Shown: positions 1 through 64,000 of the stretch, one piece after another
Numbering within the stretch: position 1 is the first letter of the stretch
How the letters are laid out: each line of letters opens with the position of its first letter
DNA from: Sphaerotilus hippei
GTDB lineage: Bacteria; Pseudomonadota; Gammaproteobacteria; Burkholderiales; Burkholderiaceae_C
NCBI RefSeq assembly: GCF_003201595.1
Contig: NZ_QJJS01000006.1
Span: 62,001 to 126,000, forward strand
DNA: 64,000 bases
Direction: 5' to 3'
Translations under genes and position numbers: made by a program
Notes under the pieces: generated by a model
What the model was told of the DNA's origin: nothing
Databases searched by the model: none
What the model saw: only the letters and a program-made list of their open reading frames with translations

Positions 1-85
1 GGGCGAAGGCCTGTCGGTCACCCAGCGCCGTGCGGGACAGCAGATCGGCGAGTTCCTGGGCGCGTTCGGCCGGTGGCTGGGGCAT
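1..85 (-). CDS. N-terminus of a probable ECF-type sigma factor (partial)
   Basis: A minus-strand reading frame starts at an ATG (position 85) and runs off the left edge after 28 codons. The visible residues include SRTALGDRQAFA, which resembles the N-terminal helix of ECF sigma-70 factors of the SigK-like type common in Burkholderiales. Only this short stretch is visible, so the assignment rests on resemblance of the first helix. It is divergent from purU with about 80 bases between the start codons. A possible minus-strand -10 element (TAGAAT, 121 to 116) lies upstream. Confidence 0.5.
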   Translation of the reverse strand, partial: MPQPPAERAQELADLLSRTALGDRQAFA

Positions 86-165
86 GGGGGGGGCGGAGGA
101 TCGTGGGTGTGGATGATTCTAGGGGCGAGCGCCGGCCGGCGGGGCTGAATAGAATCCGGGCCACC

Positions 166-1050
166 ATGCCCATGTCCCGCGAATTCGTACTCACCCTGTC
201 GTGCCAGGATGCCAAGGGCATCGTGCACGCCGTCTCGGGCCTGCTCTACCAGGCCGGCTGCAACATCATCGACTCCCAGCAGTTCGGCGATGTGCTCGGG
301 GAGGACGCCACCGGGCTGTTCTTCATGCGGGTGCATTTCGACGCCCCGGAGCACCTGGCCGACGCCCCGACGCTCGAGCGCCTCTTCGGCCACGTGCGCC
401 AGCAGTTCGCGATGCGCCTGCAGGTGCACGGACTGCAGCGCCGTCCGCGCCTGATGCTGATGGTCAGCCGGTACGGCCACTGCCTCAACGACCTGCTGTT
501 CCGCTGGAAGAGCGGCCAGCTGGCGGTCGACATCCCCGCCATCGTCTCCAACCACCCCGACTTCGCCGACCTGGCGGCCAGCTACGGCATCGCCTTCCAC
601 CACCTGCCGCTGGCCACGGGCAGCGGGGCGGCGGCCAAGCGTGAGCAGGAGCAGCAGGTCGAGGCGCTGTTCGCCCGCCACCAGATCGACCTGGTGGTGC
701 TGGCGCGCTACATGCAGATCCTCAGCCCCGAGTTCTGCGACTTCCTGCAGGGCCGGGCGATCAACATCCACCACAGCTTCCTGCCCAGCTTCAAGGGCGC
801 CAAGCCCTATTTCCAGGCCCACGATCGGGGGGTGAAGCTGATCGGTGCCACGGCGCACTATGTGACCCCGGACCTCGACGAAGGTCCGATCATCGAGCAG
901 GATGTCGAGCGCGTCGATCACACCCTGAGCCCGGAGGACTACACCGCGGTGGGGCGTGACGTCGAATGTGTCGTGCTGGCGCGCGCCGTGCGCTGGCATG
1001 TCGAGCACCGTGTCCTGCTCAACGGCCGCAAGACCGTCGTCTTCCGCTGA
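166..1050 (+). CDS. purU: Formyltetrahydrofolate deformylase
   Basis: PurU hydrolyses 10-formyl-tetrahydrofolate to formate and tetrahydrofolate in the cytoplasm, balancing the one-carbon pool and supplying formate for purine synthesis. The 294-residue length fits the family. Residues about 5-85 form an ACT-type regulatory domain (starting FVLTLSCQDAKGIVHAVSG). The rest is a formyltransferase-fold domain with the Asn/His/Asp catalytic signature visible in INIHHSFLPSF and GATAHYVTPDLDEGPI. I chose ATG 166; an in-frame ATG at 172 is equally possible, and the frame's upstream extension is not conserved-looking. The next gene starts 14 bases downstream, so the two may be co-transcribed. Confidence 0.95.
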   Translation: MPMSREFVLTLSCQDAKGIVHAVSGLLYQAGCNIIDSQQFGDVLGEDATGLFFMRVHFDAPEHLADAPTLERLFGHVRQQFAMRLQVHGLQRRPRLMLMVSRYGHCLNDLLFRWKSGQLAVDIPAIVSNHPDFADLAASYGIAFHHLPLATGSGAAAKREQEQQVEALFARHQIDLVVLARYMQILSPEFCDFLQGRAINIHHSFLPSFKGAKPYFQAHDRGVKLIGATAHYVTPDLDEGPIIEQDVERVDHTLSPEDYTAVGRDVECVVLARAVRWHVEHRVLLNGRKTVVFR

Positions 1051-1063
1051 CCTCCTCTTCACC

Positions 1064-1513
1064 ATGCCGCGCCAGAAACCCCTGCAAGCGTCCCTGATGG
1101 CCACCCCGGATGACACCGAGGCCCAGTTCTACGAGGCGCTCCAGCGCGCCGATCTCGAGCAGGTGATGGCCGTCTGGGCCGATGACGAGGAGATCGCCTG
1201 CATCTCTCCGGGCGGTCCGCGCCAGATCGGGGCCGCCGCCATCCGCGGCGGCTTCGAGGAGATCTTCGCCCAGGGCGGCGTCAACGTGCGGGTGGTGCAG
1301 GTCCGCCGGGTGGTGGTGGGCGGCTGCGCCGTGCACCATGTGCTCGAGGAGGTGCGCGTGCCCACCGAGCAGGGCACGCATGCCGGCTACGTGGTGGCCA
1401 CCAACCTCTACGCCAAGACGACGCAGGGCTGGAAGCTGCTGGTGCACCACGCCAGCCCGGGCGGGCCTGCGGAGCTGCTCGAGTTCCGCGATCCGTCCGC
1501 CATCTTCCATTGA
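1064..1513 (+). CDS. SnoaL-like / NTF2-fold nuclear-transport-factor-2 family protein
   Basis: A 149-residue protein with the pattern of the SnoaL_3/DUF4440 group of small alpha+beta-barrel (NTF2-like) proteins: an N-terminal helix with FYEALQRADLEQVMAVW, then a WADDEEIACISPGG segment, then long beta strands ending in WKLLVHHAS. Members bind or turn over small molecules, but no specific substrate can be assigned. ATG 1064 is used; ATG 1097 (MATPDDTE) would give a shorter protein starting nearer the conserved core. The stop codon overlaps the TTG start of the following hydrolase (TTGA), which indicates translational coupling. Confidence 0.8.
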   Translation: MPRQKPLQASLMATPDDTEAQFYEALQRADLEQVMAVWADDEEIACISPGGPRQIGAAAIRGGFEEIFAQGGVNVRVVQVRRVVVGGCAVHHVLEEVRVPTEQGTHAGYVVATNLYAKTTQGWKLLVHHASPGGPAELLEFRDPSAIFH

Positions 1514-2520
1514 ACCGCCTCGCCGTCGAGTGGGCCGATGCCCCCTGGTGGCTGCCCGGCGGGCAGCTGCAGACGGTGTGGCCGGCCCTGCTGTCGCGCC
1601 ACCGGCTCGGCGAGGCGCCGCGCTGGCGGCGCCAGCGCTGGGATACGCCCGACGGTGACTTCATCGATGCCGACTGGCTGATCCCCGCCGGGCCTGCCGA
1701 GGCCGCGCCCGCACCGCTGATCGTGCTGTTCCACGGACTGGAGGGCAGCTCGGCCAGCCACTACGCCGTCGCCTGGGCCGACTGGGCGCAGCGCCACGGC
1801 CACGCGCTGGTGCTGCCTCATTTCCGGGGCTGCTCTGGCGAGATCAACCGCGCGCCGCGGGCCTATCACAGCGGTGACCATGTCGAGATCGGCTGGATGC
1901 TCGAGCAGGTGCGGCGCCAGCACGGGGCCGCGCCGGTGCTGGCCGTCGGCGTGTCGCTGGGCGGCAATGCGCTGCTGCGCTGGGCCCAGGAAGCCGGTCA
2001 CCAGGCGGGCGGCCTGGCGGGCGCGGTGGTGGCGGTCTGTTCGCCGCTGGATCTGGCCGCCAGCGGGGCGGCCATCGGGCGGGGGCTCAACCGCCTGCTC
2101 TACACGCCGATGTTCCTGCGCTCGATGAAGCCCAAGGCGCTGGCCAAGCTGGCCCAGCATCCGGGCCTGTTCGACGCCCGGCGCCTGCGCGCTGCCCGCA
2201 CGCTGCACGATTTCGACAACGTCTTCACCGCGCCGCTGCACGGCTTCCGCGACACCGACGACTACTGGCGGCGTGCATCCTCGCTCTGGCGGCTGGCCGA
2301 TGTCCGCGTGCCGGCCCTGGTGATCAATCCGCGCAATGATCCGTTCGTGCCGGTGCACAGCCTGCCGCCGCCGGGGGCGGTCAGCGATGTGGTCATGCTG
2401 TGGCAGCCGGCCCACGGCGGGCATGTCGGTTTTGCGACCGGGCCCTGTCCGGGCACGGTCACCACGCTGCCGGCGGTGGTCATGCGCTGGTTGCGGCAAG
2501 GAGGATGTGATCATGGATGA
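1510..2520 (+). CDS. YheT-type alpha/beta hydrolase
   Basis: A 336-residue alpha/beta-hydrolase of the YheT (UPF0017/ABHD1-3-like) family. The nucleophile elbow is GVSLGGN, the acid is probably the Asp in NPRNDPFVP, and the His lies in GGHVGF near the C-terminus. The FHGLEGSS oxyanion loop and the FRGCSGE motif are typical of the family. Known members are carboxylesterases on short acyl esters; the physiological substrate is usually unknown. The start is TTG at 1510, overlapping the previous stop, and no ATG in frame gives a full-length N-terminus. The gene overlaps the start of the next one by 8 bases. Confidence 0.9.
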   Translation: MNRLAVEWADAPWWLPGGQLQTVWPALLSRHRLGEAPRWRRQRWDTPDGDFIDADWLIPAGPAEAAPAPLIVLFHGLEGSSASHYAVAWADWAQRHGHALVLPHFRGCSGEINRAPRAYHSGDHVEIGWMLEQVRRQHGAAPVLAVGVSLGGNALLRWAQEAGHQAGGLAGAVVAVCSPLDLAASGAAIGRGLNRLLYTPMFLRSMKPKALAKLAQHPGLFDARRLRAARTLHDFDNVFTAPLHGFRDTDDYWRRASSLWRLADVRVPALVINPRNDPFVPVHSLPPPGAVSDVVMLWQPAHGGHVGFATGPCPGTVTTLPAVVMRWLRQGGCDHG

Positions 2521-3070
2521 TCTGGTCAGGGCCGCGATGGCCAAGTGGCCGAACGTGCCGGCCTGCCACGGCTGGCTGGCGCTCGATGCGCGTGGCGACT
2601 GGTACATGCGTGACGACCGCACCCAGCAGGCGGGTCCGTTCCCGCAGGTCAAGGGCAGCCGCATCGAGCATGCGAAGCTGATCGGCTTCATCCAGCGCAA
2701 CTACCAGGCCGACGGGCAGGGCCGCTGGTTCTTCCAGAACGGCCCGCAGCAGGTCTTCGTCGAGCTGGAGGCCGCGCCGCTGGTGCTGGGCGTCGAGCGC
2801 GAGACCGGTGCGGCGGGGGGCTGGGCCGTCACGGCCCACACCGGCCAGCCGGTGCGCGAGGTGCGCGAGGCGCTGCTCGACGAGTCCGGGCGCCTCTACC
2901 TGCAGACCGAGCTGGGCCTGGGGCTGGTGCGCTCGATGGACATGGCCGTCGCGGTCGAGCCGGTCGAGCAGGGGCTCTGGGCGCCGCTCGAGGTGACGCG
3001 CGCCGGCCTGCCGCGGCGCGCTGGTTTTGTGCTCAGCCCGCAGCAGGCGCTGGCCGGGCCGGCACCATGA
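2513..3070 (+). CDS. DUF2946-type conserved protein
   Basis: A 185-residue protein of unknown function. The first about 90 residues (MDDLVRAAMAKWPNVPACHG, then WYMRDD, then RWFFQNGPQQV) match my memory of a beta-proteobacterial family annotated DUF2946, in which a conserved Trp/Gly-rich small domain repeats the layout KWPNVP ... GWL ... RDD. I see no signal peptide, membrane segment or catalytic motif. The start at ATG 2513 is preceded by a strong AAGGAGG site, and the gene overlaps the YheT-type hydrolase by 8 bases, so the two are co-translated. The family name is recalled, not searched. Confidence 0.7.
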   Translation: MDDLVRAAMAKWPNVPACHGWLALDARGDWYMRDDRTQQAGPFPQVKGSRIEHAKLIGFIQRNYQADGQGRWFFQNGPQQVFVELEAAPLVLGVERETGAAGGWAVTAHTGQPVREVREALLDESGRLYLQTELGLGLVRSMDMAVAVEPVEQGLWAPLEVTRAGLPRRAGFVLSPQQALAGPAP

Positions 3071-3096
3071 AAAAAGCCGGCCTCGAGGGGCCGGCT
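3070..3096 (-). terminator. Rho-independent terminator of the cytochrome c gene
   Basis: An 8-bp perfect stem (AGCCGGCC at 3075-3082 with GGCCGGCT at 3089-3096) is followed, reading on the minus strand, by six Ts (the A-run 3070-3075 on the plus strand). That fits an intrinsic terminator for the cytochrome gene at 3132-3659. On the plus strand the hairpin comes just after the stop codon of the DUF2946-type gene but is followed only by a short U stretch, so it may be weakly bidirectional. Confidence 0.8.
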
Positions 3097-3131
3097 GTTC
3101 CGGGGCGGGCAGACCGGGTGGCCTGCGCCCT

Positions 3132-3659
3132 TCACGGGGCCGAAGCGGCCGGTGCCGCCGGCTCGGCGAACTTGGCACCGCCGGCGTTGGCCATGTAGAC
3201 CACGGCACGGCCGACTTCGGTGTCGTTGAATTCACCGCCGCCCTGGGCGCTCATGTTGCCCTTGCCCTTCAGGGCCGAGTTCAGCAGGGCTTCGTAACCC
3301 TGGCCGAGGCGAGGACCCCAGGCGCCGGCATCGCCGAACTTCGGTGCACCGACCACGCCGGCGGCGTGGCAGGCCGAGCACTGGCCCTTGTAGACCTCTT
3401 CACCCGAGCGCAGCGGGCCGCCCTCTAGCTTGATCTCCACCGCGCCGACCGGCTGGATGCGTGCCGCGACGGCTTCCGCGCTCATCGCTTCGGTGCCGGC
3501 ACCGGTGGTCTTGTTCATCGACACGTTCTTCACCAGCAGCGCGATCGCGAAGATCGGCACCACCAGCGCGAACACCACGGCGGTGATCAGTTGCTTGGGC
3601 GTCTTGATCGGGCTCGAATGTTCGTCGTGGTTGGCAGTCTGGGGTCGGGCGTCGCTCAT
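3132..3659 (-). CDS. Membrane-anchored c-type cytochrome (cytochrome c5 family)
   Basis: A 175-residue electron-transfer protein. Residues about 22-42 form one membrane-spanning anchor (LITAVVFALVVPIFAIALLV); the rest faces the periplasm. It has a single haem-binding CSACH motif within GQCSACHAAGVVGAPKFGD and a distal Met candidate in VVYMANAGG, which fits class I cytochrome c5. An Ala/Pro tail ends the protein. The start at 3659 was chosen over an upstream frame extension because AGAGGAAC sits just upstream and the sequence before it is not protein-like. It is probably a small electron shuttle to a terminal oxidase, but its partner is not visible here. Confidence 0.9.
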   Translation of the reverse strand: MSDARPQTANHDEHSSPIKTPKQLITAVVFALVVPIFAIALLVKNVSMNKTTGAGTEAMSAEAVAARIQPVGAVEIKLEGGPLRSGEEVYKGQCSACHAAGVVGAPKFGDAGAWGPRLGQGYEALLNSALKGKGNMSAQGGGEFNDTEVGRAVVYMANAGGAKFAEPAAPAASAP

Positions 3660-3712
3660 GGGTTCCTCTGGCGGTGACAGCGCGGGGCAAACGCGGTGCG
3701 CAAAACCTCGCA

Positions 3713-3718
3713 ATTATA
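3713..3718 (-). promoter_or_regulatory. Probable -10 element of the cytochrome c gene
   Basis: On the minus strand a perfect TATAAT lies at 3718-3713, 54 bases upstream of the cytochrome start codon. I see no convincing -35 at 16-18 bases, so only the -10 is proposed. Confidence 0.4.
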
Positions 3719-3768
3719 AGGGGCACCCCTGCTCGATGCGTGTTGCGTGCAGACCTCGCTCATATACC

Positions 3769-3777
3769 TGCTAGAAT
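3769..3777 (+). promoter_or_regulatory. Extended -10 promoter of tRNA-Arg
   Basis: TGCTAGAAT is an extended -10 (TGn plus TAGAAT). It ends 9 bases before the tRNA 5' end, so transcription would begin about 2-3 bases upstream of the mature tRNA. No clear -35 is visible, as is usual for extended -10 promoters. Confidence 0.5.
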
Positions 3778-3786
3778 GTGGATTCT

Positions 3787-3862
3787 GCGCCCGTAGCTCA
3801 GTGGATAGAGTATTGGCCTCCGAAGCCAAGGGTCGCTGGTTCGATCCCAGCCGGGCGCACCA
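3787..3862 (+). tRNA. tRNA-Arg (anticodon CCG), CCA end encoded
   Basis: The 76-base sequence folds as a complete cloverleaf. The acceptor arm GCGCCCG pairs with CGGGCGC. The anticodon stem TTGGC pairs with GCCAA around the loop CT-CCG-AA, giving anticodon CCG (3820-3822), which reads the arginine codon CGG. The T arm contains GGTTCGATCC and the 3' end is ACCA (3859-3862). A strong hairpin follows at 3888-3920. Confidence 0.97.
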
Positions 3863-3887
3863 CACGATGGTGTGCAAGCACCGCAGC

Positions 3888-3920
3888 AAAGCCTGATCCC
3901 GCCCCGCGTGATCAGGCTTT
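3888..3920. terminator. Bidirectional terminator between tRNA-Arg and the polyol operon
   Basis: An 11-bp perfect inverted repeat, AAAGCCTGATC (3888-3898) and GATCAGGCTTT (3910-3920), has an 11-base loop. On the plus strand it is followed by CTATCTT, which gives a terminator for the tRNA. On the minus strand the arm ends in three Ts just beyond the stop of the last gene of the 15-kb operon. Confidence 0.75.
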
Positions 3921-3948
3921 CTATCTTGTGGGGCCGCGTTGGCGGTGC

Positions 3949-4632
3949 TCAGCGGCGGGCCGCGCCAGCGCGCTCGATGCATTCGATGCTCAGCTCGCTC
4001 ATGTCGCCGATGCAGACGCCGGCCAGCGCCAGCACCTCGGGGGCGAGCGGGAACTCCGGCCCCGGCGCGGCCACGATGCCCATGCCGGCGGCCTTCAGCG
4101 AGCGGATGCCGTTGCCCGAATCCTCGATGCCCACCGCGTTCTGCGGCGCCACGCCGATCTTGGCCAGCACGTCGAGGTAGATGTCGGGCGCGGGCTTGCC
4201 GTGCACCACGTCGTCGCCGTAGGTGGCGGCGAGGAACACCCGGTCGAGGCCGGTGGCCTTCATCACGAACGTGGCCAGCTCATTGGGTGAGCCCGAGGCC
4301 AGCGCGACCTTGTACTTCGCGGCGATGCGGTGCACGGCGGCCACCGCGCCCGGACGCTCGGGCAGGTGCTGTTCGTACTTGCGCAGCAGCCGACCCTTGA
4401 TCTCGGCGGCGATGGCCGCGTCGTCCATGCCCAGGCGCTCCTGCAGCTGCAGGCGCTCGACCATCAGACGCGACCACATGCGGGTGTTGCAGCCCATGGT
4501 CGACTCCTGGTCCTCGGCCGACCAGACCAGGCCGTGGTCGGCCGCGAACTCCTCGCGGACCTGGCGCCACAGCACCTCCGAATCGATCAGGATGCCGTCC
4601 ATGTCGAAGACGACGGTGGTGATGGGGTTCAT
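3949..4632 (-). CDS. HAD class IA phosphatase, last gene of the polyol operon
   Basis: A 227-residue haloacid-dehalogenase phosphatase resembling beta-phosphoglucomutase and YniC-type sugar-phosphate phosphatases. All four motifs are visible: nucleophile D10 and acid/base D12 in FDMDG, Ser in ASGSPNE, Lys in GKPAPD and the Mg site in GIEDSGNG. A helical cap domain lies between about residues 15 and 90. The gene closes the minus-strand polyol operon, 54 bases after the class II aldolase gene, with GAGGAA upstream of its ATG. A likely role is removing phosphate from a dead-end or intermediate sugar phosphate; the substrate is not determinable. Confidence 0.85.
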   Translation of the reverse strand: MNPITTVVFDMDGILIDSEVLWRQVREEFAADHGLVWSAEDQESTMGCNTRMWSRLMVERLQLQERLGMDDAAIAAEIKGRLLRKYEQHLPERPGAVAAVHRIAAKYKVALASGSPNELATFVMKATGLDRVFLAATYGDDVVHGKPAPDIYLDVLAKIGVAPQNAVGIEDSGNGIRSLKAAGMGIVAAPGPEFPLAPEVLALAGVCIGDMSELSIECIERAGAARR

Positions 4633-4686
4633 GGGCTGGATTCCTCGGCGGTGGTGTGGTGTGGGGTGGGGTTCGGGGTGTCGGCG

Positions 4687-5745
4687 TCAGCGCACCTGCT
4701 GGCGCCTGAATTTCTCGGCCTCCCAGTCGGCGAGACCGCGGGCCTCGTCGTCGGGCAGGCAGACCGGGATCATGTCGGCGGGCAGGCGCGGCAGCACGTC
4801 GGCCAGGCAGGCCAGCATGTCCTGCGCACCTTCACCCAGGTCGTCGCGCACCAGCATGCCGCGCCCGGGCAGGGCGAGGCTGGCCGGGGTGTGCTCGCCG
4901 CGTTGCCGTTCGGACTGCAGCCACTGGCGCAGCGCGGTGTCGTCGTGCATCAGCCGCTGCGGCGCCGTGTGCTGCCGGGTGCCCAGGAAGACGACATGGT
5001 CCGGATAGAGCACGCCGGCGCGGGCCTGGGCCAGCTGCGCCGGGTCGGTGGCGATGCCGTGGCAGCGCTCGTGGGTCGGCAGCGCCCAGCCGGTGCCCTC
5101 GGCCAGCGTGCGCAGCGCCACGAGGTCGGCCGCGGGGGCGCGGCGCTGCGGACGGCGCAGCGCCGCCACGACGTGGTTCAAGCGGTCCTCGGCCTCGTCC
5201 GGCGTGGCGCCGCCCACCACCAGGCCGTGGTTGGCGAGCAGCAGCACGTCGACCTCGTGCCGGGCCATCACCGTCGCGACCGCCCGGGTCAGCGGCAGGC
5301 CCGGGCGGGCATAAGGCACCCAGGCCCAGCGCTGGCCGGCCAGCGGCATGCGCAGCCGCTGCTCGGCATCGGGCTGCACCGCCCACGCGATCGCCTCGAC
5401 CGCATGCACGTGCAGCACCACCGCATGGGGCATCAGCGCATGCAGCGTGGTCTCGATGGAGGGCCTCAGGCCGGGCGCGGCCCGCCCGGCCTGCAGCGCC
5501 GGCCCGACCGGGTCGGCCTCGCCCCCGGCCACCCGCCGGCGCACCTCGGCCAGATCGACGGGGGCGAACATCGGCCGGGCCAGCGCATCACGCAGCCACA
5601 GGCCGCTGGCCTTGACCCAGAGCGTGCGGCCTTCCTTGATCGAGGTGTTGCCCCCGGCGCCCTGGATCAGCAGCGGATCGGCACCGAGGCGGGCGGACAG
5701 CCGGGCGAGGGTGAGGCAGGCGGGGGTGTAGTCGGGCGAGTTCAT
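4687..5745 (-). CDS. Class II aldolase/adducin family protein (long form)
   Basis: A 352-residue class II aldolase. Metal-ligand histidines are visible as HVH in VVLHVHAVEAIAW and as the His in LLLANHGLVVGG; the probable catalytic Glu is in PSIETTLHALMPH. The N-terminal LLIQGAGGNTSIKEG loop is the phosphate-binding GNxS segment of the family. It is about 120 residues longer than the FucA-like aldolase in the same operon and resembles the aldolase half of the rhamnulose-phosphate aldolase/dehydrogenase fusions. It could cleave a ketose phosphate to dihydroxyacetone phosphate plus an aldehyde. Two class II aldolases in one operon is unusual. Confidence 0.85.
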   Translation of the reverse strand: MNSPDYTPACLTLARLSARLGADPLLIQGAGGNTSIKEGRTLWVKASGLWLRDALARPMFAPVDLAEVRRRVAGGEADPVGPALQAGRAAPGLRPSIETTLHALMPHAVVLHVHAVEAIAWAVQPDAEQRLRMPLAGQRWAWVPYARPGLPLTRAVATVMARHEVDVLLLANHGLVVGGATPDEAEDRLNHVVAALRRPQRRAPAADLVALRTLAEGTGWALPTHERCHGIATDPAQLAQARAGVLYPDHVVFLGTRQHTAPQRLMHDDTALRQWLQSERQRGEHTPASLALPGRGMLVRDDLGEGAQDMLACLADVLPRLPADMIPVCLPDDEARGLADWEAEKFRRQQVR

Positions 5746-5799
5746 GGTGGTGGCGCAGGCAGGCGTGAAGGTGGCGTGCAGGTGTGATGTGGCAGGGCC

Positions 5800-6675
5800 T
5801 CAGGCCCAGCGCAGCGTCGGCAGCGCCCAGGTGGGCGCCGGGGCGCCGTGGGCCGGCGGGCTGTCCAGCAGCCGGGCCAGCGTGGCCTCGGCGGGGGCGG
5901 CCGAGGCGAAGTCCGCGGCATGCAGGCCACCGGCGATGAAGCAGGTGTCGTAGCCGGCGCGGGCACCGCCGCCGATGTCGTGCTCCAGCGAGTCGCCGAT
6001 CGCGAGGAAGTGGCGTGAGCCCCAGCGCCCCAGCGCCTCGCGGCAGACGGTGTAGATCAGCGCATGCGGCTTGCCCAGCCACACGACCTCGCCACCCCGA
6101 TCGGCATGGCGCTGGGCCAGCGCACCGCTCGAGGGCTCGACGCCGCGGGCGCTCAGGCGCTGCCGGTCGGGGTTGGCGCAGATCAGCGGCAGGCCGCGGT
6201 CCAGCGCGAGGTCCAGCGCCGGGTGCAGCGCCTCGGCCGCCCCGGCCACGTCGGGCAGGCTGGCCAGCAGCACGAAGTCGGCCTGTGCGGGATCTTCCAC
6301 CGCCTCGAGGTCGAGGCCTTGCAGCGTGGGCCCGTCCTCGGCCGGATGGCCCAGCCAGACGCGCCGGCCGAGCGTGTCGAACGGTGCCCGGTCGCGCTGG
6401 CGCAGCATCTGGAACATCAGCTCGCCGGAGGTGATCAGCGCGTCGTAGTGCGCCGGCGTGACGCCGAAGCGGCTCAGCCGCTCGGCATTGGGCGCGGCCC
6501 GCTTGCCCGAGTTGCTCAGCACGATGACCCGCTTGCCACGTGCGCGCAGCTCACGCAGCGCCTCGGCCGCGCCGGGGTAGGGCGTGATGCCGTCGTGCAG
6601 CACGCCGAACTGGTCGATCACGTAGCCGTCGTAACGATCGGCCAGTGCCCCCAGGTGATCCAGCCACTGTGTCAT
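5800..6675 (-). CDS. HAD class IIA hydrolase (TIGR01459-like)
   Basis: A 291-residue class IIA HAD protein. Motif I reads VIDQFGVLHDG: the nucleophile D21 is present but the usual second Asp is Phe (F23). Motif II is VLSNSGK, the Lys is in WLGKPHALIY and motif IV is AIGDSLEHDI. In the subgroup I recall as TIGR01459 this position is normally Trp (DVWGVL), so loss of the acid/base Asp is a family trait. The start at 6675 overlaps the kinase stop as ATGA. The long C-terminal cap suggests a small phosphorylated substrate. Its role in polyol use is unknown. Confidence 0.8.
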   Translation of the reverse strand: MTQWLDHLGALADRYDGYVIDQFGVLHDGITPYPGAAEALRELRARGKRVIVLSNSGKRAAPNAERLSRFGVTPAHYDALITSGELMFQMLRQRDRAPFDTLGRRVWLGHPAEDGPTLQGLDLEAVEDPAQADFVLLASLPDVAGAAEALHPALDLALDRGLPLICANPDRQRLSARGVEPSSGALAQRHADRGGEVVWLGKPHALIYTVCREALGRWGSRHFLAIGDSLEHDIGGGARAGYDTCFIAGGLHAADFASAAPAEATLARLLDSPPAHGAPAPTWALPTLRWA

Positions 6676-7952
6676 GCCGCGGCCTCCGCGCCCTGGCGGG
6701 CCAGGCGGGCGACCCCCACCGCGGCCTCGTCCTGCGCCGGGGTGCACACCGGCACGCCCAGCAGGCGCTCGCGGATGCGGCCCCAGGCGGCATTGCGGGC
6801 CCCCCCGCCGACGCTGAACACCCGCCGCACCGGCGGGGCGCCCAGCTCGGCCATGCGCTGGAAGGCCAGTCGCTCCACGCCCGCCACGCCTTCGAGCAGG
6901 CCCTGGAAGAAGCGCAGGTCATCGGCCGGGCGGGGGTCGACGCGCGCCTGCAGCGCCGGGTCGTGGATCGGGAAACGCTCGCCCGGGCCGGGCAGCGGGT
7001 AGTAGTCCAGGCCGGTCGGGGTGTCCGGCTGCAGTCGTGGGGTCATCGCAAGCATCTGTTCGGTCGTGAAGAAGCGCAGCAGCGCCGCGCCGCCGCTGTT
7101 CGAGGCGCCGCCGGGCAGCCACAGGTCGCCCAGCCGGTGGCTGTAGAGGCCGAGGCGGGGCGCGAACACCGGCCGGTCGCTGAGCAGCTTGAGGACCAGC
7201 GTGGTGCCCAGCGAGCTGACCGCGTCGCCCACCTCGGTGGCGCCGGTGGCGAGGAACGCCGCCACGCCGTCGGTGGTGCCGGCGGCCACCACCACCTCGG
7301 GGCGCAGGCCGTGGCGCCGCGCCAGCGCCGGGTCGATGCGGCCGATCGGCGTGCCGGGCGGCCGCACCTCGGGCAGCAGCGCGCGGCGCACGCCGAGGCG
7401 GTCGAACCAGTCCGGCCAGCGGCGGTGCACCACGTCGTAGCCCAGCTTCAGCACGTTGTTCTCGTCGGAGACGCCATGGCGGGCGGCGAGCCGGCCGGCC
7501 AGCCAGTCGGCCTGGTGCAGCACATGGACGGCCTCGGGGTGCAGCGCCTGCAGGTGCAGCAGGCGGGCCAGCGGCGAGCTGCTGCCGTGGGCCGCGCTGT
7601 CCGGCGCGGCGGTGGCGGCCACCCGGGCGGCCTCGGCCACGCAGCTCGTGTCGTTGTACATCCAGCCGGCGCTCAGCGGCCGGCCGTCGGCATCGGCCAG
7701 CAGCAGCGTGCCCGAGGTGCCGTCCACCGCCAGCGCGGCCACCCGGGCGGGATCGATCAGGATCATCAGCTGAGCCAGCGTGCGATCGACGGCCTGCCAC
7801 CACAGCGCGGGATCCTGCGTCAGGCGCTGGCCGTCGCGCTCGGGCGGCGGCAGGGGCGTGCGGGCCCCGGCCGCCACCGTGCCGTCGGGGTCCACCGCCA
7901 CCGCGCGCACGCCGGAGGTGCCGACGTCGATCCCGACGAACAGGGCGCTCAT
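6672..7952 (-). CDS. FGGY carbohydrate kinase, D-ribulokinase-like
   Basis: A 426-residue FGGY-family kinase. It shows the N-terminal phosphate loop GIDVGTSGVRAVAVD, the DGTSGTLLL motif, SSLGTT, and the C-terminal adenosine motif GGGARNAAWG. The short length together with DGTSGT and MYND fits the D-ribulokinase-like group (SePSK/plant XK-1) better than XylB or AraB. It would phosphorylate a ketopentose or related ketose with ATP. It is coupled by ATGA overlaps both upstream (to a 23-codon ORF) and downstream (to the HAD IIA gene). GAGGTGAGG precedes the start. Confidence 0.85.
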   Translation of the reverse strand: MSALFVGIDVGTSGVRAVAVDPDGTVAAGARTPLPPPERDGQRLTQDPALWWQAVDRTLAQLMILIDPARVAALAVDGTSGTLLLADADGRPLSAGWMYNDTSCVAEAARVAATAAPDSAAHGSSSPLARLLHLQALHPEAVHVLHQADWLAGRLAARHGVSDENNVLKLGYDVVHRRWPDWFDRLGVRRALLPEVRPPGTPIGRIDPALARRHGLRPEVVVAAGTTDGVAAFLATGATEVGDAVSSLGTTLVLKLLSDRPVFAPRLGLYSHRLGDLWLPGGASNSGGAALLRFFTTEQMLAMTPRLQPDTPTGLDYYPLPGPGERFPIHDPALQARVDPRPADDLRFFQGLLEGVAGVERLAFQRMAELGAPPVRRVFSVGGGARNAAWGRIRERLLGVPVCTPAQDEAAVGVARLARQGAEAAA

Positions 7953-8020
7953 CGCCTCACCTCGAGCAGCGACGCCGAAGGACGGGTCCGCCGGCCCGGT
8001 GTCCGGTGCCGCGTGTTCAT
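7949..8020 (-). CDS. 23-codon ORF coupled to both neighbours
   Basis: Between the FucA-like aldolase gene (stop at 8017) and the ribulokinase-like gene (ATG at 7952) lies a 23-codon ORF. Its ATG (8020) overlaps the aldolase stop as ATGA, and its own TGA overlaps the kinase ATG as ATGA. The peptide begins MNTRHRTPGRR and is very basic, with no recognisable domain. It may be a translational-coupling leader that keeps ribosomes running into the kinase gene, a real small protein, or a chance ORF in a GC-rich spacer. Confidence 0.3.
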   Translation of the reverse strand: MNTRHRTPGRRTRPSASLLEVRR

Positions 8021-8718
8021 GCCGGCTCCTGCGCCGCCGCGGACTGGGCGTTGGCGCCGTAGCTGCGGAACGCGTCCAGCACGCGGTCCATCTCGTCGTC
8101 GGGCAGCAGCACCGGACCGCCGGTGCCCAGCGCGAGCAGGTACTGGTGCGCGAGCTGCTCCACCTCGATGGCCAGCGCGAAGGCCGAGCCCAGGTCGGCG
8201 CCGACGGCGATCATGCCGTGGTTGGCCAGCAGGCAGGCGCGCCGGTCGGCCAGTGCGGCCAGCGCATGGCGCGACAGGGTCTCGGTGCCGTAGGTCGCAT
8301 AGGGCGCGCAGCGGATGTCGCGCCCGCCGGCCACCGCCACCATGTAGTGGAAGGCCGGGATCCCGCGGCGCTGCACCGCCAGCGCGGTGGTGTGGGTGGG
8401 GTGGGCATGTACCACCGCGCCGACCTCGGGCCGGGCCAGGTAGATGTCGCGGTGGAAGCGCCATTCCGACGAGGGCTTCAGCGGCCCCTGCCAGGCGCCG
8501 TCGTGCAGCTGCACGAAGACGATGTCACCAGGCTGCAGGCGCCGGTAGTCCACGCCGCTGGGCGTGATCAGCATGCCCTCGCATCCCGCCTCCCGCCAGC
8601 GCACGCTGAGGTTGCCGGAGGTGCCCTGGGACAGTCCGCTGGGTGACAGGCTCAGTGCATGCGCCACCAGGGCGGCGCGGTGGGTGGAGGCGTCGGCGGG
8701 GTCGTGGGTCGTGGTCAT
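8017..8718 (-). CDS. Class II aldolase, L-fuculose-phosphate aldolase-like
   Basis: A 233-residue zinc aldolase of the FucA/AraD family, close to the usual family length. The phosphate-binding segment is GTSGNLSVR, the catalytic Glu is in KPSSEWRFH, and the zinc ligands are HAH in VVHAHPTH plus the later His in LLANHGMIAVG. Such enzymes split ketose 1-phosphates into dihydroxyacetone phosphate and an aldehyde (glycolaldehyde from ribulose 1-phosphate, lactaldehyde from fuculose 1-phosphate). Its ATG overlaps the stop of the GlpD-like gene as ATGA, so aldolase and flavoprotein are made together. That suggests it cleaves the ketose phosphate the flavoprotein produces. Confidence 0.88.
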   Translation of the reverse strand: MTTTHDPADASTHRAALVAHALSLSPSGLSQGTSGNLSVRWREAGCEGMLITPSGVDYRRLQPGDIVFVQLHDGAWQGPLKPSSEWRFHRDIYLARPEVGAVVHAHPTHTTALAVQRRGIPAFHYMVAVAGGRDIRCAPYATYGTETLSRHALAALADRRACLLANHGMIAVGADLGSAFALAIEVEQLAHQYLLALGTGGPVLLPDDEMDRVLDAFRSYGANAQSAAAQEPA

Positions 8719-10481
8719 GGTTGCGCTCCGGTGGTGCGGCCGCAGGCCGCGTCCAGCGCGGCCCGTTCGGCGTGGATCAGGTCGCGGTAGGCCTGCAGCT
8801 GCGCCTCGGTCTGCGCGGCCGTCCAGCCCAGCAGCGGGGCGATCAGCGTGGCGGCCGTCGTGGCCAGGGACAGGCCGCCGTCACGCTGCTCGATCGACAG
8901 GTGGGTGCGCCGCACCAGCACGTCGGCCAGCGAGCGCGCGCCTTCGGCCATCACCGCGTGCACCAGCTCGGCCGCGAGGTACTGCGGGGCGCCCTCGAGC
9001 GGACGGCCCAGCGCGGGGTCGCTGCCGGCCAGCGCCAGCACCTCGTCGATGCGGTCGCCGTGGCGGGCCAGCAGCAGCTTCACCGTCGACGGGGGCAGCC
9101 GGTGCTGCCGGGCGATCTCGTCGGCGCGTGCCAGCGTCTCGGGCCAGCGCTGGGCCCCCAGCAGCGGCAGCCGGTCGGTGCACGACGGGGTGTCGATGCC
9201 CAGCGGGGCGAGCGCGGCATCCACCGCGTCCATCGCCATGCGCCGGTAGGTGGTGTACTTGCCGCCGACCACCGTGGTCAGGCCGGGCGGCCCGGTCAGC
9301 ACCGCATGGTCACGCGACAGCGCCGAGGTGCTGTCCACCCCGTCCACCGGCTTGAGCAGCGGGCGCAGGCCGGCGAAGGTGCCCAGCACGTCGTCGGCCG
9401 TGACCGGCCGGGCGAGGTAGCGGTTCAGGTTGTCGAGCAGGTAGTCGATGTCCGCCCGCTCGGCCACCGGGCGGGACTTGTCCTTCTGCCAGGGCGTGTC
9501 GGTGGTGCCGACCAGCCAGTAGCCGTACCAGCGGCGCGCGATGATCACCGAGTCGGTGGCCCGCGCCAGGATGCCGGCCTGCGACTGGATCGCCTCCGGG
9601 CGCAGCAGCAGGTGCACGCCCTTGGCGGGCTGGACCCGGAAGGTGTTGGCGCCGGCCCGCTGCTGCAGCTCGTCGGCCCAGATGCCGCCGGCGTTGATCA
9701 CCGCCCGTGCCCTCAGCACGTGGCGCTGCCCGTCGTCCCGGTCCTGCACGACCACGCCGCCGACCGTCCCCGCCGTGTCCCGGATGAAGTCGACCACCGG
9801 CGTGCCCGTCAGCACCCGCGTGCCCAGGCCGGCGGCGGTGCGCACGACGGCCAGCGTGTGGCGGGCGTCGTCCATCAGCGCGTCGTAGTACTGGATGCCG
9901 CCGACCACCCGACGCTCGTCGATGGACGGGATGTGGGCCTTCAGCCCGCGGCGGCCGAAATGCCGTTGCCGCGGCACCGCCCGGCCCTTCAGGCCGAACA
10001 GGTCGTAGAGCAGCACGCCCGCGCCCACGTAGGGCCGCTCCCACTGGTGGCTGAGCGGGTAGACGAAGGGCTCGGGCCAGGCCATGTGCGGGCACAGGGT
10101 CTTGACCATCAGGTCCCGCTCGGCGATGGCGTGGGCCACCAGCTTGAAGTTGAGCTGCTCCAGGTAGCGCAGGCCGCCGTGGAAGGCCTTGCCCGAGCGC
10201 GACGAGGTGCCGATGGCCAGGTCGCCGGCTTCCACCAGCACCACCTTCAGGCCGCGCGCGGCGGCATCCAGCGCCGCCCCCGCACCGGTCACGCCGGCAC
10301 CGATCACCAGCACGTCGGCGATGCCGGCGGCGGCGTCGGCCAGGTCGCGGGCCCGCTGGGCGGGGTGGAGCCGGGTGCGGTCGTCGACACCGGTGCGGCC
10401 GGCCGGGCCGGCGGCGCTGGCGGCCGGCCGGCCGGACGACGGCGATGCCTCCAGGGGGGAGCGGTTCAGGGCGGTGGTCAC
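8715..10481 (-). CDS. GlpD/EryB-like FAD polyol-phosphate dehydrogenase
   Basis: A 588-residue flavoprotein of the glycerol-3-phosphate dehydrogenase family. The FAD dinucleotide loop is VLVIGAGVTGAGAALDAA (about residues 57-74) and the family signature SSRSGKAFHGGLRYLE follows. GlpD itself feeds electrons to quinone at the inner membrane face. In the erythritol loci of rhizobia and Brucella the homologue EryB oxidises erythritol phosphate, and the neighbouring EryA- and EryD-like genes favour that kind of role here. The start is GTG 10481, five bases past the previous stop. The N-terminus carries about 45 extra residues rich in Ala, Ser and Arg. Confidence 0.88.
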   Translation of the reverse strand: MTTALNRSPLEASPSSGRPAASAAGPAGRTGVDDRTRLHPAQRARDLADAAAGIADVLVIGAGVTGAGAALDAAARGLKVVLVEAGDLAIGTSSRSGKAFHGGLRYLEQLNFKLVAHAIAERDLMVKTLCPHMAWPEPFVYPLSHQWERPYVGAGVLLYDLFGLKGRAVPRQRHFGRRGLKAHIPSIDERRVVGGIQYYDALMDDARHTLAVVRTAAGLGTRVLTGTPVVDFIRDTAGTVGGVVVQDRDDGQRHVLRARAVINAGGIWADELQQRAGANTFRVQPAKGVHLLLRPEAIQSQAGILARATDSVIIARRWYGYWLVGTTDTPWQKDKSRPVAERADIDYLLDNLNRYLARPVTADDVLGTFAGLRPLLKPVDGVDSTSALSRDHAVLTGPPGLTTVVGGKYTTYRRMAMDAVDAALAPLGIDTPSCTDRLPLLGAQRWPETLARADEIARQHRLPPSTVKLLLARHGDRIDEVLALAGSDPALGRPLEGAPQYLAAELVHAVMAEGARSLADVLVRRTHLSIEQRDGGLSLATTAATLIAPLLGWTAAQTEAQLQAYRDLIHAERAALDAACGRTTGAQP

Positions 10482-10485
10482 GGCA

Positions 10486-11544
10486 TCAGCTCGGGTTCAG
10501 TGCCGGTTCACCGGCGACATGGCGGCGCAGCTCCTCGGCCACCATGCCGGCGGCCACCTTCACCGTCTGCAGCGAGGCGCCGGCGATGTGCGGGGTCAGC
10601 GTCACGTTGGGGTGCTGCAGCAGCGGATCGGCCGGATCGCAGGGCTCGACGCCGAAGGTCTCGAGCCCGGCGCCGCGCAGGTGGCCGCTCTGCAGCGCGG
10701 CGTGCAGGTCGGCGTAGTCGACCATCGGGCCGCGCGCGGTGTTGATGAAGTAGGCGCCGGGTTTCATCCGCGCGAAGGCCGCCGCGTTCATGAAGCCGGT
10801 GGTCTCGGGCGTGACCCGCGCGTGCAGCGAGACGATGTCGCTGCGCGCCAGCAGCGTGGCCAGGTCCACCTGCTCGACCCCGGCCTCGCGGTCGGTGTCG
10901 TCCAGGCTCACGTAGGGGTCGCAGACCAGGATGCGGCAGCCGAAGGGCCGCAGCAGCTTGGTCACCTTGGTGCCGATGTGGCCGTAGCCGATCAGGCCGA
11001 CGGTCTGGTTGCACAGCTCCTCGCCGGTGAGGTCGGCGCGGTAGAGATCGCCGCGCCACTGGCCGGCCTTCAGCGACACGTGGCCCTTGGTGATCAGCCG
11101 CGTCTCGGCCAGGATCATGCCGATGGTGAACTCGGCCACCGCGCTGGCGTTGCGCCCGGGGGCGTTGACCACCTTGACGCCCCGCTCGCGGGCGGCCTTC
11201 ATGTCGATGTTGACCGGCCCGCCGCGCGACACCGCCACCAGCCGCAGCCGCGGGCAGCGGTCGAGCATGCTGCCCGTCAGCGGCGACAGGTGGGTGACCA
11301 GCACGTCGGCCTCGCCGATGAAGGCGGCCATCTCGGCCGGGTCGCCCAGGTACTCCCTGAGGCCCTGCAGGTCCGGGTGGGCGGCCTCGGCGCCGTAGCC
11401 GTGGGCCATCGGCGTGTCGGGCCAGTCGAGCTCGAGCGAGCGGATCTCCAGCGCGGTGTCCGGCAGCGCGGCCCGCAGCGCGTCCTCGAAGAAGTGCGCC
11501 TTCATGAAATGGTCGCCGATCACGGCCACTTGCAGTCTTGTCAT
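10486..11544 (-). CDS. D-2-hydroxyacid dehydrogenase (NAD-dependent)
   Basis: A 352-residue protein of the D-3-phosphoglycerate dehydrogenase/D-2-hydroxyacid dehydrogenase family. The NAD loop is VGLIGYGHIGTKV with the acidic residue in ILVCDPY, which suggests NAD rather than NADP. The catalytic triad is visible as Arg in NTARGP, Glu in GLETFGVEP and His in TPHIAGAS. There is no ACT domain, so it is not a regulated SerA. It begins four bases after the stop of the EryA-like kinase gene. It might handle a hydroxy- or keto-acid made from the polyol or from glycolaldehyde; this is inference. Confidence 0.85.
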   Translation of the reverse strand: MTRLQVAVIGDHFMKAHFFEDALRAALPDTALEIRSLELDWPDTPMAHGYGAEAAHPDLQGLREYLGDPAEMAAFIGEADVLVTHLSPLTGSMLDRCPRLRLVAVSRGGPVNIDMKAARERGVKVVNAPGRNASAVAEFTIGMILAETRLITKGHVSLKAGQWRGDLYRADLTGEELCNQTVGLIGYGHIGTKVTKLLRPFGCRILVCDPYVSLDDTDREAGVEQVDLATLLARSDIVSLHARVTPETTGFMNAAAFARMKPGAYFINTARGPMVDYADLHAALQSGHLRGAGLETFGVEPCDPADPLLQHPNVTLTPHIAGASLQTVKVAAGMVAEELRRHVAGEPALNPS

Positions 11545-11548
11545 GGGG

Positions 11549-13165
11549 TCATCCCTGGTCGTGGTTGGGGTGGGGAGAAGTGGCGGCGGTCCGCTGCGCG
11601 CTGCGCAGCCGGGCCAGGTCCTGCCACGGCGCGCGCGAGCGCTCGGCCAGCGCGCGGTAGACGGGGAAGAGCTGGTCGTAGAGGGCGGTCTGCTGCGCGT
11701 CGGGCCGGGTGAGCCGCTCGTCGAGGCAGGCGTCGACCCAGGTGGGCAGCGCCTCGCGCACGTCGTGGTGCACGCCCAGCGCGATCGCGGCGCACATCGC
11801 GGCCGCTGCCGCGCCACATTCCTCGCGGTGCGACACCCGCACCGGCACCCCCGTCACCGAGGCCAGCAGCTGGCGCAGCGCCGGGCTGCGTGCCGCGCCC
11901 CCCGACAGGCGGATCTCCTCGGGCATCGGGCCCAGCGCGGCATAACAGTCGCGCGCGGCCAGCGTGATGCCCTCGAACACCGCGCGCGCCAGCCCGGGCA
12001 GGCCCAGCCGGGTGCTGAAGCCGCTGAGCTGGGCGCGGGCGCAGGGGTCGACGAACGGGCCGCGCTCGCCGTTGTCGGCGATGTAGGGGTGGTAGAGGGC
12101 CTGTGCCGGTGCGGTCTCCAGCACCAGGTCGTTGAGCCGGGCCAGCAGCGCCGCCTTGGACGGCGAGGCCGCCCCGGCCAGCATGGCGGCCTCGCCCAGC
12201 AGGCCGATCAGCCAGTCGATGTTGAGCGTGGCGGCCATGTGCGACATCAGCCGGGCACGCACGTCGGGCAGCGGCATCATCATCGTGTAGCCCGCCTCGG
12301 CGCTGGGCCGGATCGCCTCCAGCCCCTCGGCCACCCAGCCGTGCATGCCGGTGCTGCCGAGGATGGAGCAGCCCACGCGCCGCAGGCCCCGGGCGTCGAA
12401 GGCCACGCCACCGCCGCCGAGCAGCGTGGCGGGCACGTCCATCACCGGCAGCACCACCGGCGTGCCGGCCCGCAGGCCGGTCTGCGCCGCGGCCGCCGCG
12501 CTCAGCGGGCTGGCGGGTCCGATGCCGTCCTGCATCGGGGGCAGCAGGTGGCGCCAGGCCGCCAGGCCCAGCAGCTCCAGCACCTCGGGGTCGTAGCTGC
12601 CGCTGCGGTGGTCGCCGAAGGTGAACACCCCTTCGGCGCGACAGGTGGCCCGCTGGCCGGTGGCCTTGAAGTGGAGCCAGTCCTTGCAGTGCATCGCGGT
12701 GGTCGCGCGGGCCAGGCGCTGCGGCTGATGCGCCTGCAGCCACAGCAGGTGGCCGCTCTGCATCGACGGGTTCAGCGCGGTGCCGGTGCGGGCGGCGATG
12801 GCCGCGCCGGCCGGGCTGGCGCGCAGGGCCTGGACCTGCGGGGCGCTGCGGCCGTCGAGCCACAGCATGGCCGGACCCACGGGCCGGCCGTCCGCGTCGA
12901 TCAGCCAGGTGCCGTCGCCCTGGGCGGTGGCAGCCAGGGCCAGCGTGCGCGCGGCCAGCTGCGGCACCTGCCCGGCCAGGGCCCGCAGCGTCGCGGCGGT
13001 GTCGTCCCAGGTGCCGTCCAGGTCCTGCTCGGCCGCACCGTCGGGGCCGTGCAGCACGCGGTTGGGTGTGCTGGCCACCGCGATCTGCCGCCCGCCCAGG
13101 TCGAAGGCCACGGCCTTGATGACCGAGGTTCCGGCGTCGATGCCGATGAGGAGGTCGGGTGCCAT
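11549..13165 (-). CDS. FGGY kinase resembling erythritol kinase EryA
   Basis: A 538-residue FGGY kinase. Phosphate motif 1 reads IGIDAGTSVIKAVAFD, followed by QGDGTWL, a CKDWL segment, NGERGPFV and the adenosine motif LSGGAARSPALRQ. These blocks closely resemble what I remember of Brucella/rhizobial EryA, which phosphorylates erythritol. ATG 13165 is used; the long upstream extension of the frame overlaps the ABC ATPase gene and is not protein-like. It lies directly after the transporter genes, consistent with trapping the imported polyol. Erythritol, threitol or a pentitol are all possible substrates. Confidence 0.85.
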   Translation of the reverse strand: MAPDLLIGIDAGTSVIKAVAFDLGGRQIAVASTPNRVLHGPDGAAEQDLDGTWDDTAATLRALAGQVPQLAARTLALAATAQGDGTWLIDADGRPVGPAMLWLDGRSAPQVQALRASPAGAAIAARTGTALNPSMQSGHLLWLQAHQPQRLARATTAMHCKDWLHFKATGQRATCRAEGVFTFGDHRSGSYDPEVLELLGLAAWRHLLPPMQDGIGPASPLSAAAAAQTGLRAGTPVVLPVMDVPATLLGGGGVAFDARGLRRVGCSILGSTGMHGWVAEGLEAIRPSAEAGYTMMMPLPDVRARLMSHMAATLNIDWLIGLLGEAAMLAGAASPSKAALLARLNDLVLETAPAQALYHPYIADNGERGPFVDPCARAQLSGFSTRLGLPGLARAVFEGITLAARDCYAALGPMPEEIRLSGGAARSPALRQLLASVTGVPVRVSHREECGAAAAAMCAAIALGVHHDVREALPTWVDACLDERLTRPDAQQTALYDQLFPVYRALAERSRAPWQDLARLRSAQRTAATSPHPNHDQG

Positions 13166-13170
13166 GGCGT

Positions 13171-14322
13171 TCAGCGCAGGTCGGTGCCGTGCACCAGCGC
13201 CAGCTCGCTGTCGCTGTCGAACAGGTGCAGCGCCTGCAGCGGCAGGCCCAGCGTCACCGGCTGGTCGGCATCGACGTCGACCGCGCCGTCGGTGACCACC
13301 AGCAGCGTGTGGCCGCCCAGGTCGATGCCCACATGGCTCTGGTCGCCCTGCCACTGGTTGAAGGCGAGCGTGCCGCGGGCCGCCTGCGTGCCCGCCGGAC
13401 TGTGGCCCAGCACCACCTTGTGCGGCCGCACGCCCAGGTGCACCTTCTGGCCCTCGTGCAGCGCGGCGGCCGGGTGGATCCGGTCGAGCGCACCGAAGCT
13501 CACGCGCAGCGCCTCGCCGGAGCCGGCCTGCGCGGCGACCACCGCGCACAGCTGGCCGTCGCGCAGCGACAGCCGCGCGGGCATCAGGTTCATCGCCGGC
13601 TCGCCGATGAAGCCGGCCACGAACAGGTTGGCCGGCCGCTCCTTCAGGTCGGCGGGCGAGGCGAACTGCTGCAGCACACCGTTGCTCATCACCGCGATGC
13701 GGTCGCTCAGCGCCACCGCCTCGGTCTGGTCGTGGGTGACGAAGACCGAGGTCATCCGGTGCTCGATCAGGTACTCCTTGATGCGCCCGCGCAGCACCGC
13801 GCGCAGCTGCGGCTCGAGCTGCGACATCGGCTCGTCGAGCAGGTAGAGATCGGCGTCGCGCACCAGCGCGCGCGCCAGGCTGACCCGCTGCTGCTGGCCG
13901 CCCGACAGCGTCGGCGGGTAGGCCTGCAGGATGTCGGTGATCTCGAGCAGCTCGGCCACGTGGCGCACCCGCCGCGTCACCTCGGCGCGTGGCACCTTGT
14001 TGCGCAGCAGGCTGAAGGCGATGTTGTCCGACACCGTCAGCGGCGGGTAGAGCGCATAACCCTCGAAGGCCATCGCCACGTTGCGCTCGGCCGGCTTGAG
14101 CTGGTTGATGACCCGGTCGCCGATGCGGATCGCCCCTTCGCTGACCGACTCGAAGCCGGCGATCATGCGCAGCGTGCTGGTCTTGCCGCAGCCCGACGAG
14201 CCGAGCAGGGAGATGATCTCGCCATCGTGGATGGCCATGTTGACGGACTTGACCGCACGGTTGCCGGTCTTGCCTTTGTCCCCGTAGATCTTGCTGACCT
14301 GTTCGAGGGTGACGGATGCCAT
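13171..14322 (-). CDS. ABC importer ATPase 1 (Q-loop Gln replaced by Glu)
   Basis: A 383-residue MalK/UgpC-like ATPase with a C-terminal regulatory (TOBE/OB) domain from about residue 240. Walker A is GSSGCGKTS, the signature LSGGQQQR, Walker B LYLLDEP and the H-loop VTHDQTEA, all canonical. The Q-loop, normally FQ in this family, reads AFEGYALYP: the Gln that senses the gamma-phosphate and couples to the permease is Glu. It is paired with the unlike ATPase encoded just upstream (14347-15432), as in the two-ATPase GlpS/GlpT-type glycerol importers. It starts 25 bases after that gene. Confidence 0.9.
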   Translation of the reverse strand: MASVTLEQVSKIYGDKGKTGNRAVKSVNMAIHDGEIISLLGSSGCGKTSTLRMIAGFESVSEGAIRIGDRVINQLKPAERNVAMAFEGYALYPPLTVSDNIAFSLLRNKVPRAEVTRRVRHVAELLEITDILQAYPPTLSGGQQQRVSLARALVRDADLYLLDEPMSQLEPQLRAVLRGRIKEYLIEHRMTSVFVTHDQTEAVALSDRIAVMSNGVLQQFASPADLKERPANLFVAGFIGEPAMNLMPARLSLRDGQLCAVVAAQAGSGEALRVSFGALDRIHPAAALHEGQKVHLGVRPHKVVLGHSPAGTQAARGTLAFNQWQGDQSHVGIDLGGHTLLVVTDGAVDVDADQPVTLGLPLQALHLFDSDSELALVHGTDLR

Positions 14323-14346
14323 GGTCGGCTCCTGGTGCTGAAGGGT

Positions 14347-15432
14347 TTACAGGCGCGCGCCGGTGGCGCGGTCGAAGAACATCGTGCGGCCGGCGCTCAG
14401 GTGCGCGAAGCCGGGGATGCGTTCGCGGGTGCCGGCCAGCTCGGTGTCCTCGGGCCGGCTGGCCAGGATCTCCGTGCCGCTGCCGGCCTTGAGCAGCGTG
14501 ATGGTGCGCACGTTGAAGGGCATGACCGCCTCCAGCGCCACCGGCATCGCGCCGGGGGCCGCCTGGGTGCTGAACACCACGTCCTCCGGGCGCACGCCCA
14601 GCACGCAGGGCTGGCCCTCGAGGTCGGGGCGGGCATCGGGCAGCACCAGCGTCTGGCCGCCGATGTCCACCGTCTGGCCGGCGCCGCCGGCGCGTGGCGT
14701 GACCTCGAACAGGTTGATCGGCGGATCACCGAACAGGCGGGCCACCTCCCGGGTGCGCGGGTTGCGGTAGATGCCCGAGGGCGAGTCGATCTGCTGGAAG
14801 CGGCCGTTCACCAGCACGCCGATGCGGTCGCCCAGCGCCAGCGCCTCGCGGTAGTCCTGCGTCACGTAGAGCACCGTGGAGCCGAAGGCCTTGAACAGCT
14901 TCGGGAACTCCAGCCGCATCTCGAAGCGGATCTTGGCGTCGACGTTGCGCAGCGGGTCGTCCAGCAGGATCACCGGCGGCTTGTGCACCAGGCTGCGGCC
15001 CAGCGAGGTGCGCTGCTTCTGGCCGTTGCTGAGCTGCTTGGGCAGGTGGCTCAGCACATGATCGATGCGCAGCAGCCGCGCCACCTCCTGCACCCGGTTG
15101 ACGATCTCGGCCTCGCCCATCCGGCGCGCGCGCAGCGGGCTGGCGATGTTCTCGAACGCCGTCATGTGCGGGTAGAGCGCGAAGTTCTGGAAGGCCATCG
15201 CCACGCCGCGGGCCTCGGGGCCCACGTCGCCGAGGTCCTGGCCGCCCAGCGAGATGCTGCCGGCGTCGGGCTCCATCACGCCGGCGATGTGGCGCAGCAG
15301 CGTGGTCTTGCCCGAGCCCGAGCCGCCGAACACCACCAGGCATTCGCCCTTGCGCACCTCGAGGTCCAGGCCGTCGAGCACCTGCTTCTTGCCGAAGGCC
15401 TTGCTCAGGCCGGAGAGTTTCAGATAGGACAT
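14347..15432 (-). CDS. ABC importer ATPase 2 (degenerate signature, Walker B and H-loop)
   Basis: A 361-residue MalK-like ATPase. Walker A (GGSGSGKTT) and the Q-loop (AFQNFALYP) are intact. The signature reads LSNGQ instead of LSGGQ, the residue after Walker B is Asp (LLDDP) instead of the catalytic Glu, and the H-loop His is Gln (VTQDYREA). I checked each codon in the DNA. A TOBE-like C-terminal domain is present. With ATPase 1 it would form a heterodimer in which one composite site lacks both catalytic Glu and His. ATG 15432 starts MSYLKLSGL; the upstream frame extension overlaps the permease gene. Confidence 0.9.
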   Translation of the reverse strand: MSYLKLSGLSKAFGKKQVLDGLDLEVRKGECLVVFGGSGSGKTTLLRHIAGVMEPDAGSISLGGQDLGDVGPEARGVAMAFQNFALYPHMTAFENIASPLRARRMGEAEIVNRVQEVARLLRIDHVLSHLPKQLSNGQKQRTSLGRSLVHKPPVILLDDPLRNVDAKIRFEMRLEFPKLFKAFGSTVLYVTQDYREALALGDRIGVLVNGRFQQIDSPSGIYRNPRTREVARLFGDPPINLFEVTPRAGGAGQTVDIGGQTLVLPDARPDLEGQPCVLGVRPEDVVFSTQAAPGAMPVALEAVMPFNVRTITLLKAGSGTEILASRPEDTELAGTRERIPGFAHLSAGRTMFFDRATGARL

Positions 15433-15458
15433 GGGGTCGTTCTCCAGGGGGCTCACGG

Positions 15459-16313
15459 TCAGCCCTTGACGGCGCCGAGGCTCAGGCCTTCGACGAGGTA
15501 GCGCTGCGCGAACATCGCGATCGTGGCGGTGGGGATGACGCTGAGCATCAGCGCGGCGGCGATCTGGCCGTACTGGATGCCCGAGGCGGTGATGAAGGCC
15601 ATCGCGCCCACCGTCACCGGCTGCACCGACGACGAGCCCAGGATCAGCGCGAAGACGAAGTTGTTCCACGCGAAGATGAAGCTCAGCAGCCCGGCTGCCG
15701 CGATGCCGGGGCCGGCCAGCGGAATGGCGATCTTGATGAAGCTGCTGAACCAGCTGTGGCCGTCGAGCCGGTAGGCGTGCTCGATGTCTGGGCTGATGTC
15801 CTCGAAGTAGCCCCGCACGATCCACAGGATCAGCGGCAGCGTGATCAGCTGGTAGACCCAGATCAGGCCGATGTAGGTGTCATACAGACCGATCTCCTGG
15901 AAGTACAGCTGCAGCGGCAGCAGCACCAGGATGGGCGGCGCGAAGCGGAAGCTCAGCAGCGTGAAGGCGATGTCCTCGCCCAGCTTGAACTTGAAGCGCG
16001 CGAAGGCGTAGGCCGCCGGCACGCCCAGGATCAGCGACAGCAGCACCGAGGCGCTCGACAGCAGCAGGCTGTTGCCGAGGTTCTTGATGTAGTCGCTGGT
16101 GAGCGTGCCCACGTCGGTCTTGAGCTCGCCGCGGATCAGCGAGCTGTAGTTGTCCAGCGTGGCATCGAAGGCCAGGCTGGGCGTGGAGCGCAGGATGTCC
16201 TGGTTCGTCATGAAGCTCATCAGGAGCACCCAGACGAAGGGGAAAAGGAAGAAGAGGCCGACGACGGTGAGTGCGGACACTCGACCGATGCGCAGCAGGG
16301 TGGCGGTGTTCAT
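15459..16313 (-). CDS. ABC sugar/polyol permease (MalG-type)
   Basis: A 284-residue inner-membrane permease with about six hydrophobic segments, the first at about residues 13-32. The cytoplasmic EAA loop appears as AYRLDGHSWFSSFIKIAIP (about residue 185), where the ATPases dock. It is the second of two permeases and resembles the CUT1 MalG/UgpE class, whose members form a heterodimeric channel. The gene ends 26 bases before the start of ATPase 2. Confidence 0.92.
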   Translation of the reverse strand: MNTATLLRIGRVSALTVVGLFFLFPFVWVLLMSFMTNQDILRSTPSLAFDATLDNYSSLIRGELKTDVGTLTSDYIKNLGNSLLLSSASVLLSLILGVPAAYAFARFKFKLGEDIAFTLLSFRFAPPILVLLPLQLYFQEIGLYDTYIGLIWVYQLITLPLILWIVRGYFEDISPDIEHAYRLDGHSWFSSFIKIAIPLAGPGIAAAGLLSFIFAWNNFVFALILGSSSVQPVTVGAMAFITASGIQYGQIAAALMLSVIPTATIAMFAQRYLVEGLSLGAVKG

Positions 16314-16346
16314 GCGATGGGTCCTGTGGAGCGGTGTCGGGCGCGG

Positions 16347-17273
16347 TCAGGCCTGACCGCGCGCACGCTGGCGCAGCTTCAGCCAGTGCTTGATGAACGC
16401 GGTGGAGAGCGCGTAGGTGATGGCCCACAGGATCAGCACCAGCGCGGCGGACTTGCCGATGTTGCTGAAGCTGAAGGCCTCCAGGTAGGCCTGCACCTGG
16501 AACACGGTGAGCGAGTCGCCCGGGCCGCCCTGGGTCATCGAGTAGATGATGTCGAACTGCTGGATCGAGTCGAGCATGCGGAACATGCCCGCCGTCAGGA
16601 TGTAGGGCGCCAGCATCGGCAGCGTGATGCGGAAGAACACGAAGCTGGCGGGCACGCCGTCGAGCTCGGCCGCCTCGAAGGGCTGGCGGGGCAGGGCGCG
16701 CAGGCCGGCCAGCAGCAGCACGATGATGAAGGGCGTGTAGACCCAGGTGTCCACCAGCACCACGGTGAACATCGCGCTCTCGGGGCGGGAGGACCAGCCG
16801 AAGTCCGGGATGCCGACCAGGCCCAGCAGCCAGTTCAGCACGCCGAAGCCGGGGTTGGTCATCAGCTTCCACATCAGGCTGGCGATGGCCGGGGCGACCA
16901 TCAGCGGCAGGATCAGCAGCACGCTCATCACGTTGTTGAAGCGGCTGCGCTGCTGCAGCAGCAGCGCGATGCCCAGGCCCAGCAGCAGCTGGATGCCCAC
17001 GGTGGCCACGGTGTAGGTGAGCGAGGCGCGCACCGTGTTCCAGAACGCCTCATCGGTGAACAGGCTGATGTAGTTGTCGAACCAGACGTAGGCCCGCTGG
17101 TCCGGGAAGGACAGGTTGTAGCGCTGGAACGAGTAGCCGACCGCGGTGAAGAAGGGGATGAGGATGCCGATGCACACCAGCAGCGCGGGCAGGCTCAGCA
17201 GATAGGGCAGCACCGACTGCAGGCGCAGCGCACGGCGCGGCTTCGGGCTGGTGGAGAGGGGCAATGTGGACAC
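16347..17273 (-). CDS. ABC sugar/polyol permease (MalF-type)
   Basis: A 308-residue inner-membrane permease of the CUT1 MalF/UgpA class with six predicted membrane segments and the EAA loop EAAELDGVPASFVFFRITLP. The start is GTG at 17273, supported by AAGGGAGG eight bases upstream. It lies about 160 bases downstream of the binding-protein gene, with a strong hairpin between them, which fits the usual excess of binding protein over membrane subunits. Confidence 0.92.
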   Translation of the reverse strand: MSTLPLSTSPKPRRALRLQSVLPYLLSLPALLVCIGILIPFFTAVGYSFQRYNLSFPDQRAYVWFDNYISLFTDEAFWNTVRASLTYTVATVGIQLLLGLGIALLLQQRSRFNNVMSVLLILPLMVAPAIASLMWKLMTNPGFGVLNWLLGLVGIPDFGWSSRPESAMFTVVLVDTWVYTPFIIVLLLAGLRALPRQPFEAAELDGVPASFVFFRITLPMLAPYILTAGMFRMLDSIQQFDIIYSMTQGGPGDSLTVFQVQAYLEAFSFSNIGKSAALVLILWAITYALSTAFIKHWLKLRQRARGQA

Positions 17274-17392
17274 GGTGGGGCCTCCCTTGCGGGCGCAGTG
17301 GAGCGCGCCCGGCCCGGGCGGGCGAGGCGGAGCTCGGACAGAGGAGAAGGACGCCAGCCGGCGCCGGAACCGGGTCGGCTGGCAAGGGAGAG

Positions 17393-17416
17393 GCTGCGGC
17401 CGCGATCGGCCGCAGC
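17393..17416. other. Intercistronic hairpin after the binding-protein gene
   Basis: A 10-bp perfect inverted repeat, GCTGCGGCCG (17393-17402) and CGGCCGCAGC (17407-17416), has a 4-base loop. It starts about 20 bases past the stop of the binding-protein gene and has no T-run. In ABC operons such structures usually protect the binding-protein mRNA from 3' decay or attenuate transcription, which would set a high ratio of binding protein to permease. Confidence 0.6.
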
Positions 17417-17436
17417 AGGCCCCCTGGTCAGCGTGC

Positions 17437-18876
17437 TCAGGCCAAGCCGACGTCCTTGAGCTTGCGGGTCAGCGTCTGGGCCAGCTTGTCCAGGCCTTCG
17501 TCGACAGGGATCTGGCCGCCGTACATCTGCTGCAGCATCGCCGCCCACTCGGTGGTGAACTCGGGGAAGAGCTGCTGCGGCGTGAAGTGGATCTTCGAGT
17601 TGGCGATCGAGTCCTGGTACTGCTTCAGGTAGCCCGGGTAGGTCTTCTCCAGGCGCTGCTGGAACTCGGGGTTGGCCCAGACCGACTTGCGGATCGGGTT
17701 GACCAGGTCACCCTTGGTGGCGCCGAAGGTGGTGTTGTCGGTGCCGGTGGCCCACTGCATGAAGAACCAGGCGGCTTCCTTCTGCTTGGAGAACTCGCTC
17801 ATCGCCAGCGACCAGATCCAGATGTTGGGCGTCGGTGCCTTGGCCTCGGGGTTGGGCGTGAAGCCGCTGAAGGCCAGGTTGCCGGCTTCCTTGTTGGAGC
17901 CGCCGTTCATGAAGTAGCCCAGGATGTCGGCGTCGTAGATCATGGCCGACTGGCCGGCGCCCAGGTCGTTGCCGACCTCGTACCAGGTGTAGTTGGTCCA
18001 GTTCTTCGGGCCGCCGTTCTTCAGCATGTCGATCCACAGCTTGTGGAAGGCCTTGCTGCCGGCCGAGTTCATCGCCGGCACCAGCTTGCCGCCGTTGTTG
18101 CTGAAGTCCTTGCAGCCGTAGTTGGTGTAGCCCGACAGGAAGCCCGCGTGGATGGTGGCCCACGAGCGCGAGCCGCGCACGCCCACGCCGTACATCTTGC
18201 CGCCCTTGCTGATGGCCTTGGCCTTGTCGACCAGGTCGGGCAGGCTGGTGGGCGCCTTCATGCCCATGCCGTCGAGCACCTTCTTGTTGTAGGTCAGCGA
18301 GTTGAGCTCGAAGCCCCAGGGCAGCGCCCACTGCTTGGAGCCGGCCGCACCCAGCTGCGAGCCGGCCTTGCCGTCCCAGGCGGTCGAGGTGCGCAGGCCT
18401 TCGTAGATGTCGTCCCACTGGAAGGCGTCGGACGTCAGCTTCGGATCCTTCAGGAACACGTTCAGGTCGACGATCTGGCGCGCAGGGCCGTACTTCCAGG
18501 TCTGGTAGGCGCCGGTCATGAAGGCGTCGTACTGGCTGCTCTTGCTGGCCAGCGCGGCGGTGACCTTGTCGAAGTAGACGTCCTCCGGAAAGATGTCGTA
18601 GGTGACGTTCAGGCCGGTCAGGGCCTTGAAGTTGTCGAGGTTCTTCAGCATCGCATCCACGTAGGGATGCTTGTTGAGCAGCAGCTTGATGGTGCGGCCC
18701 TTGTGCTTCTGGAAGTCCACGCCGCCGGCGGCCAGCGCGTCGGTGGCCACGCCGTTGAGGGCCAGGCTCGCCGCGGTGGCGCTGAAGCCCATCACGGTGG
18801 CACGGGACAGGAACTCGCGACGACCCAGCCGGTTCTCGTGGCAGGACCGGGCCAGTGCCTTCAATGCTTCGGACAT
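17437..18876 (-). CDS. Tat-exported ABC binding protein for a polyol/sugar
   Basis: A 479-residue type 1 extracellular solute-binding protein. The N-terminus has a twin-arginine motif, GRREFLS at residues 18-24, then a hydrophobic stretch and an Ala-rich cleavage region (DALAAGG), so export is by Tat in folded form. The mature part shows the family's aromatic-rich binding features (GAYQTWKYGPARQ, WALPWGFELNSLTYN). ATG 18876 has GAGGAGA upstream and was chosen over the longer frame. It follows the regulator gene by 45 bases. The ligand is probably a polyol, judged only from the operon. Confidence 0.92.
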   Translation of the reverse strand: MSEALKALARSCHENRLGRREFLSRATVMGFSATAASLALNGVATDALAAGGVDFQKHKGRTIKLLLNKHPYVDAMLKNLDNFKALTGLNVTYDIFPEDVYFDKVTAALASKSSQYDAFMTGAYQTWKYGPARQIVDLNVFLKDPKLTSDAFQWDDIYEGLRTSTAWDGKAGSQLGAAGSKQWALPWGFELNSLTYNKKVLDGMGMKAPTSLPDLVDKAKAISKGGKMYGVGVRGSRSWATIHAGFLSGYTNYGCKDFSNNGGKLVPAMNSAGSKAFHKLWIDMLKNGGPKNWTNYTWYEVGNDLGAGQSAMIYDADILGYFMNGGSNKEAGNLAFSGFTPNPEAKAPTPNIWIWSLAMSEFSKQKEAAWFFMQWATGTDNTTFGATKGDLVNPIRKSVWANPEFQQRLEKTYPGYLKQYQDSIANSKIHFTPQQLFPEFTTEWAAMLQQMYGGQIPVDEGLDKLAQTLTRKLKDVGLA

Positions 18877-18921
18877 GTCTTTGTCTCCTCGTTGTACTGT
18901 CAAAGCGAAACGCTGATCCGT

Positions 18922-19881
18922 TCAGCGCGACGCGGCTTGCGGGTGAAGCACCTGACGGGCAGTGGCCTCATCCACGATCAGAGCGGTGATCACACCGCTA
19001 CGCAGCACGGCGCGGATCGCGTCGGCCTTGTACTTTCCGCCTGCCACCGCGAGCACGTCGCGTCCGCGCAGGTCATCGAGCGAGGCGCCGACGGCACGCT
19101 CGTTCATCTCGCTGTCCACCAGCCCGCCCTCGGCGGTCATGAAACGCCCGGCCAGCTCGCCCACGGCACCGGCGCGAGTCAGGCGCTGGCGCTCCTCCAG
19201 CGTCACCGAGTGGCTGCGCTGCAGGTGGGTCCTGGGGCCGAGTTCGCCCACGCCCACCACGCACAGCTGGCACTCGCGGATCATCTCGAAGACATGCTGC
19301 ACGCCGCTCTGCGCGCGCAGCACCTGGGCGTCGGCGCCGCTGTCGGCGATGAAGGGCACGGGCAGGAAGAAGCACTCGCCGCCGGTGCGTTCGGCCAGCC
19401 GGGCGATCACGTCGTAGGGGTTGGCGGCCGAGCTGCGCGTCAGGCTGCCCAGCAGCGACACGAAACGGGTGTCGGGCAGGTTCATCCGCGGCATGCGGTC
19501 GACCATCGCCGCCAGCGTGCGGCCGTGGCCGATGCCGACCGACTTCAGCGTGCCGCTCTCCAGCTCGCGGCAGAGGTAGCGGGCACCGGCCACGGCCAGC
19601 GCGGCGATCTCGTCGCCCGGGGCCTCGTCGTCATGCGTCGTGGGCACGACCACGCAGCGCTTCAGGCCGAAGGCCTTCATCAGCTCGTCTTCCAGCGCCA
19701 TGCAGTCCGCCGGCACGCCCTCGACCCAGAACTTCACCATGCCGCTCTGCATCGCCGAGGCGATCAGGCGCTGGGCCTTGATGCGCGAGACGCCCAGGCG
19801 CTCGGCGATCTGCTCCTGGGTGTAGCCGCCCACGTAGGCCAGCCAGGCGGCGCGGATCGACAGGCTCTGTTCGTTGTCCAT
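18922..19881 (-). CDS. SorC/DeoR-family regulator, EryD-like
   Basis: A 319-residue sugar-binding regulator. Residues about 20-45 form a helix-turn-helix (YTQEQIAERLGVSRIKAQRL). The rest is the SorC-type effector domain related to sugar-phosphate isomerases, with GIGHGRTLAAMVDRMP and VGVGELGP. It resembles EryD, repressor of erythritol genes in Brucella and rhizobia. It is the first gene of the operon, 45 bases before the binding-protein gene, so it probably controls its own expression through the repeats at 19894-19929. The effector is likely a phosphorylated intermediate of the pathway. Confidence 0.88.
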   Translation of the reverse strand: MDNEQSLSIRAAWLAYVGGYTQEQIAERLGVSRIKAQRLIASAMQSGMVKFWVEGVPADCMALEDELMKAFGLKRCVVVPTTHDDEAPGDEIAALAVAGARYLCRELESGTLKSVGIGHGRTLAAMVDRMPRMNLPDTRFVSLLGSLTRSSAANPYDVIARLAERTGGECFFLPVPFIADSGADAQVLRAQSGVQHVFEMIRECQLCVVGVGELGPRTHLQRSHSVTLEERQRLTRAGAVGELAGRFMTAEGGLVDSEMNERAVGASLDDLRGRDVLAVAGGKYKADAIRAVLRSGVITALIVDEATARQVLHPQAASR

Positions 19882-19893
19882 GGTGCGGGTGTC

Positions 19894-19929
19894 TTTTGAA
19901 CAATTGATCGTTGTTTGAACTTGTGTTCA
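19894..19929 (-). promoter_or_regulatory. Probable operator/promoter of the polyol operon
   Basis: An AT-rich island in GC-rich DNA, 13-48 bases upstream of the regulator ATG. TTTGAAC occurs twice, 19 bases apart (19895 and 19914). AACAA (19899-19903) and TTGTT (19911-19915) form an inverted repeat, and TGAAC-TTGT-GTTCA (19916-19929) is a perfect dyad. Clustered direct and inverted repeats at about two-turn spacing are typical of SorC-family operators. I could not pick a single -35/-10 pair with confidence. Confidence 0.55.
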
Positions 19930-20159
19930 TTCTGGGCAGAGCCCGGCCCCGGGTCAAGGATTCGGCACACGGGGTTTTCCCGCCCGCGCGACGCCATGCG
20001 CCGCGCCCGCCGGAGCTGCCGTGCGTGCAGCGGTGCAAGGGGATCCACGACATGGGAGGTGCCACGGCCGGTCCGGCGGGCGGTGCAGCGGACCCGGCGC
20101 GTGGCAGGGTGGTGCGGGAGCGGCGGGTCGGGAGCGGTGGGGCCGCGGGGCGGACCGTG

Positions 20160-20182
20160 GCGAGGCGGGCGTTCCGCCTCGC
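20160..20182 (-). terminator. Hairpin downstream of the AI-2E-type permease gene
   Basis: A 9-bp stem (GCGAGGCGG with CCGCCTCGC) and a 5-base loop lie about 8 bases beyond the stop codon of the permease gene on the minus strand. There is no T-run, so it may act as an mRNA 3' stabiliser or a weak terminator. Confidence 0.5.
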
Positions 20183-20189
20183 GGGGGGC

Positions 20190-21257
20190 TCAGCGCGACG
20201 CGGTGTCGTCGCCGGACTGGCCGGTCACGAACAGGTCCCAGGCGGCGATGAACAGCGCGGCGATCAGCGGGCCGATGACGAAGCCGTTGATGCCGAAGGC
20301 GGACAGCCCGCCCAGCGTGGAGATCAGCACCACGTAGTCGGGCAGCTGGGTGTCCTTGCCCACCAGGATCGGGCGCAGCAGGTTGTCGACCAGGCCGATG
20401 ACCAGCACGCCGAAGGCGATCAGCACCAGGCCCTTGACCAGCGCGCCGGTGGCCAGGAAATAGATCGCCACCGGCACCCAGATCAGTCCGGCCCCGACGG
20501 CCGGCACCAGCGACATGAAGCCCATCAGCACCGACCACAGCAGTGCACCCTGCACGCCGAGGATCCAGAAGATCAGCCCGCCGAGCAGGCCCTGCGTGGC
20601 CGCCACCGCGATGTTGCCCTTGACGGTGGCGCGGATGACGGTGATGAACTTGCTGAACAGCAGGCGCTTGTGGTCGCGGCTCAGCGGCACCGCGTTGCGC
20701 ACGCTGGCGGTCAGCGAGGCGCCGTCACGCAGGAAGAAGAACAGCAGGTAGAGCGTCAGGCCGCCGTGCAGCAGCAGCTCGAAGGTGTTCTGCCCCAGGG
20801 CCAGCGCCTGTCCGGCGATGGCCTGCCCGCCCTTGGCGATGGCCGCCGAGATCTTCTGGCGCAGCGCGGCCAGGTCGCCCAGGCCGAAGCGGTCGAGCTG
20901 GTCGGTGGCCCACTGCGGCAGCACGCCGACCATGCGGTCGAACAGGCCCGGCAGGTCGATCTCGCCGCTGCTGATGCGGTGGTAGGTGGCCACGCCTTCG
21001 TGCACCAGCGAGACGCCCACCAGCGACAGCGGCAGCACCACGCCGACCAGGCCCAGCAGCAGCGTGAGCACGGCCGCGAGGTTGGGGCGTCCGTGCAGCG
21101 CGCCCAGCAGGCGCCGGTGCAGCGGCATGAACATCACCGCGAGCACCGCGGCCCAGAACACCACGCTGAAGAAGGGCCACAGCACCCAGCCGAAGGCCGC
21201 GGTGACGCTCACCAGCAGCAGGATCAGGGTCTTCTGCTGCAACGCACGTGTATCCAT
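20190..21257 (-). CDS. AI-2E transporter family (PerM/YdiK-like) permease
   Basis: A 355-residue inner-membrane protein of the AI-2E/UPF0118 family. Hydrophobic segments are visible at about residues 12-45, 60-85, 165-185 and several from about 220 to 345. The signature region GGLIFWILGVQGALLWSVLMGFMSL followed by VPAVGAGLIWVPVAIYFL is characteristic. Family members have been linked to autoinducer-2 export or Na+/H+ antiport; the substrate here is unknown. ATG 21257 begins MDTRALQQK; the longer upstream frame is GC-rich non-protein sequence. Confidence 0.88.
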   Translation of the reverse strand: MDTRALQQKTLILLLVSVTAAFGWVLWPFFSVVFWAAVLAVMFMPLHRRLLGALHGRPNLAAVLTLLLGLVGVVLPLSLVGVSLVHEGVATYHRISSGEIDLPGLFDRMVGVLPQWATDQLDRFGLGDLAALRQKISAAIAKGGQAIAGQALALGQNTFELLLHGGLTLYLLFFFLRDGASLTASVRNAVPLSRDHKRLLFSKFITVIRATVKGNIAVAATQGLLGGLIFWILGVQGALLWSVLMGFMSLVPAVGAGLIWVPVAIYFLATGALVKGLVLIAFGVLVIGLVDNLLRPILVGKDTQLPDYVVLISTLGGLSAFGINGFVIGPLIAALFIAAWDLFVTGQSGDDTASR

Positions 21258-21406
21258 CAGGTGTCGAGCCCCATGTGCCGGGCACCGGGGAGTCGGTGCC
21301 GGGTGTGGCGGCATTCTCGCCCAGCGGCTGCCGGAGCGTGCGGGGCGGCGCGGCGCTCGGTGCGCCGCCCTGCGGAAGGCGGACATCGCTCGATGCCGGT
21401 CTTCCC

Positions 21407-21431
21407 TGCATCGACGGGGGAGGCCGATGCA
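21407..21431 (-). terminator. Weak hairpin downstream of the HU-like gene
   Basis: TGCATCG (21407-21413) and CGATGCA (21425-21431) form a 7-bp stem with an 11-base loop, about 19 bases beyond the stop of the HU-like gene on the minus strand. There is no T-run, so its function as a terminator is uncertain. Confidence 0.35.
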
Positions 21432-21449
21432 CGAGGGGTCAGCCCTGGA

Positions 21450-22127
21450 TCAGAGCGTGTCCTTGTAGCCCGGCGTGGGCTTGAAGCGCACGGTCTTGGA
21501 GGCCTTGACCTTCACCGACTCGCCGGTCTGCGGGTTGCGGCCGGTGCGGGCGGCGCGCTTGGCGACCTTGAAGGTGCCGAAGCCGGACACGGACACCGTG
21601 CCGGTCTTCTTCAGCGACTTCTTGATCGCGTCGAACACGAACTCCAGCACGTCGGCCGAGCGGGTCTTGGGCAGGTCGAATTCGGCGGCGATCAGCTCGA
21701 CGAAGACCGCCTTGGTCAGCGGCGGCTTGGCCGCGGCCTTCTTGGCGGCCGGAGCCGGTGCGGCTGCAGGCTTGGCGGCCGGCTTGGCCGTTGCCGTCTT
21801 GCTCGCGACCTTGGCGGCGGCCTTCACCGGAGCGGCTGCCTTCACGGGAGCGGCGGCCTTCACCGGGGCGGCGGCCTTCACCGGGGCGGCGACCTTCGCG
21901 GCCGGCTTGGCGGCGGTCTTGGCGACCGGCTTGGCGACGACCGGAGCCGGAGCAGGGGCCGGAGCCGGTGCAGCCACGGCCTTGGTCGCGGGTTTTGCAG
22001 CGGGCTTGGCCGCTGCCGTCTTCGGGGCCGTCGTCTTGGCCGCAGCCTTCACGGGTGCCTTGGCCGGGGCTTTTGCAGGCACCTTGACGGGGAGGGGAGC
22101 GGTTTTAGAGGCGGTCTTGGTTGCCAT
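21450..22127 (-). CDS. HU-family DNA-binding protein with long histone-H1-like tail
   Basis: A 225-residue nucleoid protein. The last about 95 residues are a HU/IHF domain (LTKAVFVELIAAEFDLPKT, VSGFGTFKVAKR and GRNPQTGE, the arm that inserts into the minor groove). The first about 130 residues are almost only Ala, Lys, Pro, Val and Thr and include four tandem APVKA units, like eukaryotic H1 and bacterial H1-like tails. It should bind and compact DNA, the tail adding charge-driven binding. ATG 22127 is used; an in-frame ATG at 22139 would add four residues. The repeats are also tandem at DNA level (about 21825-21900), so length may vary between strains. Confidence 0.9.
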   Translation of the reverse strand: MATKTASKTAPLPVKVPAKAPAKAPVKAAAKTTAPKTAAAKPAAKPATKAVAAPAPAPAPAPVVAKPVAKTAAKPAAKVAAPVKAAAPVKAAAPVKAAAPVKAAAKVASKTATAKPAAKPAAAPAPAAKKAAAKPPLTKAVFVELIAAEFDLPKTRSADVLEFVFDAIKKSLKKTGTVSVSGFGTFKVAKRAARTGRNPQTGESVKVKASKTVRFKPTPGYKDTL

Positions 22128-22316
22128 GTTCTTTGTCATCTGTACGGCCCACATGACGATGCCCTGGGCCGTGCTGGGCCCCGTCATGATATCGACATCG
22201 CTTCGTGGCCTCGTGCAGCGCCGGCCGGGCGGTGTCAAGCCGGCTTGATCCAGGGCTGACGCGGGAGTCGACTCGGTGCGATAGTACGAGCGACGACAAC
22301 AGGACGGAGGGGCTCG

Positions 22317-23429
22317 GTGCGGCGCACAACTGCAGCAGTGCTGATGGGGGCGGGGCTGCTCGCCGGCGCGGCAGCGCTGGCGTGGTGGTGGCAGCCGGTC
22401 GAGGTCACGACCGCGCTCGTGACCCGCGGGACCGCGGTGGATGCGGTGTACGCCACCGGCGTGATCGAGCCGACGGTGATGGTGCCGGTGGCCCCGCGCA
22501 CCGGAGCGCGGCTGACCGCGCTCGAGGTCGACGAAGGGGCGGCGGTGCGCCAGGGCCAGGTGCTCGCGCGGCTCGAGTCCGACGACCTCCAGCAGACCGT
22601 CGACGAAATGACCGCGCGTGAACGCCTGGCGCGCCTGCAGTACGAGCGCACGCAGACGCTGGTGCGCCAGCAGTTCCTGTCGCCGGCTGAACTCGACCGC
22701 ACCCGCACCGAGCTGCAGGCGGCACAGGCGGCGCTGCAGCGCTCGCGCACGCAGCGTGACTACAGCCAGCTGCTCGCCCCGGCCGACGGGCTGGTGCTGC
22801 GCCGGGATGGCGAGCGTGGCCAGTTCATCCCGGCCGGGCAGGCCGTCTACACGCTGGCCTGCTGCGCGCCGCTGCGGGTGGCCGTCGAGGTCGACGAGGA
22901 GGACATCGCCCGGGTCCGTCCCGGCCAGCCGGTGGTCATGCGCACCGAGGCCCTGCCCGATCGGCTCTTCGATGGCCAGGTCGGCGAGATCACGCCCAAG
23001 GGCGATGCGGTCTCGCGCAGCTACCGGGTGCGCATCACGCTGAAGGAGGCCCCGCCGGTGTCGGACCAGACCGTGCGCAGCGGCATGACGATGGACGCCA
23101 ACATCGTGACCGGCCAGCGGGACCGGGCGCTGCTGATGCCCAGCCAGGCGCTCGGCGGGGCGGTGGTCTGGCGCCTGCACGAGGGCACGCTGCAGCGGGT
23201 GCCGGTCAAGGTCGGAGCCGCCGGCGTCGAGCGCACCGAGGTGCTCGCCGGGCTGGAGGAGGGCGACGAGGTCGTGGTCAGCCCGGCGGCCGGGCTGCGC
23301 GAAGGGCAGCGCGCCCGAGCCCGCGAGGTCGCTGTGGCCGGGTCGGCGCCCGCTGCGGCCTCCGCGTCTCCTTCAGCACCTTCTCCTGCACCCTCCGCGG
23401 CGGCGGCATCGGCCGCCTCCGGGGGCTGA
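22317..23429 (+). CDS. Periplasmic adaptor (HlyD/MacA-like) of an ABC transporter
   Basis: A 370-residue membrane-fusion protein. Residues about 7-24 form an N-terminal anchor or uncleaved signal. A lipoyl/barrel-sandwich motif (VDEGAAVRQGQVLARLES) precedes an alpha-helical hairpin (about residues 95-150) and the second half of the lipoyl domain (LLAPADGLVLRRDGERGQFI). A Ser/Ala/Pro tail ends the protein. The start is GTG 22317, with GGAGG six bases upstream. It forms an operon with the permease and ATPase genes that follow. No outer-membrane channel gene is nearby. Confidence 0.9.
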   Translation: MRRTTAAVLMGAGLLAGAAALAWWWQPVEVTTALVTRGTAVDAVYATGVIEPTVMVPVAPRTGARLTALEVDEGAAVRQGQVLARLESDDLQQTVDEMTARERLARLQYERTQTLVRQQFLSPAELDRTRTELQAAQAALQRSRTQRDYSQLLAPADGLVLRRDGERGQFIPAGQAVYTLACCAPLRVAVEVDEEDIARVRPGQPVVMRTEALPDRLFDGQVGEITPKGDAVSRSYRVRITLKEAPPVSDQTVRSGMTMDANIVTGQRDRALLMPSQALGGAVVWRLHEGTLQRVPVKVGAAGVERTEVLAGLEEGDEVVVSPAAGLREGQRARAREVAVAGSAPAAASASPSAPSPAPSAAAASAASGG

Positions 23430-23434
23430 GCACG

Positions 23435-24690
23435 ATGGCCGGCCCCGCGCTGCGCATCGCCCTGGACGTCGCGCTGGCGCACCTGACCAGCCGCAAGCGC
23501 CAGACGCTGGTGTCGCTGACGGGCGTGGTGCTGGGGGTGGCCTTCTTCCTGGCGGTGTCCTCGCTGATGCGCGGCTCGGAGCTGGACTTCCTGGCCCGGC
23601 TGGTCGACAACAGCCCGCATGTCACCGTCTACGACGAATTCCGCCGCGCGCCCGACCAGCCGGCCCACCTGCGCTGGCCGGGCGCGGCCGTCGAGGTGCG
23701 CCACGTCAAGCCGCAGCGCGAGACCCGCGGCATCCGGGGCTGGTCCGAGCGCCTGGAGGCGATCGAGGCGCTGCCCGACGTGCGTGCGGCCGCGACGCTC
23801 AGCGGCTCGGCCCTGCTCGGTTTTGCCGGGCGCCAGCAGGCGGTGGCGCTCAACGGGGTCGTGCCCGCGACGCTGCGTGACGTCAGCACCATCGACGAGA
23901 AGATGGTGCAGGGCACGCTGCAGTCGCTGGAGGCCCATCCCAACGGCGTCATCATCGGCCAGGGCCTGCTCGACAAGTTCAGCCTGCACCTGGGCAGCAC
24001 GCTGACGGTGCTGGCCAGCGACGGCAGCAGCCGGGCGCTGCGGGTCGTGGGGGTCTTCCGCACCGGCAACGCCAGCTACGACGAAGGCCAGGCCTTCGTG
24101 CTGCTCAAGCGGGCGCAGGCGCTGCTGGGGCGCGAGAACCGCGTCAACCGCATCATCATCCAGCTGAGCGATCCCTACGAGGCCCGCACCGTGGCGCAGA
24201 CCGTCGAGGGCATGACCGGCTACAAGAGCGTGTCGTGGATCGAGGCCTCCGAGGACTTCCTCAGCCTGCTGCTGGTGCGCAACCTGATCATGTACAGCGT
24301 GGTCGCGGCCATCCTGGTGGTGGCCAGCTTCGGCATCTACAACACCATCTCGACCATCGTGATGGAGAAGACGCGTGACATCGCGATCATGAAGTCGATG
24401 GGTTTCCACGCCAGCGACGTGCGCAACATCTTCCTGCTCGAGGGCCTGCTGGTCGGGCTGATCGGCAGCGCCGGGGGCGTGCTGCTGGGCCTGGTGCTGA
24501 TGCGCGGGCTGGCCGAGGTGGTGATCAAGCCGCCCGGCGTGCAGGAGGTGGTGCACCTGCCGCTGTGGTGGGGCGGCGACCAGTTCGTGCTGGCGGCGGT
24601 GTTCGCGCTGGTGTCGTGCGTGCTGGCCTCGTGGCTGCCCGCGCGCCGCGCGGCGGGCGTGATGCCGGTCGACATCCTGCGGGGGGCCGC

Positions 24691-24694
<4 letters not shown>
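23435..24694 (+). CDS. FtsX/LolE-like ABC permease
   Basis: A 419-residue inner-membrane permease of the MacB/FtsX/LolCE class: one membrane segment near residues 22-45, a large periplasmic domain to about residue 285, then three more segments. The coupling motif NTISTIVMEKTRDIAIMKSMGF before the C-terminal segments is typical of LolC/LolE and DevC proteins. Such permeases do not form a pore; they work as mechanotransducers with a periplasmic adaptor, here the preceding gene. The stop overlaps the ATPase start as ATGA. Confidence 0.9.
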
Positions 24695-25428
<734 letters not shown>

Positions 25429-25437
25429 GGCCCGGGC

Positions 25438-25884
25438 TCAGCGCGGTGGCCGTTCGGCCCGCTCCGCGGCGAAGGCCTCGCGCTCGAAGCGGTTGTCGCG
25501 GTAGGGGTCGCGGCCCCGCAGCAGCGCCAGCAGGCTGGCGGCGCCATAGAGCGGGAAGAACAGTAGGCCCCAGCGTTCGTACTGGCGCACATGCACCTGC
25601 TCGTGGGGGCGCAGCCTGGCCAGCGTGCGGCGATCCGTGCCCAGGATGACATGGCCGAGCGTGATCGCCTCGAAGCGGCAGGCGCGTGGCAGGCGGGCGA
25701 CCAGATGCGGCACCCGTCCGCCGCCGACCTCGAGCACGCCGTCGACCACCTGCGAGCGGCCACCCAGCAGGCGCCAGCCCAGCGCGGCGCCCAGCCCGAT
25801 CAGGCTGGCCGGTGCCGCCCAGGCGTAGGCGGGCCAGCGGCGAGGGCGGATGGCGGCGGGGCGTCCGGGCAGTGGAGCAGGCAT
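25438..25884 (-). CDS. Small membrane protein with HExxH motif
   Basis: A 148-residue protein of a conserved family I recognise only as hypothetical. A hydrophobic segment lies at about residues 18-40 and a second near 105-120. Between them is RLRPHEQVHVRQYERWG, which contains an HExxH motif (HEQVH), and the C-terminus has DPYRDNRFEREA, whose Glu could be a third zinc ligand. This suggests a small membrane-associated zinc-binding or protease-like protein, but the fold is too short for a standard gluzincin. It converges on the LolD-like gene, nine bases apart. Confidence 0.65.
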   Translation of the reverse strand: MPAPLPGRPAAIRPRRWPAYAWAAPASLIGLGAALGWRLLGGRSQVVDGVLEVGGGRVPHLVARLPRACRFEAITLGHVILGTDRRTLARLRPHEQVHVRQYERWGLLFFPLYGAASLLALLRGRDPYRDNRFEREAFAAERAERPPR

Positions 25885-25950
25885 CGGGGACCGCGCGGCG
25901 TGGCAGTGACGGCGGTCGATGTTAGCGGGCGCGGCGCGGCCGCGCCGGGG

Positions 25951-26451
25951 TCATGCGGTGGCCGTGGCGGGCGTGGCGTGGGTCGGGGCATGGTCGCCGC
26001 AGCTGTCGCTGCCGCAGCCGTGCAGCGTGCCGGCCGGTGTCGGGCACTGCGGCTGCTCGGCCAGGTGCTCGGCCAGGCCGGCGTCGGCCATGCGGGCGTG
26101 GTGCTCGAACCAGCGCAGCAGCTCGACCAGCAGCTCGCCGACGATGTGGCGGCGCTCCGGCGTGGCCTCGACGATCGCGCGCACGTCGCGCAGCGCACCC
26201 AGCACCTGCCGGTGCTGCAGGCTGTGGCAGTTGTCGGCGGCGTAGCCCGAGCCCAGCATCCACTCGTCCTCGCGCGCGAAGTGCTCGACCGTGTGCGCGA
26301 GCATGGCGTCGTAGCGCGCCAGCAGCTCGGGCAGCTCCAGCGTCAGCGCGGCCTCGACCTGCGTCATGTGGTCGATGAACTCCCGGTGGGTCCGGTCCAT
26401 CTCGGGGTGGTGCGTGGCGAGCTCGTCGGACCAGGTCGGCATGGTTGTCAT
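25951..26451 (-). CDS. Bacteriohemerythrin with Cys/His-rich C-terminal tail
   Basis: A 166-residue protein. Residues 1-130 match the hemerythrin fold: MDRTHREFIDHM, HTVEHFAREDEWM, the His pair in CHSLQHRQVL and WFEHHARMADAGLAEHL supply the His, Glu and Asp ligands of a di-iron oxygen-binding site. The last about 30 residues (CPTPAGTLHGCGSDSCGDHA) are rich in Cys and His and are not part of the usual domain. Hemerythrins store or sense oxygen or NO in microaerobic cells. ATG 26451 is used; ATG 26442 is the alternative. Confidence 0.85.
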   Translation of the reverse strand: MTTMPTWSDELATHHPEMDRTHREFIDHMTQVEAALTLELPELLARYDAMLAHTVEHFAREDEWMLGSGYAADNCHSLQHRQVLGALRDVRAIVEATPERRHIVGELLVELLRWFEHHARMADAGLAEHLAEQPQCPTPAGTLHGCGSDSCGDHAPTHATPATATA

Positions 26452-26509
26452 CGGTGGCAGGAAAGCCGCCGAGGCTAAGGGTGAGCCGGCGTCCGCACCT
26501 TGCGGCCGG

Positions 26510-27418
26510 TCAAGAAAGCGTGCCGGCCTGCGGCGCGCACTGGCGGAGCAGCCAGTCGCGCAGGGCCACGAGCGCGGCGCCGGGCTGGCGCTGCTTCGGG
26601 CAGATCAGGTAGTAGGCCCGGTCGCTGGGCAGCGGCTCGGGCAGCAGCGACACCAGACGGCCGTCGGCGCACTCGGCCTCGACCATCAGGCCGGGCACGA
26701 GCGCGGCGCCCAGGCCGTGCACCGCCGCCTCGATCAGCATCGAGAACAGCTCCATGCGCGGGCCCGACCGGGCCCGGTCGGTGGGCAGGCCCAGCGCCTC
26801 GAGGCACTGCCGCCAGGCCTGCGGCCGGGTGCTGGCCTGCAGCAGCGGCAAGCCGGCCAGCGCCCGGGCGTCATGCGCCTGGCCGGCGGCCAGCAGCCGG
26901 GGGCTGACGACCGCCACCAGCGTCTCGGCCATCAGGAAGTGGGCGTCGGTGCCGGGCCAGGCCGCCGGCGTGCCGGCATGCAGCGCGGCGTCGAGCCCGC
27001 TGTCCTCGAACAGGAAGGGCCGGGTGCGTGAGCTCAGGTGCACCGTCACGCCGGGGTGCTGGCGGGTGAAGTCCGGCAGGCGCGGCACCAGCCACTGGGT
27101 CGCGAAGGTCGGCACGACCCCCAGCTCGAGCTCTCCGCCGTGTTCGCCCCGGGCCATCAGCGCCAGCGTGTCGCGCTCGACCTCGTCGAGCCGGGCCCGC
27201 ACGCTGCGGCTGTAGTCGGTGCCGGCCTCGGTCAGCAGCACGCCGCGGCGGGTGCGCCGGAACAGCCGCACGCCGACGAAGTCCTCCAGCAGCGCGATCT
27301 GGCGGCACACCGCGCTCTGCGTGACCGACAGCTCCTGGGCGGCGAGCGAGAAGCTCTGGTGGCGGGCGGCGGCCTCGAAGGCCGCCAGGGCGGTGGTGGA
27401 CGGAATGCGGCGGGCCAT
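26510..27418 (-). CDS. LysR-family regulator (GcvA-like), divergent from gcdH
   Basis: A 302-residue LysR regulator. The winged helix-turn-helix occupies residues 8-65 (TALAAFEAAARHQSFSLAAQ, then CRQIALLEDFVGVRLFRR). The effector-binding domain starts near residue 92. The N-terminal layout follows the GcvA subgroup. It is transcribed away from gcdH with 123 bases between, the classic arrangement for a LysR protein controlling the neighbouring operon. The effector could be glutarate or glutaryl-CoA; this is inferred from position only. The long frame upstream of ATG 27418 is an antisense shadow. Confidence 0.9.
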   Translation of the reverse strand: MARRIPSTTALAAFEAAARHQSFSLAAQELSVTQSAVCRQIALLEDFVGVRLFRRTRRGVLLTEAGTDYSRSVRARLDEVERDTLALMARGEHGGELELGVVPTFATQWLVPRLPDFTRQHPGVTVHLSSRTRPFLFEDSGLDAALHAGTPAAWPGTDAHFLMAETLVAVVSPRLLAAGQAHDARALAGLPLLQASTRPQAWRQCLEALGLPTDRARSGPRMELFSMLIEAAVHGLGAALVPGLMVEAECADGRLVSLLPEPLPSDRAYYLICPKQRQPGAALVALRDWLLRQCAPQAGTLS

Positions 27419-27480
27419 GGGTTTTGTCGGACAACGTGTTCGGAGTTCGATTAACGCACACCATCGTGCTTCGAAGTCGT

Positions 27481-27509
27481 TTGATCGAGCGCATCCGTCT
27501 GCGTACAGT
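27481..27509 (+). promoter_or_regulatory. Sigma-70 promoter of gcdH
   Basis: TTGATC (27481-27486) and TACAGT (27504-27509) are separated by exactly 17 bases. The start point would be near 27516, about 26 bases before the gcdH ATG. Immediately upstream is the dyad GCAC-ACCATC-GTGC, flanked by TTCGA and TCGAA repeats, a plausible LysR recognition area. Confidence 0.55.
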
Positions 27510-27541
27510 GCGAGCCAGCCCATCCCTTGCCGGAGATCCAG

Positions 27542-28747
27542 ATGACTTCCACGAACACGAGCCCCCGCAGCAAGCCCCGTTTCCACTGGGACGACCCGCT
27601 GCTGCTCGACCTGCAGCTGAGCGACGACGAACGGGCGGTGCGCGACGCCGCGCAGGCCTACAGCCAGGACCGCCTGCTGCCGCGCGTGCTCGAGGCCTTC
27701 CGCCACGAAAGCACCGATCCGGCCATCTTCCGCGAGATGGGCGAGCTCGGCCTGCTCGGCGCGACGATTCCCGAGGCCTACGGCGGCGCCGGCCTGAACT
27801 GCGTCTGCTACGGCCTGGTGGCGCGCGAGGTCGAGCGCGTCGACTCGGGCTACCGCTCGATGATGAGCGTGCAGAGCTCGCTGGTGATGGTGCCGATCCA
27901 CGAGTTCGGCAACGAGGCGACCCGGCAGAAGTACCTGCCGAAGCTGGCGCGTGGCGAATGGATCGGCTGCTTCGGCCTGACGGAACCGAACCACGGCTCC
28001 GACCCCGGCAGCATGACCACGCGCGCCAAGAAAGTGCCGGGCGGCTACCGCCTGAGCGGCAGCAAGATGTGGATCACCAACAGCCCGATCGCCGACGTGT
28101 TCGTGGTCTGGGCGAAAGACGACGAAGGCGCGATCCGCGGCTTCGTGCTGGAGAAGGGCTGGAGGGGCCTGAGCGCGCCCGCGATCCACGGCAAGGTCGG
28201 CCTGCGTGCCAGCATCACCGGCGAGATCGTGATGGACGAGGTGTTCTGTCCCGAGGAGAACGCCTTTCCCGAGGTGCGCGGCCTGAAGGGCCCGTTCACC
28301 TGCCTGAACAGCGCGCGCTACGGCATCGCCTGGGGTGCGCTCGGCGCGGCCGAGGACTGCTTCCAGCGCGCCCGCCAGTACACGATGGACCGCCAGCAGT
28401 TCGGTCGCCCGCTGGCGGCCAACCAGCTGATCCAGAAGAAGCTGGCCGACATGCTGACCGACATCAGCCTGGGCCTGCAGGGCTGCCTGCGCCTGGGGCG
28501 CATGAAGGACGAGGGCAGCGCGGCGGTCGAGGTGACCTCGATCATGAAGCGCAACAGCTGCGGCAAGGCGCTGGACATCGCCCGCCTGGCGCGCGACATG
28601 ATGGGAGGCAACGGCATCAGCGACGAGTTCGGCGTGGCCCGCCACCTCGTCAACCTCGAGGTGGTCAACACCTACGAGGGCACGCACGACGTGCACGCGC
28701 TGATCCTCGGCCGGGCCATCACCGGCCTGGCCGCGTTCGGAAACTGA
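27542..28747 (+). CDS. gcdH: Glutaryl-CoA dehydrogenase
   Basis: GcdH oxidises and decarboxylates glutaryl-CoA to crotonyl-CoA in lysine, tryptophan and glutarate breakdown, passing electrons to ETF. The 401 residues match human GCDH over long blocks, for example [45 protein letters not shown] and [13 protein letters not shown]. The catalytic base is the Glu in [20 protein letters not shown] 27542 has GGAGAT upstream. The CoA-transferase gene follows after seven bases, so the pair forms an operon that activates and oxidises glutarate. Confidence 0.95.
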
Positions 28748-28754
28748 GGCGACC

Positions 28755-30026
28755 ATGGACCACCACATCCCCGGGGCGGCCGATCCGGCCTCGACCGGCC
28801 CCCGCCCGGCGCCGCTGACCGGCGTGCGCGTGCTCGACCTGTCGCGGGTGCTGGCCGGACCGTGGGCCGGCCAGCTGCTGGCCGACCTGGGCGCCGACGT
28901 GGTCAAGGTCGAGCGCCCCGGCGTGGGCGACGATACCCGTGCCTGGGGCCCGCCCTGGCTGCACGACGAGGCCGGGGCCGAGACGCGCGAGGCCGCCTAC
29001 TTCCTCTGCGCCAACCGCAACAAGCGCTCGCTGACGATCGACATCGCCTGCGCCGACGGCCAGGCGCTGGTGCGCCGCCTGGCGCTGCAGGCCGACGTGC
29101 TGCTGGAGAACTTCAAGGTCGGCGGCCTGGCCGCCTACGGGCTCGATGCCGCCAGCCTGTGCGCGCTGAACCCGCGGCTGGTCTACTGCTCGATCACCGG
29201 CTTCGGCCAGACCGGGCCGTACGCCGCGCGGGCGGGCTACGACTTCCTGATCCAGGGCATGGGCGGGCTGATGAGCGTGACCGGTCGCAGCGACGGCGAG
29301 CCGGGCGCCGGGCCGCAGAAGGCCGGGGTCGCGCTGGTCGACGTGATGACCGGGCTGTACGCGACCATCGCCGTGCAGGCGGCGCTGGCCGAGCGCGAGC
29401 GCTCCGGGCGGGGCCAGCACATCGACCTGGCGCTGCTGGACGTGCAGGTTGCCGCGATGGCCAACCAGGCGGCCAGCTGCCTGGCCGCCGGGGTGGTGCC
29501 GCGCCGGATGGGCAATGCCCATCCGGCCATCGTGCCCTACCAGGACTTCCCGACCGCCGACGGCGACATGATCCTGGCCATCGGCAACGACGGCCAGTTC
29601 GCTCGCTTCTGCGCGCTGGCCGGCCACCCGGACTGGGCCGCCGACGAGCGTTTCGCCACCAACCCGCAGCGGGTGCGCCACCGCGCCGTGCTGATCCCGC
29701 TGCTGCGCCAAGCCACCGTCATGCGCACGACCGCGCAGTGGATCGAGGCGCTCGATTCGGCGGCCGTGCCCTGCGGGCCGATCAACCGCCTCGATGCGGT
29801 GTTCGACGACCCGCAGGTGCGGGCCCGCGGCCTGCGGATGGAGCTGCCGCACCCGGTGGCCGGTCAGGTGCCGCTGGTGGCCAACCCGATCCGGCTGTCG
29901 GCCTCGCCGGTGGACTACCGGCGGGCCCCGCCGCTGCTGGGCCAGCACACCGACGAGGTGCTGGCCGAGTGGCTGGACCTGCCGGCCGGACGCTGCGAGG
30001 CGCTGCGCCGCGCCGGGGTGATCTGA
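28755..30026 (+). CDS. Class III CoA-transferase (CaiB/BaiF), probable glutarate CoA-transferase
   Basis: A 423-residue class III CoA-transferase. Family marks include LDLSRVLAGPWAGQLLADLG near the N-terminus, ADVVKVERP, FGQTGPYAARAGYDFLIQGM and the catalytic Asp in GVALVDVMTGLY. Human SUGCT, of the same family, transfers CoA from succinyl-CoA to glutarate, and the coupling to gcdH here supports the same reaction. That would let the cell recycle free glutarate. The substrate call is inference. Its stop codon lies inside a 12-bp inverted repeat shared with the convergent glutamate dehydrogenase gene. Confidence 0.88.
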   Translation: MDHHIPGAADPASTGPRPAPLTGVRVLDLSRVLAGPWAGQLLADLGADVVKVERPGVGDDTRAWGPPWLHDEAGAETREAAYFLCANRNKRSLTIDIACADGQALVRRLALQADVLLENFKVGGLAAYGLDAASLCALNPRLVYCSITGFGQTGPYAARAGYDFLIQGMGGLMSVTGRSDGEPGAGPQKAGVALVDVMTGLYATIAVQAALAERERSGRGQHIDLALLDVQVAAMANQAASCLAAGVVPRRMGNAHPAIVPYQDFPTADGDMILAIGNDGQFARFCALAGHPDWAADERFATNPQRVRHRAVLIPLLRQATVMRTTAQWIEALDSAAVPCGPINRLDAVFDDPQVRARGLRMELPHPVAGQVPLVANPIRLSASPVDYRRAPPLLGQHTDEVLAEWLDLPAGRCEALRRAGVI

Positions 30027-30037
30027 TCACCCCGGCG
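30011..30037. terminator. Hairpin at the convergent CoA-transferase/GDH ends
   Basis: CGCCGGGGTGAT (30011-30022) and ATCACCCCGGCG (30026-30037) form a 12-bp perfect stem with a 3-base loop that contains the CoA-transferase stop codon. It is very stable and symmetric but has no T-run on either strand. Confidence 0.65.
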
Positions 30038-30057
30038 GCGGCCGGGGCCGCGCAGGC

Positions 30058-31356
30058 TCACGGATAGAGCCCGCGCTCCTGGCGTGCCATCAGGATGCGC
30101 CCGCAGGCCACGGCGAAGGTGGCGGTGCGCAGCGTGATGCGGTGCTGGTCGGCGGTGTCCCAGATCTTGCCCAGGGCCTCGACCATGATCTTGTCGAGCC
30201 GGACGTTGATCTCGTCCTCGGTCCAGAAGAAACTCGAGAAGTCCTGCACCCACTCGAAGTAGGAGACCGTCACGCCACCGGCGTTGCAGATCACGTCGGG
30301 CACGACCAGCACGCCCCGCTCGGCCAGCACGTCGTCCGCGTCGGACATCGTCGGGCCGTTGGCGCCTTCGAGCACCAGGCGGGCCTTCAGCCGCTGGGCG
30401 CGGGCCACGTCGATCTGGCCTTCCAGGGCCGCGGGGATCAGGATGTCGCAGGCGACGTCCCAGAAGGCCTCGTTGTCGATGCGCTCGCCGTCCCTGAAGC
30501 CGGCGACGCCGCCGGCTTCCTGCGCGTGGCGGCTCAGCGCGGCCAGGTCCAGGCCGTGCGGGTTGATGACCGTGCCGCTGTGGTCCTGCACCGCGACGAC
30601 CCTGCCGCCGGCGGCGACGAACAGCTCCGCCGCCGAGCTGCCCACGTTGCCGAAGCCCTGCAGCGCCACCCGCGCGCCCTCGAGCGGCAGGCCGATGCGC
30701 CGGGCGGCCTCGCGGCCGGTGACGAACACGCCGCGCCCGGTCGCCTTGACCCGGCCCAGCGAGCCGCCCAGGTGGATGGGCTTGCCGGTGACCACGCCGG
30801 TGGCGGTGGCGCCGACGTTCATCGAGTAGGTGTCCATCATCCACGCCATGATCTGGGCGTTGGTGTTGACGTCCGGGGCCGGGATGTCCTGCTGCGGGCC
30901 GATGATCAGGCCGATCTCGCTGGTGTAGCGGCGGGTCAGCTTCTCGAGCTCCTTGAGCGACAGCTGCTTGGGATCGACCCGGATGCCCCCCTTGGCCCCG
31001 CCGAAGGGCAGGTTGACCGCGGCGTTCTTGACCGTCATCCAGGCCGACAGCGCCATCACCTCCTCGAGCGTGACCTGCGGGTGGTAGCGCACGCCCCCCT
31101 TGCCCGGGCCGCGCGACAGGTTGTGCTGCACCCGGTAGCCCTCGAAGTGCCGCACCGTGCCGTCGTCCATCTCGATGGGCACGTCGACGATCAGCGCCCG
31201 CTTGGGGTGGCGCAGCGTGTCGGCCCAGCGGGCCAGCGGGCCGAGGTAGGGCACGACCCGGTCGACCTGCGACAGGTAGGTGCCCCAGGGGCTGTGGCTC
31301 GAGGGCTGCACGTAGGACAGCGTGCTGCCGGTGGAGGGGAAGGCTTCGTTGGCCAT
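30058..31356 (-). CDS. gdhA: NAD(P)-dependent glutamate dehydrogenase
   Basis: A 432-residue Glu/Leu/Phe/Val dehydrogenase that interconverts glutamate with 2-oxoglutarate and ammonia. The substrate loop is [11 protein letters not shown], the catalytic Lys lies in [13 protein letters not shown], and the dinucleotide motif is [16 protein letters not shown]. The length and the [13 protein letters not shown] segment fit the catabolic-type GDH of Proteobacteria and Gram-positives. ATG 31356 has AAGAGG upstream. It sits among proline and glutarate catabolic genes and could take up the glutamate made by PutA. Co-factor preference cannot be fixed by eye. Confidence 0.93.
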
Positions 31357-31444
31357 GGAAGAACCTCTTCGGTGAAGGCGTGTGGACGGCCTCGCGTGTG
31401 GCGGGACCTGGTGGCGTGGAAGGTCGGTCCGGGTGGGATGCCGA

Positions 31445-31460
31445 CGGGTTGCGCAACCCG
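31445..31460. promoter_or_regulatory. Perfect 16-bp palindrome upstream of gdhA
   Basis: CGGGTTGCGCAACCCG is a perfect palindrome 89-104 bases upstream of the gdhA start. Reading on the minus strand it lies just downstream of a possible -10 (TACAGT, 31472-31467), where a repressor dimer would block transcription. No matching regulator is evident. Confidence 0.4.
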
Positions 31461-31607
31461 GAGCGTCACTGTAGAAAGCCCGGGAGCCCTTGCCACGCCT
31501 GCTTCATGCGCTTTGTGCATGGGCAGATCCCGCCGCGCCGCCGTGCTGCCCCGGATGGGCCGATCGCGCCAGCGGGAGACTACGAGGGTGCCGCCACCGG
31601 CGCGCGT

Positions 31608-32441
31608 TCAGCCGCCGAACTGGTCGCCCAGTTCACGCGCCCGGGCCTGCGCGGCCTGCATCGCGCGCACGAAGGCCTCGCCCACGCCGGCCTCGTTCAT
31701 CGCGCTGAGCGCGGCCCAGGTCGTGCCGCCCTTGGAGGTGACCCGCTCGCGCAGCACGGCCGGGGACTCGTCGGAGCGGCGGGCCAGCTCGGTGGCGCCG
31801 CCGAAGGTGGCGATCGCCAGGCGCTTGCCCTGCTCGGCGCTCAGGCCCATGCGCTCGGCCGCGGTGGTCATCGCCTCGATGAAATGGAACACGTAGGCCG
31901 GGCCCGAGCCCGACAGCGCGGTGATCGCGTCGAGATCGACCTCGGCATCGACCCACAGCACCTCGCCGGTGGGCGCCAGCAGCCGCTCGACCAGCGTGCG
32001 CTCGTCGGCGCTGACGGCCTCGCGGGCGTAGAGCCCGGCGATGCCACGCCCGATCAGCGCCGGCGTGTTGGGCATCGAGCGCACCACCCGGTCGCTGCCG
32101 GTGGCCCGAGCGATCGCATCGCTGCGGATGCCCGCCATCACCGACAGGTGCAGCGCCCCCGCCACATGGGCGGCGCACGGTGCGGCGGCTTGCGCGAAGG
32201 TCTGCGGCTTGGTGGCCCAGACCACGGTGGCCGCAGCGGCCAGCGCCGCGTCGGCTCCGGCCTGCACCTTCAGGCCGGGCCAGCGCGCCTGCAGGCGGGC
32301 GCGCTGCTCGTCCCAGGGTTCGATGACGAGCAGGTCGGCGACGGGGGTGCCGCTGTCGATCAGGCCGCCGAGGATGGCGCTGGCCATGTTGCCCCCGCCG
32401 ATGAAGGCGAGGGTGCCGGATGAGGGGGTGGTGGTGTTCAT
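31608..32441 (-). CDS. proC: Pyrroline-5-carboxylate reductase
   Basis: ProC reduces 1-pyrroline-5-carboxylate to proline with NAD(P)H, the last step of proline synthesis. The 277 residues show the Rossmann motif FIGGGNMASAILGGL, VVWATKPQ, SMPNTPALIGRGIAGLY and the signature ALSGSGPAYVFHFIEAM near residue 165. ATG 32441 is used. The gene lies 29 bases downstream of putA on the same strand, so synthetic and degradative proline genes may share a transcript. In many relatives proC sits beside yggS and pilT instead, and those genes are 7 kb away here. Confidence 0.95.
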   Translation of the reverse strand: MNTTTPSSGTLAFIGGGNMASAILGGLIDSGTPVADLLVIEPWDEQRARLQARWPGLKVQAGADAALAAAATVVWATKPQTFAQAAAPCAAHVAGALHLSVMAGIRSDAIARATGSDRVVRSMPNTPALIGRGIAGLYAREAVSADERTLVERLLAPTGEVLWVDAEVDLDAITALSGSGPAYVFHFIEAMTTAAERMGLSAEQGKRLAIATFGGATELARRSDESPAVLRERVTSKGGTTWAALSAMNEAGVGEAFVRAMQAAQARARELGDQFGG

Positions 32442-32470
32442 GGCGGGCGAGTTTAGGGGAGGGCCCGGGG

Positions 32471-35400
32471 TCAGCCGCCGGCCAGCAGGGCGGCGTTGCC
32501 CCCGGCGGCGGCGGTGTTGATCGTCAGCGTCTGCTCGCCGCAGAAGCGGTAGAGGTAGTGCGGGCCCCCGGCCTTCGGTCCGGTGCCCGACAGGCCCTCG
32601 CCACCGAAGGGCTGCACGCCCACGACCGCGCCGATCATGTTGCGGTTGACGTAGACGTTGCCCACCCGCGCCCGCTCGGCCACGCGCAGCGCCCGCTCGT
32701 CGATGCGGGTGTGCACCCCCAGCGTCAGGCCGTAGCCCAGCGCGTTGATGCGGTCGACCAGCGTGTCGACGTCGCCGCTCCAGCGCACCACGTGCAGGAT
32801 GGGGCCGAACAGCTCCTCCCGCAGGTCGCCGACCTGGGCGAGCTCGAAGGCGGCCGGGGCGATGTGGGTGTCGCGCAGCGCCTCGGGCAGCGGCGTGCGG
32901 CCGATCAGGCGGGCTTCGCGCTCGAGCCGGGCGACGTGGCGGCCCAGGTGGGCGTGCGCCTCGGCGTCGATGACCGGGCCGACGTCGACCGCCCAGCTCT
33001 GCGCCGCGTCGGCGGGCCGGCCGGGCTGCAGCTCCTGCAGCGCGCCGGCCAGCATCTCGCACAGCCCGTCGGCGATGCCTTCGTGCACGCACAGCAGGCG
33101 CAGGGCCGAGCAGCGCTGGCCGGCGCTGCGGAAGGCGCTCGTCACCACCGCGTCGATCACCTGCTCGGGCAGGGCGCTGGAGTCGACGATCATCGCGTTG
33201 AGCCCGCCGGTCTCGGCGATCAGCGGCACGATCGGGCCGTCGCCGGCGGCCAGCGTGCGGGCGATCAGCCGGGCCACCGCGGTCGAGCCGGTGAAGCACA
33301 CGCCCGCGCAGCGCGGGTGGCCGACCAGCGCGGCCCCGACCGTCTCGCCCGGGCCGGCCAGCAGCCGCAGGGCGTCGCGTGGCAGGCCGCTGTCGTGCAG
33401 CAGCTCGACGAAGGCGCGTGCGCTGGCCGGCGTCTGCTCGGCTGGCTTGGCCGCCACGGTGTTGCCGGTGACCAGCGCGGCGACCACCTGGCCGGCGAAG
33501 ATCGCCAGCGGGAAGTTCCACGGGCTGATGCAGACGAACACCCCGCGGCCGTGCAGGCGCAGCTCGTTGCGCTCGCCGGTCGGGCCGGGCAGCGCCTGCG
33601 GGGCCAGGCGCTGCCCGGCCTGTGCGGCGTAGTAGCGGCAGAAGTCGACCGCCTCGCGCACCTCGGCCACGCCGTCGCCCAGGGTCTTGCCGCCTTCATG
33701 GGCCAGCAGCGCGACCAGCCGCGGCAGCTGCGCTTCCATCGCGTCCGCGGTGCGCTGCAGCACGGCGCAGCGCTCGGCCAGCGGCACGTCGTTCCAGGCC
33801 GGCTGGGCGGCGTGCAGCGCCTCCATCGCGGCGCGGGCCTCGGCCACGCTGGCGTCGGGCACCGGCGCGGCCGGCGCCACCTTCAGGGCCTCGACCAGCG
33901 GCAGGCGCTCGGCGGCCACGTTCAGGTCGACGCCGCGTGAATTGGGGCGTTCGCTGCCGTAGAGCCGTGCCGGCAGCGCCAGCTTCATCGTGGCCACCGG
34001 CTGCAGCGGGCTGCGCAGCAGGGTGTCGAGGTTCACCTGCGGGTCGGCCAGCTGGTGCACGAAGGACGAGTTCGCGCCGTTCTCGAGCAGCCGGCGCACC
34101 AGGTAGGCCAGCAGGTCGCGGTGCTGACCCACCGGCGCGTAGACCCGCACCGGCGGGGCGTCGGCGGCCTTCATCACCTCGCGGTAGATGCCCTCGCCCA
34201 TGCCGTGCAGGCGCTGCAGCTCGTAGGGCACGCCGGCCGTCGCGGCCAGCGTGCCGATGGCGGCGATGGTGCCGGCGTTGTGGGTGGCGAACTGCGGGTA
34301 GAGCGCATCCGGGGCGGCCAGCATCAGGCGGGCGCAGCACAGGTAGCTCAGGTCGGTGTGGTCCTTCTCGGTGTGGACCGGGTAGCCCGACAGGCCCAGC
34401 TCCTGGGCCCGCTTGACCTCGCTGTCCCAGTAGGCGCCCTTGACCAGCCGGACCATCAGCCGCAGGCCGTGGCGGCGCGCCAGCGCGATGACCGCCTCGA
34501 TCATGCGCGGTGCCCGCAGCTGGTAGGCCTGGATGGCCAGGCCCAGCCCGCCCCACTGCGGGTGGTGGCGGGCGGCGTGGGCCATCAGCGCGTCGAGCAC
34601 CTGCAGCGACAGCTCCAGCCGCTCCGACTCCTCGGCGTCGATGGTCAGGTTGATGTTGGCCGCGGCCGCCGAGGCCATCAGGCCGGTCACCCGCGGCAGC
34701 AGCCGCTCATGGACCCGGTGCCCGTGCGAGGCCTCGTAGCGGGGCTCCAGCGCCGACAGCTTGATCGAGATGCCGTCGGCCGCCTCGGGGCGGGACGCCC
34801 GCCCGCCAGGCAGGCTGGTGGCGATGGCCTCGATCGCGTGCTGGTAGGACGCCAGGTAGCGCCGCGCATCCGCATCGGTGCGGGCGCCTTCGCCCAGCAT
34901 GTCGTAGCTGTGCAGCAGCCGCCCGGGCACCGCGCCCCCGTGGCCGCGGCGCAGCGCCGACTCGATGGTCTCGCCCAGCACGAACTGGCGGCCCAGCAGC
35001 TGGATGGCGCGCACCGTCGCGCCCACCACCGTCTGCGCCCCCAGGCGCTGCAGCAGCCCGGGCTGCTGGTCGCTGCCGGCGGGCAGCAGCTTCTTCGACC
35101 AGCCCAGCGCCTGGCTGGCCAGGCTGGCCAGCACCGGGTGGGCGGTCGAGCCGCCGTGGCCGGAGAAGTCGGCCCGGCCCAGCTGGTCGGCGGTCAGCGC
35201 GATCGCGGTGGCCGTGTCGGGCACCCGCAGCAGCGCCTCGGCCAGCCGCATCAGCGCCAGCCCTTCGGCACTCGAGATCGGGTATTCCTGCAGCAGCGAC
35301 TCCATCGCCCAGAACGCCGGCGGATGCTGGCGCACCGCGTCGACCCACGGCGCGGCGCGGCGGCGCACCGCGGCCCAGTCCAGGCGCGGCCCGGCGCCGG

Positions 35401-35533
35401 GTCCCCAGCTGTCGAGCAGCTGGCGCACCAGTTGCATCTCGTCGAGCACGGGCGCCCCCAGCAGATCGCTGCCGGACAGGGAGGAGGCGCCAGCCTGCGG
35501 TGCGGCAGCGGAGGTTCTGGTTGGGGTGGTCAT
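32471..35533 (-). CDS. putA: Bifunctional proline dehydrogenase / P5C dehydrogenase
   Basis: PutA oxidises proline to glutamate in two steps at the inner membrane face. In this 1020-residue form, residues about 60-480 are the helical arm plus FAD proline dehydrogenase barrel (VRLVKGAYWDSEVKRAQ; RRLLENGANSSFVHQ). Residues about 530-1010 are the NAD-dependent aldehyde dehydrogenase, with Glu in LIAETGGLNAM and nucleophile Cys in SAGQRCSALRLL. There is no N-terminal ribbon-helix-helix DNA-binding domain, so it is not an autorepressor. The divergent Lrp-type gene at 35633 probably does that job. The short form matches Bradyrhizobium-type PutA. Confidence 0.95.
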   Translation of the reverse strand: MTTPTRTSAAAPQAGASSLSGSDLLGAPVLDEMQLVRQLLDSWGPGAGPRLDWAAVRRRAAPWVDAVRQHPPAFWAMESLLQEYPISSAEGLALMRLAEALLRVPDTATAIALTADQLGRADFSGHGGSTAHPVLASLASQALGWSKKLLPAGSDQQPGLLQRLGAQTVVGATVRAIQLLGRQFVLGETIESALRRGHGGAVPGRLLHSYDMLGEGARTDADARRYLASYQHAIEAIATSLPGGRASRPEAADGISIKLSALEPRYEASHGHRVHERLLPRVTGLMASAAAANINLTIDAEESERLELSLQVLDALMAHAARHHPQWGGLGLAIQAYQLRAPRMIEAVIALARRHGLRLMVRLVKGAYWDSEVKRAQELGLSGYPVHTEKDHTDLSYLCCARLMLAAPDALYPQFATHNAGTIAAIGTLAATAGVPYELQRLHGMGEGIYREVMKAADAPPVRVYAPVGQHRDLLAYLVRRLLENGANSSFVHQLADPQVNLDTLLRSPLQPVATMKLALPARLYGSERPNSRGVDLNVAAERLPLVEALKVAPAAPVPDASVAEARAAMEALHAAQPAWNDVPLAERCAVLQRTADAMEAQLPRLVALLAHEGGKTLGDGVAEVREAVDFCRYYAAQAGQRLAPQALPGPTGERNELRLHGRGVFVCISPWNFPLAIFAGQVVAALVTGNTVAAKPAEQTPASARAFVELLHDSGLPRDALRLLAGPGETVGAALVGHPRCAGVCFTGSTAVARLIARTLAAGDGPIVPLIAETGGLNAMIVDSSALPEQVIDAVVTSAFRSAGQRCSALRLLCVHEGIADGLCEMLAGALQELQPGRPADAAQSWAVDVGPVIDAEAHAHLGRHVARLEREARLIGRTPLPEALRDTHIAPAAFELAQVGDLREELFGPILHVVRWSGDVDTLVDRINALGYGLTLGVHTRIDERALRVAERARVGNVYVNRNMIGAVVGVQPFGGEGLSGTGPKAGGPHYLYRFCGEQTLTINTAAAGGNAALLAGG

Positions 35534-35556
35534 GCTTTTGAATGCCGGTTTGTCGA

Positions 35557-35584
35557 ACTATTCGTCTAGAATAATGTCGTTCAA
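35557..35584 (-). promoter_or_regulatory. Candidate putA promoter in an AT-rich intergenic island
   Basis: On the minus strand TTGAAC (35584-35579) and AATAGT (35562-35557) are 16 bases apart. The whole 35534-35632 spacer is far more AT-rich than its surroundings, as expected for overlapping divergent promoters bound by an Lrp-type protein. Confidence 0.45.
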
Positions 35585-35632
35585 CATGAATAACTTTCTA
35601 TTTATCTTGCTTTAATCTGGACAAAATCCAGC

Positions 35633-36112
35633 ATGAATGACGTCAAGGAGCCCGCCGGGCTCGACTCCATCGACCGCAAGATCCTGCGTCTGCTGCAGCA
35701 GGACGGTCGCATTGCCAACCTCAAGCTGGCCGAAGCGGTGCACCTGTCGCCCACGGCGGTGCTCGAGCGGGTGCGTCGCCTGACCCGTGACGGCTATGTG
35801 CTGGGCTACGAAGCCCGATTGAACCCCCGATTGCTCGGCGCCGGTCTCATGGTCTTTGTGGAGGTGCTGCTGGACCGCACCGTGCACGACGTCATGGACA
35901 ACTTCCGTGCCGCCGTCCAGGTGCGCGCCGAGATCCTCGAGTGCCACCTGGTGGCCGGCGGCTTCGACTACCTGCTCAAGACCCGCGTGGCCGACATGGT
36001 GGCCTACCGCGAATTCATCGGCTCGGTGGTCTGGGCGCTGCCCGGCGTGCGCGAGACCCGCACCTATGTCGTGATGGAAGAGGTCAAGAACACCAACGCC
36101 ATTCCGATCTGA
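35633..36112 (+). CDS. Lrp/AsnC-family regulator, probable put activator
   Basis: A 159-residue feast/famine regulator. The N-terminal helix-turn-helix spans residues 10-60 (LDSIDRKILRLLQQDGRIAN, then LSPTAVLERVRRL) and the C-terminal RAM ligand domain follows, with ECHLVAGGFDYLLKTRVAD. It closely resembles the PutR/BkdR/Lrp proteins that activate proline or amino-acid catabolic genes. It is divergent from putA with about 100 bases between, so it very likely controls putA in response to proline or another amino acid. Confidence 0.92.
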   Translation: MNDVKEPAGLDSIDRKILRLLQQDGRIANLKLAEAVHLSPTAVLERVRRLTRDGYVLGYEARLNPRLLGAGLMVFVEVLLDRTVHDVMDNFRAAVQVRAEILECHLVAGGFDYLLKTRVADMVAYREFIGSVVWALPGVRETRTYVVMEEVKNTNAIPI

Positions 36113-36244
36113 ACCCCTGTCCGCGGGGGTGTCGCGCCCGGCGCCGGACGTGTGTCACGGTGTGTCCAGTTTTTCCATTTCAGGGTGGACGAGCCCGATC
36201 CTGCTGCGCCTACGATGTGGCGACACCATCAGCAGGAGTTCACT

Positions 36245-37285
36245 GTGGTCCGATCCCCTTCCGACAGACGTCCGCACGGCCCGGCCGACGGCGCTGCGGA
36301 CGCCGACGTGCATGTGCTCGGCGGCCGCCTGTCGTCGCAGCCCGTCGTGGCGTTCGGCATGCCCACCGACGCCGATGCCGGCATCCGCCCCTGGCGGCGC
36401 CACCTCCGGGCCGTCTTCTGCCTGGGGCTGGCCCTGCTGATGCTGTCGGTGCTGTCGCGCCTGTCGATGCTGGGGGCGGTGGTCATGACGCTGCAGCCGC
36501 TGGCGGTGCTGGCGACGATCGTCTCGGGGGGGCTGCTGATCCTGCCGGTGCGCTGGCTGCAGCGCCTGGGCGCGTCGATGCCGGCCGCCGAGCGTGACGG
36601 GATGCCGCCGGCCCGGGCCCCCGCCCGGGAGCCGGACTTGCGCGTCGTGCCGCCGCAGGCCGTCGATGTTGTCGAGCACGCTTATCCCGTGCTCGACAAC
36701 ATCATCCCGTTCCCGCCTCGCACCGAGGTGTCGGTGCGGCGCCATCCCGGGCCGGGCGGGATGGCGCCGGCGTCCCCGCAGGAGTCGCTGCATGCGCTGT
36801 TCAACCGCCTGCAGCAGCAGCGCCTGGCGGCCACGCCGTCCCGCCGGGCTCCGTCGCCTTGGAGCCAGGCCCTGATCGACCAGCTCGACGAGCCTGGCCT
36901 GGTCGCGCTGGTCGAGCGCCTGTTCATCCAGGCCGGCTTCCTTCCGCGGCTGCACGCCCGTGCGGGTGGTGCCGATCTGTGGCTGCAGTCCGCGAGCCAG
37001 CCCGACGGCCGGCCGGTGAGCCTGGTGCGCTGCCGGCATCGGCGCGCGGGCGAGCCGTGGCGCTGCGTCGATGCGGTCGCGCTGCGTGAGCAGCATGCGG
37101 TGATGCAGGCCCACCGGATCGTGCGTGGCCAGTTCGTGACGAACGGGCGCTTCGGCACCGAGGCGGTCGAGTTCGCCCGCCAGCACCGCATCCACCTGCT
37201 CGATCGCGACACCCTGCTGACGCTGGTGCAGCGGCGCACCCCGGTGCAGCAGCAGGCCCTGCTCGACACCGTTCGACGGCGCTGA
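36245..37285 (+). CDS. Membrane-anchored Mrr-like nuclease-fold protein (possibly degenerate)
   Basis: A 346-residue protein. Two hydrophobic segments lie at about residues 60-78 and 83-105. A Pro/Arg-rich linker follows, and the last about 120 residues resemble the Mrr/restriction-endonuclease-like domain ([48 protein letters not shown]). The usual catalytic QxK strand reads VRCRH, so the active-site Lys appears replaced by Arg. I chose GTG 36245 because AGGAG lies six bases upstream; a longer frame starts at 36152. A 16-bp inverted repeat lies inside the gene (36665-36703). The function is unknown. Confidence 0.6.
36665..36703. repeat. 16-bp perfect inverted repeat inside the Mrr-like gene
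   Basis: GATGTTGTCGAGCACG (36665-36680) is repeated in inverse orientation at 36688-36703, with the 7-base loop CTTATCC. It lies in the linker-coding part between membrane segments and the nuclease-like domain. A stem this long and perfect within coding sequence is unusual. Confidence 0.85.
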
Positions 37286-37439
37286 CTGCACCGCTTTTCC
37301 GCGTCTTATCGGCCCGATGGCCCGGGCCCCTCTGCAGAGAATCCCTGGAGGAGGGTGTCGAACTCCGTTCCTGGCAGCGCCGACTGGGGAGCGTGGGTGC
37401 AAGCGCCTTCGTTTCCCCCTCAGCAGCAGGAGACACGTC

Positions 37440-39017
37440 GTGTCAGGTATTGCAGGAATGAAGGTCTCCACCCGCCTCGCCCTCGGCGTGGGCAGTCTGA
37501 TCGCCGCCGGCGTGGTGATCGCGGCGACGGCCGTGGTCCAGATGAACAGCATGTCGACCGGACTGCGCGAGCTGACCGACGAGCGCATGGTCAAGGTCGC
37601 GCAGTTCACCGAGTTCAAGGACAACCTGGCCACCGTCGCGCGCCATGTGCGCAACGTCATCATCAGCAACGATCCGGCCGTCCAGGAGACCGAGAAGAAG
37701 CGCATCGCCGAGCTGCGCGCAGCCGACAACCAGTTGCTGGCCGAGCTGGACCGGACCCTGGTCGTTCCCCAGTCTCGAGAGCTGCTCAAGCGCATCCAGG
37801 ACCACCGCGGGCCCTACAACGCGGCGCTCGACGAGGCCATGGCGACCGCCATGGGCGGCTGGAAGACGGAGGCGGGGGCGCTGCTGACCACGCGGGTGCT
37901 GCCCCGGCAGAACATCCTGTTCAAGGCGGTGGAAGATTCCAGGGCCTTGCAGAAGACCCTGTCGGAGGAGCTGACCGCGAACACGGTCAAAGCGATGCAG
38001 CAAGCCATCGCCATCATGGTCGCGCTGGCGGTGCTGATGGCGGTCATCGGCGTGGGCGTGGGCTGGGCCATCAGCCGCCATCTGCGCCGTGCACTGGGCG
38101 CTGAACCGGGCGAGCTGGCCACCGTGGTCGGCCTGGTGGCCGAGGGTGACCTGAGCTCGAGGCCGGCGCTGCAGGCCGGGGATTCGAGCAGCGCGATGGC
38201 CGCCGTGGCGCGCATGCAGGAGGCGCTGACCCGGATGGTCTCCGGCGTGCGCCAGAGCGCTGATGGCGTCGCGACAGCCAGCGCGCAGATCGCCCAGGGC
38301 AACCAGGACCTGTCCGGGCGCACCGAGCAGCAGGCCTCGGCGCTCGAGCAGACCTCGGCGACGATGGAGCAGCTCAACGCCACCGTGCGACAGAACGCCG
38401 ACAGCGCCCGACAGGCCAACCAGCTGGCGCTGAGCGCCTCCGGCGTGGCCGAGCGCGGGGGCGAGGTGGTCGGCCGGGTGGTCGACACGATGAAGGGCAT
38501 CAACGACAGCTCGCGCCGCATCGCCGACATCATCTCGGTGATCGATGGCATCGCCTTCCAGACCAACATCCTGGCGCTGAACGCCGCGGTGGAAGCCGCC
38601 CGGGCCGGTGAGCAGGGCCGCGGTTTTGCCGTGGTGGCCGGCGAGGTGCGCAACCTTGCGCAGCGCTCGGCCGAAGCCGCGCGCGAGATCAAGTCGCTGA
38701 TCACCGCCAGCGTCGAGCGCGTGGAGCAGGGCTCCGAGCTGGTCGGCCAGGCCGGCGAGACCATGACCGAGGTGGTGCGCGCGATCCAGCGGGTCACCGA
38801 CATCGTCGGCGAGATCAGCTCGGCCAGCCAGGAGCAGAGCTCCGGGGTGGCCCAGGTCGGCGAGGCGATCACGCAGATGGACCAGGCCACGCAGCAGAAC
38901 GCGGCCCTGGTCGAGGAGAGTGCCGCCGCCGCCGAGAGCCTGCGCGTGCAGGCCCGCCAGATGGTGCAGGCCGTCTCGGTCTTCCACCTGGAAGCCGACG
39001 GCGTGCGTGGCGGCTGA
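37440..39017 (+). CDS. Methyl-accepting chemotaxis protein with 4-helix-bundle sensor
   Basis: A 525-residue transmembrane chemoreceptor. One membrane helix lies at about residues 14-36, a periplasmic four-helix-bundle-type sensor runs to about 185, and the second membrane helix ([22 protein letters not shown]) is followed by HAMP. The signalling hairpin is canonical ([20 protein letters not shown], then [21 protein letters not shown]). There is no C-terminal CheR-binding pentapeptide. I chose GTG 37440, seven bases after CAGGAGA; ATG 37458 (MKVSTRLAL) is the alternative. The ligand cannot be predicted. It converges on yggS with a shared hairpin. Confidence 0.93.
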
Positions 39018-39038
39018 GCGCCGCCCGGGCTCAGCCGC
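39010..39038. terminator. Hairpin spanning both stop codons of the MCP and yggS genes
   Basis: GCGGCTGAGC (39010-39019) and GCTCAGCCGC (39029-39038) form a 10-bp perfect stem with a 9-base loop. The TGA of each convergent gene lies in one arm. It has no T-run. Confidence 0.6.
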
Positions 39039-39726
39039 GCGCGCCGAACAGCGCCGTGCCCACCCGCACCAGGGTCGAGCCTTCGAGCACGGCCTCCTCG
39101 AGGTCGTCGCTCATGCCCATCGACAGCGTGTCGAGCCGGGCCAGCGCCGGGCGGGCCTTCAGCGTGTCCAGCAGCTCGCGCAGCGCCCGGTGGGGCTGGC
39201 GCCGTGCCTGCGGCGTGTCCGCGGGCTCGGGGATCGACATCAGCCCGCGCAGCTGCAGCCGCGGCAGGGCGGCGACCTGTTCGGCCACGGCCAGCACCTC
39301 GTCGGGCGCCAGGCCGCTCTTGCTGGCCTCGCCGCTGATGTTGACCTGCAGGCAGACCTGCAGCGGCCGCAGGTGCGGCGGCCGCTGCTCGCTGAGCCGC
39401 TGGGCGATCTTCAGCCGGTCGATGCTGTGCACCCAGTCGACGGCGGCCGCGATCGCGCGGGTCTTGTTGCTCTGCAGCGGCCCGATCAGGTGCCATTCCA
39501 GCCGGTCACGCAGGTCGGCCAGCGCGTCGATCTTGTCCAGCGCCTCCTGCACGTAGTTCTCGCCGAAACGGCTCAGCCCGCAGGCATGGGCGGCCCGCAC
39601 CGCATCGGCGGACCGGGTCTTGCTGACGGCCAGCAGCGTGACGCCGTCGACCGGCCGGCCGGCCTGTATGCAAGCTTTGGTAAGTCGGGTCCGGATGGCT
39701 TGTACGCTGGTAACGATCGTCGTCAT
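39031..39726 (-). CDS. yggS: YggS/PLPBP family pyridoxal-phosphate homeostasis protein
   Basis: A 231-residue PLP-binding protein of the YggS/PROSC family, which buffers free pyridoxal phosphate and affects amino- and keto-acid balance rather than catalysing a known reaction. The PLP lysine is in LLAVSKTRSAD. Other marks are RFGENYVQEALDK, WHLIGPLQSNK, NISGEASKSGL and LSMGMSDDLEEA near the phosphate site. It is divergent from pilT, an arrangement conserved in many beta- and gamma-proteobacteria. Confidence 0.95.
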   Translation of the reverse strand: MTTIVTSVQAIRTRLTKACIQAGRPVDGVTLLAVSKTRSADAVRAAHACGLSRFGENYVQEALDKIDALADLRDRLEWHLIGPLQSNKTRAIAAAVDWVHSIDRLKIAQRLSEQRPPHLRPLQVCLQVNISGEASKSGLAPDEVLAVAEQVAALPRLQLRGLMSIPEPADTPQARRQPHRALRELLDTLKARPALARLDTLSMGMSDDLEEAVLEGSTLVRVGTALFGARG

Positions 39727-39836
39727 AATCGATCAGCTTAGATCATTTTGAAGAGCGCCCGGAGCGTGCATGTGAAGGGGCTGCGCAGGCGTGAGTCCGC
39801 CGGGCCTGGAGCCTGTCCGTGAGGGCCGGGGAGCGT

Positions 39837-40880
39837 ATGGACATTACTCAGCTGCTGGCTTTTTCGGTGCGCAACAAGGCCTCCGACCTGCATCTTTCGG
39901 CCGGTTTGCCGCCGATGATCCGGGTGCATGGCGACGTGCGGCGCATCAATGTGGACCCGATGGCGCACAAGCAGGTGCACGACATGGTCTACGACGTCAT
40001 GAACGACGCGCAGCGCAAGACCTTCGAGGACACGCTGGAGTGCGACTTCTCGTTCGAGATCCAGGGCCTGTCCCGTTTCCGCGTCAACGCCTTCAACCAC
40101 AACCGCGGCGCGGGTGCGGTCTTCCGGACCATCCCGAGCAAGATCCAGACGCTCGAGGAGCTCAACACGCCCAAGGTGTTCGCCGAGCTGGCGCTCAAGC
40201 CCCGCGGCCTGGTGCTGGTGACCGGGCCGACCGGCTCGGGCAAGTCGACCACGCTGGCGGCGATGGTCAACCACCTCAACGAGAGCGAGTACGGCCACAT
40301 CCTCACGGTCGAGGATCCGATCGAGTTTGTCCACGAGTCCAAGAAATGCCTTGTCAACCAGCGGGAGGTCGGCCCGCAGACCCGCTCGTTCGAGAGCGCG
40401 CTGCGTTCGGCGCTGCGCGAGGACCCGGACGCGATCCTGGTGGGCGAGCTGCGTGACCTGGCCACCATCCGGCTGGCGCTGACCGCCGCCGAGACCGGCC
40501 ACCTGGTGTTCGGCACGCTGCACACCTCGAGCGCGGCCAAGACCATCGACCGCATGATCGACGTGTTCGACGCCGCCGAGAAGGAGATGGTGCGCGCGAT
40601 GCTGTCGGAGTCGCTGGTCGCGGTGATCTCGCAGACGCTGTGCAAGAAGAAGGACAACAACGGCCGCGTGGCGGCCCACGAGATCATGCTGGGCACGGCG
40701 GCCATCCGCAACCTGATCCGCGAGAACAAGGTGGCGCAGATGTACTCGATCATCCAGACCGGCCAGGCCATGGGCATGGTCACGCTCGACCAGTGCCTGA
40801 CCGACCTGGTCCGCAAGGGGCAGATCACGCCGGCCGAGGCGCGCAGCAAGGCCCGCTCGCCCGAGAACTTCCCGGGATGA
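39837..40880 (+). CDS. pilT: Type IV pilus retraction ATPase PilT
   Basis: PilT is the hexameric ATPase that depolymerises type IV pili and powers twitching motility. The 347-residue protein has the N-terminal PAS-like region (ASDLHLSAGLPPMIRVHGDV), Walker A GPTGSGKST, the Asp box TVEDPIEFVH, Walker B AILVGELRD, the His box TGHLVFGTLHT and the AIRNLIRENK motif required for retraction. ATG 39837 was chosen over the upstream frame because MDITQLLAF is the conserved start. pilU follows after 29 bases. Confidence 0.96.
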   Translation: MDITQLLAFSVRNKASDLHLSAGLPPMIRVHGDVRRINVDPMAHKQVHDMVYDVMNDAQRKTFEDTLECDFSFEIQGLSRFRVNAFNHNRGAGAVFRTIPSKIQTLEELNTPKVFAELALKPRGLVLVTGPTGSGKSTTLAAMVNHLNESEYGHILTVEDPIEFVHESKKCLVNQREVGPQTRSFESALRSALREDPDAILVGELRDLATIRLALTAAETGHLVFGTLHTSSAAKTIDRMIDVFDAAEKEMVRAMLSESLVAVISQTLCKKKDNNGRVAAHEIMLGTAAIRNLIRENKVAQMYSIIQTGQAMGMVTLDQCLTDLVRKGQITPAEARSKARSPENFPG

Positions 40881-40909
40881 GCGCGTGATCCGCGCAGGGA
40901 GAAGCACAG

Positions 40910-42046
40910 ATGGAACGTGACCAGGCCTCGAAGTTCATCAACGACCTGCTGCGGCTGCTGGTGTCGCGCAGCGGCTCCGACCTGTTCCTGACCGCCGAGT
41001 TTCCCCCGGCGATCAAGGTGGACGGCAAGGTCACCAAGGTCTCGCCCCAGCCGCTGACCGGCCAGCACACCGTCGCGCTCGCCCGCGCGGTGATGAACGA
41101 CAAGCAGTCGGCCGAGTTCGAGCGCACCAAGGAGTGCAATTTCGCGATCTCGCCGCAGGGCATCGGGCGCTTCCGGGTCAACGCCTTCGTGCAGCAGGGC
41201 CAGGTCGGGCTGGTGCTGCGCACCATCCCGCAGGAGCTGCCGACGATCGACAAGCTGGGCCTGCCGTCGGTGCTCAAGGACATCGCGATGATCAAGCGTG
41301 GCCTGGTCATCCTGGTCGGGGCGACCGGCTCGGGCAAGAGCACGTCGCTGGCCGCGATGGTCGATCACCGCAACATCAACGCCTACGACCACATCATCAC
41401 CATCGAGGATCCGGTCGAGTTCGTGCACCCGCACAAGAACTGCATCATCACGCAGCGTGAGGTCGGCATCGACACGCTGGGCTGGGAGTCGGCGCTCAAG
41501 AACACGCTGCGCCAGGCGCCCGACGTGATCCTGATGGGCGAGGTGCGTGACCGCGAGACGATGGAGCACGCGGTCGCCTTCGCCGAGACCGGCCACCTCT
41601 GCATGGCCACGCTGCATGCCAACAGCGCCAACCAGGCGCTGGACCGCATCGTCAACTTCTTCCCCGAGGAGCGGCGCGACCAGCTGCTGATGGACCTGTC
41701 GCTGAACCTCAAGTCCATGGTGTCGCAGCGCCTGCTGCCCCGTGACGACGGCGCGGGCCGGGTCGCGGCGGTCGAGGTGCTGCTCAACACGCCGCTGATC
41801 TCCGAGCTGATCTTCAAGGGCGAGGTCTCCGCCATCAAGGAGATCATGAAGAAGAGCCGCGAGCAGGGCATGCAGACCTTCGACCAGGCGCTGTTCGACC
41901 TCTACGAGAGCCACAGCGTGACCTACGCCGATGCGCTGCGCAACGCCGACTCGGTCAACGACCTGCGCCTGCAGATCAAGCTGCACAGCACGCGGGCCCG
42001 CAACACCGACTTCGGCACGGGCATCGAACACCTTGCTATCGTGTGA
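40910..42046 (+). CDS. pilU: PilT-dependent retraction ATPase PilU
   Basis: PilU is the PilT paralogue that adds retraction force together with PilT. The 378 residues show Walker A GATGSGKST, ITIEDPVEFVHPHKN, Walker B VILMGEVRD and the His box TGHLCMATLHA. The C-terminal extension beyond PilT (from about residue 340) is typical of PilU. It forms an operon with pilT. No pilin or assembly genes are in the window, so the rest of the pilus machinery is elsewhere. Confidence 0.95.
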   Translation: MERDQASKFINDLLRLLVSRSGSDLFLTAEFPPAIKVDGKVTKVSPQPLTGQHTVALARAVMNDKQSAEFERTKECNFAISPQGIGRFRVNAFVQQGQVGLVLRTIPQELPTIDKLGLPSVLKDIAMIKRGLVILVGATGSGKSTSLAAMVDHRNINAYDHIITIEDPVEFVHPHKNCIITQREVGIDTLGWESALKNTLRQAPDVILMGEVRDRETMEHAVAFAETGHLCMATLHANSANQALDRIVNFFPEERRDQLLMDLSLNLKSMVSQRLLPRDDGAGRVAAVEVLLNTPLISELIFKGEVSAIKEIMKKSREQGMQTFDQALFDLYESHSVTYADALRNADSVNDLRLQIKLHSTRARNTDFGTGIEHLAIV

Positions 42047-42077
42047 GCCCGATCCTCCAGAACCGTCTTCCCTTTCA

Positions 42078-42983
42078 ATGACCAAGACCTACGACTCCGT
42101 GCCCTCCCACCGTGTGGCCTTCATCGGCCTGGGCGTGATGGGCGGCCCGATGGCGGGCCACCTGGCCGCCGCCGGCCATCAGGTGAGTGTCTACAACCGC
42201 ACGGCCGCCAAGGCCGTGGCCTGGGCGGCCCGCCACGGCGGCCGGGCCGCGGCGACACCACGCGAGGCCGCCGAGGGCGCGCAGCTGGTGTTCGTCTGCG
42301 TGGGCAACGACGATGACCTGCGCTCGGTGCTGCTGGGCGACGACGGCGTGTACGCCGGCCTGGCCGCCGGCGCCATCGTGGCCGACCACACCACCGCGTC
42401 GGCCGAGGTGGCCGTCGAGATGGCGGCGCTGGCTCAGGCACGGGGCCTGGGCTTCGTCGACGCGCCGGTGTCCGGGGGCGAGGCCGGTGCGGTCAACGGG
42501 CTGCTGACGGTGATGTGCGGGGGGGACGAGACGGCGTTCGAGGCGGTGCGCCCGGTCGCCATGGCCTATTCTCGCGCGATCACCCGGGTCGGCGGCAGCG
42601 GCGCCGGCCAGCGCGCCAAGATGGTCAACCAGATCTGCATCGCCGGCCTGGTCCAGGGCCTGGCCGAGGCGATCGCCTTCGGCGAGCATGCCGGCCTGGA
42701 CATGAAGCAGGTGCTCGACGTCATCGGCAAGGGCGCGGCCCAGAGCTGGCAGCTCGACAACCGCGGCCAGACCATGGTCGACGACCGTTTCGACTTCGGC
42801 TTCGCGGTCGACTGGATGCGCAAGGACCTGGGCCTGGTGCTGGCCGAGGCGCGGCGCAACGGCTCGAGGCTGCCGGTCACGGCGCTGGTCGACCAGTTCT
42901 ACGCCGACGTGCAGCAGCAGGGCGGGGGACGCTGGGACACGTCCAGCCTGATCCGCCGCCTGCGCGAGCCGCGCCAGGACTGA
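42078..42983 (+). CDS. Beta-hydroxyacid dehydrogenase (3-hydroxyisobutyrate dehydrogenase-like)
   Basis: A 301-residue NAD(P)-dependent oxidoreductase of the beta-hydroxyacid dehydrogenase family. The Rossmann loop is FIGLGVMGGPMAGHLAAAG, the substrate motif DAPVSGGEAGA, and the catalytic Lys lies in GQRAKMVNQI. The DFGFAVDWMRKDLGL segment is typical of the C-terminal helical domain. Substrates in the family include 3-hydroxyisobutyrate, tartronate semialdehyde, glyoxylate and succinate semialdehyde; I cannot choose. ATG 42078 is used. It follows pilU by 31 bases but is probably unrelated in function. Confidence 0.88.
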   Translation: MTKTYDSVPSHRVAFIGLGVMGGPMAGHLAAAGHQVSVYNRTAAKAVAWAARHGGRAAATPREAAEGAQLVFVCVGNDDDLRSVLLGDDGVYAGLAAGAIVADHTTASAEVAVEMAALAQARGLGFVDAPVSGGEAGAVNGLLTVMCGGDETAFEAVRPVAMAYSRAITRVGGSGAGQRAKMVNQICIAGLVQGLAEAIAFGEHAGLDMKQVLDVIGKGAAQSWQLDNRGQTMVDDRFDFGFAVDWMRKDLGLVLAEARRNGSRLPVTALVDQFYADVQQQGGGRWDTSSLIRRLREPRQD

Positions 42984-42996
42984 CGCGCGGCCCGCT

Positions 42997-43017
42997 GCCG
43001 GGGATCAGATCCCCGGC
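42997..43017. terminator. Hairpin at the convergent dehydrogenase / BON lipoprotein ends
   Basis: GCCGGGGAT (42997-43005) and ATCCCCGGC (43009-43017) form a 9-bp stem with a 3-base loop that overlaps the stop codon of the BON gene. It is probably bidirectional; there is no long T-run. Confidence 0.6.
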
Positions 43018-43643
43018 TTCCTGACGCCGATCTGGTCCTCGGTGGCGATCTCCAGCACGCGCACGACCTTCTCCACCCCTTCGACCTCGCGGGCGAGGTT
43101 GGTGGCGATGCCCGCCTCGCGCTCGGTCACCCGGCCCATCAGATAGATCACGTTGCGCTCGCAGACCACGGTGAAGATGTTGGCCGCCAGCTCCTTGGAG
43201 CCCAGCAGCCGCGTGGCCACCTTGCTGCGCAGCAACTCGTCCTTCGAGCGCTCGCCCAGCGAGCTGGGCCAGCCGATCACGGTCTCGTTGAACACGTCCT
43301 TGACCCCGTCGATCTTGCGGATCGACTCGTCGATGGCCTTGCGGTCGGCGTCGTTGTGCACCTCGCCGGTCAGCAGCACCACCTTGTTGTAGCTCTGCAC
43401 GTTGACGTGTTCACGCGCACCCACCAGCTCGCGGATGCGGCTGCCGGCCTTGAGCTCGATGGTCTGGTCGTCGAGCTGGCTGCCCGAGGTGCGGCGGTCG
43501 GTGGCCAGCATGGCCCCGCCCAGCGCGGCCCCGCCGATGATCAGCGGCGCGCAGCCGGCGAGGCCGCTGCCCAGCGTGGCGGCCACCAGCGCGGCGGCGG
43601 CCAGGCGGGGCAGGGTGGTGCGGTGCAGGCGTGAAAGCGTCAT
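43005..43643 (-). CDS. BON-domain lipoprotein (DolP/YraP-like)
   Basis: A 212-residue outer-membrane lipoprotein. The signal peptide ends in the lipobox LAGC (Cys near residue 31). Two BON domains follow (about residues 60-130 and 140-205), with [21 protein letters not shown] and [14 protein letters not shown] as their matching beta-alpha units. DolP binds anionic phospholipid and supports the BAM complex and envelope integrity. The start overlaps the SIS-gene stop as ATGA. The set yraN, diaA, yraP beside rsmI is also found in E. coli, which supports the assignment. Confidence 0.9.
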
Positions 43644-44236
43644 TCGTCTTCCTGTTCTCCGAGCAGCTGGACATCGATGCCGTCGCACAGGCAGTGGATG
43701 GCCAGCAGGTGGACTTCCTGGATGCGTGCCGTGCGGGCATGGGGCACGCAGATGTGCACGTCGGTCTCCTTGAGCGCCTGGCCGATCTTGCCGCCGCCCT
43801 TGCCGGTCAGCGCGACCACGATCATCTCCTTGTCGTGCGCGACCTCGATGGCCGCCAGCACGTTGGACGAGTTGCCGCTGGTGCTGATGGCCAGCAGCAC
43901 GTCGCCGGGGTGGCCCAGCGCCTGCACCTGCTTGGAGAAGATCTGGTCGAAGGCGTAGTCGTTGGCGACCGCGGTGATGATCGACGTGTCGGTCGACAGC
44001 GAGATCGCTGCCAGGCCCGGGCGCTCGCGCTCGAAGCGGCCGACGAACTCGGCCGCGAAGTGCTGAGCGTCGCCCGCGGAGCCGCCATTGCCGCAGGCGA
44101 GCACCTTGCCGCCCGAGGTGATGCAGCCGAGGATGGCGTTCACCGCGTCGGCAATGGGTCGGGTGAGGGTCTCGGCCGCGGCGTACTTGAGGTCGGCGCT
44201 GTCGAAGAACTGTTGTTGGATGCGTTGCTGCAGCAT
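43640..44236 (-). CDS. SIS-domain protein (DiaA/GmhA family)
   Basis: A 198-residue sugar-isomerase-domain protein. Marks are [22 protein letters not shown] and [16 protein letters not shown]. It is either DiaA, which binds DnaA and helps start replication, or a GmhA-like phosphoheptose isomerase. Its place between yraN and the DolP-like gene favours DiaA, while the catalytic-type residues do not exclude isomerase activity. ATG 44236 is used rather than the in-frame ATG nine codons upstream, because [13 protein letters not shown] is the usual start. Confidence 0.88.
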
Positions 44237-44303
44237 GGGCCAATGATATGTCAGCGCCCGCACCGTTTCTGGCGTGGTGCCTGGCCGGTCGGGCGAGCCC
44301 GGT

Positions 44304-44738
44304 TCAGGCGTCGAAGGCGGCGCTCAGCCACTGCAGCTCACCCCCGTCGATCGCGACGACGTCGAAGCGGCAGGGGGGCCATTCGCCGGGCAGGCGCAGC
44401 AGGTAGCGCTGGGCGGCATAGACCAGCCGCTGCCGCTTGGCGTGCGTGACGCTGGCGGCCGCGCCGCCCTGCGACCGGCTGAGCCGGCTGCGCACCTCGA
44501 CGAAGACCAGCGTGCCGTCGCGGTCGCGCATGATCAGGTCGATTTCGCCGGCCCGCCGGCTGGGGCCGGCCGCGACCCGATAATTGCGCTCCACCAGCCG
44601 CAGGCCCTGGCTCAGCAGATGCTGCAGGGCGCGTGCTTCCGCGGCGCTGCCCCGCTCCCGGCGGGCGGCGTCCTGTTCTTCCGCCGACTGCTTCAACCGA
44701 GGGGCGATCTCGCCCGCCTTGCCTGTGAGCCTGGACAC
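44304..44738 (-). CDS. yraN: YraN/UPF0102 family nuclease-fold protein
   Basis: A 144-residue UPF0102 protein with the restriction-endonuclease-like core GEIDLIMRD followed by LVFVEVRSR, the D-ExK-like site typical of the family (Arg for Lys is common). It also has the RLVERNYR motif. Its role is unknown, possibly in DNA processing or repair. The only good start is GTG 44738, with GGGGAGA upstream. That puts its first codons in a 14-base divergent overlap with the start of rsmI. Confidence 0.88.
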
Positions 44739-45735
44739 TCTTGTTTCTCCCCTGCTGCTGCAGGCGGCCGCCCAGGCCGCCGGCGGGCAGCAGCATCCCG
44801 CCGGCACACTGTATGTCGTGGCCACCCCGATCGGCAACCTCGCCGACCTCAGCCTGCGGGCCATCCACGTGCTGGCGCTGGCCGACGCCGTGGCCTGCGA
44901 GGACACCCGCGTCAGCGGCGGCCTGCTGCAGCGCCTGGGCCTGCACAAGCCGCTGCTGTCGGTGCACGAGCACAACGAGGAGCGTGCGGCGCTGGGCGTG
45001 ATCGACCGGCTGGTGCGCGGCGAGCGGGTGGCCTACGTCAGCGATGCCGGCACCCCGGCCGTGTCCGATCCGGGCGCGCGGCTGGTCGCGGCCGTGCGTG
45101 CGGCCGGTCACCGCGTGCTGCCCCTGCCGGGCGCCAGCGCCGTGGTCACGGCGCTGAGCGCGGCCGGTGACGTGCAGGCCAGCGGCTTCCGTTTTGTCGG
45201 TTTCCTGTCGCCCAAGGCGCAGGCCCGCGCGGCCGCGCTGCAGGCGCTGGCCGGCGAGACCGCCAGCTGCGTGCTGTTCGAGGCGCCCCATCGCATCGAG
45301 GCGCTGGGTGCGGCGCTGGCCGAGGTGCTGCCGGGGCGGCAGGTGACCGTCTGCCGCGAGCTGACCAAGCAGTTCGAGTCCATCCACACGGTGGTGGCCG
45401 CGCAGCTGCCGGCCTGGCTGGCCGAGGACGCCGACCGCCGGCGTGGCGAGTTCGTGCTGGTGCTGCATGGCGCACCGGCGGCCGAGACCACGCTGCTGGC
45501 GCAGTCCGTGCCGCTCGACCGCCTGCTCGAGACCCTGCTGGCGGCGCTGCCGCTGCGCCAGGCCACCGACCTGGCCGCCCAGGCCAGCGGCGTCTCGCGC
45601 AAGCAGCTCTACCAGCAGGCGCTGGCGCGGCGCCAGCAGGCCGGGGACGGGCAGGACGAAGCGCAGGATGCCGGGGACGAGGGCGGTGACGGGGGCGGCG
45701 CGGGCGACGGTGGATGCGGCAGCGGCGGGGACTGA
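44725..45735 (+). CDS. rsmI: 16S rRNA 2'-O-ribose C1402 methyltransferase
   Basis: RsmI methylates the 2'-hydroxyl of C1402 in the decoding centre of 16S rRNA using S-adenosylmethionine. The 336-residue protein has the signature GTLYVVATPIGNLADLSLRA, CEDTRVSGGLL, YVSDAGTPAVSDPG and LPGASAVVTAL. The last about 20 residues are Gly/Asp-rich and dispensable-looking. The start is GTG 44725 without a clear ribosome-binding site; no ATG precedes the conserved core. It overlaps the divergent yraN start by 14 bases. Confidence 0.93.
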   Translation: MSLDTLVSPLLLQAAAQAAGGQQHPAGTLYVVATPIGNLADLSLRAIHVLALADAVACEDTRVSGGLLQRLGLHKPLLSVHEHNEERAALGVIDRLVRGERVAYVSDAGTPAVSDPGARLVAAVRAAGHRVLPLPGASAVVTALSAAGDVQASGFRFVGFLSPKAQARAAALQALAGETASCVLFEAPHRIEALGAALAEVLPGRQVTVCRELTKQFESIHTVVAAQLPAWLAEDADRRRGEFVLVLHGAPAAETTLLAQSVPLDRLLETLLAALPLRQATDLAAQASGVSRKQLYQQALARRQQAGDGQDEAQDAGDEGGDGGGAGDGGCGSGGD

Positions 45736-45827
45736 AGCCCGGCGGCATTTGTTACGTCTTGTTGCGCTTGCGCGCTTTCCGGCCACAATCGGCAGGTCGA
45801 TAAGAACCCGTGCCTGCCCCATCCCCC

Positions 45828-47009
45828 ATGCTGCGTATCGCCCTCGTCACCCCGATGCTGCCGGTGGCCCACGACCAGACCCGTGGCCGCTACATCCACG
45901 AGACGGCGCGCTCGCTCGGTCGACTGGCCACCGTGCGCACCTTCTTTCAGACCATGCAGTACCCGCGGCTGCCCGGGCTGCGCCCGCGCAGCTACCTCTA
46001 TGGCGAGGTCGGCGCCGACTACACGCTCGACGGCTGCGACGTCGAGCATTTCCGCTACAGCGGCGTGCCGGTGCTCAGCCGGGGCTGGAACGGCCACATC
46101 GCCAGCTGGTCGCTGACCCCGCGCGTGCGCCGTTTCCGGCCCGACCTGGTGCTGGCCTACTGGGTCTATCCGGACGGATTCGCCGCCTTGCGCACCGCCC
46201 GGGCGCTGGGCGTGCCCTGCGTGGTCGGCGCGCTCGGCTCGGACATCCACGTGCGCTCGGGCGTCAACCAGACGATGACCCGGCGCACCATCGCCGGCGT
46301 CGACGCGCTGCTGACGGTCAGCGAGGCGATGCGCCAGTACACGATCCGCGAGTTCGACGCGGCCCCCGAGCGGGTGCACACCATCGTCAACGGCTTCAAC
46401 ACCCAGGTCTTCCGGCCGATGGATGGCGCCGCGATGCGGCTCAAGTGGGGCGTCGGGCCGCGCGAGAAGCTGATCGTCTACGTCGGCCGCTTCGTCGAGG
46501 CCAAGGGCATGCGCGAGCTGGTGAGCGCGTTCGCGACACTGGCCGCGAGCGACCCCGACCTCAGCCTCGCGCTGGTGGGCGATGGCGTGATGAAGGACGA
46601 GCTCACCGGGCTGCTGGAGTCCACCGGGCTGCGCCACCGGGTCCACTTCCCGGGCGGCCTGCCGCCCGAGCAGGTGGCCGAGTGGATCAATGCCGCCGAC
46701 GTGCTGACGCTGCCCAGCTGGAGCGAGGGGTATCCGAACGTGGTGGTCGAGGGGGTGGCCTGCGGCCGGCCGGTGGTGGCCACCGACGTCGGCGGCACCC
46801 GCGAGATCCTGAACGCGCGCAACGGCGTGCTGATCCCGCCCCGTGACGCCGCCGCGCTGGCCGACGGCCTGCGCCGGGCGCTCGACGGCGTGTGGGACCA
46901 TGGCGCCATCGCCGCGGCGATGAACCGCAGCTGGGACGACGTGGCCGTCGAGACGCTGGCCGTGTGCGAGCAGGTGGCCCGCTCGGCCGCCGGGCGGCGC
47001 GTCGCCTGA
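45828..47009 (+). CDS. GT4-family glycosyltransferase
   Basis: A 393-residue glycosyltransferase of the GT4, GT-B fold type. The donor-site motif is EGYPNVVVEGVACGRPVVATDVGGTREI, given here as family signature EGxPNVxxE. The phosphate-binding strand VYVGRFVEAKGMRELV starts the C-terminal domain. The N-terminal half (ALVTPMLPVAHDQTRGRYIH) is the acceptor domain. It probably acts at the cytoplasmic membrane face on exopolysaccharide, capsule or LPS. ATG 45828 is used; GTG 45810 is the alternative. It stands alone, so the glycan cannot be named. Confidence 0.88.
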   Translation: MLRIALVTPMLPVAHDQTRGRYIHETARSLGRLATVRTFFQTMQYPRLPGLRPRSYLYGEVGADYTLDGCDVEHFRYSGVPVLSRGWNGHIASWSLTPRVRRFRPDLVLAYWVYPDGFAALRTARALGVPCVVGALGSDIHVRSGVNQTMTRRTIAGVDALLTVSEAMRQYTIREFDAAPERVHTIVNGFNTQVFRPMDGAAMRLKWGVGPREKLIVYVGRFVEAKGMRELVSAFATLAASDPDLSLALVGDGVMKDELTGLLESTGLRHRVHFPGGLPPEQVAEWINAADVLTLPSWSEGYPNVVVEGVACGRPVVATDVGGTREILNARNGVLIPPRDAAALADGLRRALDGVWDHGAIAAAMNRSWDDVAVETLAVCEQVARSAAGRRVA

Positions 47010-47052
47010 GGCGCGTCGCCCGCCGGCCGCGTCAGGCCGGGCGGCGCGCCTC
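47008..47052. terminator. Nested inverted repeat between glycosyltransferase and ribF
   Basis: GAGGCGCG (47008-47015) and CGCGCCTC (47045-47052) enclose a second GCCCG/CGGGC pairing. The two genes converge here. There is no T-run. Confidence 0.45.
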
Positions 47053-48009
47053 GAACCAGGCCCGCGCGTCGAGCACGTCCCGGGCGATGCCGTCCTGGAG
47101 CGCCTCGAGCGACGGGTAGCGGCGTTCGTCGTGCAGCTTGTGCAGCAGCTCGACGCTGACCACCTCGCCGTAGCCCCCGTCGAGGGGCAGGTCGGCCGGC
47201 CATTGCAGCGCATGCACCTCCAGCAGCACCCGGCCGGCGTCTTCCACCGTCGGTCGCACGCCCAGGCTGGCCACGGCCTGCAGCGGGCGCGCGTCCGGGC
47301 CGCCCAGGCCACGCACCTGCACGACGAAGATGCCCTGTGCGGCGGGCCGGGGGTGGGCAAAGCGCAGGTTCATCGTGCGGAAGCCGAGGTCCCGACCGAG
47401 CTTGCGGCCGTGGATCACGTGGCCGCTGATGCTGTAGGGGCGGCCCAGCAGCTCGGCCGCCCGCGCCATGTCGCCGGCGGCCAGCGCCTCGCGCGTCGCG
47501 GAGCTGGACACCCGCAGGCCGTGCACCTCGTAGCTCATCATGCGGGCGACGTCGAAGCCCTTGCGCGTGCCGGCCGCGTCCAGCATCGTGTAGTCGCCGG
47601 CACGCCGGGCACCGAAGCGGAAGTCGTCACCGACCAGCACGTAACGTGCGCCCAGGCCCTGCACCAGCACCTCGTCGATGAAGGCCTCGGGCGGCTGGCC
47701 GGCCAGGCGCTGGTCGAAGCGCATCAGCACCACCTGGTCGACCCCGCAGCGGTCGAGCTCCTGCAGCTTGTCGCGCAGCGTCGCGATGCGCGAGGGCGCC
47801 TTCTCCGGCGTGCCCGCACGGGCGGCGAAGAAGTCGCGCGGGTGCGGTTCGAAGGTCAGCACGCAGCTGGGCAGGCCGCGGTGGCGTGCCTCGTTGATCA
47901 GCAGGGCCAGCATGGCCTGATGACCCCGGTGCACGCCGTCGAAGTTGCCGATCGTCAGCGCGCAGGCCCGGGCCAGGCCGGGGTGGTGATGTCCACGAAA
48001 CACTTGCAT
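47032..48009 (-). CDS. ribF: Bifunctional riboflavin kinase / FMN adenylyltransferase
   Basis: RibF turns riboflavin into FMN and FAD in the cytoplasm. The 325-residue protein has the adenylyltransferase motif TIGNFDGVHRGHQ at about residue 20 and the C-terminal kinase domain from about residue 185 (GRPYSISGHVIHGRKLG). The kinase PTAN motif reads RTMN here, as I recall from other beta-proteobacterial RibF proteins. It lies upstream of no obvious partner; ileS and lspA, common neighbours elsewhere, are absent. Confidence 0.95.
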   Translation of the reverse strand: MQVFRGHHHPGLARACALTIGNFDGVHRGHQAMLALLINEARHRGLPSCVLTFEPHPRDFFAARAGTPEKAPSRIATLRDKLQELDRCGVDQVVLMRFDQRLAGQPPEAFIDEVLVQGLGARYVLVGDDFRFGARRAGDYTMLDAAGTRKGFDVARMMSYEVHGLRVSSSATREALAAGDMARAAELLGRPYSISGHVIHGRKLGRDLGFRTMNLRFAHPRPAAQGIFVVQVRGLGGPDARPLQAVASLGVRPTVEDAGRVLLEVHALQWPADLPLDGGYGEVVSVELLHKLHDERRYPSLEALQDGIARDVLDARAWFEARRPA

Positions 48010-48040
48010 GGCGGGATTATCGACCGCCGGGGCGATGCCT

Positions 48041-48688
48041 TCAGTCCCAGCTCAGGATCCAGTGCGCACGCGCCCGTCCGGCCGCGATCAGCCGGGCGTT
48101 GGGGTCGTCGGTCTGCGCCATCCAGTCGAGCGCCTGCTGCTCGCTGCGGCCGTAGCGCATGTGGCGGGCCTTCAGGCGTTCGCGGCGGGCGGTCTCGTCC
48201 ACGTCGACGTACCAGACCTCGTCGAGCAGCCCGGCCACCTGCTGCCACGGGCCCTGCTCGAGCAGCAGGTAGTTGCCTTCGGTGACGATCAGCGGCGTGT
48301 CGCCGTGCACGCCGATCGCGCCGGCCACCGGCTCCTCGATCTCGCGACGGAATTCGGGGGCGTAGACCCGCTCGTCCCCGGTCTGCGTGCGCAGCCGGCG
48401 CAGCAGCGCGACGTAGCCGTCGCTGTCGAAGGTGTCCGGCGCGCCCTTGCGTCCGGCCCGGCCCAGGCGCTCGAGCTCGGCCTGCGCCAGGTGGTAGCCG
48501 TCCATCGGTACGACCCGGGCCTGCTCGCCCAGCGCGGCGGCGATGGCCTCGGCGACGGTCGACTTGCCGGCCCCGGGGGCCCCGACCAGGCCGAGCAGGC
48601 GGCGTGGCGAGCGGCCGGGCGACGGTGCCATCAGCTGCTGCAGGCGGGCCTGCGCGTCGGCAGGCAGGCGCGGAGGGGCGCCGCTCAC
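48041..48688 (-). CDS. P-loop nucleoside/nucleotide kinase-like protein (YggC/FrcK type)
   Basis: A 215-residue P-loop kinase related to uridine kinase, PanK and the FrcK/YggC group. Walker A is VGAPGAGKSTVAEA, followed by VVPMDGYHLAQAELERLG and GAPDTFDSDGYVALLRRL, which are characteristic. The lid has ERLKARHMRYGRS. The substrate is unknown; relatives phosphorylate pantothenate, uridine or fructose. The start is GTG 48688, overlapping the rsuA stop as GTGA, so the two are translationally coupled. Confidence 0.85.
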   Translation of the reverse strand: MSGAPPRLPADAQARLQQLMAPSPGRSPRRLLGLVGAPGAGKSTVAEAIAAALGEQARVVPMDGYHLAQAELERLGRAGRKGAPDTFDSDGYVALLRRLRTQTGDERVYAPEFRREIEEPVAGAIGVHGDTPLIVTEGNYLLLEQGPWQQVAGLLDEVWYVDVDETARRERLKARHMRYGRSEQQALDWMAQTDDPNARLIAAGRARAHWILSWD

Positions 48689-49470
48689 GGCTGCACCTCG
48701 GCCTCGGCGGCCGTGGCGGCGGGCGGCGCGGTGTCGAAGAGGGCGGGGTCGACCCAGCGCCACTGGCCCGGCGCGCAGTCCTCGGGCACCGTCACCGGGC
48801 CGAAGGCGCTGCGGTGCAGCTGCTCCACATGGTTGCCCACCGCGGCGAGCATGCGCTTGACCTGGTGGTACTTGCCTTCGGTCAGCGTGAGCTGCAGGCT
48901 GAATTCATCGACCTGCGTGCAGGCCGCCGGCACCACGACGCTCGGATCGTCGACCAGCACCACCCCGGCGAGCAGCTTGCGGATCTGCTCCTCGGTCACC
49001 GGCCGGGCGCAGCGCACGTCGTAGACCTTGTTCACGTGCTTGCGCGGATGGGTCAGGCGGTGGATTAGCGCACCGTCGTCGGTCAGCAGCAGCACGCCGG
49101 TGGTGTCCTGGTCGAGCCGGCCCACCGGCTGCACCCCGCGGCGGCGCAGCGGCGCGGGCAGCAGGCTCAGCACGCTGGGCCAGACCTTGGGCTTCTGCGA
49201 GCACTCGAAGCCCGCGGGCTTGTGCAGCATCAGCAGCGCATGCTCGCGCACCGGCCAGTCGACCCCCTCGATGTTGAGCACCAGCCCCTCCAGCGGAATC
49301 TGGTCGAACGGGTCGTCGAGCAGCTGGCCGTCGCGGCGCACCGCACCCGACAGAGACAGGCCGCGGCATTCGTGGCGGGTGCCGAAACCGAGGTTGAAGA
49401 GGATGTCCTCGACGCAGAGTTCGGAGATCGTCTGCGCGCGGCGCGCCTGGGCCTTGTTTTTCTTGGACAT
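48685..49470 (-). CDS. rsuA: Ribosomal small-subunit pseudouridine synthase (RsuA family)
   Basis: RsuA-family enzymes convert a uridine in rRNA (U516 in 16S for RsuA) to pseudouridine. The 261 residues include an S4-like N-terminal region and the catalytic Asp in VGRLDQDTTGVLLLTDDG, followed by KVYDVRC and LTEGKYHQVKRMLAAVGN. RsuA and RluE/RluF differ little by eye, so the exact target is not certain. An Ala-rich tail ends the protein. ATG 49470 is used. The P-loop kinase gene follows with a GTGA overlap. Confidence 0.88.
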   Translation of the reverse strand: MSKKNKAQARRAQTISELCVEDILFNLGFGTRHECRGLSLSGAVRRDGQLLDDPFDQIPLEGLVLNIEGVDWPVREHALLMLHKPAGFECSQKPKVWPSVLSLLPAPLRRRGVQPVGRLDQDTTGVLLLTDDGALIHRLTHPRKHVNKVYDVRCARPVTEEQIRKLLAGVVLVDDPSVVVPAACTQVDEFSLQLTLTEGKYHQVKRMLAAVGNHVEQLHRSAFGPVTVPEDCAPGQWRWVDPALFDTAPPAATAAEAEVQP

Positions 49471-49681
49471 GGGGATGAACGGGGACGTGTTTCAGGGTTC
49501 AGCGGGGGCACTAGTGTGGAGCATGTCGCAGCCCTGGGGGGCTTCGCGACGGGGTTTGTTCTGCATCAAGCACCGGGGCGGGTATCGGCATCGATCGACG
49601 AGCCTGAACTGATAGAAACGCACGAACGAACGATCGGTACCAACCGACACCACCTCTCCCGTCCTTCCCTTCCGAGATGCC

Positions 49682-51271
49682 ATGGCCCCTTCCGCCGCTC
49701 CGCCCCGCCCCGTCACCGACCGTGAGCATGTCTACGATGCCCGCTGGATGCTGGTGTCCACGACCGATCTGCAGGGTCGCATCACCCATTGCAACCGGGA
49801 GTTCGTGACGGTCAGCGGGTACGCCTACGATGAGCTGATCGGCCAGCCCCACCACCTGATCCGCCATCCGGACATGTCGCCCGAGGCCTTCCGCGACCTG
49901 TGGTCGACGATCGGACGGGGCCGGCCCTGGACCGGCGTGGTCAAGAACCGCTGCCGCAACGGTGACCACTACTGGGTGCTGGCCCATGTGACCCCGGTGC
50001 TGGAAGGGGGACGGCCCGTGGGCTACATGTCGGTGCGCCTGGCGCCCGACCGGGCGCAGATCGCCGCGGCCGAGACCCTGCACGCCCGCCTGGCCGAGGA
50101 GCGCCATCGCCCGTCGCCGCGCTGGCGCCTGCATGCCGGGCGGCTGCGCCGCACCGGCTGGCGCGACTGGCCCCACCGCATCTGGCGCCTCTCGCTCGTC
50201 CAGCGCATGAGCGCGGCGATGGTGCTGCTCGCGCTGGCCACCGTGCTGCCGGGGCTGTACTGGGCCTGGGCCGGCATCCAGCCCGCGCCCTGGATGAGCG
50301 CGACCGCCGGCCTGTGGCTGGGCCTGCCGGTGATCGTCGCGCTGATGACCTGGTTCGAGGTCCAGGTGGCCCGGCCGCTGCGCCTGGCCGACACGATGGC
50401 CGCCCAGGTGGCCAGCTGCCGGCTCTCGATGCGGCTGGACTACGACCCGACCAGCCCGCTGGGCTCGCTGCTGCGCCGGCTCGACCTGATCAACCTGAAC
50501 ATGCGCGCGATCGTCTCGGAGGTGCGCGCGGAGGTCGGCATGATGCGCGGGGCGACCGAGTCGCTGGCGCGTGGCAGCCGGCAGATGGCCGCCCACGCCG
50601 ACGCCCAGGCCGCCAGCCTGGAGCAGACCGCCGCGGCCCTGCAGCAGATCGCCGGCACGGTCGAGGACGCCGCGCACAGCACCCACGAGCTGAGCGAGCA
50701 GAGCCGCCACGCCAGCCAGCGGGCGGCCGAAGGCGGCGCGACGATGGAGGAGGTGACGGCGATGATGCACACCATCCGCAAGTCGTCGCTGCGCATGAAC
50801 GAGATCGTCGAGACGATCGAGCAGATCGCCAGCCAGACCCACCTGCTGGCGCTCAACGCGGCGGTCGAGGCGGCCCGCGCCGGTGATCAGGGACGAGGCT
50901 TCGGGGTCGTGGCGGGGGACGTGCGCACGCTGGCCCAGCGCAGCCGCGATGCGGTGCGCGAGATCGGCCAGCTGATCGGCATGTCCACCGGCGAGGTGCG
51001 CCAGGGGGCCGATCGGGTCGACGGCGTGGCTCGGCGCATCGCCGAGGTGGTGCAGGAGGCCCGTGGCGTGGCCGAGCGCCTGGAGGCCGTCAGCCGGGCC
51101 GCCCGCCAGCAGAACGAGGGCATCGGCCAGGTCAACCTGGCCGTGCGCCAGCTCGACGAGGCCACCCAGCACAACGCGACGCTGGCCGAGCAGGCGGCAC
51201 AGTCGTGCCGGGCGCTGGAAGGCCAGGCGCTGGTGCTGGTGCGTTCGGTGCAGATCTTCCGGGCGGACTGA
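49682..51271 (+). CDS. Aer-like PAS-containing chemoreceptor
   Basis: A 529-residue energy or oxygen taxis receptor. Residues about 20-125 are a PAS domain of the Aer type ([20 protein letters not shown], then [13 protein letters not shown]), which binds FAD in E. coli Aer. Two adjacent membrane helices lie at about residues 180-225 with almost no periplasmic loop, then HAMP. The signalling hairpin contains [20 protein letters not shown]. It senses redox or electron-transport state from the cytoplasm, not an external ligand. Confidence 0.92.
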
Positions 51272-51304
51272 GCGGCCCGCCCGGGCCGGGGGGCCCGCTC
51301 AGTC
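51266..51304. terminator. Hairpin spanning both stop codons of the Aer-like and yajQ genes
   Basis: GACTGAGCGG (51266-51275) and CCGCTCAGTC (51295-51304) form a 10-bp perfect stem. Each arm holds the TGA of one of the two convergent genes. The GC-rich loop can pair further, and there is no T-run. Confidence 0.6.
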
Positions 51305-51793
51305 GCGGAAGTTCTTCTGCGTCAGCGGCTGCTCGGGGAATTCCTTGCGCAGCATCGCGATGGCCAGCTGCAGGTCGTCGCGGTTCTTGCCGGTCACGCG
51401 CACCTCGTTGCCCTGGATGCTGGCCTGCACCTTGAGCTTGCTGTTCTTCACCGCGCCGGTGATCTTCTTGGCCAGCTCGGCCTCGATGCCGTCCTTGATC
51501 TTGTCGACGCGGCGCAGCTTGTCGCCGCCCATCTTCTCGAGCTTCTCGCCCTTGGTGAAGAAGTTGATGGTCACGCCCTGCTTGGTCAGCTTGCTGACCA
51601 GCACCTCGTAGATCTGGTCGATCTGGAAGTCGCTGTCGCCGACCAGGTGGATCTCCTTCTCCTTTTCCTTCAGCTCCAGGCTCGCGCTGGTGCCCTTGAA
51701 GTCGAAGCGCGTGCCGATTTCCTTGATGGCGGTGCTGACACCGTTGTTGATCTTGACCATGTCGGGTTCGAGGGCGACGTCAAAGCTGGGCAT
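51299..51793 (-). CDS. yajQ: YajQ family nucleotide-binding protein
   Basis: A 164-residue YajQ protein of two ferredoxin-like domains. Family blocks include MPSFDVALEPDMVKINNGVS, RFDFKGTSASLEL and VQASIQGNEVRVTGKNRDDLQ. YajQ homologues bind cyclic di-GMP in Xanthomonas and affect virulence gene expression. It is divergent from murB with only 28 bases between start codons, so the two share a tiny promoter region. It may connect to the GGDEF/EAL protein nearby; that link is speculative. Confidence 0.95.
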   Translation of the reverse strand: MPSFDVALEPDMVKINNGVSTAIKEIGTRFDFKGTSASLELKEKEKEIHLVGDSDFQIDQIYEVLVSKLTKQGVTINFFTKGEKLEKMGGDKLRRVDKIKDGIEAELAKKITGAVKNSKLKVQASIQGNEVRVTGKNRDDLQLAIAMLRKEFPEQPLTQKNFRD

Positions 51794-51821
51794 GTTTTTC
51801 TCTCAGGGAAAAGGGGGCGGA

Positions 51822-52859
51822 ATGGCGGAAAATTCTGCCATGCAAATCGAGACCGGCGTCAGCCTCAAATCTTTCAACACCTTCGCGCTGCCTGCGGTGG
51901 CGCACACGCTGATCCGCATCGAGGCGCCGGCCGACGTGCGCCGCGTCGTCGATCACCCCGAGTTCGGCCGGGCGCCCAAGTTCATCCTGGGCGGGGGCAG
52001 CAACATCGTGCTGGTGCGCGACGTGACCGCCTGCGTGCTGAAGATCGAGATCATGGGCCGCCGCGTGCTCGAGCAGCGCGAAGACGCGATCATCGTCGAA
52101 GCCGGGGCTGGCGAGTCCTGGCATGGTCTGGTGGCCTGGACCATCGAGCAGGGCCTGCCCGGGCTGGAGAACCTGGCGCTGATCCCCGGCACGGTCGGGG
52201 CCGCGCCGGTGCAGAACATCGGCGCCTACGGGCTGGAGCTGAAGGACCGCTTCGAGTCGCTCGACGCGGTCGACCTCGTCACCGGGCGCACCGTCACGCT
52301 GGACGCCCAGGCCTGCCGCTTCGGCTACCGCGACAGCGTCTTCAAGCAGGCCCTGGCGGGCAAGAGCGTCATCACCCGCGTGCGCCTGCGCCTGCCGCGG
52401 CCCTGGCAGCCGATGCTGGGCTACGTCGACCTGCAGCGCAAGATGGACGAGACCGGCATCGCCGAGCCCGACGCCCGGCAGATCTTCGACTGGGTCTGCG
52501 CGGTGCGGCGCGCCAAGCTGCCCGATCCGGCCGTGATCGGCAACGCCGGCAGCTTCTTCAAGAATCCGGTGGTCACGCCCGAGCAGTGCCGCGACATCAT
52601 CGCCCGCGATCCCCACCTGGTGCACTACCCGATGGACGACGGCAACTTCAAGCTCGCCGCCGGCTGGCTGATCGACGCCTGCGGCTGGAAGGGCAAGACG
52701 GTCGGCGGGGCCGGCGTCTACGACCGGCAGGCGCTGGTGCTGGTCAACCGCGGCGAGGCCCGGGGGGCCGAGGTGGTGACGCTGGCCCGGGCGATCCAGG
52801 AGAGTGTCTACGGCCGCTTCGGCATCCGGCTCGAACCCGAGCCGGTGGTGGTGGGCTGA
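51822..52859 (+). CDS. murB: UDP-N-acetylmuramate dehydrogenase
   Basis: MurB reduces UDP-GlcNAc-enolpyruvate to UDP-MurNAc in peptidoglycan synthesis, using FAD and NADPH. The 345-residue protein is type I, with LGGGSNIVLVRD, PGTVGAAPVQNIGAYGLEL, the catalytic Ser in NAGSFFKNP and the C-terminal Glu in GIRLEPEPV. ATG 51822 has AAGGGGG just upstream; ATG 51840 (MQIETGVSLKSFNTF) is the alternative and matches many homologues. It converges on rlpA. Confidence 0.95.
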   Translation: MAENSAMQIETGVSLKSFNTFALPAVAHTLIRIEAPADVRRVVDHPEFGRAPKFILGGGSNIVLVRDVTACVLKIEIMGRRVLEQREDAIIVEAGAGESWHGLVAWTIEQGLPGLENLALIPGTVGAAPVQNIGAYGLELKDRFESLDAVDLVTGRTVTLDAQACRFGYRDSVFKQALAGKSVITRVRLRLPRPWQPMLGYVDLQRKMDETGIAEPDARQIFDWVCAVRRAKLPDPAVIGNAGSFFKNPVVTPEQCRDIIARDPHLVHYPMDDGNFKLAAGWLIDACGWKGKTVGGAGVYDRQALVLVNRGEARGAEVVTLARAIQESVYGRFGIRLEPEPVVVG

Positions 52860-52876
52860 CGGCCCCGGGGCGGGCC

Positions 52877-54145
52877 TCAGCGCCGCTCCACCAGCACCGG
52901 CGAGAGCTGGATCGCCTCGCGCAGGCGGGCGGAAAAACGCTGTGCCTCGTCCCGGCTGCCGAAGGGGCCGGCCTGCAGCTTGTGCAGCGACTGGTCCTTG
53001 AACAGCGTCATCAGCGGGTCGAGCCAGTGCACCACGTCGGCGACCTGGCGGTGGAACTTCGCAGCCCCCTCGTGGTTGTTGAAGGCCCCCAGCTGCAGCC
53101 ACCAGCCGCGCGCGGCCGTCGTGCCGGCCCGCTCGGCCGGCAGGGCGCGGGCCGTCGGCGCAGGCAGCAGTTCGGCCAGGGCTGCGACCGGCAGCGCGAC
53201 CGGTGCGGCGACCGCCTTCGGGGGCGGCGGTGGCGTGGCGGCGCTCACCGTGGCCGCGCCGGTCGTGGCCGCCGCCGCGTGGGTCCGTGCGTTCACGCTG
53301 CGCTCGGGCCGTGGCGCCGTCGGGCGCCGGACGGCCTCGGCCGCGGGGGCCGGACTGGGCGCGACCGCGCTGACACGCTCCTCGCCCGCGGCCGGGCGCA
53401 GGTCGGTCTCGATCGGCGGGCGCCCCTGGTCGCGGCCGGGCTGGGCGGGCGCCGTGATCACCGGCTCGATCGACTCGGCCTCGTCCGGAGACTGCGCCAT
53501 GCGCTGGCCGCCGCCTTGCCCTTGCCACTGGGCGTTGCGGATGGCCTCGTGCGTGATGCGCTCGAGCTCGACCGTCTTCACGCCCTTCAGCAGGTCGAGC
53601 TTGAGGGCGGCGGTGTAGGACAGGTCGATGATGCGATTGCTGTGGAACGGCCCCCGGTCGTTGATGCGCACGATCACCTCGCGGCCGTTGGACAGGTTGC
53701 GCACGCGGGCGTAGCTGGGGATGGGCAGCGTCGGGTGCGCGGCCGTCATCGCGTACATGTTGTAGACCTCGCCGCTGGCCGTGCGCTTGCCGTGGAACTT
53801 GGTGCCGTACCAGGAGGCCAGGCCACGCTGGATCACCGGCAGGTCCACGCGGGTGGGCACATAGGTCTGCCCGGCGATCTCGTAGGGCTTGTTCGGCCCG
53901 CCGACGCGCACCGGCTCGATGACCGGTTGCGGATCGGGCGTGTCGGCCAAGCCGGCCGGCGGGTTGACCGGCGGGCCGTCCCGGTCGGTGTAGCGCGGCG
54001 TGACCGGCGGCACCGAGGCGGACGGGCGGCTGGCGCCCGAAGCGCCACGCGGGGGCGCCGAGCCGCAGGCGGTGAGCAGCGCGGCGGTGGCCACGGCCAG
54101 GGTCGCCAGCGTGGCGGGGGAGTGACGGAGCAAGGAGGCTTGCAT
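52877..54145 (-). CDS. rlpA: RlpA septal-ring lytic transglycosylase lipoprotein with SPOR domain
   Basis: RlpA cleaves denuded glycan strands and helps separate daughter cells. The 422-residue protein has a signal peptide with lipobox LTAC (Cys near residue 27), a double-psi beta-barrel (GLASWYGTKFHGKRTASGE to VRINDRGPFHSNRIIDLS, about residues 110-195, with the catalytic Asp in INDRGPF), a long Pro/Ala linker and a C-terminal SPOR domain (WWLQLGAFNNHEGA) that binds denuded peptidoglycan at the septum. ATG 54145 is used. It is transcribed towards murB. Confidence 0.94.
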   Translation of the reverse strand: MQASLLRHSPATLATLAVATAALLTACGSAPPRGASGASRPSASVPPVTPRYTDRDGPPVNPPAGLADTPDPQPVIEPVRVGGPNKPYEIAGQTYVPTRVDLPVIQRGLASWYGTKFHGKRTASGEVYNMYAMTAAHPTLPIPSYARVRNLSNGREVIVRINDRGPFHSNRIIDLSYTAALKLDLLKGVKTVELERITHEAIRNAQWQGQGGGQRMAQSPDEAESIEPVITAPAQPGRDQGRPPIETDLRPAAGEERVSAVAPSPAPAAEAVRRPTAPRPERSVNARTHAAAATTGAATVSAATPPPPPKAVAAPVALPVAALAELLPAPTARALPAERAGTTAARGWWLQLGAFNNHEGAAKFHRQVADVVHWLDPLMTLFKDQSLHKLQAGPFGSRDEAQRFSARLREAIQLSPVLVERR

Positions 54146-54257
54146 GCGGTCTCGGTGGTGGTGTGTCCCGACAGCGGTCCGGGGGGACCGTCGCAGGCAC
54201 AGAGGCCACGGGGGCCGGACAGGTGGGGCATCCGGCTCAGACCTGCACGCCGGCTGC

Positions 54258-55358
54258 CTACCTCGCAGGTGCCGCGACCGGGTAATCGGTGTAACCGGTC
54301 GCGCCACCGCCGTAGAGTGTGGCACGGTCGAGTTCGTTGAGCGCCTTTTCATGCTTCAGGCGCCAGCCGAGGTCCGGATTGGCGATGAAAGGGCGGCCAA
54401 ATGCCACAAGATCGGCCTGTCCGTCGGCCACCGTGCGCACGGCCAGGTCGAGGTCGTAGCCGTTGTTGAGCATCCACGGCGTGCCGGACGGGAGCCGGGC
54501 GCGCATCGCGGCGTAGTCGAACGGGGCGTTGTCGCGCGGGCCGCCCGTCTGGCCTTCGATCACGTGCACGTAGAGCAGGCCGGCGGGCAGGGCGGCGGCC
54601 ACCGCCTCGAACAGCGCCTGCGGGTCGCTGTCCAGGCCGGCCGCGTTGCCCTGCATCACCGGGCTCAGGCGGATGGCGGTGCGGGCGACACCGATCTCGC
54701 CGCAGACCGCGTCCATCACCTCGCGCAGCAGGCGCAGGCGGTGCTCGATCGGGCCGCCGTAGGCGTCGGTGCGGTCGTTGATGCTGTCGCGCAGGAACTG
54801 CTCGATCAGGTAGCCGTTGGCCGCGTGCACCTCCACGCCGTCGAAGCCGGCATCGATCGCATGGCGGGCCGCCTGGCGATAGCTGTCCACCAGTGCCGGG
54901 ATCTCCTCGGTGTCCAGCGCCCGCGGCGCCGAGGTGGGCACGAAACCCTCGGCGGTGAAGGTCATCGCGCCTTCGGCCACCCGCGCGGTGGAGGACACCG
55001 GGGCGGCGCCCCCGGGCAGCAGCGAGCGGTGCGAGATGCGGCCCACGTGCCACAGCTGGATCACGATGCGTCCGCCCTCGGCGTGCACCGCGTCGGTGAT
55101 CTTCCTCCAGCCGGCGACCTGCTCGGCGCTGTGGATGCCGGGCGTGTCGAGGTAACCCTGGCCCGTCGGGCTGATCTGGCTGGCCTCGGTGATGATCAGC
55201 CCCGCGCCGGTGGCCGGGTTGGCGCGCTGGCGGTAGTACTCGACCATCAGGTCGCCGGGTTGGCCCTGGGGCGCGCGGTTGCGCGTCAGCGGGGCCATGA
55301 CGATGCGGTTGGCCAGCGTCAGCGGGCCGAGGGTGAGGGGTGAAAACAGGGAGTTCAT
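54258..55358 (-). CDS. Old Yellow Enzyme family alkene reductase (NemA-like)
   Basis: A 366-residue FMN-dependent ene-reductase. The start PLTLGPLTLANRIVMAPLTR binds FMN, QLWHVGRISH carries the conserved Trp/His region, and VHAANGYLIEQFL holds the substrate-binding His and Asn, with the nearby Tyr in DAYGGPIE. NemA-like enzymes reduce activated double bonds, nitroesters and nitroaromatics with NADPH. No nemR-type repressor gene is adjacent. Confidence 0.93.
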   Translation of the reverse strand: MNSLFSPLTLGPLTLANRIVMAPLTRNRAPQGQPGDLMVEYYRQRANPATGAGLIITEASQISPTGQGYLDTPGIHSAEQVAGWRKITDAVHAEGGRIVIQLWHVGRISHRSLLPGGAAPVSSTARVAEGAMTFTAEGFVPTSAPRALDTEEIPALVDSYRQAARHAIDAGFDGVEVHAANGYLIEQFLRDSINDRTDAYGGPIEHRLRLLREVMDAVCGEIGVARTAIRLSPVMQGNAAGLDSDPQALFEAVAAALPAGLLYVHVIEGQTGGPRDNAPFDYAAMRARLPSGTPWMLNNGYDLDLAVRTVADGQADLVAFGRPFIANPDLGWRLKHEKALNELDRATLYGGGATGYTDYPVAAPAR

Positions 55359-55446
55359 GTCGGCATGATCCCCCAGTTGCGCTTGTCCATGCCCCCCACG
55401 CGCACATGCCTGCCGTGGTATGCGGGCGCGGGTCGGGCGTGCGGCC

Positions 55447-56211
55447 TCAGCCCAGCTCGACCAGCACGGGCGCGTGGTCGCTCGGCCGCTCGTTGCGGCG
55501 CGGGGCCTTGTCGATGCCGCAGGCGGTGACGCCGGCCCGCAGCGCCTCGCTGACCAGGATGTGGTCGATGCGCAGGCCCTGGTTCTTGCGGAAGGCCAGG
55601 TTGCGGTAGTCCCACCAGCTCCAGCTGCGCGGGGGCTGCTCGAACAGGCGGAAGGCGTCGTGCAGCCCCAGTGCGGCCAGGGCCTGGAAATGGGCCCGTT
55701 CCTCGGGGGTGCAGTGGATCTGGCCGGCCCAGGCCACCGGGTCGTGCACGTCGCGGTCCTCCGGGGCGATGTTGAAGTCGCCCATCAGCACCAGCCGCGG
55801 GTGCTGCGCCAGTTCGGTGCGCAGCCAGGACTGCAACGCCTCCAGCCAGCGCATCTTGTAAGCGAATTTTTCGGATTCGGGGGCCTGACCGTTGGGAAAG
55901 TAGGCGCCGACCACCCGGATCCCGCCGACCGTGCCGGTGATGACCCGGGCCTGGGGATCCTCCAGACCGGGAATGTTGCACACGATCTGCGTCGGCGTTT
56001 CGCGGGCCAGCAGTGCGACGCCGTTGTAGGTCTTCTGGCCGAACCAGGCACAGCGATAGCCGGCTTCTTCCAGTGCGGCCACGGGAAACTTGTCGTCGGT
56101 GAGCTTGGTTTCCTGCAGCACGAGCGCGTCGGGCTGCTGCTGGGCGAGCCAGTCGAGCAGCTGGGGCAGGCGCACGGACAGCGAATTGACGTTCCAGGTG
56201 GCAAGTTTCAT
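55447..56211 (-). CDS. xth: Exodeoxyribonuclease III
   Basis: A 254-residue AP endonuclease/3'-exonuclease for base-excision repair. It carries the EEP-fold residues WNVNSLSVRLPQLLDWL, the metal Glu in LQETKL, GDFNIAPEDRDVHDP and the catalytic His near the C-terminus in PSDHAPVLVEL. ATG 56211 (MKLATWNVNS) was chosen over the longer upstream frame. It is divergent from the GGDEF/EAL gene with about 118 bases between. Confidence 0.95.
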   Translation of the reverse strand: MKLATWNVNSLSVRLPQLLDWLAQQQPDALVLQETKLTDDKFPVAALEEAGYRCAWFGQKTYNGVALLARETPTQIVCNIPGLEDPQARVITGTVGGIRVVGAYFPNGQAPESEKFAYKMRWLEALQSWLRTELAQHPRLVLMGDFNIAPEDRDVHDPVAWAGQIHCTPEERAHFQALAALGLHDAFRLFEQPPRSWSWWDYRNLAFRKNQGLRIDHILVSEALRAGVTACGIDKAPRRNERPSDHAPVLVELG

Positions 56212-56329
56212 GCAGTGAGGCGGCGAGGCGGATCGGGACGTGATCATGCCGCAGAACCCCCGGGAGGCCACCCAGCGCACAGGCCCCCGGTGTGGCCGGA
56301 AGTGGTGCAGAGTGCAAGGTGGATCCTGG

Positions 56330-59300
56330 ATGTTGACCCTGTTGGCCCGACTGGTGGGCCGCCTGGGCGTCGGTCGCAAGCTGATGCTGATCTACCTGCT
56401 CGATCTGTGCTCGGTCTTCTACGTGGCCGGCATGCTGATCGACGAGAAGTTCATCGCGATCGACTTCGCCCGCGACGAGCTCGCGGGCAGCGCCTATGTC
56501 TCGACCGTGGCGCGCAGCCTGCTGGACGTCTCGCGGGCGCCGCTGGAGGCGATGCGCTCGATGCCCTCCGTGGCGGCTGACCGCACCGCCATGGCCGTGC
56601 AGGCGCTCGAGCTGGCCGAGCAGGAACATGGCCAGGGCATGCAGAGCGCCGAGCTGTCGCGCGCCTACATCGCCGCGCTGCAGCGGCTGGGGCGCGACGG
56701 CGGCGAGGTGCTGGCGCCGGCATCGCTGTCCGAGGTCCGGCAGCACGGCCAGGCGCTGCTGACGCGGGTGGTCAACCAGTCCAAGCTCATCCTCGACCCC
56801 GATCTGGACAGCTACTACACGATGTCGGTGGCCGTGCTGCGCCTGCCCGAGCTGCTGGAGGTGGTCAACGGCCTGGGCCTGGGCCTGAGCCTGGCCGAGT
56901 CCCGTCCGGCAGCGGGCCAGGCCCGCTACCTGATGCTCGACGGCCGCCTGGGGGCGGTGCTGACCGCGTTGCGCTCCGATTTCCAGGAGGCTTATGCCGC
57001 TGGGGGCCCGACGCTGCGGGCCGCCTTGATGCCCAGCGAGAAGGCGCTGCTCGATGCCGTCGAGGGCTTCCGGCGTGCGGCGGCCGACACCGCGGCCGCG
57101 CCGGGCCCCGACCGGGCCGTGCACCAGGAGCGCCTGCGGCAGCACCAGGTGTTCGTCTTCGACGCCCTGCAGCTGGCCTGGGAGCGCAGCAGCATCGAGC
57201 TCGACACGCTGCTGCGCCAGCGCATCGACGCCCACTACCGGCGCATGGCGCTGCACCTGGGCACGGCGCTGGCGCTGATGCTCGGCATCCTGGCCGTGGT
57301 GTCCTTCGTGGCCCAGCAGATCGCCCGGCCGCTGCGCCGGCTGGCAGCCGTGGCCGACGAGGTGCGCCACAGCGGCGACCTGACCCGCCGGGTCGACTGG
57401 CGCAGCAGCGACGAGATCGGCCGGCTGATCGACGCCTTCCACGACATGCTGGGCCAGCTCGACCTCGAGCGTGAGCAGCTGCAGGAGCTGGCCGCCAGCC
57501 AGCGCGCGGTCGAGGCCCAGCGGCGTCTGCTCGAGGCCCTGCCGATGCCGCTGTTCGTCACCGCCATCCCGGGCCACGAGGTGCTGCACGCGAGCGTGCC
57601 GGCCCAGCAGTGGCTGGCCGGCTGCGAGGTCGATCCCTGGGCCAGCCACCTGTCGGTGGCGGCCCGCACCCGCTTTTTCCAGCAGCTCGCCGACCAGGGC
57701 CAGGTCGACGAGTTCGAGGTGCACTGGCAGGCGCTGCGGACCGGCACGCCCGCCTGGGCGGTGCTGTCGGCGCGGCGCATCCGCTTCGAAGGGCGCGATG
57801 CGGTGCTCACCGCGCTGGCTCCGGTCAACCACCTCAAGCAGATGGAGCAGCGCCTGGCGCTGTGGGCCAAGGTGTTCGAGACCTCGTCCGAAGGCATCTG
57901 CATCCTCGACGACCGCCAGCGCATCGTCACCGCCAACCGGGCGCTGATGCGCCAGACCGGCCACGAGCTCAGCGACCTCAACGGCCAGATGCCGGTGATC
58001 CTGCTCGGCGACGAGGAAGTCGCCCGCTGGCCGGCGATCGACCAGGCCGTGCGCCGGCGCGGCACCTGGCGCGGCGAGCTGCTGCTGCGCCGCCGCGACG
58101 GCAGCGCCTACCCGGCCTGGATGCTGATCAGCGCGGTGCGTGACGACCCGGGCCAGCTGACCCACATGGTCTGCACCTCGATCGACATCACCGAGCGGCG
58201 CCAGGCCGAGCAGCGCATCCGCTACCTGGCCGAGCACGATTCGCTCACGGGCCTGCCCAACCGCATGCTCTGCACCGAGCGCCTGCGCCTGGCCCTGCAG
58301 CTGGCCGAGCGTGACGGACAGCGGGTGGCGGTGCTGTTCATCGACCTGGACCGCTTCAAGACCATCAACGACACCCTGGGCCACCACACCGGCGACGGCC
58401 TGCTGCGGTCGGTCGCCCAGCGCCTGAGCGGCGCGGTGCGTCCGGGGGACACCGTCAGCCGGCTCGGGGGCGACGAGTTCGTGGTCGTGCTGCCGCAGAT
58501 CCACGAGGTGCTGGAGGTGTCCCAGCTGGTCGAGCAGCGCCTGATCCCGCAGGTGAGGGCGGCCCACGAGGTCGATTCCAACGAGCTGCACGTCTCCTGC
58601 AGCGTCGGCATCGCGATGTTCCCGGACGACAGCCGCGACATCGACGAGCTGATGCGCCAGGCCGACCTGGCCATGTACCAGGCCAAGTCCGAAGGCCGCA
58701 ACAGCGCCCGCTTCTTCACCTCGGACATGAATGCCCGCGCCAGCGAGCGCCTGCGGCTGGAGACCGAGCTGCGCCATGCGCTCGAGCGGGGGGAGCTGAG
58801 CCTGCATTTCCAGCCCCGCATCGACATGGCCAGCGGCACCACCGCCCGGTTCGAGGCGCTGCTGCGCTGGCGCAGCGCGGAGCTGGGCGAGCAGCTGCCC
58901 GACCGCTTCATCCCGGTGGCCGAGGAGACCGGCCTGATCGTGCCCATCGGGGCCTGGGTCATCGAGGAGGCCTGCCGCCAGCTGGCGCTGTGGCGCGCGG
59001 CCGGCCACACGGCGCTGGGCATCTCGGTCAACCTGTCGGCGCTGCAGCTGCGTGACGCCGAGCTGCTGGGCACGATCGCCAGCAGCCTGCGCCGCCACCA
59101 GCTCGGCCCCGGCAGCCTGGAGCTGGAGGTGACCGAATCGGTGCTGATGGAGCAGGTCGAGCCGCACCTGCGCCTGCTCACCGCGCTGCGCGAGCTCGGC
59201 GTGCGCCTGTCGATCGACGACTTCGGCACCGGCTACTCCAGCCTCAACTACCTGAGCCAGTTCCCGATCGACGAGCTGAAGATCGACCGCTCCTTCGTGC

Positions 59301-59557
59301 GCGGGCGCATGCTCGAGGGCGGGCGGGATCTCGCCATCGTGCGCGCCATCATCGGCCTGGCCCGCTCGCTGGGGTTGAAGGTGGTGGCCGAAGGGGTGGA
59401 GACCGCCGGCGAGGCCGCGACGCTGCGCACGGCCGGCTGCGACGAGCTGCAGGGCTTCCACTACGCCCGCCCGATGCCGGCCGATGCGGCGGGGCAGTGG
59501 CTGCGCGAGGCCCGGCAGGTCGCCGGGGCGAGTCAGGTGGCCCAGGCGGCGGGCTGA
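56330..59557 (+). CDS. Membrane GGDEF/EAL protein with HAMP and two PAS-like regions
   Basis: A 1075-residue cyclic di-GMP enzyme. Membrane helices lie at about residues 18-38 and 305-330, enclosing a periplasmic sensor of about 265 residues, followed by HAMP (330-385), two PAS-like regions (about 395-625), GGDEF (631-790) and EAL (800-1060). The GGDEF motif is intact with an RPGD inhibitory site upstream. The EAL domain keeps FEALLRW, VNLSALQL, LEVTESVL, DDFGTGYSS, KIDRSF and AEGVET. Both activities look possible. ATG 56330 was chosen; the upstream frame is a weak extension. Confidence 0.93.
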   Translation: MLTLLARLVGRLGVGRKLMLIYLLDLCSVFYVAGMLIDEKFIAIDFARDELAGSAYVSTVARSLLDVSRAPLEAMRSMPSVAADRTAMAVQALELAEQEHGQGMQSAELSRAYIAALQRLGRDGGEVLAPASLSEVRQHGQALLTRVVNQSKLILDPDLDSYYTMSVAVLRLPELLEVVNGLGLGLSLAESRPAAGQARYLMLDGRLGAVLTALRSDFQEAYAAGGPTLRAALMPSEKALLDAVEGFRRAAADTAAAPGPDRAVHQERLRQHQVFVFDALQLAWERSSIELDTLLRQRIDAHYRRMALHLGTALALMLGILAVVSFVAQQIARPLRRLAAVADEVRHSGDLTRRVDWRSSDEIGRLIDAFHDMLGQLDLEREQLQELAASQRAVEAQRRLLEALPMPLFVTAIPGHEVLHASVPAQQWLAGCEVDPWASHLSVAARTRFFQQLADQGQVDEFEVHWQALRTGTPAWAVLSARRIRFEGRDAVLTALAPVNHLKQMEQRLALWAKVFETSSEGICILDDRQRIVTANRALMRQTGHELSDLNGQMPVILLGDEEVARWPAIDQAVRRRGTWRGELLLRRRDGSAYPAWMLISAVRDDPGQLTHMVCTSIDITERRQAEQRIRYLAEHDSLTGLPNRMLCTERLRLALQLAERDGQRVAVLFIDLDRFKTINDTLGHHTGDGLLRSVAQRLSGAVRPGDTVSRLGGDEFVVVLPQIHEVLEVSQLVEQRLIPQVRAAHEVDSNELHVSCSVGIAMFPDDSRDIDELMRQADLAMYQAKSEGRNSARFFTSDMNARASERLRLETELRHALERGELSLHFQPRIDMASGTTARFEALLRWRSAELGEQLPDRFIPVAEETGLIVPIGAWVIEEACRQLALWRAAGHTALGISVNLSALQLRDAELLGTIASSLRRHQLGPGSLELEVTESVLMEQVEPHLRLLTALRELGVRLSIDDFGTGYSSLNYLSQFPIDELKIDRSFVRGRMLEGGRDLAIVRAIIGLARSLGLKVVAEGVETAGEAATLRTAGCDELQGFHYARPMPADAAGQWLREARQVAGASQVAQAAG

Positions 59558-59586
59558 GCCGCGCGCCGGTGCCCGGCCGCTCAGCC
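59552..59586. terminator. Inverted repeat spanning both stop codons of the GGDEF/EAL and folA genes
   Basis: GGCTGAGC (59552-59559) and GCTCAGCC (59579-59586) form an 8-bp stem. Each arm contains the TGA of one of the convergent genes. There is no T-run. Confidence 0.5.
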
Positions 59587-60081
59587 GCGTCGGCGGCGCA
59601 CGACGAAGTCGAAGCCCGGGCGGCCCGGGGCGCTGCCGGGCTGGGAGACCCGCGAGATCTCCTCGAAGGCCTGGGCGTCCCAGGCGGGAAACCAGGTGTC
59701 GCCGTCGAGTTCGGCGTCGATCTCGGTCAGCACCAGCTCGTCGGCCAGCGGCAGGGCCATCGCGTAGAGCTCGCCGCCGCCGATCACGAAGGCGCGTGGC
59801 ACGTCGGCCAGCGCCTCGAGCGCGGCCTGCAGGCTGGCGACCGGCTCGGCGCCGGAGGCGCTCCAGCCGGCCTGGCGGGTCAGCACCAGGTTGCGCCGGC
59901 CCGGCAGCGGGCGGAAGCGCTCGGGCAGCGAATCCCAGGTGCGCCGGCCCATGATGACCGGGCAGCCCATCGTCGTGCGGCGGAAATGCTGCGCGTCGGC
60001 CGCTTCGTGCCACAGCAGCTGGTTGTCGCGCCCGATGGCGCCGTTGCGCGCCACCGCGGCGATCAGGGCCAGCGCCGTCAT
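59581..60081 (-). CDS. folA: Dihydrofolate reductase
   Basis: FolA regenerates tetrahydrofolate with NADPH. The 166-residue protein has [20 protein letters not shown], the acidic active-site residue in [19 protein letters not shown] and the NADPH loop [16 protein letters not shown]. Its ATG overlaps the thyA stop as ATGA, so FolA and ThyA are made together. That suits their linked roles, since ThyA produces the dihydrofolate that FolA reduces. Confidence 0.95.
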
Positions 60082-60908
60082 ACCGCGACCGGGGCCTTGA
60101 TGGCCGGGTGGTGGCGGTAGTCCAGCACCTCGAAGTCCTCGAACTCGTAGTCGAGGATGGAGTCGGGGCGACGCCGGATCTGGAGCGTCGGGAAGGCAAA
60201 CGCCTCGCGCGAGAGCTGTTGCTCGACCTGCGCGACGTGGTTGCTGTAGAGGTGGCAGTCGCCGCCGGTCCAGATGAAGTCGCCCACCTGCAGGTCGCAC
60301 TGCTGCGCCACCATGTGCGTCAGCAGCGCGTAGCTGGCGATGTTGAAGGGCACGCCCAGGAAGATGTCCGCGCTGCGCTGGTAGAGCTGGCAGGAGAGCT
60401 TGCCGTCCGCGACGTAAAACTGGAACAGCGCATGGCAGGGCATCAGCGCCATCTTCGACAGCTCGGCCACGTTCCAGGCGCTCACCAGGAGGCGGCGCGA
60501 GTCGGGGTTGCTGCGCAGCTGGCCGATGACGTCGGCGATCTGGTCGATGTGGCCGCCGTCGGGCGTGGGCCAGGAGCGCCACTGCACGCCGTAGACCGGG
60601 CCGAGGTCGCCGTCGTCGCGCGCCCACTCGTCCCAGATGGTGCAGCCACGGTCCTGCAGCCACTTCACGTTCGAGTCGCCGCGCAGGAACCACAGCAGCT
60701 CCAGGATGATGGAGCGCAGGTGCACTTTCTTGGTGGTGACCAGCGGGAAGCCTTCGGACAGGTCGAAGCGCATCTGGTGACCGAACACGCTGCGGGTGCC
60801 GGTGCCGGTGCGGTCGCCCTTGAGCGTGCCCGTGGTGTGCACCAGCCGCATCAGGTCTTCGTACTGGGTGCGCACCGGGCGCTCGGTCGGGGCGGGAGAG
60901 GCGGACAT
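60078..60908 (-). CDS. thyA: Thymidylate synthase
   Basis: ThyA methylates dUMP to dTMP using methylene-tetrahydrofolate. The 276-residue protein has the catalytic Cys in [29 protein letters not shown] and [15 protein letters not shown] 60908 is used; the first about 12 residues precede the conserved QYEDLMRLV. It forms an operon with folA. Confidence 0.96.
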
Positions 60909-60975
60909 GGCGTGGGGGACGCCACAGCGCTGGCCGGCGTCGGGGGTCGAGGAGGGCGCGATTCTAGGCCAGCGC

Positions 60976-61341
60976 TCAGCTGCCGCCGGTGCGCAGCCGC
61001 ATCACCCAGCCGCGCCAGAGCTGCTGGGCCGCCGGCGACAGCTCGGCCCAGTGGCCGCCGATCAGGAAGTCGTGGCCTTTCATCACCGCGAACATCACGC
61101 GCATGCGGCCCTGCAGCGCGAGGGTGCGGCCGGTTTCGGCCAGGTCGGGCACGCCGACGGTCATGTTCAGCACCGAGCCCTGGGTCACCGGGTGGTCGCA
61201 GACCACGCCCAGGCCGCTCTCGGAGATGTCACGCACCCGCACCTCCACCTCCTGGCCGCCGGCCAGCTGCAGCCGGGCTCGCCAGGACACGTTGAAGCGT
61301 GGTTCCTTGCGCGAATCGAGGGTCTTGGCGGAGAGGGTCAT
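60976..61341 (-). CDS. Single-domain PilZ protein
   Basis: A 121-residue PilZ-domain protein with the two cyclic-di-GMP-binding motifs: RKEPR (an RxxxR form) at residues 11-15 and DISESGLG (a DxSxxG form). It can thus bind cyclic di-GMP and probably acts as an effector or adaptor. Whether it is the pilus-biogenesis PilZ or an independent effector cannot be told. It lies between thyA and the ABC exporter gene on the same strand. Confidence 0.88.
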
Positions 61342-61380
61342 GGCGGCAGCCGGAGCAAGCCCCGGAACGGGGTGGAACGG

Positions 61381-63231
61381 TCATTCTGCACGGAATTGCA
61401 TCGACGCCAGCCGGGCATATACACCCCCTTGGGCCACCAGTTCGGCGTGTGTGCCCTGCTCGACCAGCCGGCCCTGGTCGAGCACCAGGATGCGGTCGGC
61501 CTTCTGCACCGTGGCCAGCCGGTGGGCGATGACCAGCGTCGTGCGCTCGCTCATCGCCGCCTCCAGCGCGGCCTGCACCACCCGCTCGCTCTCGGCGTCC
61601 AGCGCGCTGGTGGCCTCGTCGAGCAGCAGCAGCGGCGGATTCTTCAGGATGGCGCGGGCGATGCTGATGCGCTGGCGCTGGCCGCCCGACAGGCGCACGC
61701 CCCGCTCGCCCAGGTGGGTGTGGTAACCCTGGGGCAGGGTGCGGATGAACTCGTCGGCATGCGCGGCCCGGGCCGCGGCCATCACCTCGTGCTCGCTGGC
61801 GTCGGGGCGGCCGTAGCGGATGTTCTCCAGCGCGCTGGTCGAGAAGATCACGCTGTCCTGCGGCACGATGCCGATGCGCTGGCGCAGTTCGTCGAGCGGC
61901 AGCTCGTGCAGCGGCACGCCGTCGAGCCGCAGCTCACCGGCCTGGGCGTCGTAGAAGCGCAGCAGCAGCTGGAACAGCGTGGTCTTGCCCGCGCCGCTCG
62001 GGCCGACCAGCGCGACCGTCTCGCCGGCGCGGATGTCCAGGTCCAGCCCGTCGAGCGCGGCCCGGTCCGGCCGCGACGGGTAGTGGAAGCTCACGCCGTG
62101 CATCCGCAGCGTCGAGCCGCCCTGCACCGCCGGCAGGTGGGCCGGCCAAGCCGGCTCCTGCACCGGCGAGCGTGCGCTCAGCAGCTCCATCAGCCGCTCG
62201 GTCGCCCCGGCGGCGCGCAGCAGGTCGCCCCAGACCTCCGACAGCACCGCCACGCTGCCCACCAGCAGGATGACGTAGACGACGGTCTGGCCGAGCTCGC
62301 CCGCGGTCGACTCCCCCCGCAGCACCGACTGCGTGCCCTGGTAGAGGCCGAACAGCAGCGCCGCGAAGGTCGCGCTGATGATGAAGGCCACCAGCACCGC
62401 CCGCACCGCGGTGCGCCGCCGCGCGGTCTGGAAGGCCGCCTCCGACGCGTCGGCGAAACGCCGCGCCTCGCGGTCGGTCTGGGTGTAGCTCTGCACGACC
62501 GGGATCGCGTTCATCACCTCGGCGGCGATCGCGCTGGCGTCGGCCACCCGGTCCTGGCTGGCGCGCGACAGCCGCCGCACCCGCCGGCCGAACAGCAGTG
62601 CCGGCAGCACCACCAGCACCAGCACGCCCAGCACCTGGGCCATCACCGTCGGGCTGCTCCACAGCAGCATGGCGAAGGCGCCCAGCCCCATCACCGAATT
62701 GCGCAGCCCCAGCGACAGGCTGGAGCCCACGACGGTCTGCACCAGCGTGGTGTCGGTCGTCAGCCGGCTGAGCACCTCCCCGGTGGCGCTGGTCTCGAAG
62801 AACTCCGGGCTCTGGCCGATCACGTGGCGGTAGACCGCGCTGCGCAGGTCGGCCGTGACCCGCTCGCCCAGCCAGCTGACGGTGTAGAAGCGTGCGGCCG
62901 AGAAGAGGCCCAGCGCCACCCCGCAGCCCGCCAGCAGCAGGAAATGTTCACGCAGCGCCAGCACCCGCTCGCCCGGCGAGCCGCTGGCCACGGCCGGATC
63001 GACCAGCCCGCGATCGACCAGCAGCCGCAGCGCCATCGGCACCGCCAGCGTCGTGGCCGCCGCGGCCAGCAGGAACAGCACCGCCAGCACGATCTGCAGC
63101 CGGTAAGGCCGCAGGAAGGGCCGCAGCCCCGACAGCGAGACCAGCTGGCCCTTGGCCGGGGGGCGGGAGGACGAGGCGGGCAGGTCGGCCCCGGCGAGGG
63201 AGGCCGCGCTGCGGCCGGAAGTGGATGCCAT
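61381..63231 (-). CDS. MsbA-like ABC exporter (fused permease and ATPase)
   Basis: A 616-residue half-transporter that would work as a homodimer in the inner membrane. Residues about 40-330 form the six-helix membrane domain. The ATPase domain has Walker A VGPSGAGKTT, Q-loop IVPQDSVIF, signature LSGGQRQR, Walker B LLLLDEATSALD and H-loop IAHRL. It resembles MsbA and multidrug or lipid exporters; the TIGR02204/MsbA-like group in Burkholderiales is the best guess. No kdo or lipid A gene is beside it, so the substrate stays open. Confidence 0.9.
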   Translation of the reverse strand: MASTSGRSAASLAGADLPASSSRPPAKGQLVSLSGLRPFLRPYRLQIVLAVLFLLAAAATTLAVPMALRLLVDRGLVDPAVASGSPGERVLALREHFLLLAGCGVALGLFSAARFYTVSWLGERVTADLRSAVYRHVIGQSPEFFETSATGEVLSRLTTDTTLVQTVVGSSLSLGLRNSVMGLGAFAMLLWSSPTVMAQVLGVLVLVVLPALLFGRRVRRLSRASQDRVADASAIAAEVMNAIPVVQSYTQTDREARRFADASEAAFQTARRRTAVRAVLVAFIISATFAALLFGLYQGTQSVLRGESTAGELGQTVVYVILLVGSVAVLSEVWGDLLRAAGATERLMELLSARSPVQEPAWPAHLPAVQGGSTLRMHGVSFHYPSRPDRAALDGLDLDIRAGETVALVGPSGAGKTTLFQLLLRFYDAQAGELRLDGVPLHELPLDELRQRIGIVPQDSVIFSTSALENIRYGRPDASEHEVMAAARAAHADEFIRTLPQGYHTHLGERGVRLSGGQRQRISIARAILKNPPLLLLDEATSALDAESERVVQAALEAAMSERTTLVIAHRLATVQKADRILVLDQGRLVEQGTHAELVAQGGVYARLASMQFRAE

Positions 63232-63320
63232 GGGGGGTTCGGGAGCGGGGCGCCTCGGAGCGAGGCGGCCCAGTCTAGGGCAGGTCCGCCGGCCGTTCCC
63301 CGGGCAGGGTGGCGCCGAGG

Positions 63321-64000
63321 CTAGGCGCTCACCTTGAAGCGGGCCACCTCGGCGGCCAGCGATTCGGCCTGGCTCTTCATCGAGGACGCGGCCGCGGCGG
63401 TCTGCTCGACCAGCGCGGCGTTCTGCTGGGTCATGTCGTCGAGCTGGTGGATGGCCTGGGTCGTCTGCGCGACGCTCAGCGCCTGCTCGGCCGCGCCGCT
63501 GGCGATGCGGTCGAGCAGCTCGTGCACCTGGCGGGTGGTGCCGACGATGTGCTCCATCGACAGGCCGGCCCGGTCGGCCACTTCGGAGCCCGAGGCGACC
63601 TGCTGCACGTTGGCCGTGATCAGGGCCTTGACCTCGAGCGCGGCCGTGGTGGTGCGCTGCGCCAGGGCCCGCACCTCGGCGGCGACCACGGCAAAGCCGC
63701 GGCCCGCCTCGCCGGCCCGGGCCGACTCGACGGCGGCGTTCAGCGCCAGCAGATTGGTCTGGAAGGCGATGCCTTCGATCGTGCCGATGATGTCGGAGAT
63801 CCGGCTGGAGCCCGCGTGGATGCCCTGCATCGTCGTGACGGTGGAGCGGATCACCTCGCCGCCCTGGGTGGCGGCCCGGGTGTTGTCGGTGGCCAGTCGC
63901 ACCGCGCTGCGGGCCAGTTCGGCCGACTGCATCACCGTGGCGGAGATCTGCTCCATCGCGGCGGCCGACTGCTGCAGGTTGGCCGCCGACTGTTCGGTGC
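63321..64000 (-). CDS. C-terminal signalling part of a chemoreceptor (partial)
   Basis: A minus-strand frame enters from the right edge and ends at 63321; about 226 residues are visible. It contains the MCP signalling hairpin ([20 protein letters not shown], then [21 protein letters not shown]) and an adaptation region. An ATG at 63956 exists but the coding pattern continues past it ([14 protein letters not shown]), so the true start lies beyond the window. There is no CheR-binding pentapeptide at the C-terminus. Confidence 0.92.

Follow-up and report, generated by a model that had tools for sequence, protein, structure and literature searches.

A locus for the degradation of erythritol, adonitol and L-arabitol has been described in Sinorhizobium with the gene set eryD-mptABCDE-eryA-rbtA-fucA1-eryB-lalA-rbtB-rbtC-eryC-eryR-tpiB-rpiB (PMC3599248). 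In S. meliloti, MptABCDE and EryA were reported to handle all three polyols, and FucA1 to be dispensable for each of them; the available sections of the same paper give no reactions for LalA and RbtA-C and make no statement of EryB acting on pentitol phosphates. Loci without eryC, eryR and tpiB were described there in 2013 as category 3, one of them beta-proteobacterial, and in Brucella a fructose-bisphosphate aldolase gene was noted to adjoin rpiB (PMC3599248).

The stretch analysed here (64,000 nucleotides; hereafter the window) carries 14 minus-strand open reading frames between positions 19881 and 3949, each matching known families. The initial annotation's picture of 14 one-strand genes in which FGGY kinases, class II aldolases and HAD proteins each occur twice was confirmed by these matches, which also bore out, for the operon, the statement that eryC, tpiB and rpiB are missing; of the 'many ATGA couplings', only two 4-bp overlaps were found (GlpD–FucA and second kinase–HAD-IIA). 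Gaps of 4–5 bp separate the second ATPase from the first kinase, the latter from the hydroxyacid dehydrogenase, and the dehydrogenase from GlpD (its start taken as GTG at 10481; the true start lies somewhere within 10313–10481); the other gaps measure 24–64 bp, but that between the solute-binding protein and the permease is 163 bp. Eleven genes have homologues with 37–80% identity in both the Ak57 and the NGR234 Sinorhizobium loci, and the recurrence of these homologues together in other loci shows that the cluster is not a chance one.

The first half of the operon comprises an EryD-like SorC/DeoR-type sugar-binding regulator of 319 aa (18922..19881; PF04198, E 3.3e-69), an MptA-like solute-binding protein of the SBP_bac_1 type (17437..18876; PF01547), MptB-like (16347..17273) and MptC-like (15459..16313) permeases, two UgpC/MalK-like ABC ATPases resembling MptD (14347..15432) and MptE (13171..14322), an EryA-like FGGY polyol kinase of 538 aa (11549..13165) and an RbtA-like D-2-hydroxyacid dehydrogenase (10486..11544). 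All homologues of EryD, MptA-E and EryA expected of an mpt-type polyol locus are thus present (44–46%, 50–80% and 47–51% identity), which supports the proposal that this is a polyol operon whose products include relatives of EryA and EryD. MptB is 67–69% identical to its counterparts in compared loci, MptC 68–72% along its entire length in three loci (in Ak57, two segments at 58% and 80%), MptD 51–55% and MptE 50–52%; the range for EryA refers to four named loci and rises to 57% in the genome scan. Measured against the cut-offs of PMC3599248, as given in its available sections and with Ak57, NGR234 and others rather than Rm1021 as comparators, the regulator (44–46% to Sinorhizobium, Gemmobacter and Shinella counterparts; cut-off 44%), MptA (54–56% to proteins of the same three genera across at least 90% of its length; 56%) and RbtB (50–53%; 51%) are borderline, RbtA (60–63%; 50%) is above, LalA (45–46% in three named loci; 49%) is under, and RbtC (37–44%; 40%) is mixed. 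The homologues of RbtA, LalA, RbtB and RbtC, assigned to genes via order and elimination, all sit in the one operon. Among compared loci of at least 21 kb, RbtA was found in 46/46 with MptA and in 0/17 without it.

The ninth gene encodes a FAD-dependent dehydrogenase in the slot of EryB (8715..10481; predicted to act on polyol phosphates), which had been likened to EryB itself. It shares, however, only 32.7–35.8% identity with the EryB proteins from three named loci (up to 38% with other EryB), and 49.7% with Tsukamurella GlpD; in the tree it groups with actinobacterial GlpD outside the EryB clade, and placement within that clade was rejected by the AU test (p 4.9e-44), so that an EryB by descent is ruled out. 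At about 33% it also falls short of the EryB cut-off of at least 65% given in the available sections of PMC3599248, where every locus has an EryB by that measure. EryB is present in 63/63 compared loci of at least 21 kb, none of them recognisably beta-proteobacterial. We regard the operon, as far as its genes can tell, as a variant of the rhizobial degradation locus for ribitol, L-arabitol and erythritol in which the central oxidising enzyme has been swapped; if true, a polyol pathway can have even its core flavoprotein exchanged for a distant GlpD.

The initial annotation went further and proposed that these genes encode a polyol pathway other than the one already described. A new pathway distinct from the known ery/mpt/rbt loci, probably for another polyol, would suit the flavoprotein not being an EryB orthologue, the additional HAD gene, a second-half gene order unlike that of known loci and the only moderate identity (37–80%) to compared loci; we consider it unlikely, since 11 genes, among them the regulator and the complete five-part transporter, are homologous to the known locus and the first eight stand in the same order. 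The Sinorhizobium locus, in the available sections of its description, has nearly the same gene set and comes close to being an already characterised operon of the same genes with known substrates (PMC3599248). Slightly less probable still is a GlpD that retains sn-glycerol-3-phosphate as substrate, the operon also serving glycerol or glycerol-like compounds. Of the GlpD relatives found, those nearest to it come from actinobacteria, one of them adjoining glpK, and the stretches conserved in E. coli and Bacillus-type GlpD, certain residues of which we take to bind substrate, are kept in the window's protein, both of which speak for this reading; against it, a further GlpD is encoded elsewhere in the genome, on contig C5, adjoining a GlpR-like regulator and UgpC-like ATPases, and the first kinase, besides its likeness to EryA, scores higher with xylulokinases than with glycerol kinases.

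We favour, at a probability of about 0.68, a probably horizontally acquired variant of the Sinorhizobium-type locus for the uptake and breakdown of pentitols, chiefly ribitol (adonitol) and L-arabitol, with erythritol as a possible further substrate. The gene set, the homologies, the displacement of EryB and the conserved catalytic residues are direct observations. For the chemistry, we infer every substrate, product and stereochemical step. The polyol would be taken up by MptABCDE and phosphorylated at one end by EryA, and the carbon adjoining the phosphate would then be oxidised by the GlpD-type flavoprotein instead of EryB. In Fischer projection, ribitol would yield D-ribulose-1-phosphate and L-arabitol L-xylulose-1-phosphate; the former (3R,4R) may be cleaved to DHAP and glycolaldehyde by the FucA-type aldolase, and the latter (3R,4S) to the same products by the RhaD-related LalA. 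In a bypass, a phosphatase would release D-ribulose, to be converted to D-ribulose-5-phosphate by the SePSK-like kinase RbtB. The previously suggested course from polyol via polyol phosphate and ketose phosphate to aldol cleavage is likely, and a role of the second kinase on a free ketose is supported, both as judged from the enzyme families. No aldehyde dehydrogenase was found among the operon genes, which, like the reported dispensability of FucA1 in S. meliloti, speaks against this scheme.

The FucA1-like class II aldolase (8017..8718; E. coli FucA, E 4.3e-55) is 49–51% identical to FucA-like proteins of related loci (50% in Ak57) and keeps the FucA zinc-binding His triad and the catalytic Glu and Tyr, roles that we assume for these residues. 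FucA presence was associated with EryC absence (8/15 versus 1/31 among 46 loci; Fisher p 1.9e-4); as a rule, replacement of EryC by FucA was rejected, the 2–4 independent pairs giving no significance when relatedness is allowed for. The second class II aldolase, LalA-like (4687..5745; 352 aa), consists of a RhaD-related N-terminal half and a C-terminal part, and matches the N-terminus of models for bifunctional aldolase/dehydrogenases (TIGR02632 RhaD_aldol-ADH, E 2.7e-19), all below the cut-off. Its Glu98, His112, His114 and His173 are invariant across 23 sequences. In a fold search with the predicted structure (pLDDT 91), the top solved matches were 3m4r and FucA-type aldolases (TM 0.31–0.46 by query length); an identification as RhaD by fold was dismissed, RhaD being absent among the best 50 of 77 matches with E ≤ 0.001. 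On an Aminobacter plasmid, lalA-, rbtB- and rbtC-like genes stand in a row with rhaI, rhaM and a FucA-like gene, in a rhamnose-gene neighbourhood. This might suggest that the lalA-rbtB-rbtC-fucA module is the core of a pathway for a deoxy-sugar or rare ketose, but such a pathway is very improbable here given that the 14 genes include no isomerase or mutarotase and that relatives of the transporter, EryA and EryD sit in polyol loci.

Returning to the pentitol reading, the RbtB-like second FGGY kinase (6672..7952) has as its best solved-structure match PDB 5htn (E 1.5e-97), which we take to be SePSK and whose residue positions fit SePSK at an offset of 2. The key residues Asp8, Thr11, Ser72 and Asp221 of SePSK are kept in RbtB as Asp9, Thr12, Ser80 and Asp228, and the position of Ser222 is occupied by Gly. 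SePSK has been reported as a D-ribulose kinase in the available sections of its description (PMC4880283). The RbtC-like HAD-IIA protein (5800..6675; TIGR01459, E 5e-52, above cut-off) has the motif I D-Q-[FYW], as do 16/16 relatives, and so misses the second Asp of DxD. HAD phosphatases are known to need this residue, which makes a phosphatase role of RbtC doubtful. The last gene encodes an HxpB-like HAD-I phosphatase-like protein with a DMDG motif (3949..4632; PRK10826, E 3e-32, below cut-off), with a counterpart in 0/80 compared loci.

An extended version of the pentitol reading, in which an actinobacterial-type GlpD has been recruited and now oxidises pentitol phosphates, the two stereochemically matched aldolases split D-ribulose-1-phosphate and L-xylulose-1-phosphate, and erythritol, without EryC, is cut at D-erythrulose-1-phosphate to DHAP and formaldehyde, is tentative and, taken whole, unlikely. 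If true, the last step would amount to the synthetic erythrulose monophosphate reaction running backwards in nature. The favoured pentitol scheme also offers a concrete enzyme-by-enzyme reading of lalA and rbtABC. In a broader view the result is an ordinary one, the operon falling within a described locus type, and the proposed chemistry may already be in print; a literature search that took in few subscription journals found no locus for a ribulose-1-phosphate/L-xylulose-1-phosphate polyol route beyond that of PMC3599248.

The operon was probably acquired horizontally. A tRNA-Arg(ccg) gene (3787..3862, plus strand) adjoins its 3′ end, and aligned synteny with most members of the genus ends at this tRNA; a scan of 3700–4100 found no promoter or terminator. 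An island with tRNA-derived repeats was rejected, the last 14 bases of the tRNA not recurring exactly at any other place in the window, nor over 39.8 kb downstream, as was a shift in composition, GC3 being 0.91–0.98 in the operon and likewise in six other genes of the window. A whole-genome query with EryC, run without a positive control, gave no match, and one with TpiB gave a single 39% match outside the operon, on contig C9.

Compared with known systems, the operon shares with the S. meliloti/S. fredii locus homologues of the regulator, the five transporter parts, EryA, RbtA, LalA, RbtB and RbtC, and, of these two species, with S. meliloti only a FucA1 counterpart. It differs in lacking eryC, eryR, tpiB and rpiB, in the reordering of fucA, lalA and rbtBC, in the HAD-I gene added at the end and in having a GlpD of another branch instead of EryB; its second FGGY kinase is homologous to the SePSK/AtXK-1 kinases. 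From the Brucella/R. leguminosarum eryABCD-eryEFG operon, with which it has EryA- and EryD-related proteins in common, it is set apart by another transporter and by the presence there of EryB and EryC and absence of LalA, RbtA, RbtB and RbtC, according to the available sections of PMC3599248. Locus L147 of a genome from the same family as the window (G648) has EryD-EryA-EryB-EryC plus a TpiB. With the category 3 loci (Bradyrhizobium BTAi1/ORS278, Acidiphilium, Verminephrobacter), which keep mpt, lalA and rbtABC, the operon shares the absence of EryC, EryR and TpiB by which that category is defined in the same sections; unlike the window, these loci were credited there with an EryB that passes the 65% cut-off, and three Bradyrhizobium loci related to them (L091, L110 and L112) carry EryB.

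The operon occupies positions 19881 to 3949 of the minus strand, and the ORF listing together with family scans bears out the 14 genes seen in the initial annotation: in order, a sugar-binding regulator (EryD), an SBP_bac_1 binding protein (MptA), two permeases (MptB and MptC), two UgpC/MalK-type ATPases (MptD and MptE), an FGGY kinase (EryA), a D-2-hydroxyacid dehydrogenase (RbtA), a GlpD-like flavoprotein in the EryB position, a FucA-like aldolase, a second FGGY kinase (RbtB), a HAD-IIA protein (RbtC), a class II aldolase of 352 aa (LalA) and a HAD-I protein. A gap of 163 bp separates one gene pair, the other intergenic gaps being short, and two ATGA overlaps were counted, fewer than the many couplings mentioned in that annotation.

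By tblastn against a plasmid collection, individual Sinorhizobium records were found to contain matches to both the binding protein and the 352-aa aldolase, separated by approx. 10 kb. The locus of S. meliloti Ak57 starts with a sugar-binding regulator, binding protein, two permeases, two ATPases, a kinase and a 2-hydroxyacid dehydrogenase, continues with a class II aldolase, glycerol-3-phosphate dehydrogenase, another class II aldolase, an FGGY kinase and a HAD protein, and ends with a sugar-phosphate isomerase/epimerase, a DeoR regulator, a triose-phosphate isomerase and RpiB (the binding protein, second permease and HAD protein are unannotated and were located by blastp; the others were taken from annotation). 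It matches the erythritol/adonitol/L-arabitol locus of Geddes, Hausner and Oresnik (2013; PMC3599248); the names assigned by elimination (eryD, mptABCDE, eryA, rbtA, fucA1, eryB, lalA, rbtB, rbtC, eryC, eryR, tpiB and rpiB) correspond in number to the 17 genes given there. According to the same paper, MptABCDE and EryA serve erythritol, adonitol and L-arabitol, lalA-rbtABC are for adonitol and L-arabitol use, and fucA1 is unnecessary for any of the three. Eleven window genes are 37–80% identical to their counterparts in Ak57 and Sinorhizobium NGR234, both extremes stemming from genes split into two parts in Ak57 (regulator 44–45%, binding protein 53–56%, permeases 58–80%, ATPases 51–55%, EryA 47–48%, RbtA 61–62%, RbtB 50–53%, LalA 45–46%, RbtC 37–44%). 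FucA is 50% identical in Ak57 and was not found in NGR234, in agreement with PMC3599248. The polyol pathway proposed earlier is retained in part for its chemistry, and the claim of an undescribed gene set does not hold.

The exception among the operon genes is the flavoprotein, which is only 33–34% identical to EryB of Ak57 and NGR234 and up to 38% to EryB of other loci. It shares 49.7% identity with a Tsukamurella GlpD whose gene adjoins glpK, and a 49-sequence tree places it, on a long branch, with proteins of Tsukamurella, Nonomuraea and Embleya (support 100/96), its closest relatives within the plasmid collection and 399 genomes of the family (Burkholderiaceae_C). The best match in another of these 399 genomes reached 42%. 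Membership of the EryB clade was rejected (AU p 4.9e-44), the constraint lowering the log-likelihood by 147 units. A further GlpD in the genome of the window, on another contig, adjoins a GlpR-like regulator and UgpC-like ATPases and is 51% identical to EryB. When the operon was tested for EryB, a criterion of the locus type, none was found, and it is therefore kept out of strict membership.

The EryA substrates erythritol, adonitol and L-arabitol have a common stereochemistry over three carbons, as stated in PMC3599248. Judged by Fischer projection, ribitol would yield D-ribulose-1-P (3R,4R, FucA type) and L-arabitol L-xylulose-1-P (3R,4S, L-rhamnulose-1-P type), because the GlpD-like enzyme would oxidise the carbon beside the phosphate. 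The products of E. coli FucA and RhaD are 3R ketose-1-phosphates, according to PMC10733421; the reported name of EryC is D-erythrulose-1-phosphate 3-epimerase. The residues of the FucA-type aldolase are intact. The N-terminal half of the 352-aa aldolase fits best to the aldolase region in models of bifunctional aldolase/dehydrogenases, including RhaD_aldol-ADH, all matches being under the cut-off, and a Glu and three His are invariant in 23 sequences. Its high-confidence AlphaFold model (pLDDT 91.2) predicts an N-terminal class II aldolase fold with an extra C-terminal part; a fold search with this model gave 3m4r as the nearest solved structure and did not single out RhaD. The enzyme-level route may already have been published in 2012; none was found in the literature searched. 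As a guess, RbtA might reduce glyoxylate or hydroxypyruvate after glycolaldehyde oxidation.

The second FGGY kinase is a homologue (E 1.5e-97) of PDB 5htn, which we take to be SePSK. This homology, together with the response of SePSK, reportedly strongest to D-ribulose among five compounds tested (PMC4880283), supports a putative bypass, in which D-ribulose-1-P would be converted via D-ribulose to D-ribulose-5-P. The HAD-IIA protein in the rbtC position (5800–6675) is an uncertain candidate for the bypass phosphatase because its motif I, D-Q-[FYW]-G, lacks the usual second Asp, as in 16/16 relatives; the HAD-I protein has the usual motif.

Bacterial genomes were scanned by EryA alignment and the best 80 of at least 563 relatives compared; none was recognisably beta-proteobacterial by record title, so lineages nearer to the window lie outside this comparison. 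Among these 80, 63 loci span 21 kb or more; all 63 possess EryB and none a GlpD at least 36% identical to that of the window; some compared loci have a second, more distant GlpD-family gene (28–31%), which forms its own branch in the tree. MptA is present in 46 of the 63, and RbtA accompanies it in 46/46 loci and occurs in 0/17 without it. LalA (25/46), RbtB (14/46), RbtC (13/46) and FucA (9/46) were detected near MptA loci and near none of the 17 others. FucA occurs in 8/15 loci without EryC versus 1/31 with it, relatedness leaving too few independent cases. The HAD-I gene has a counterpart in none of the 80. In Shinella (L029:12928-22911), the regulator, Mpt, EryA, RbtA and FucA are present, and EryB and LalA are absent from the 29 kb examined. 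Four Halomonas loci (L036, L056, L066 and L073) carry EryD-EryA-EryB and a TpiB-like gene without Mpt; Halomonas is unnamed in the sections consulted of the 2013 survey (PMC3599248). On an Aminobacter plasmid (L030:13962-19464), lalA-, rbtB- and rbtC-like genes adjoin rhaI, rhaM and a FucA-like aldolase; the module also exists outside mpt loci. A relative of the 352-aa aldolase adjoins an NTP transferase in a polysaccharide-synthesis region of Azospirillum (L031:13986-15059); beyond these lie genes for a phosphoribulokinase/uridine kinase and a HAD protein.

The operon is rare in its own lineage. EryA matches (E ≤ 1e-90) were obtained in 3 of 399 family genomes, own included; of the other two, one sits at a locus whose EryB and EryC are genuine and one on a 3.2-kb contig. 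Among 274 genomes of the class, only that of the operon itself matched the binding protein (E ≤ 1e-60). In one family genome (L147), EryD-EryA-EryB-EryC and TpiB genes are present, and the EryB is genuine (71%). The 352-aa aldolase matched in 23 of 200 family genomes at E ≤ 0.001, a single one besides its own over most of the length (38%). The left flank (1–3900) has matches in 13/13 genus genomes searched, own included. Of the other 12, ten align as far as 3863–3868, directly past tRNA-Arg(ccg) (3787–3862), and in two the alignment breaks at 3042–3043 with the remainder elsewhere. Operon matches were absent from the 15–18 kb past the tRNA in three relatives examined further. To judge from these alignments, 3787–3868 looks like a variable insertion site, and gain of the operon there by transfer would fit, although neither a repeat nor an integrase was identified.

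Loci that lack eryC, eryR and tpiB form a third class in PMC3599248, with examples from Bradyrhizobium, Acidiphilium and the beta-proteobacterium Verminephrobacter, and the window operon resembles this class by gene content. The operon represents a modified form of an already described locus type, one core enzyme, EryB, having been displaced.
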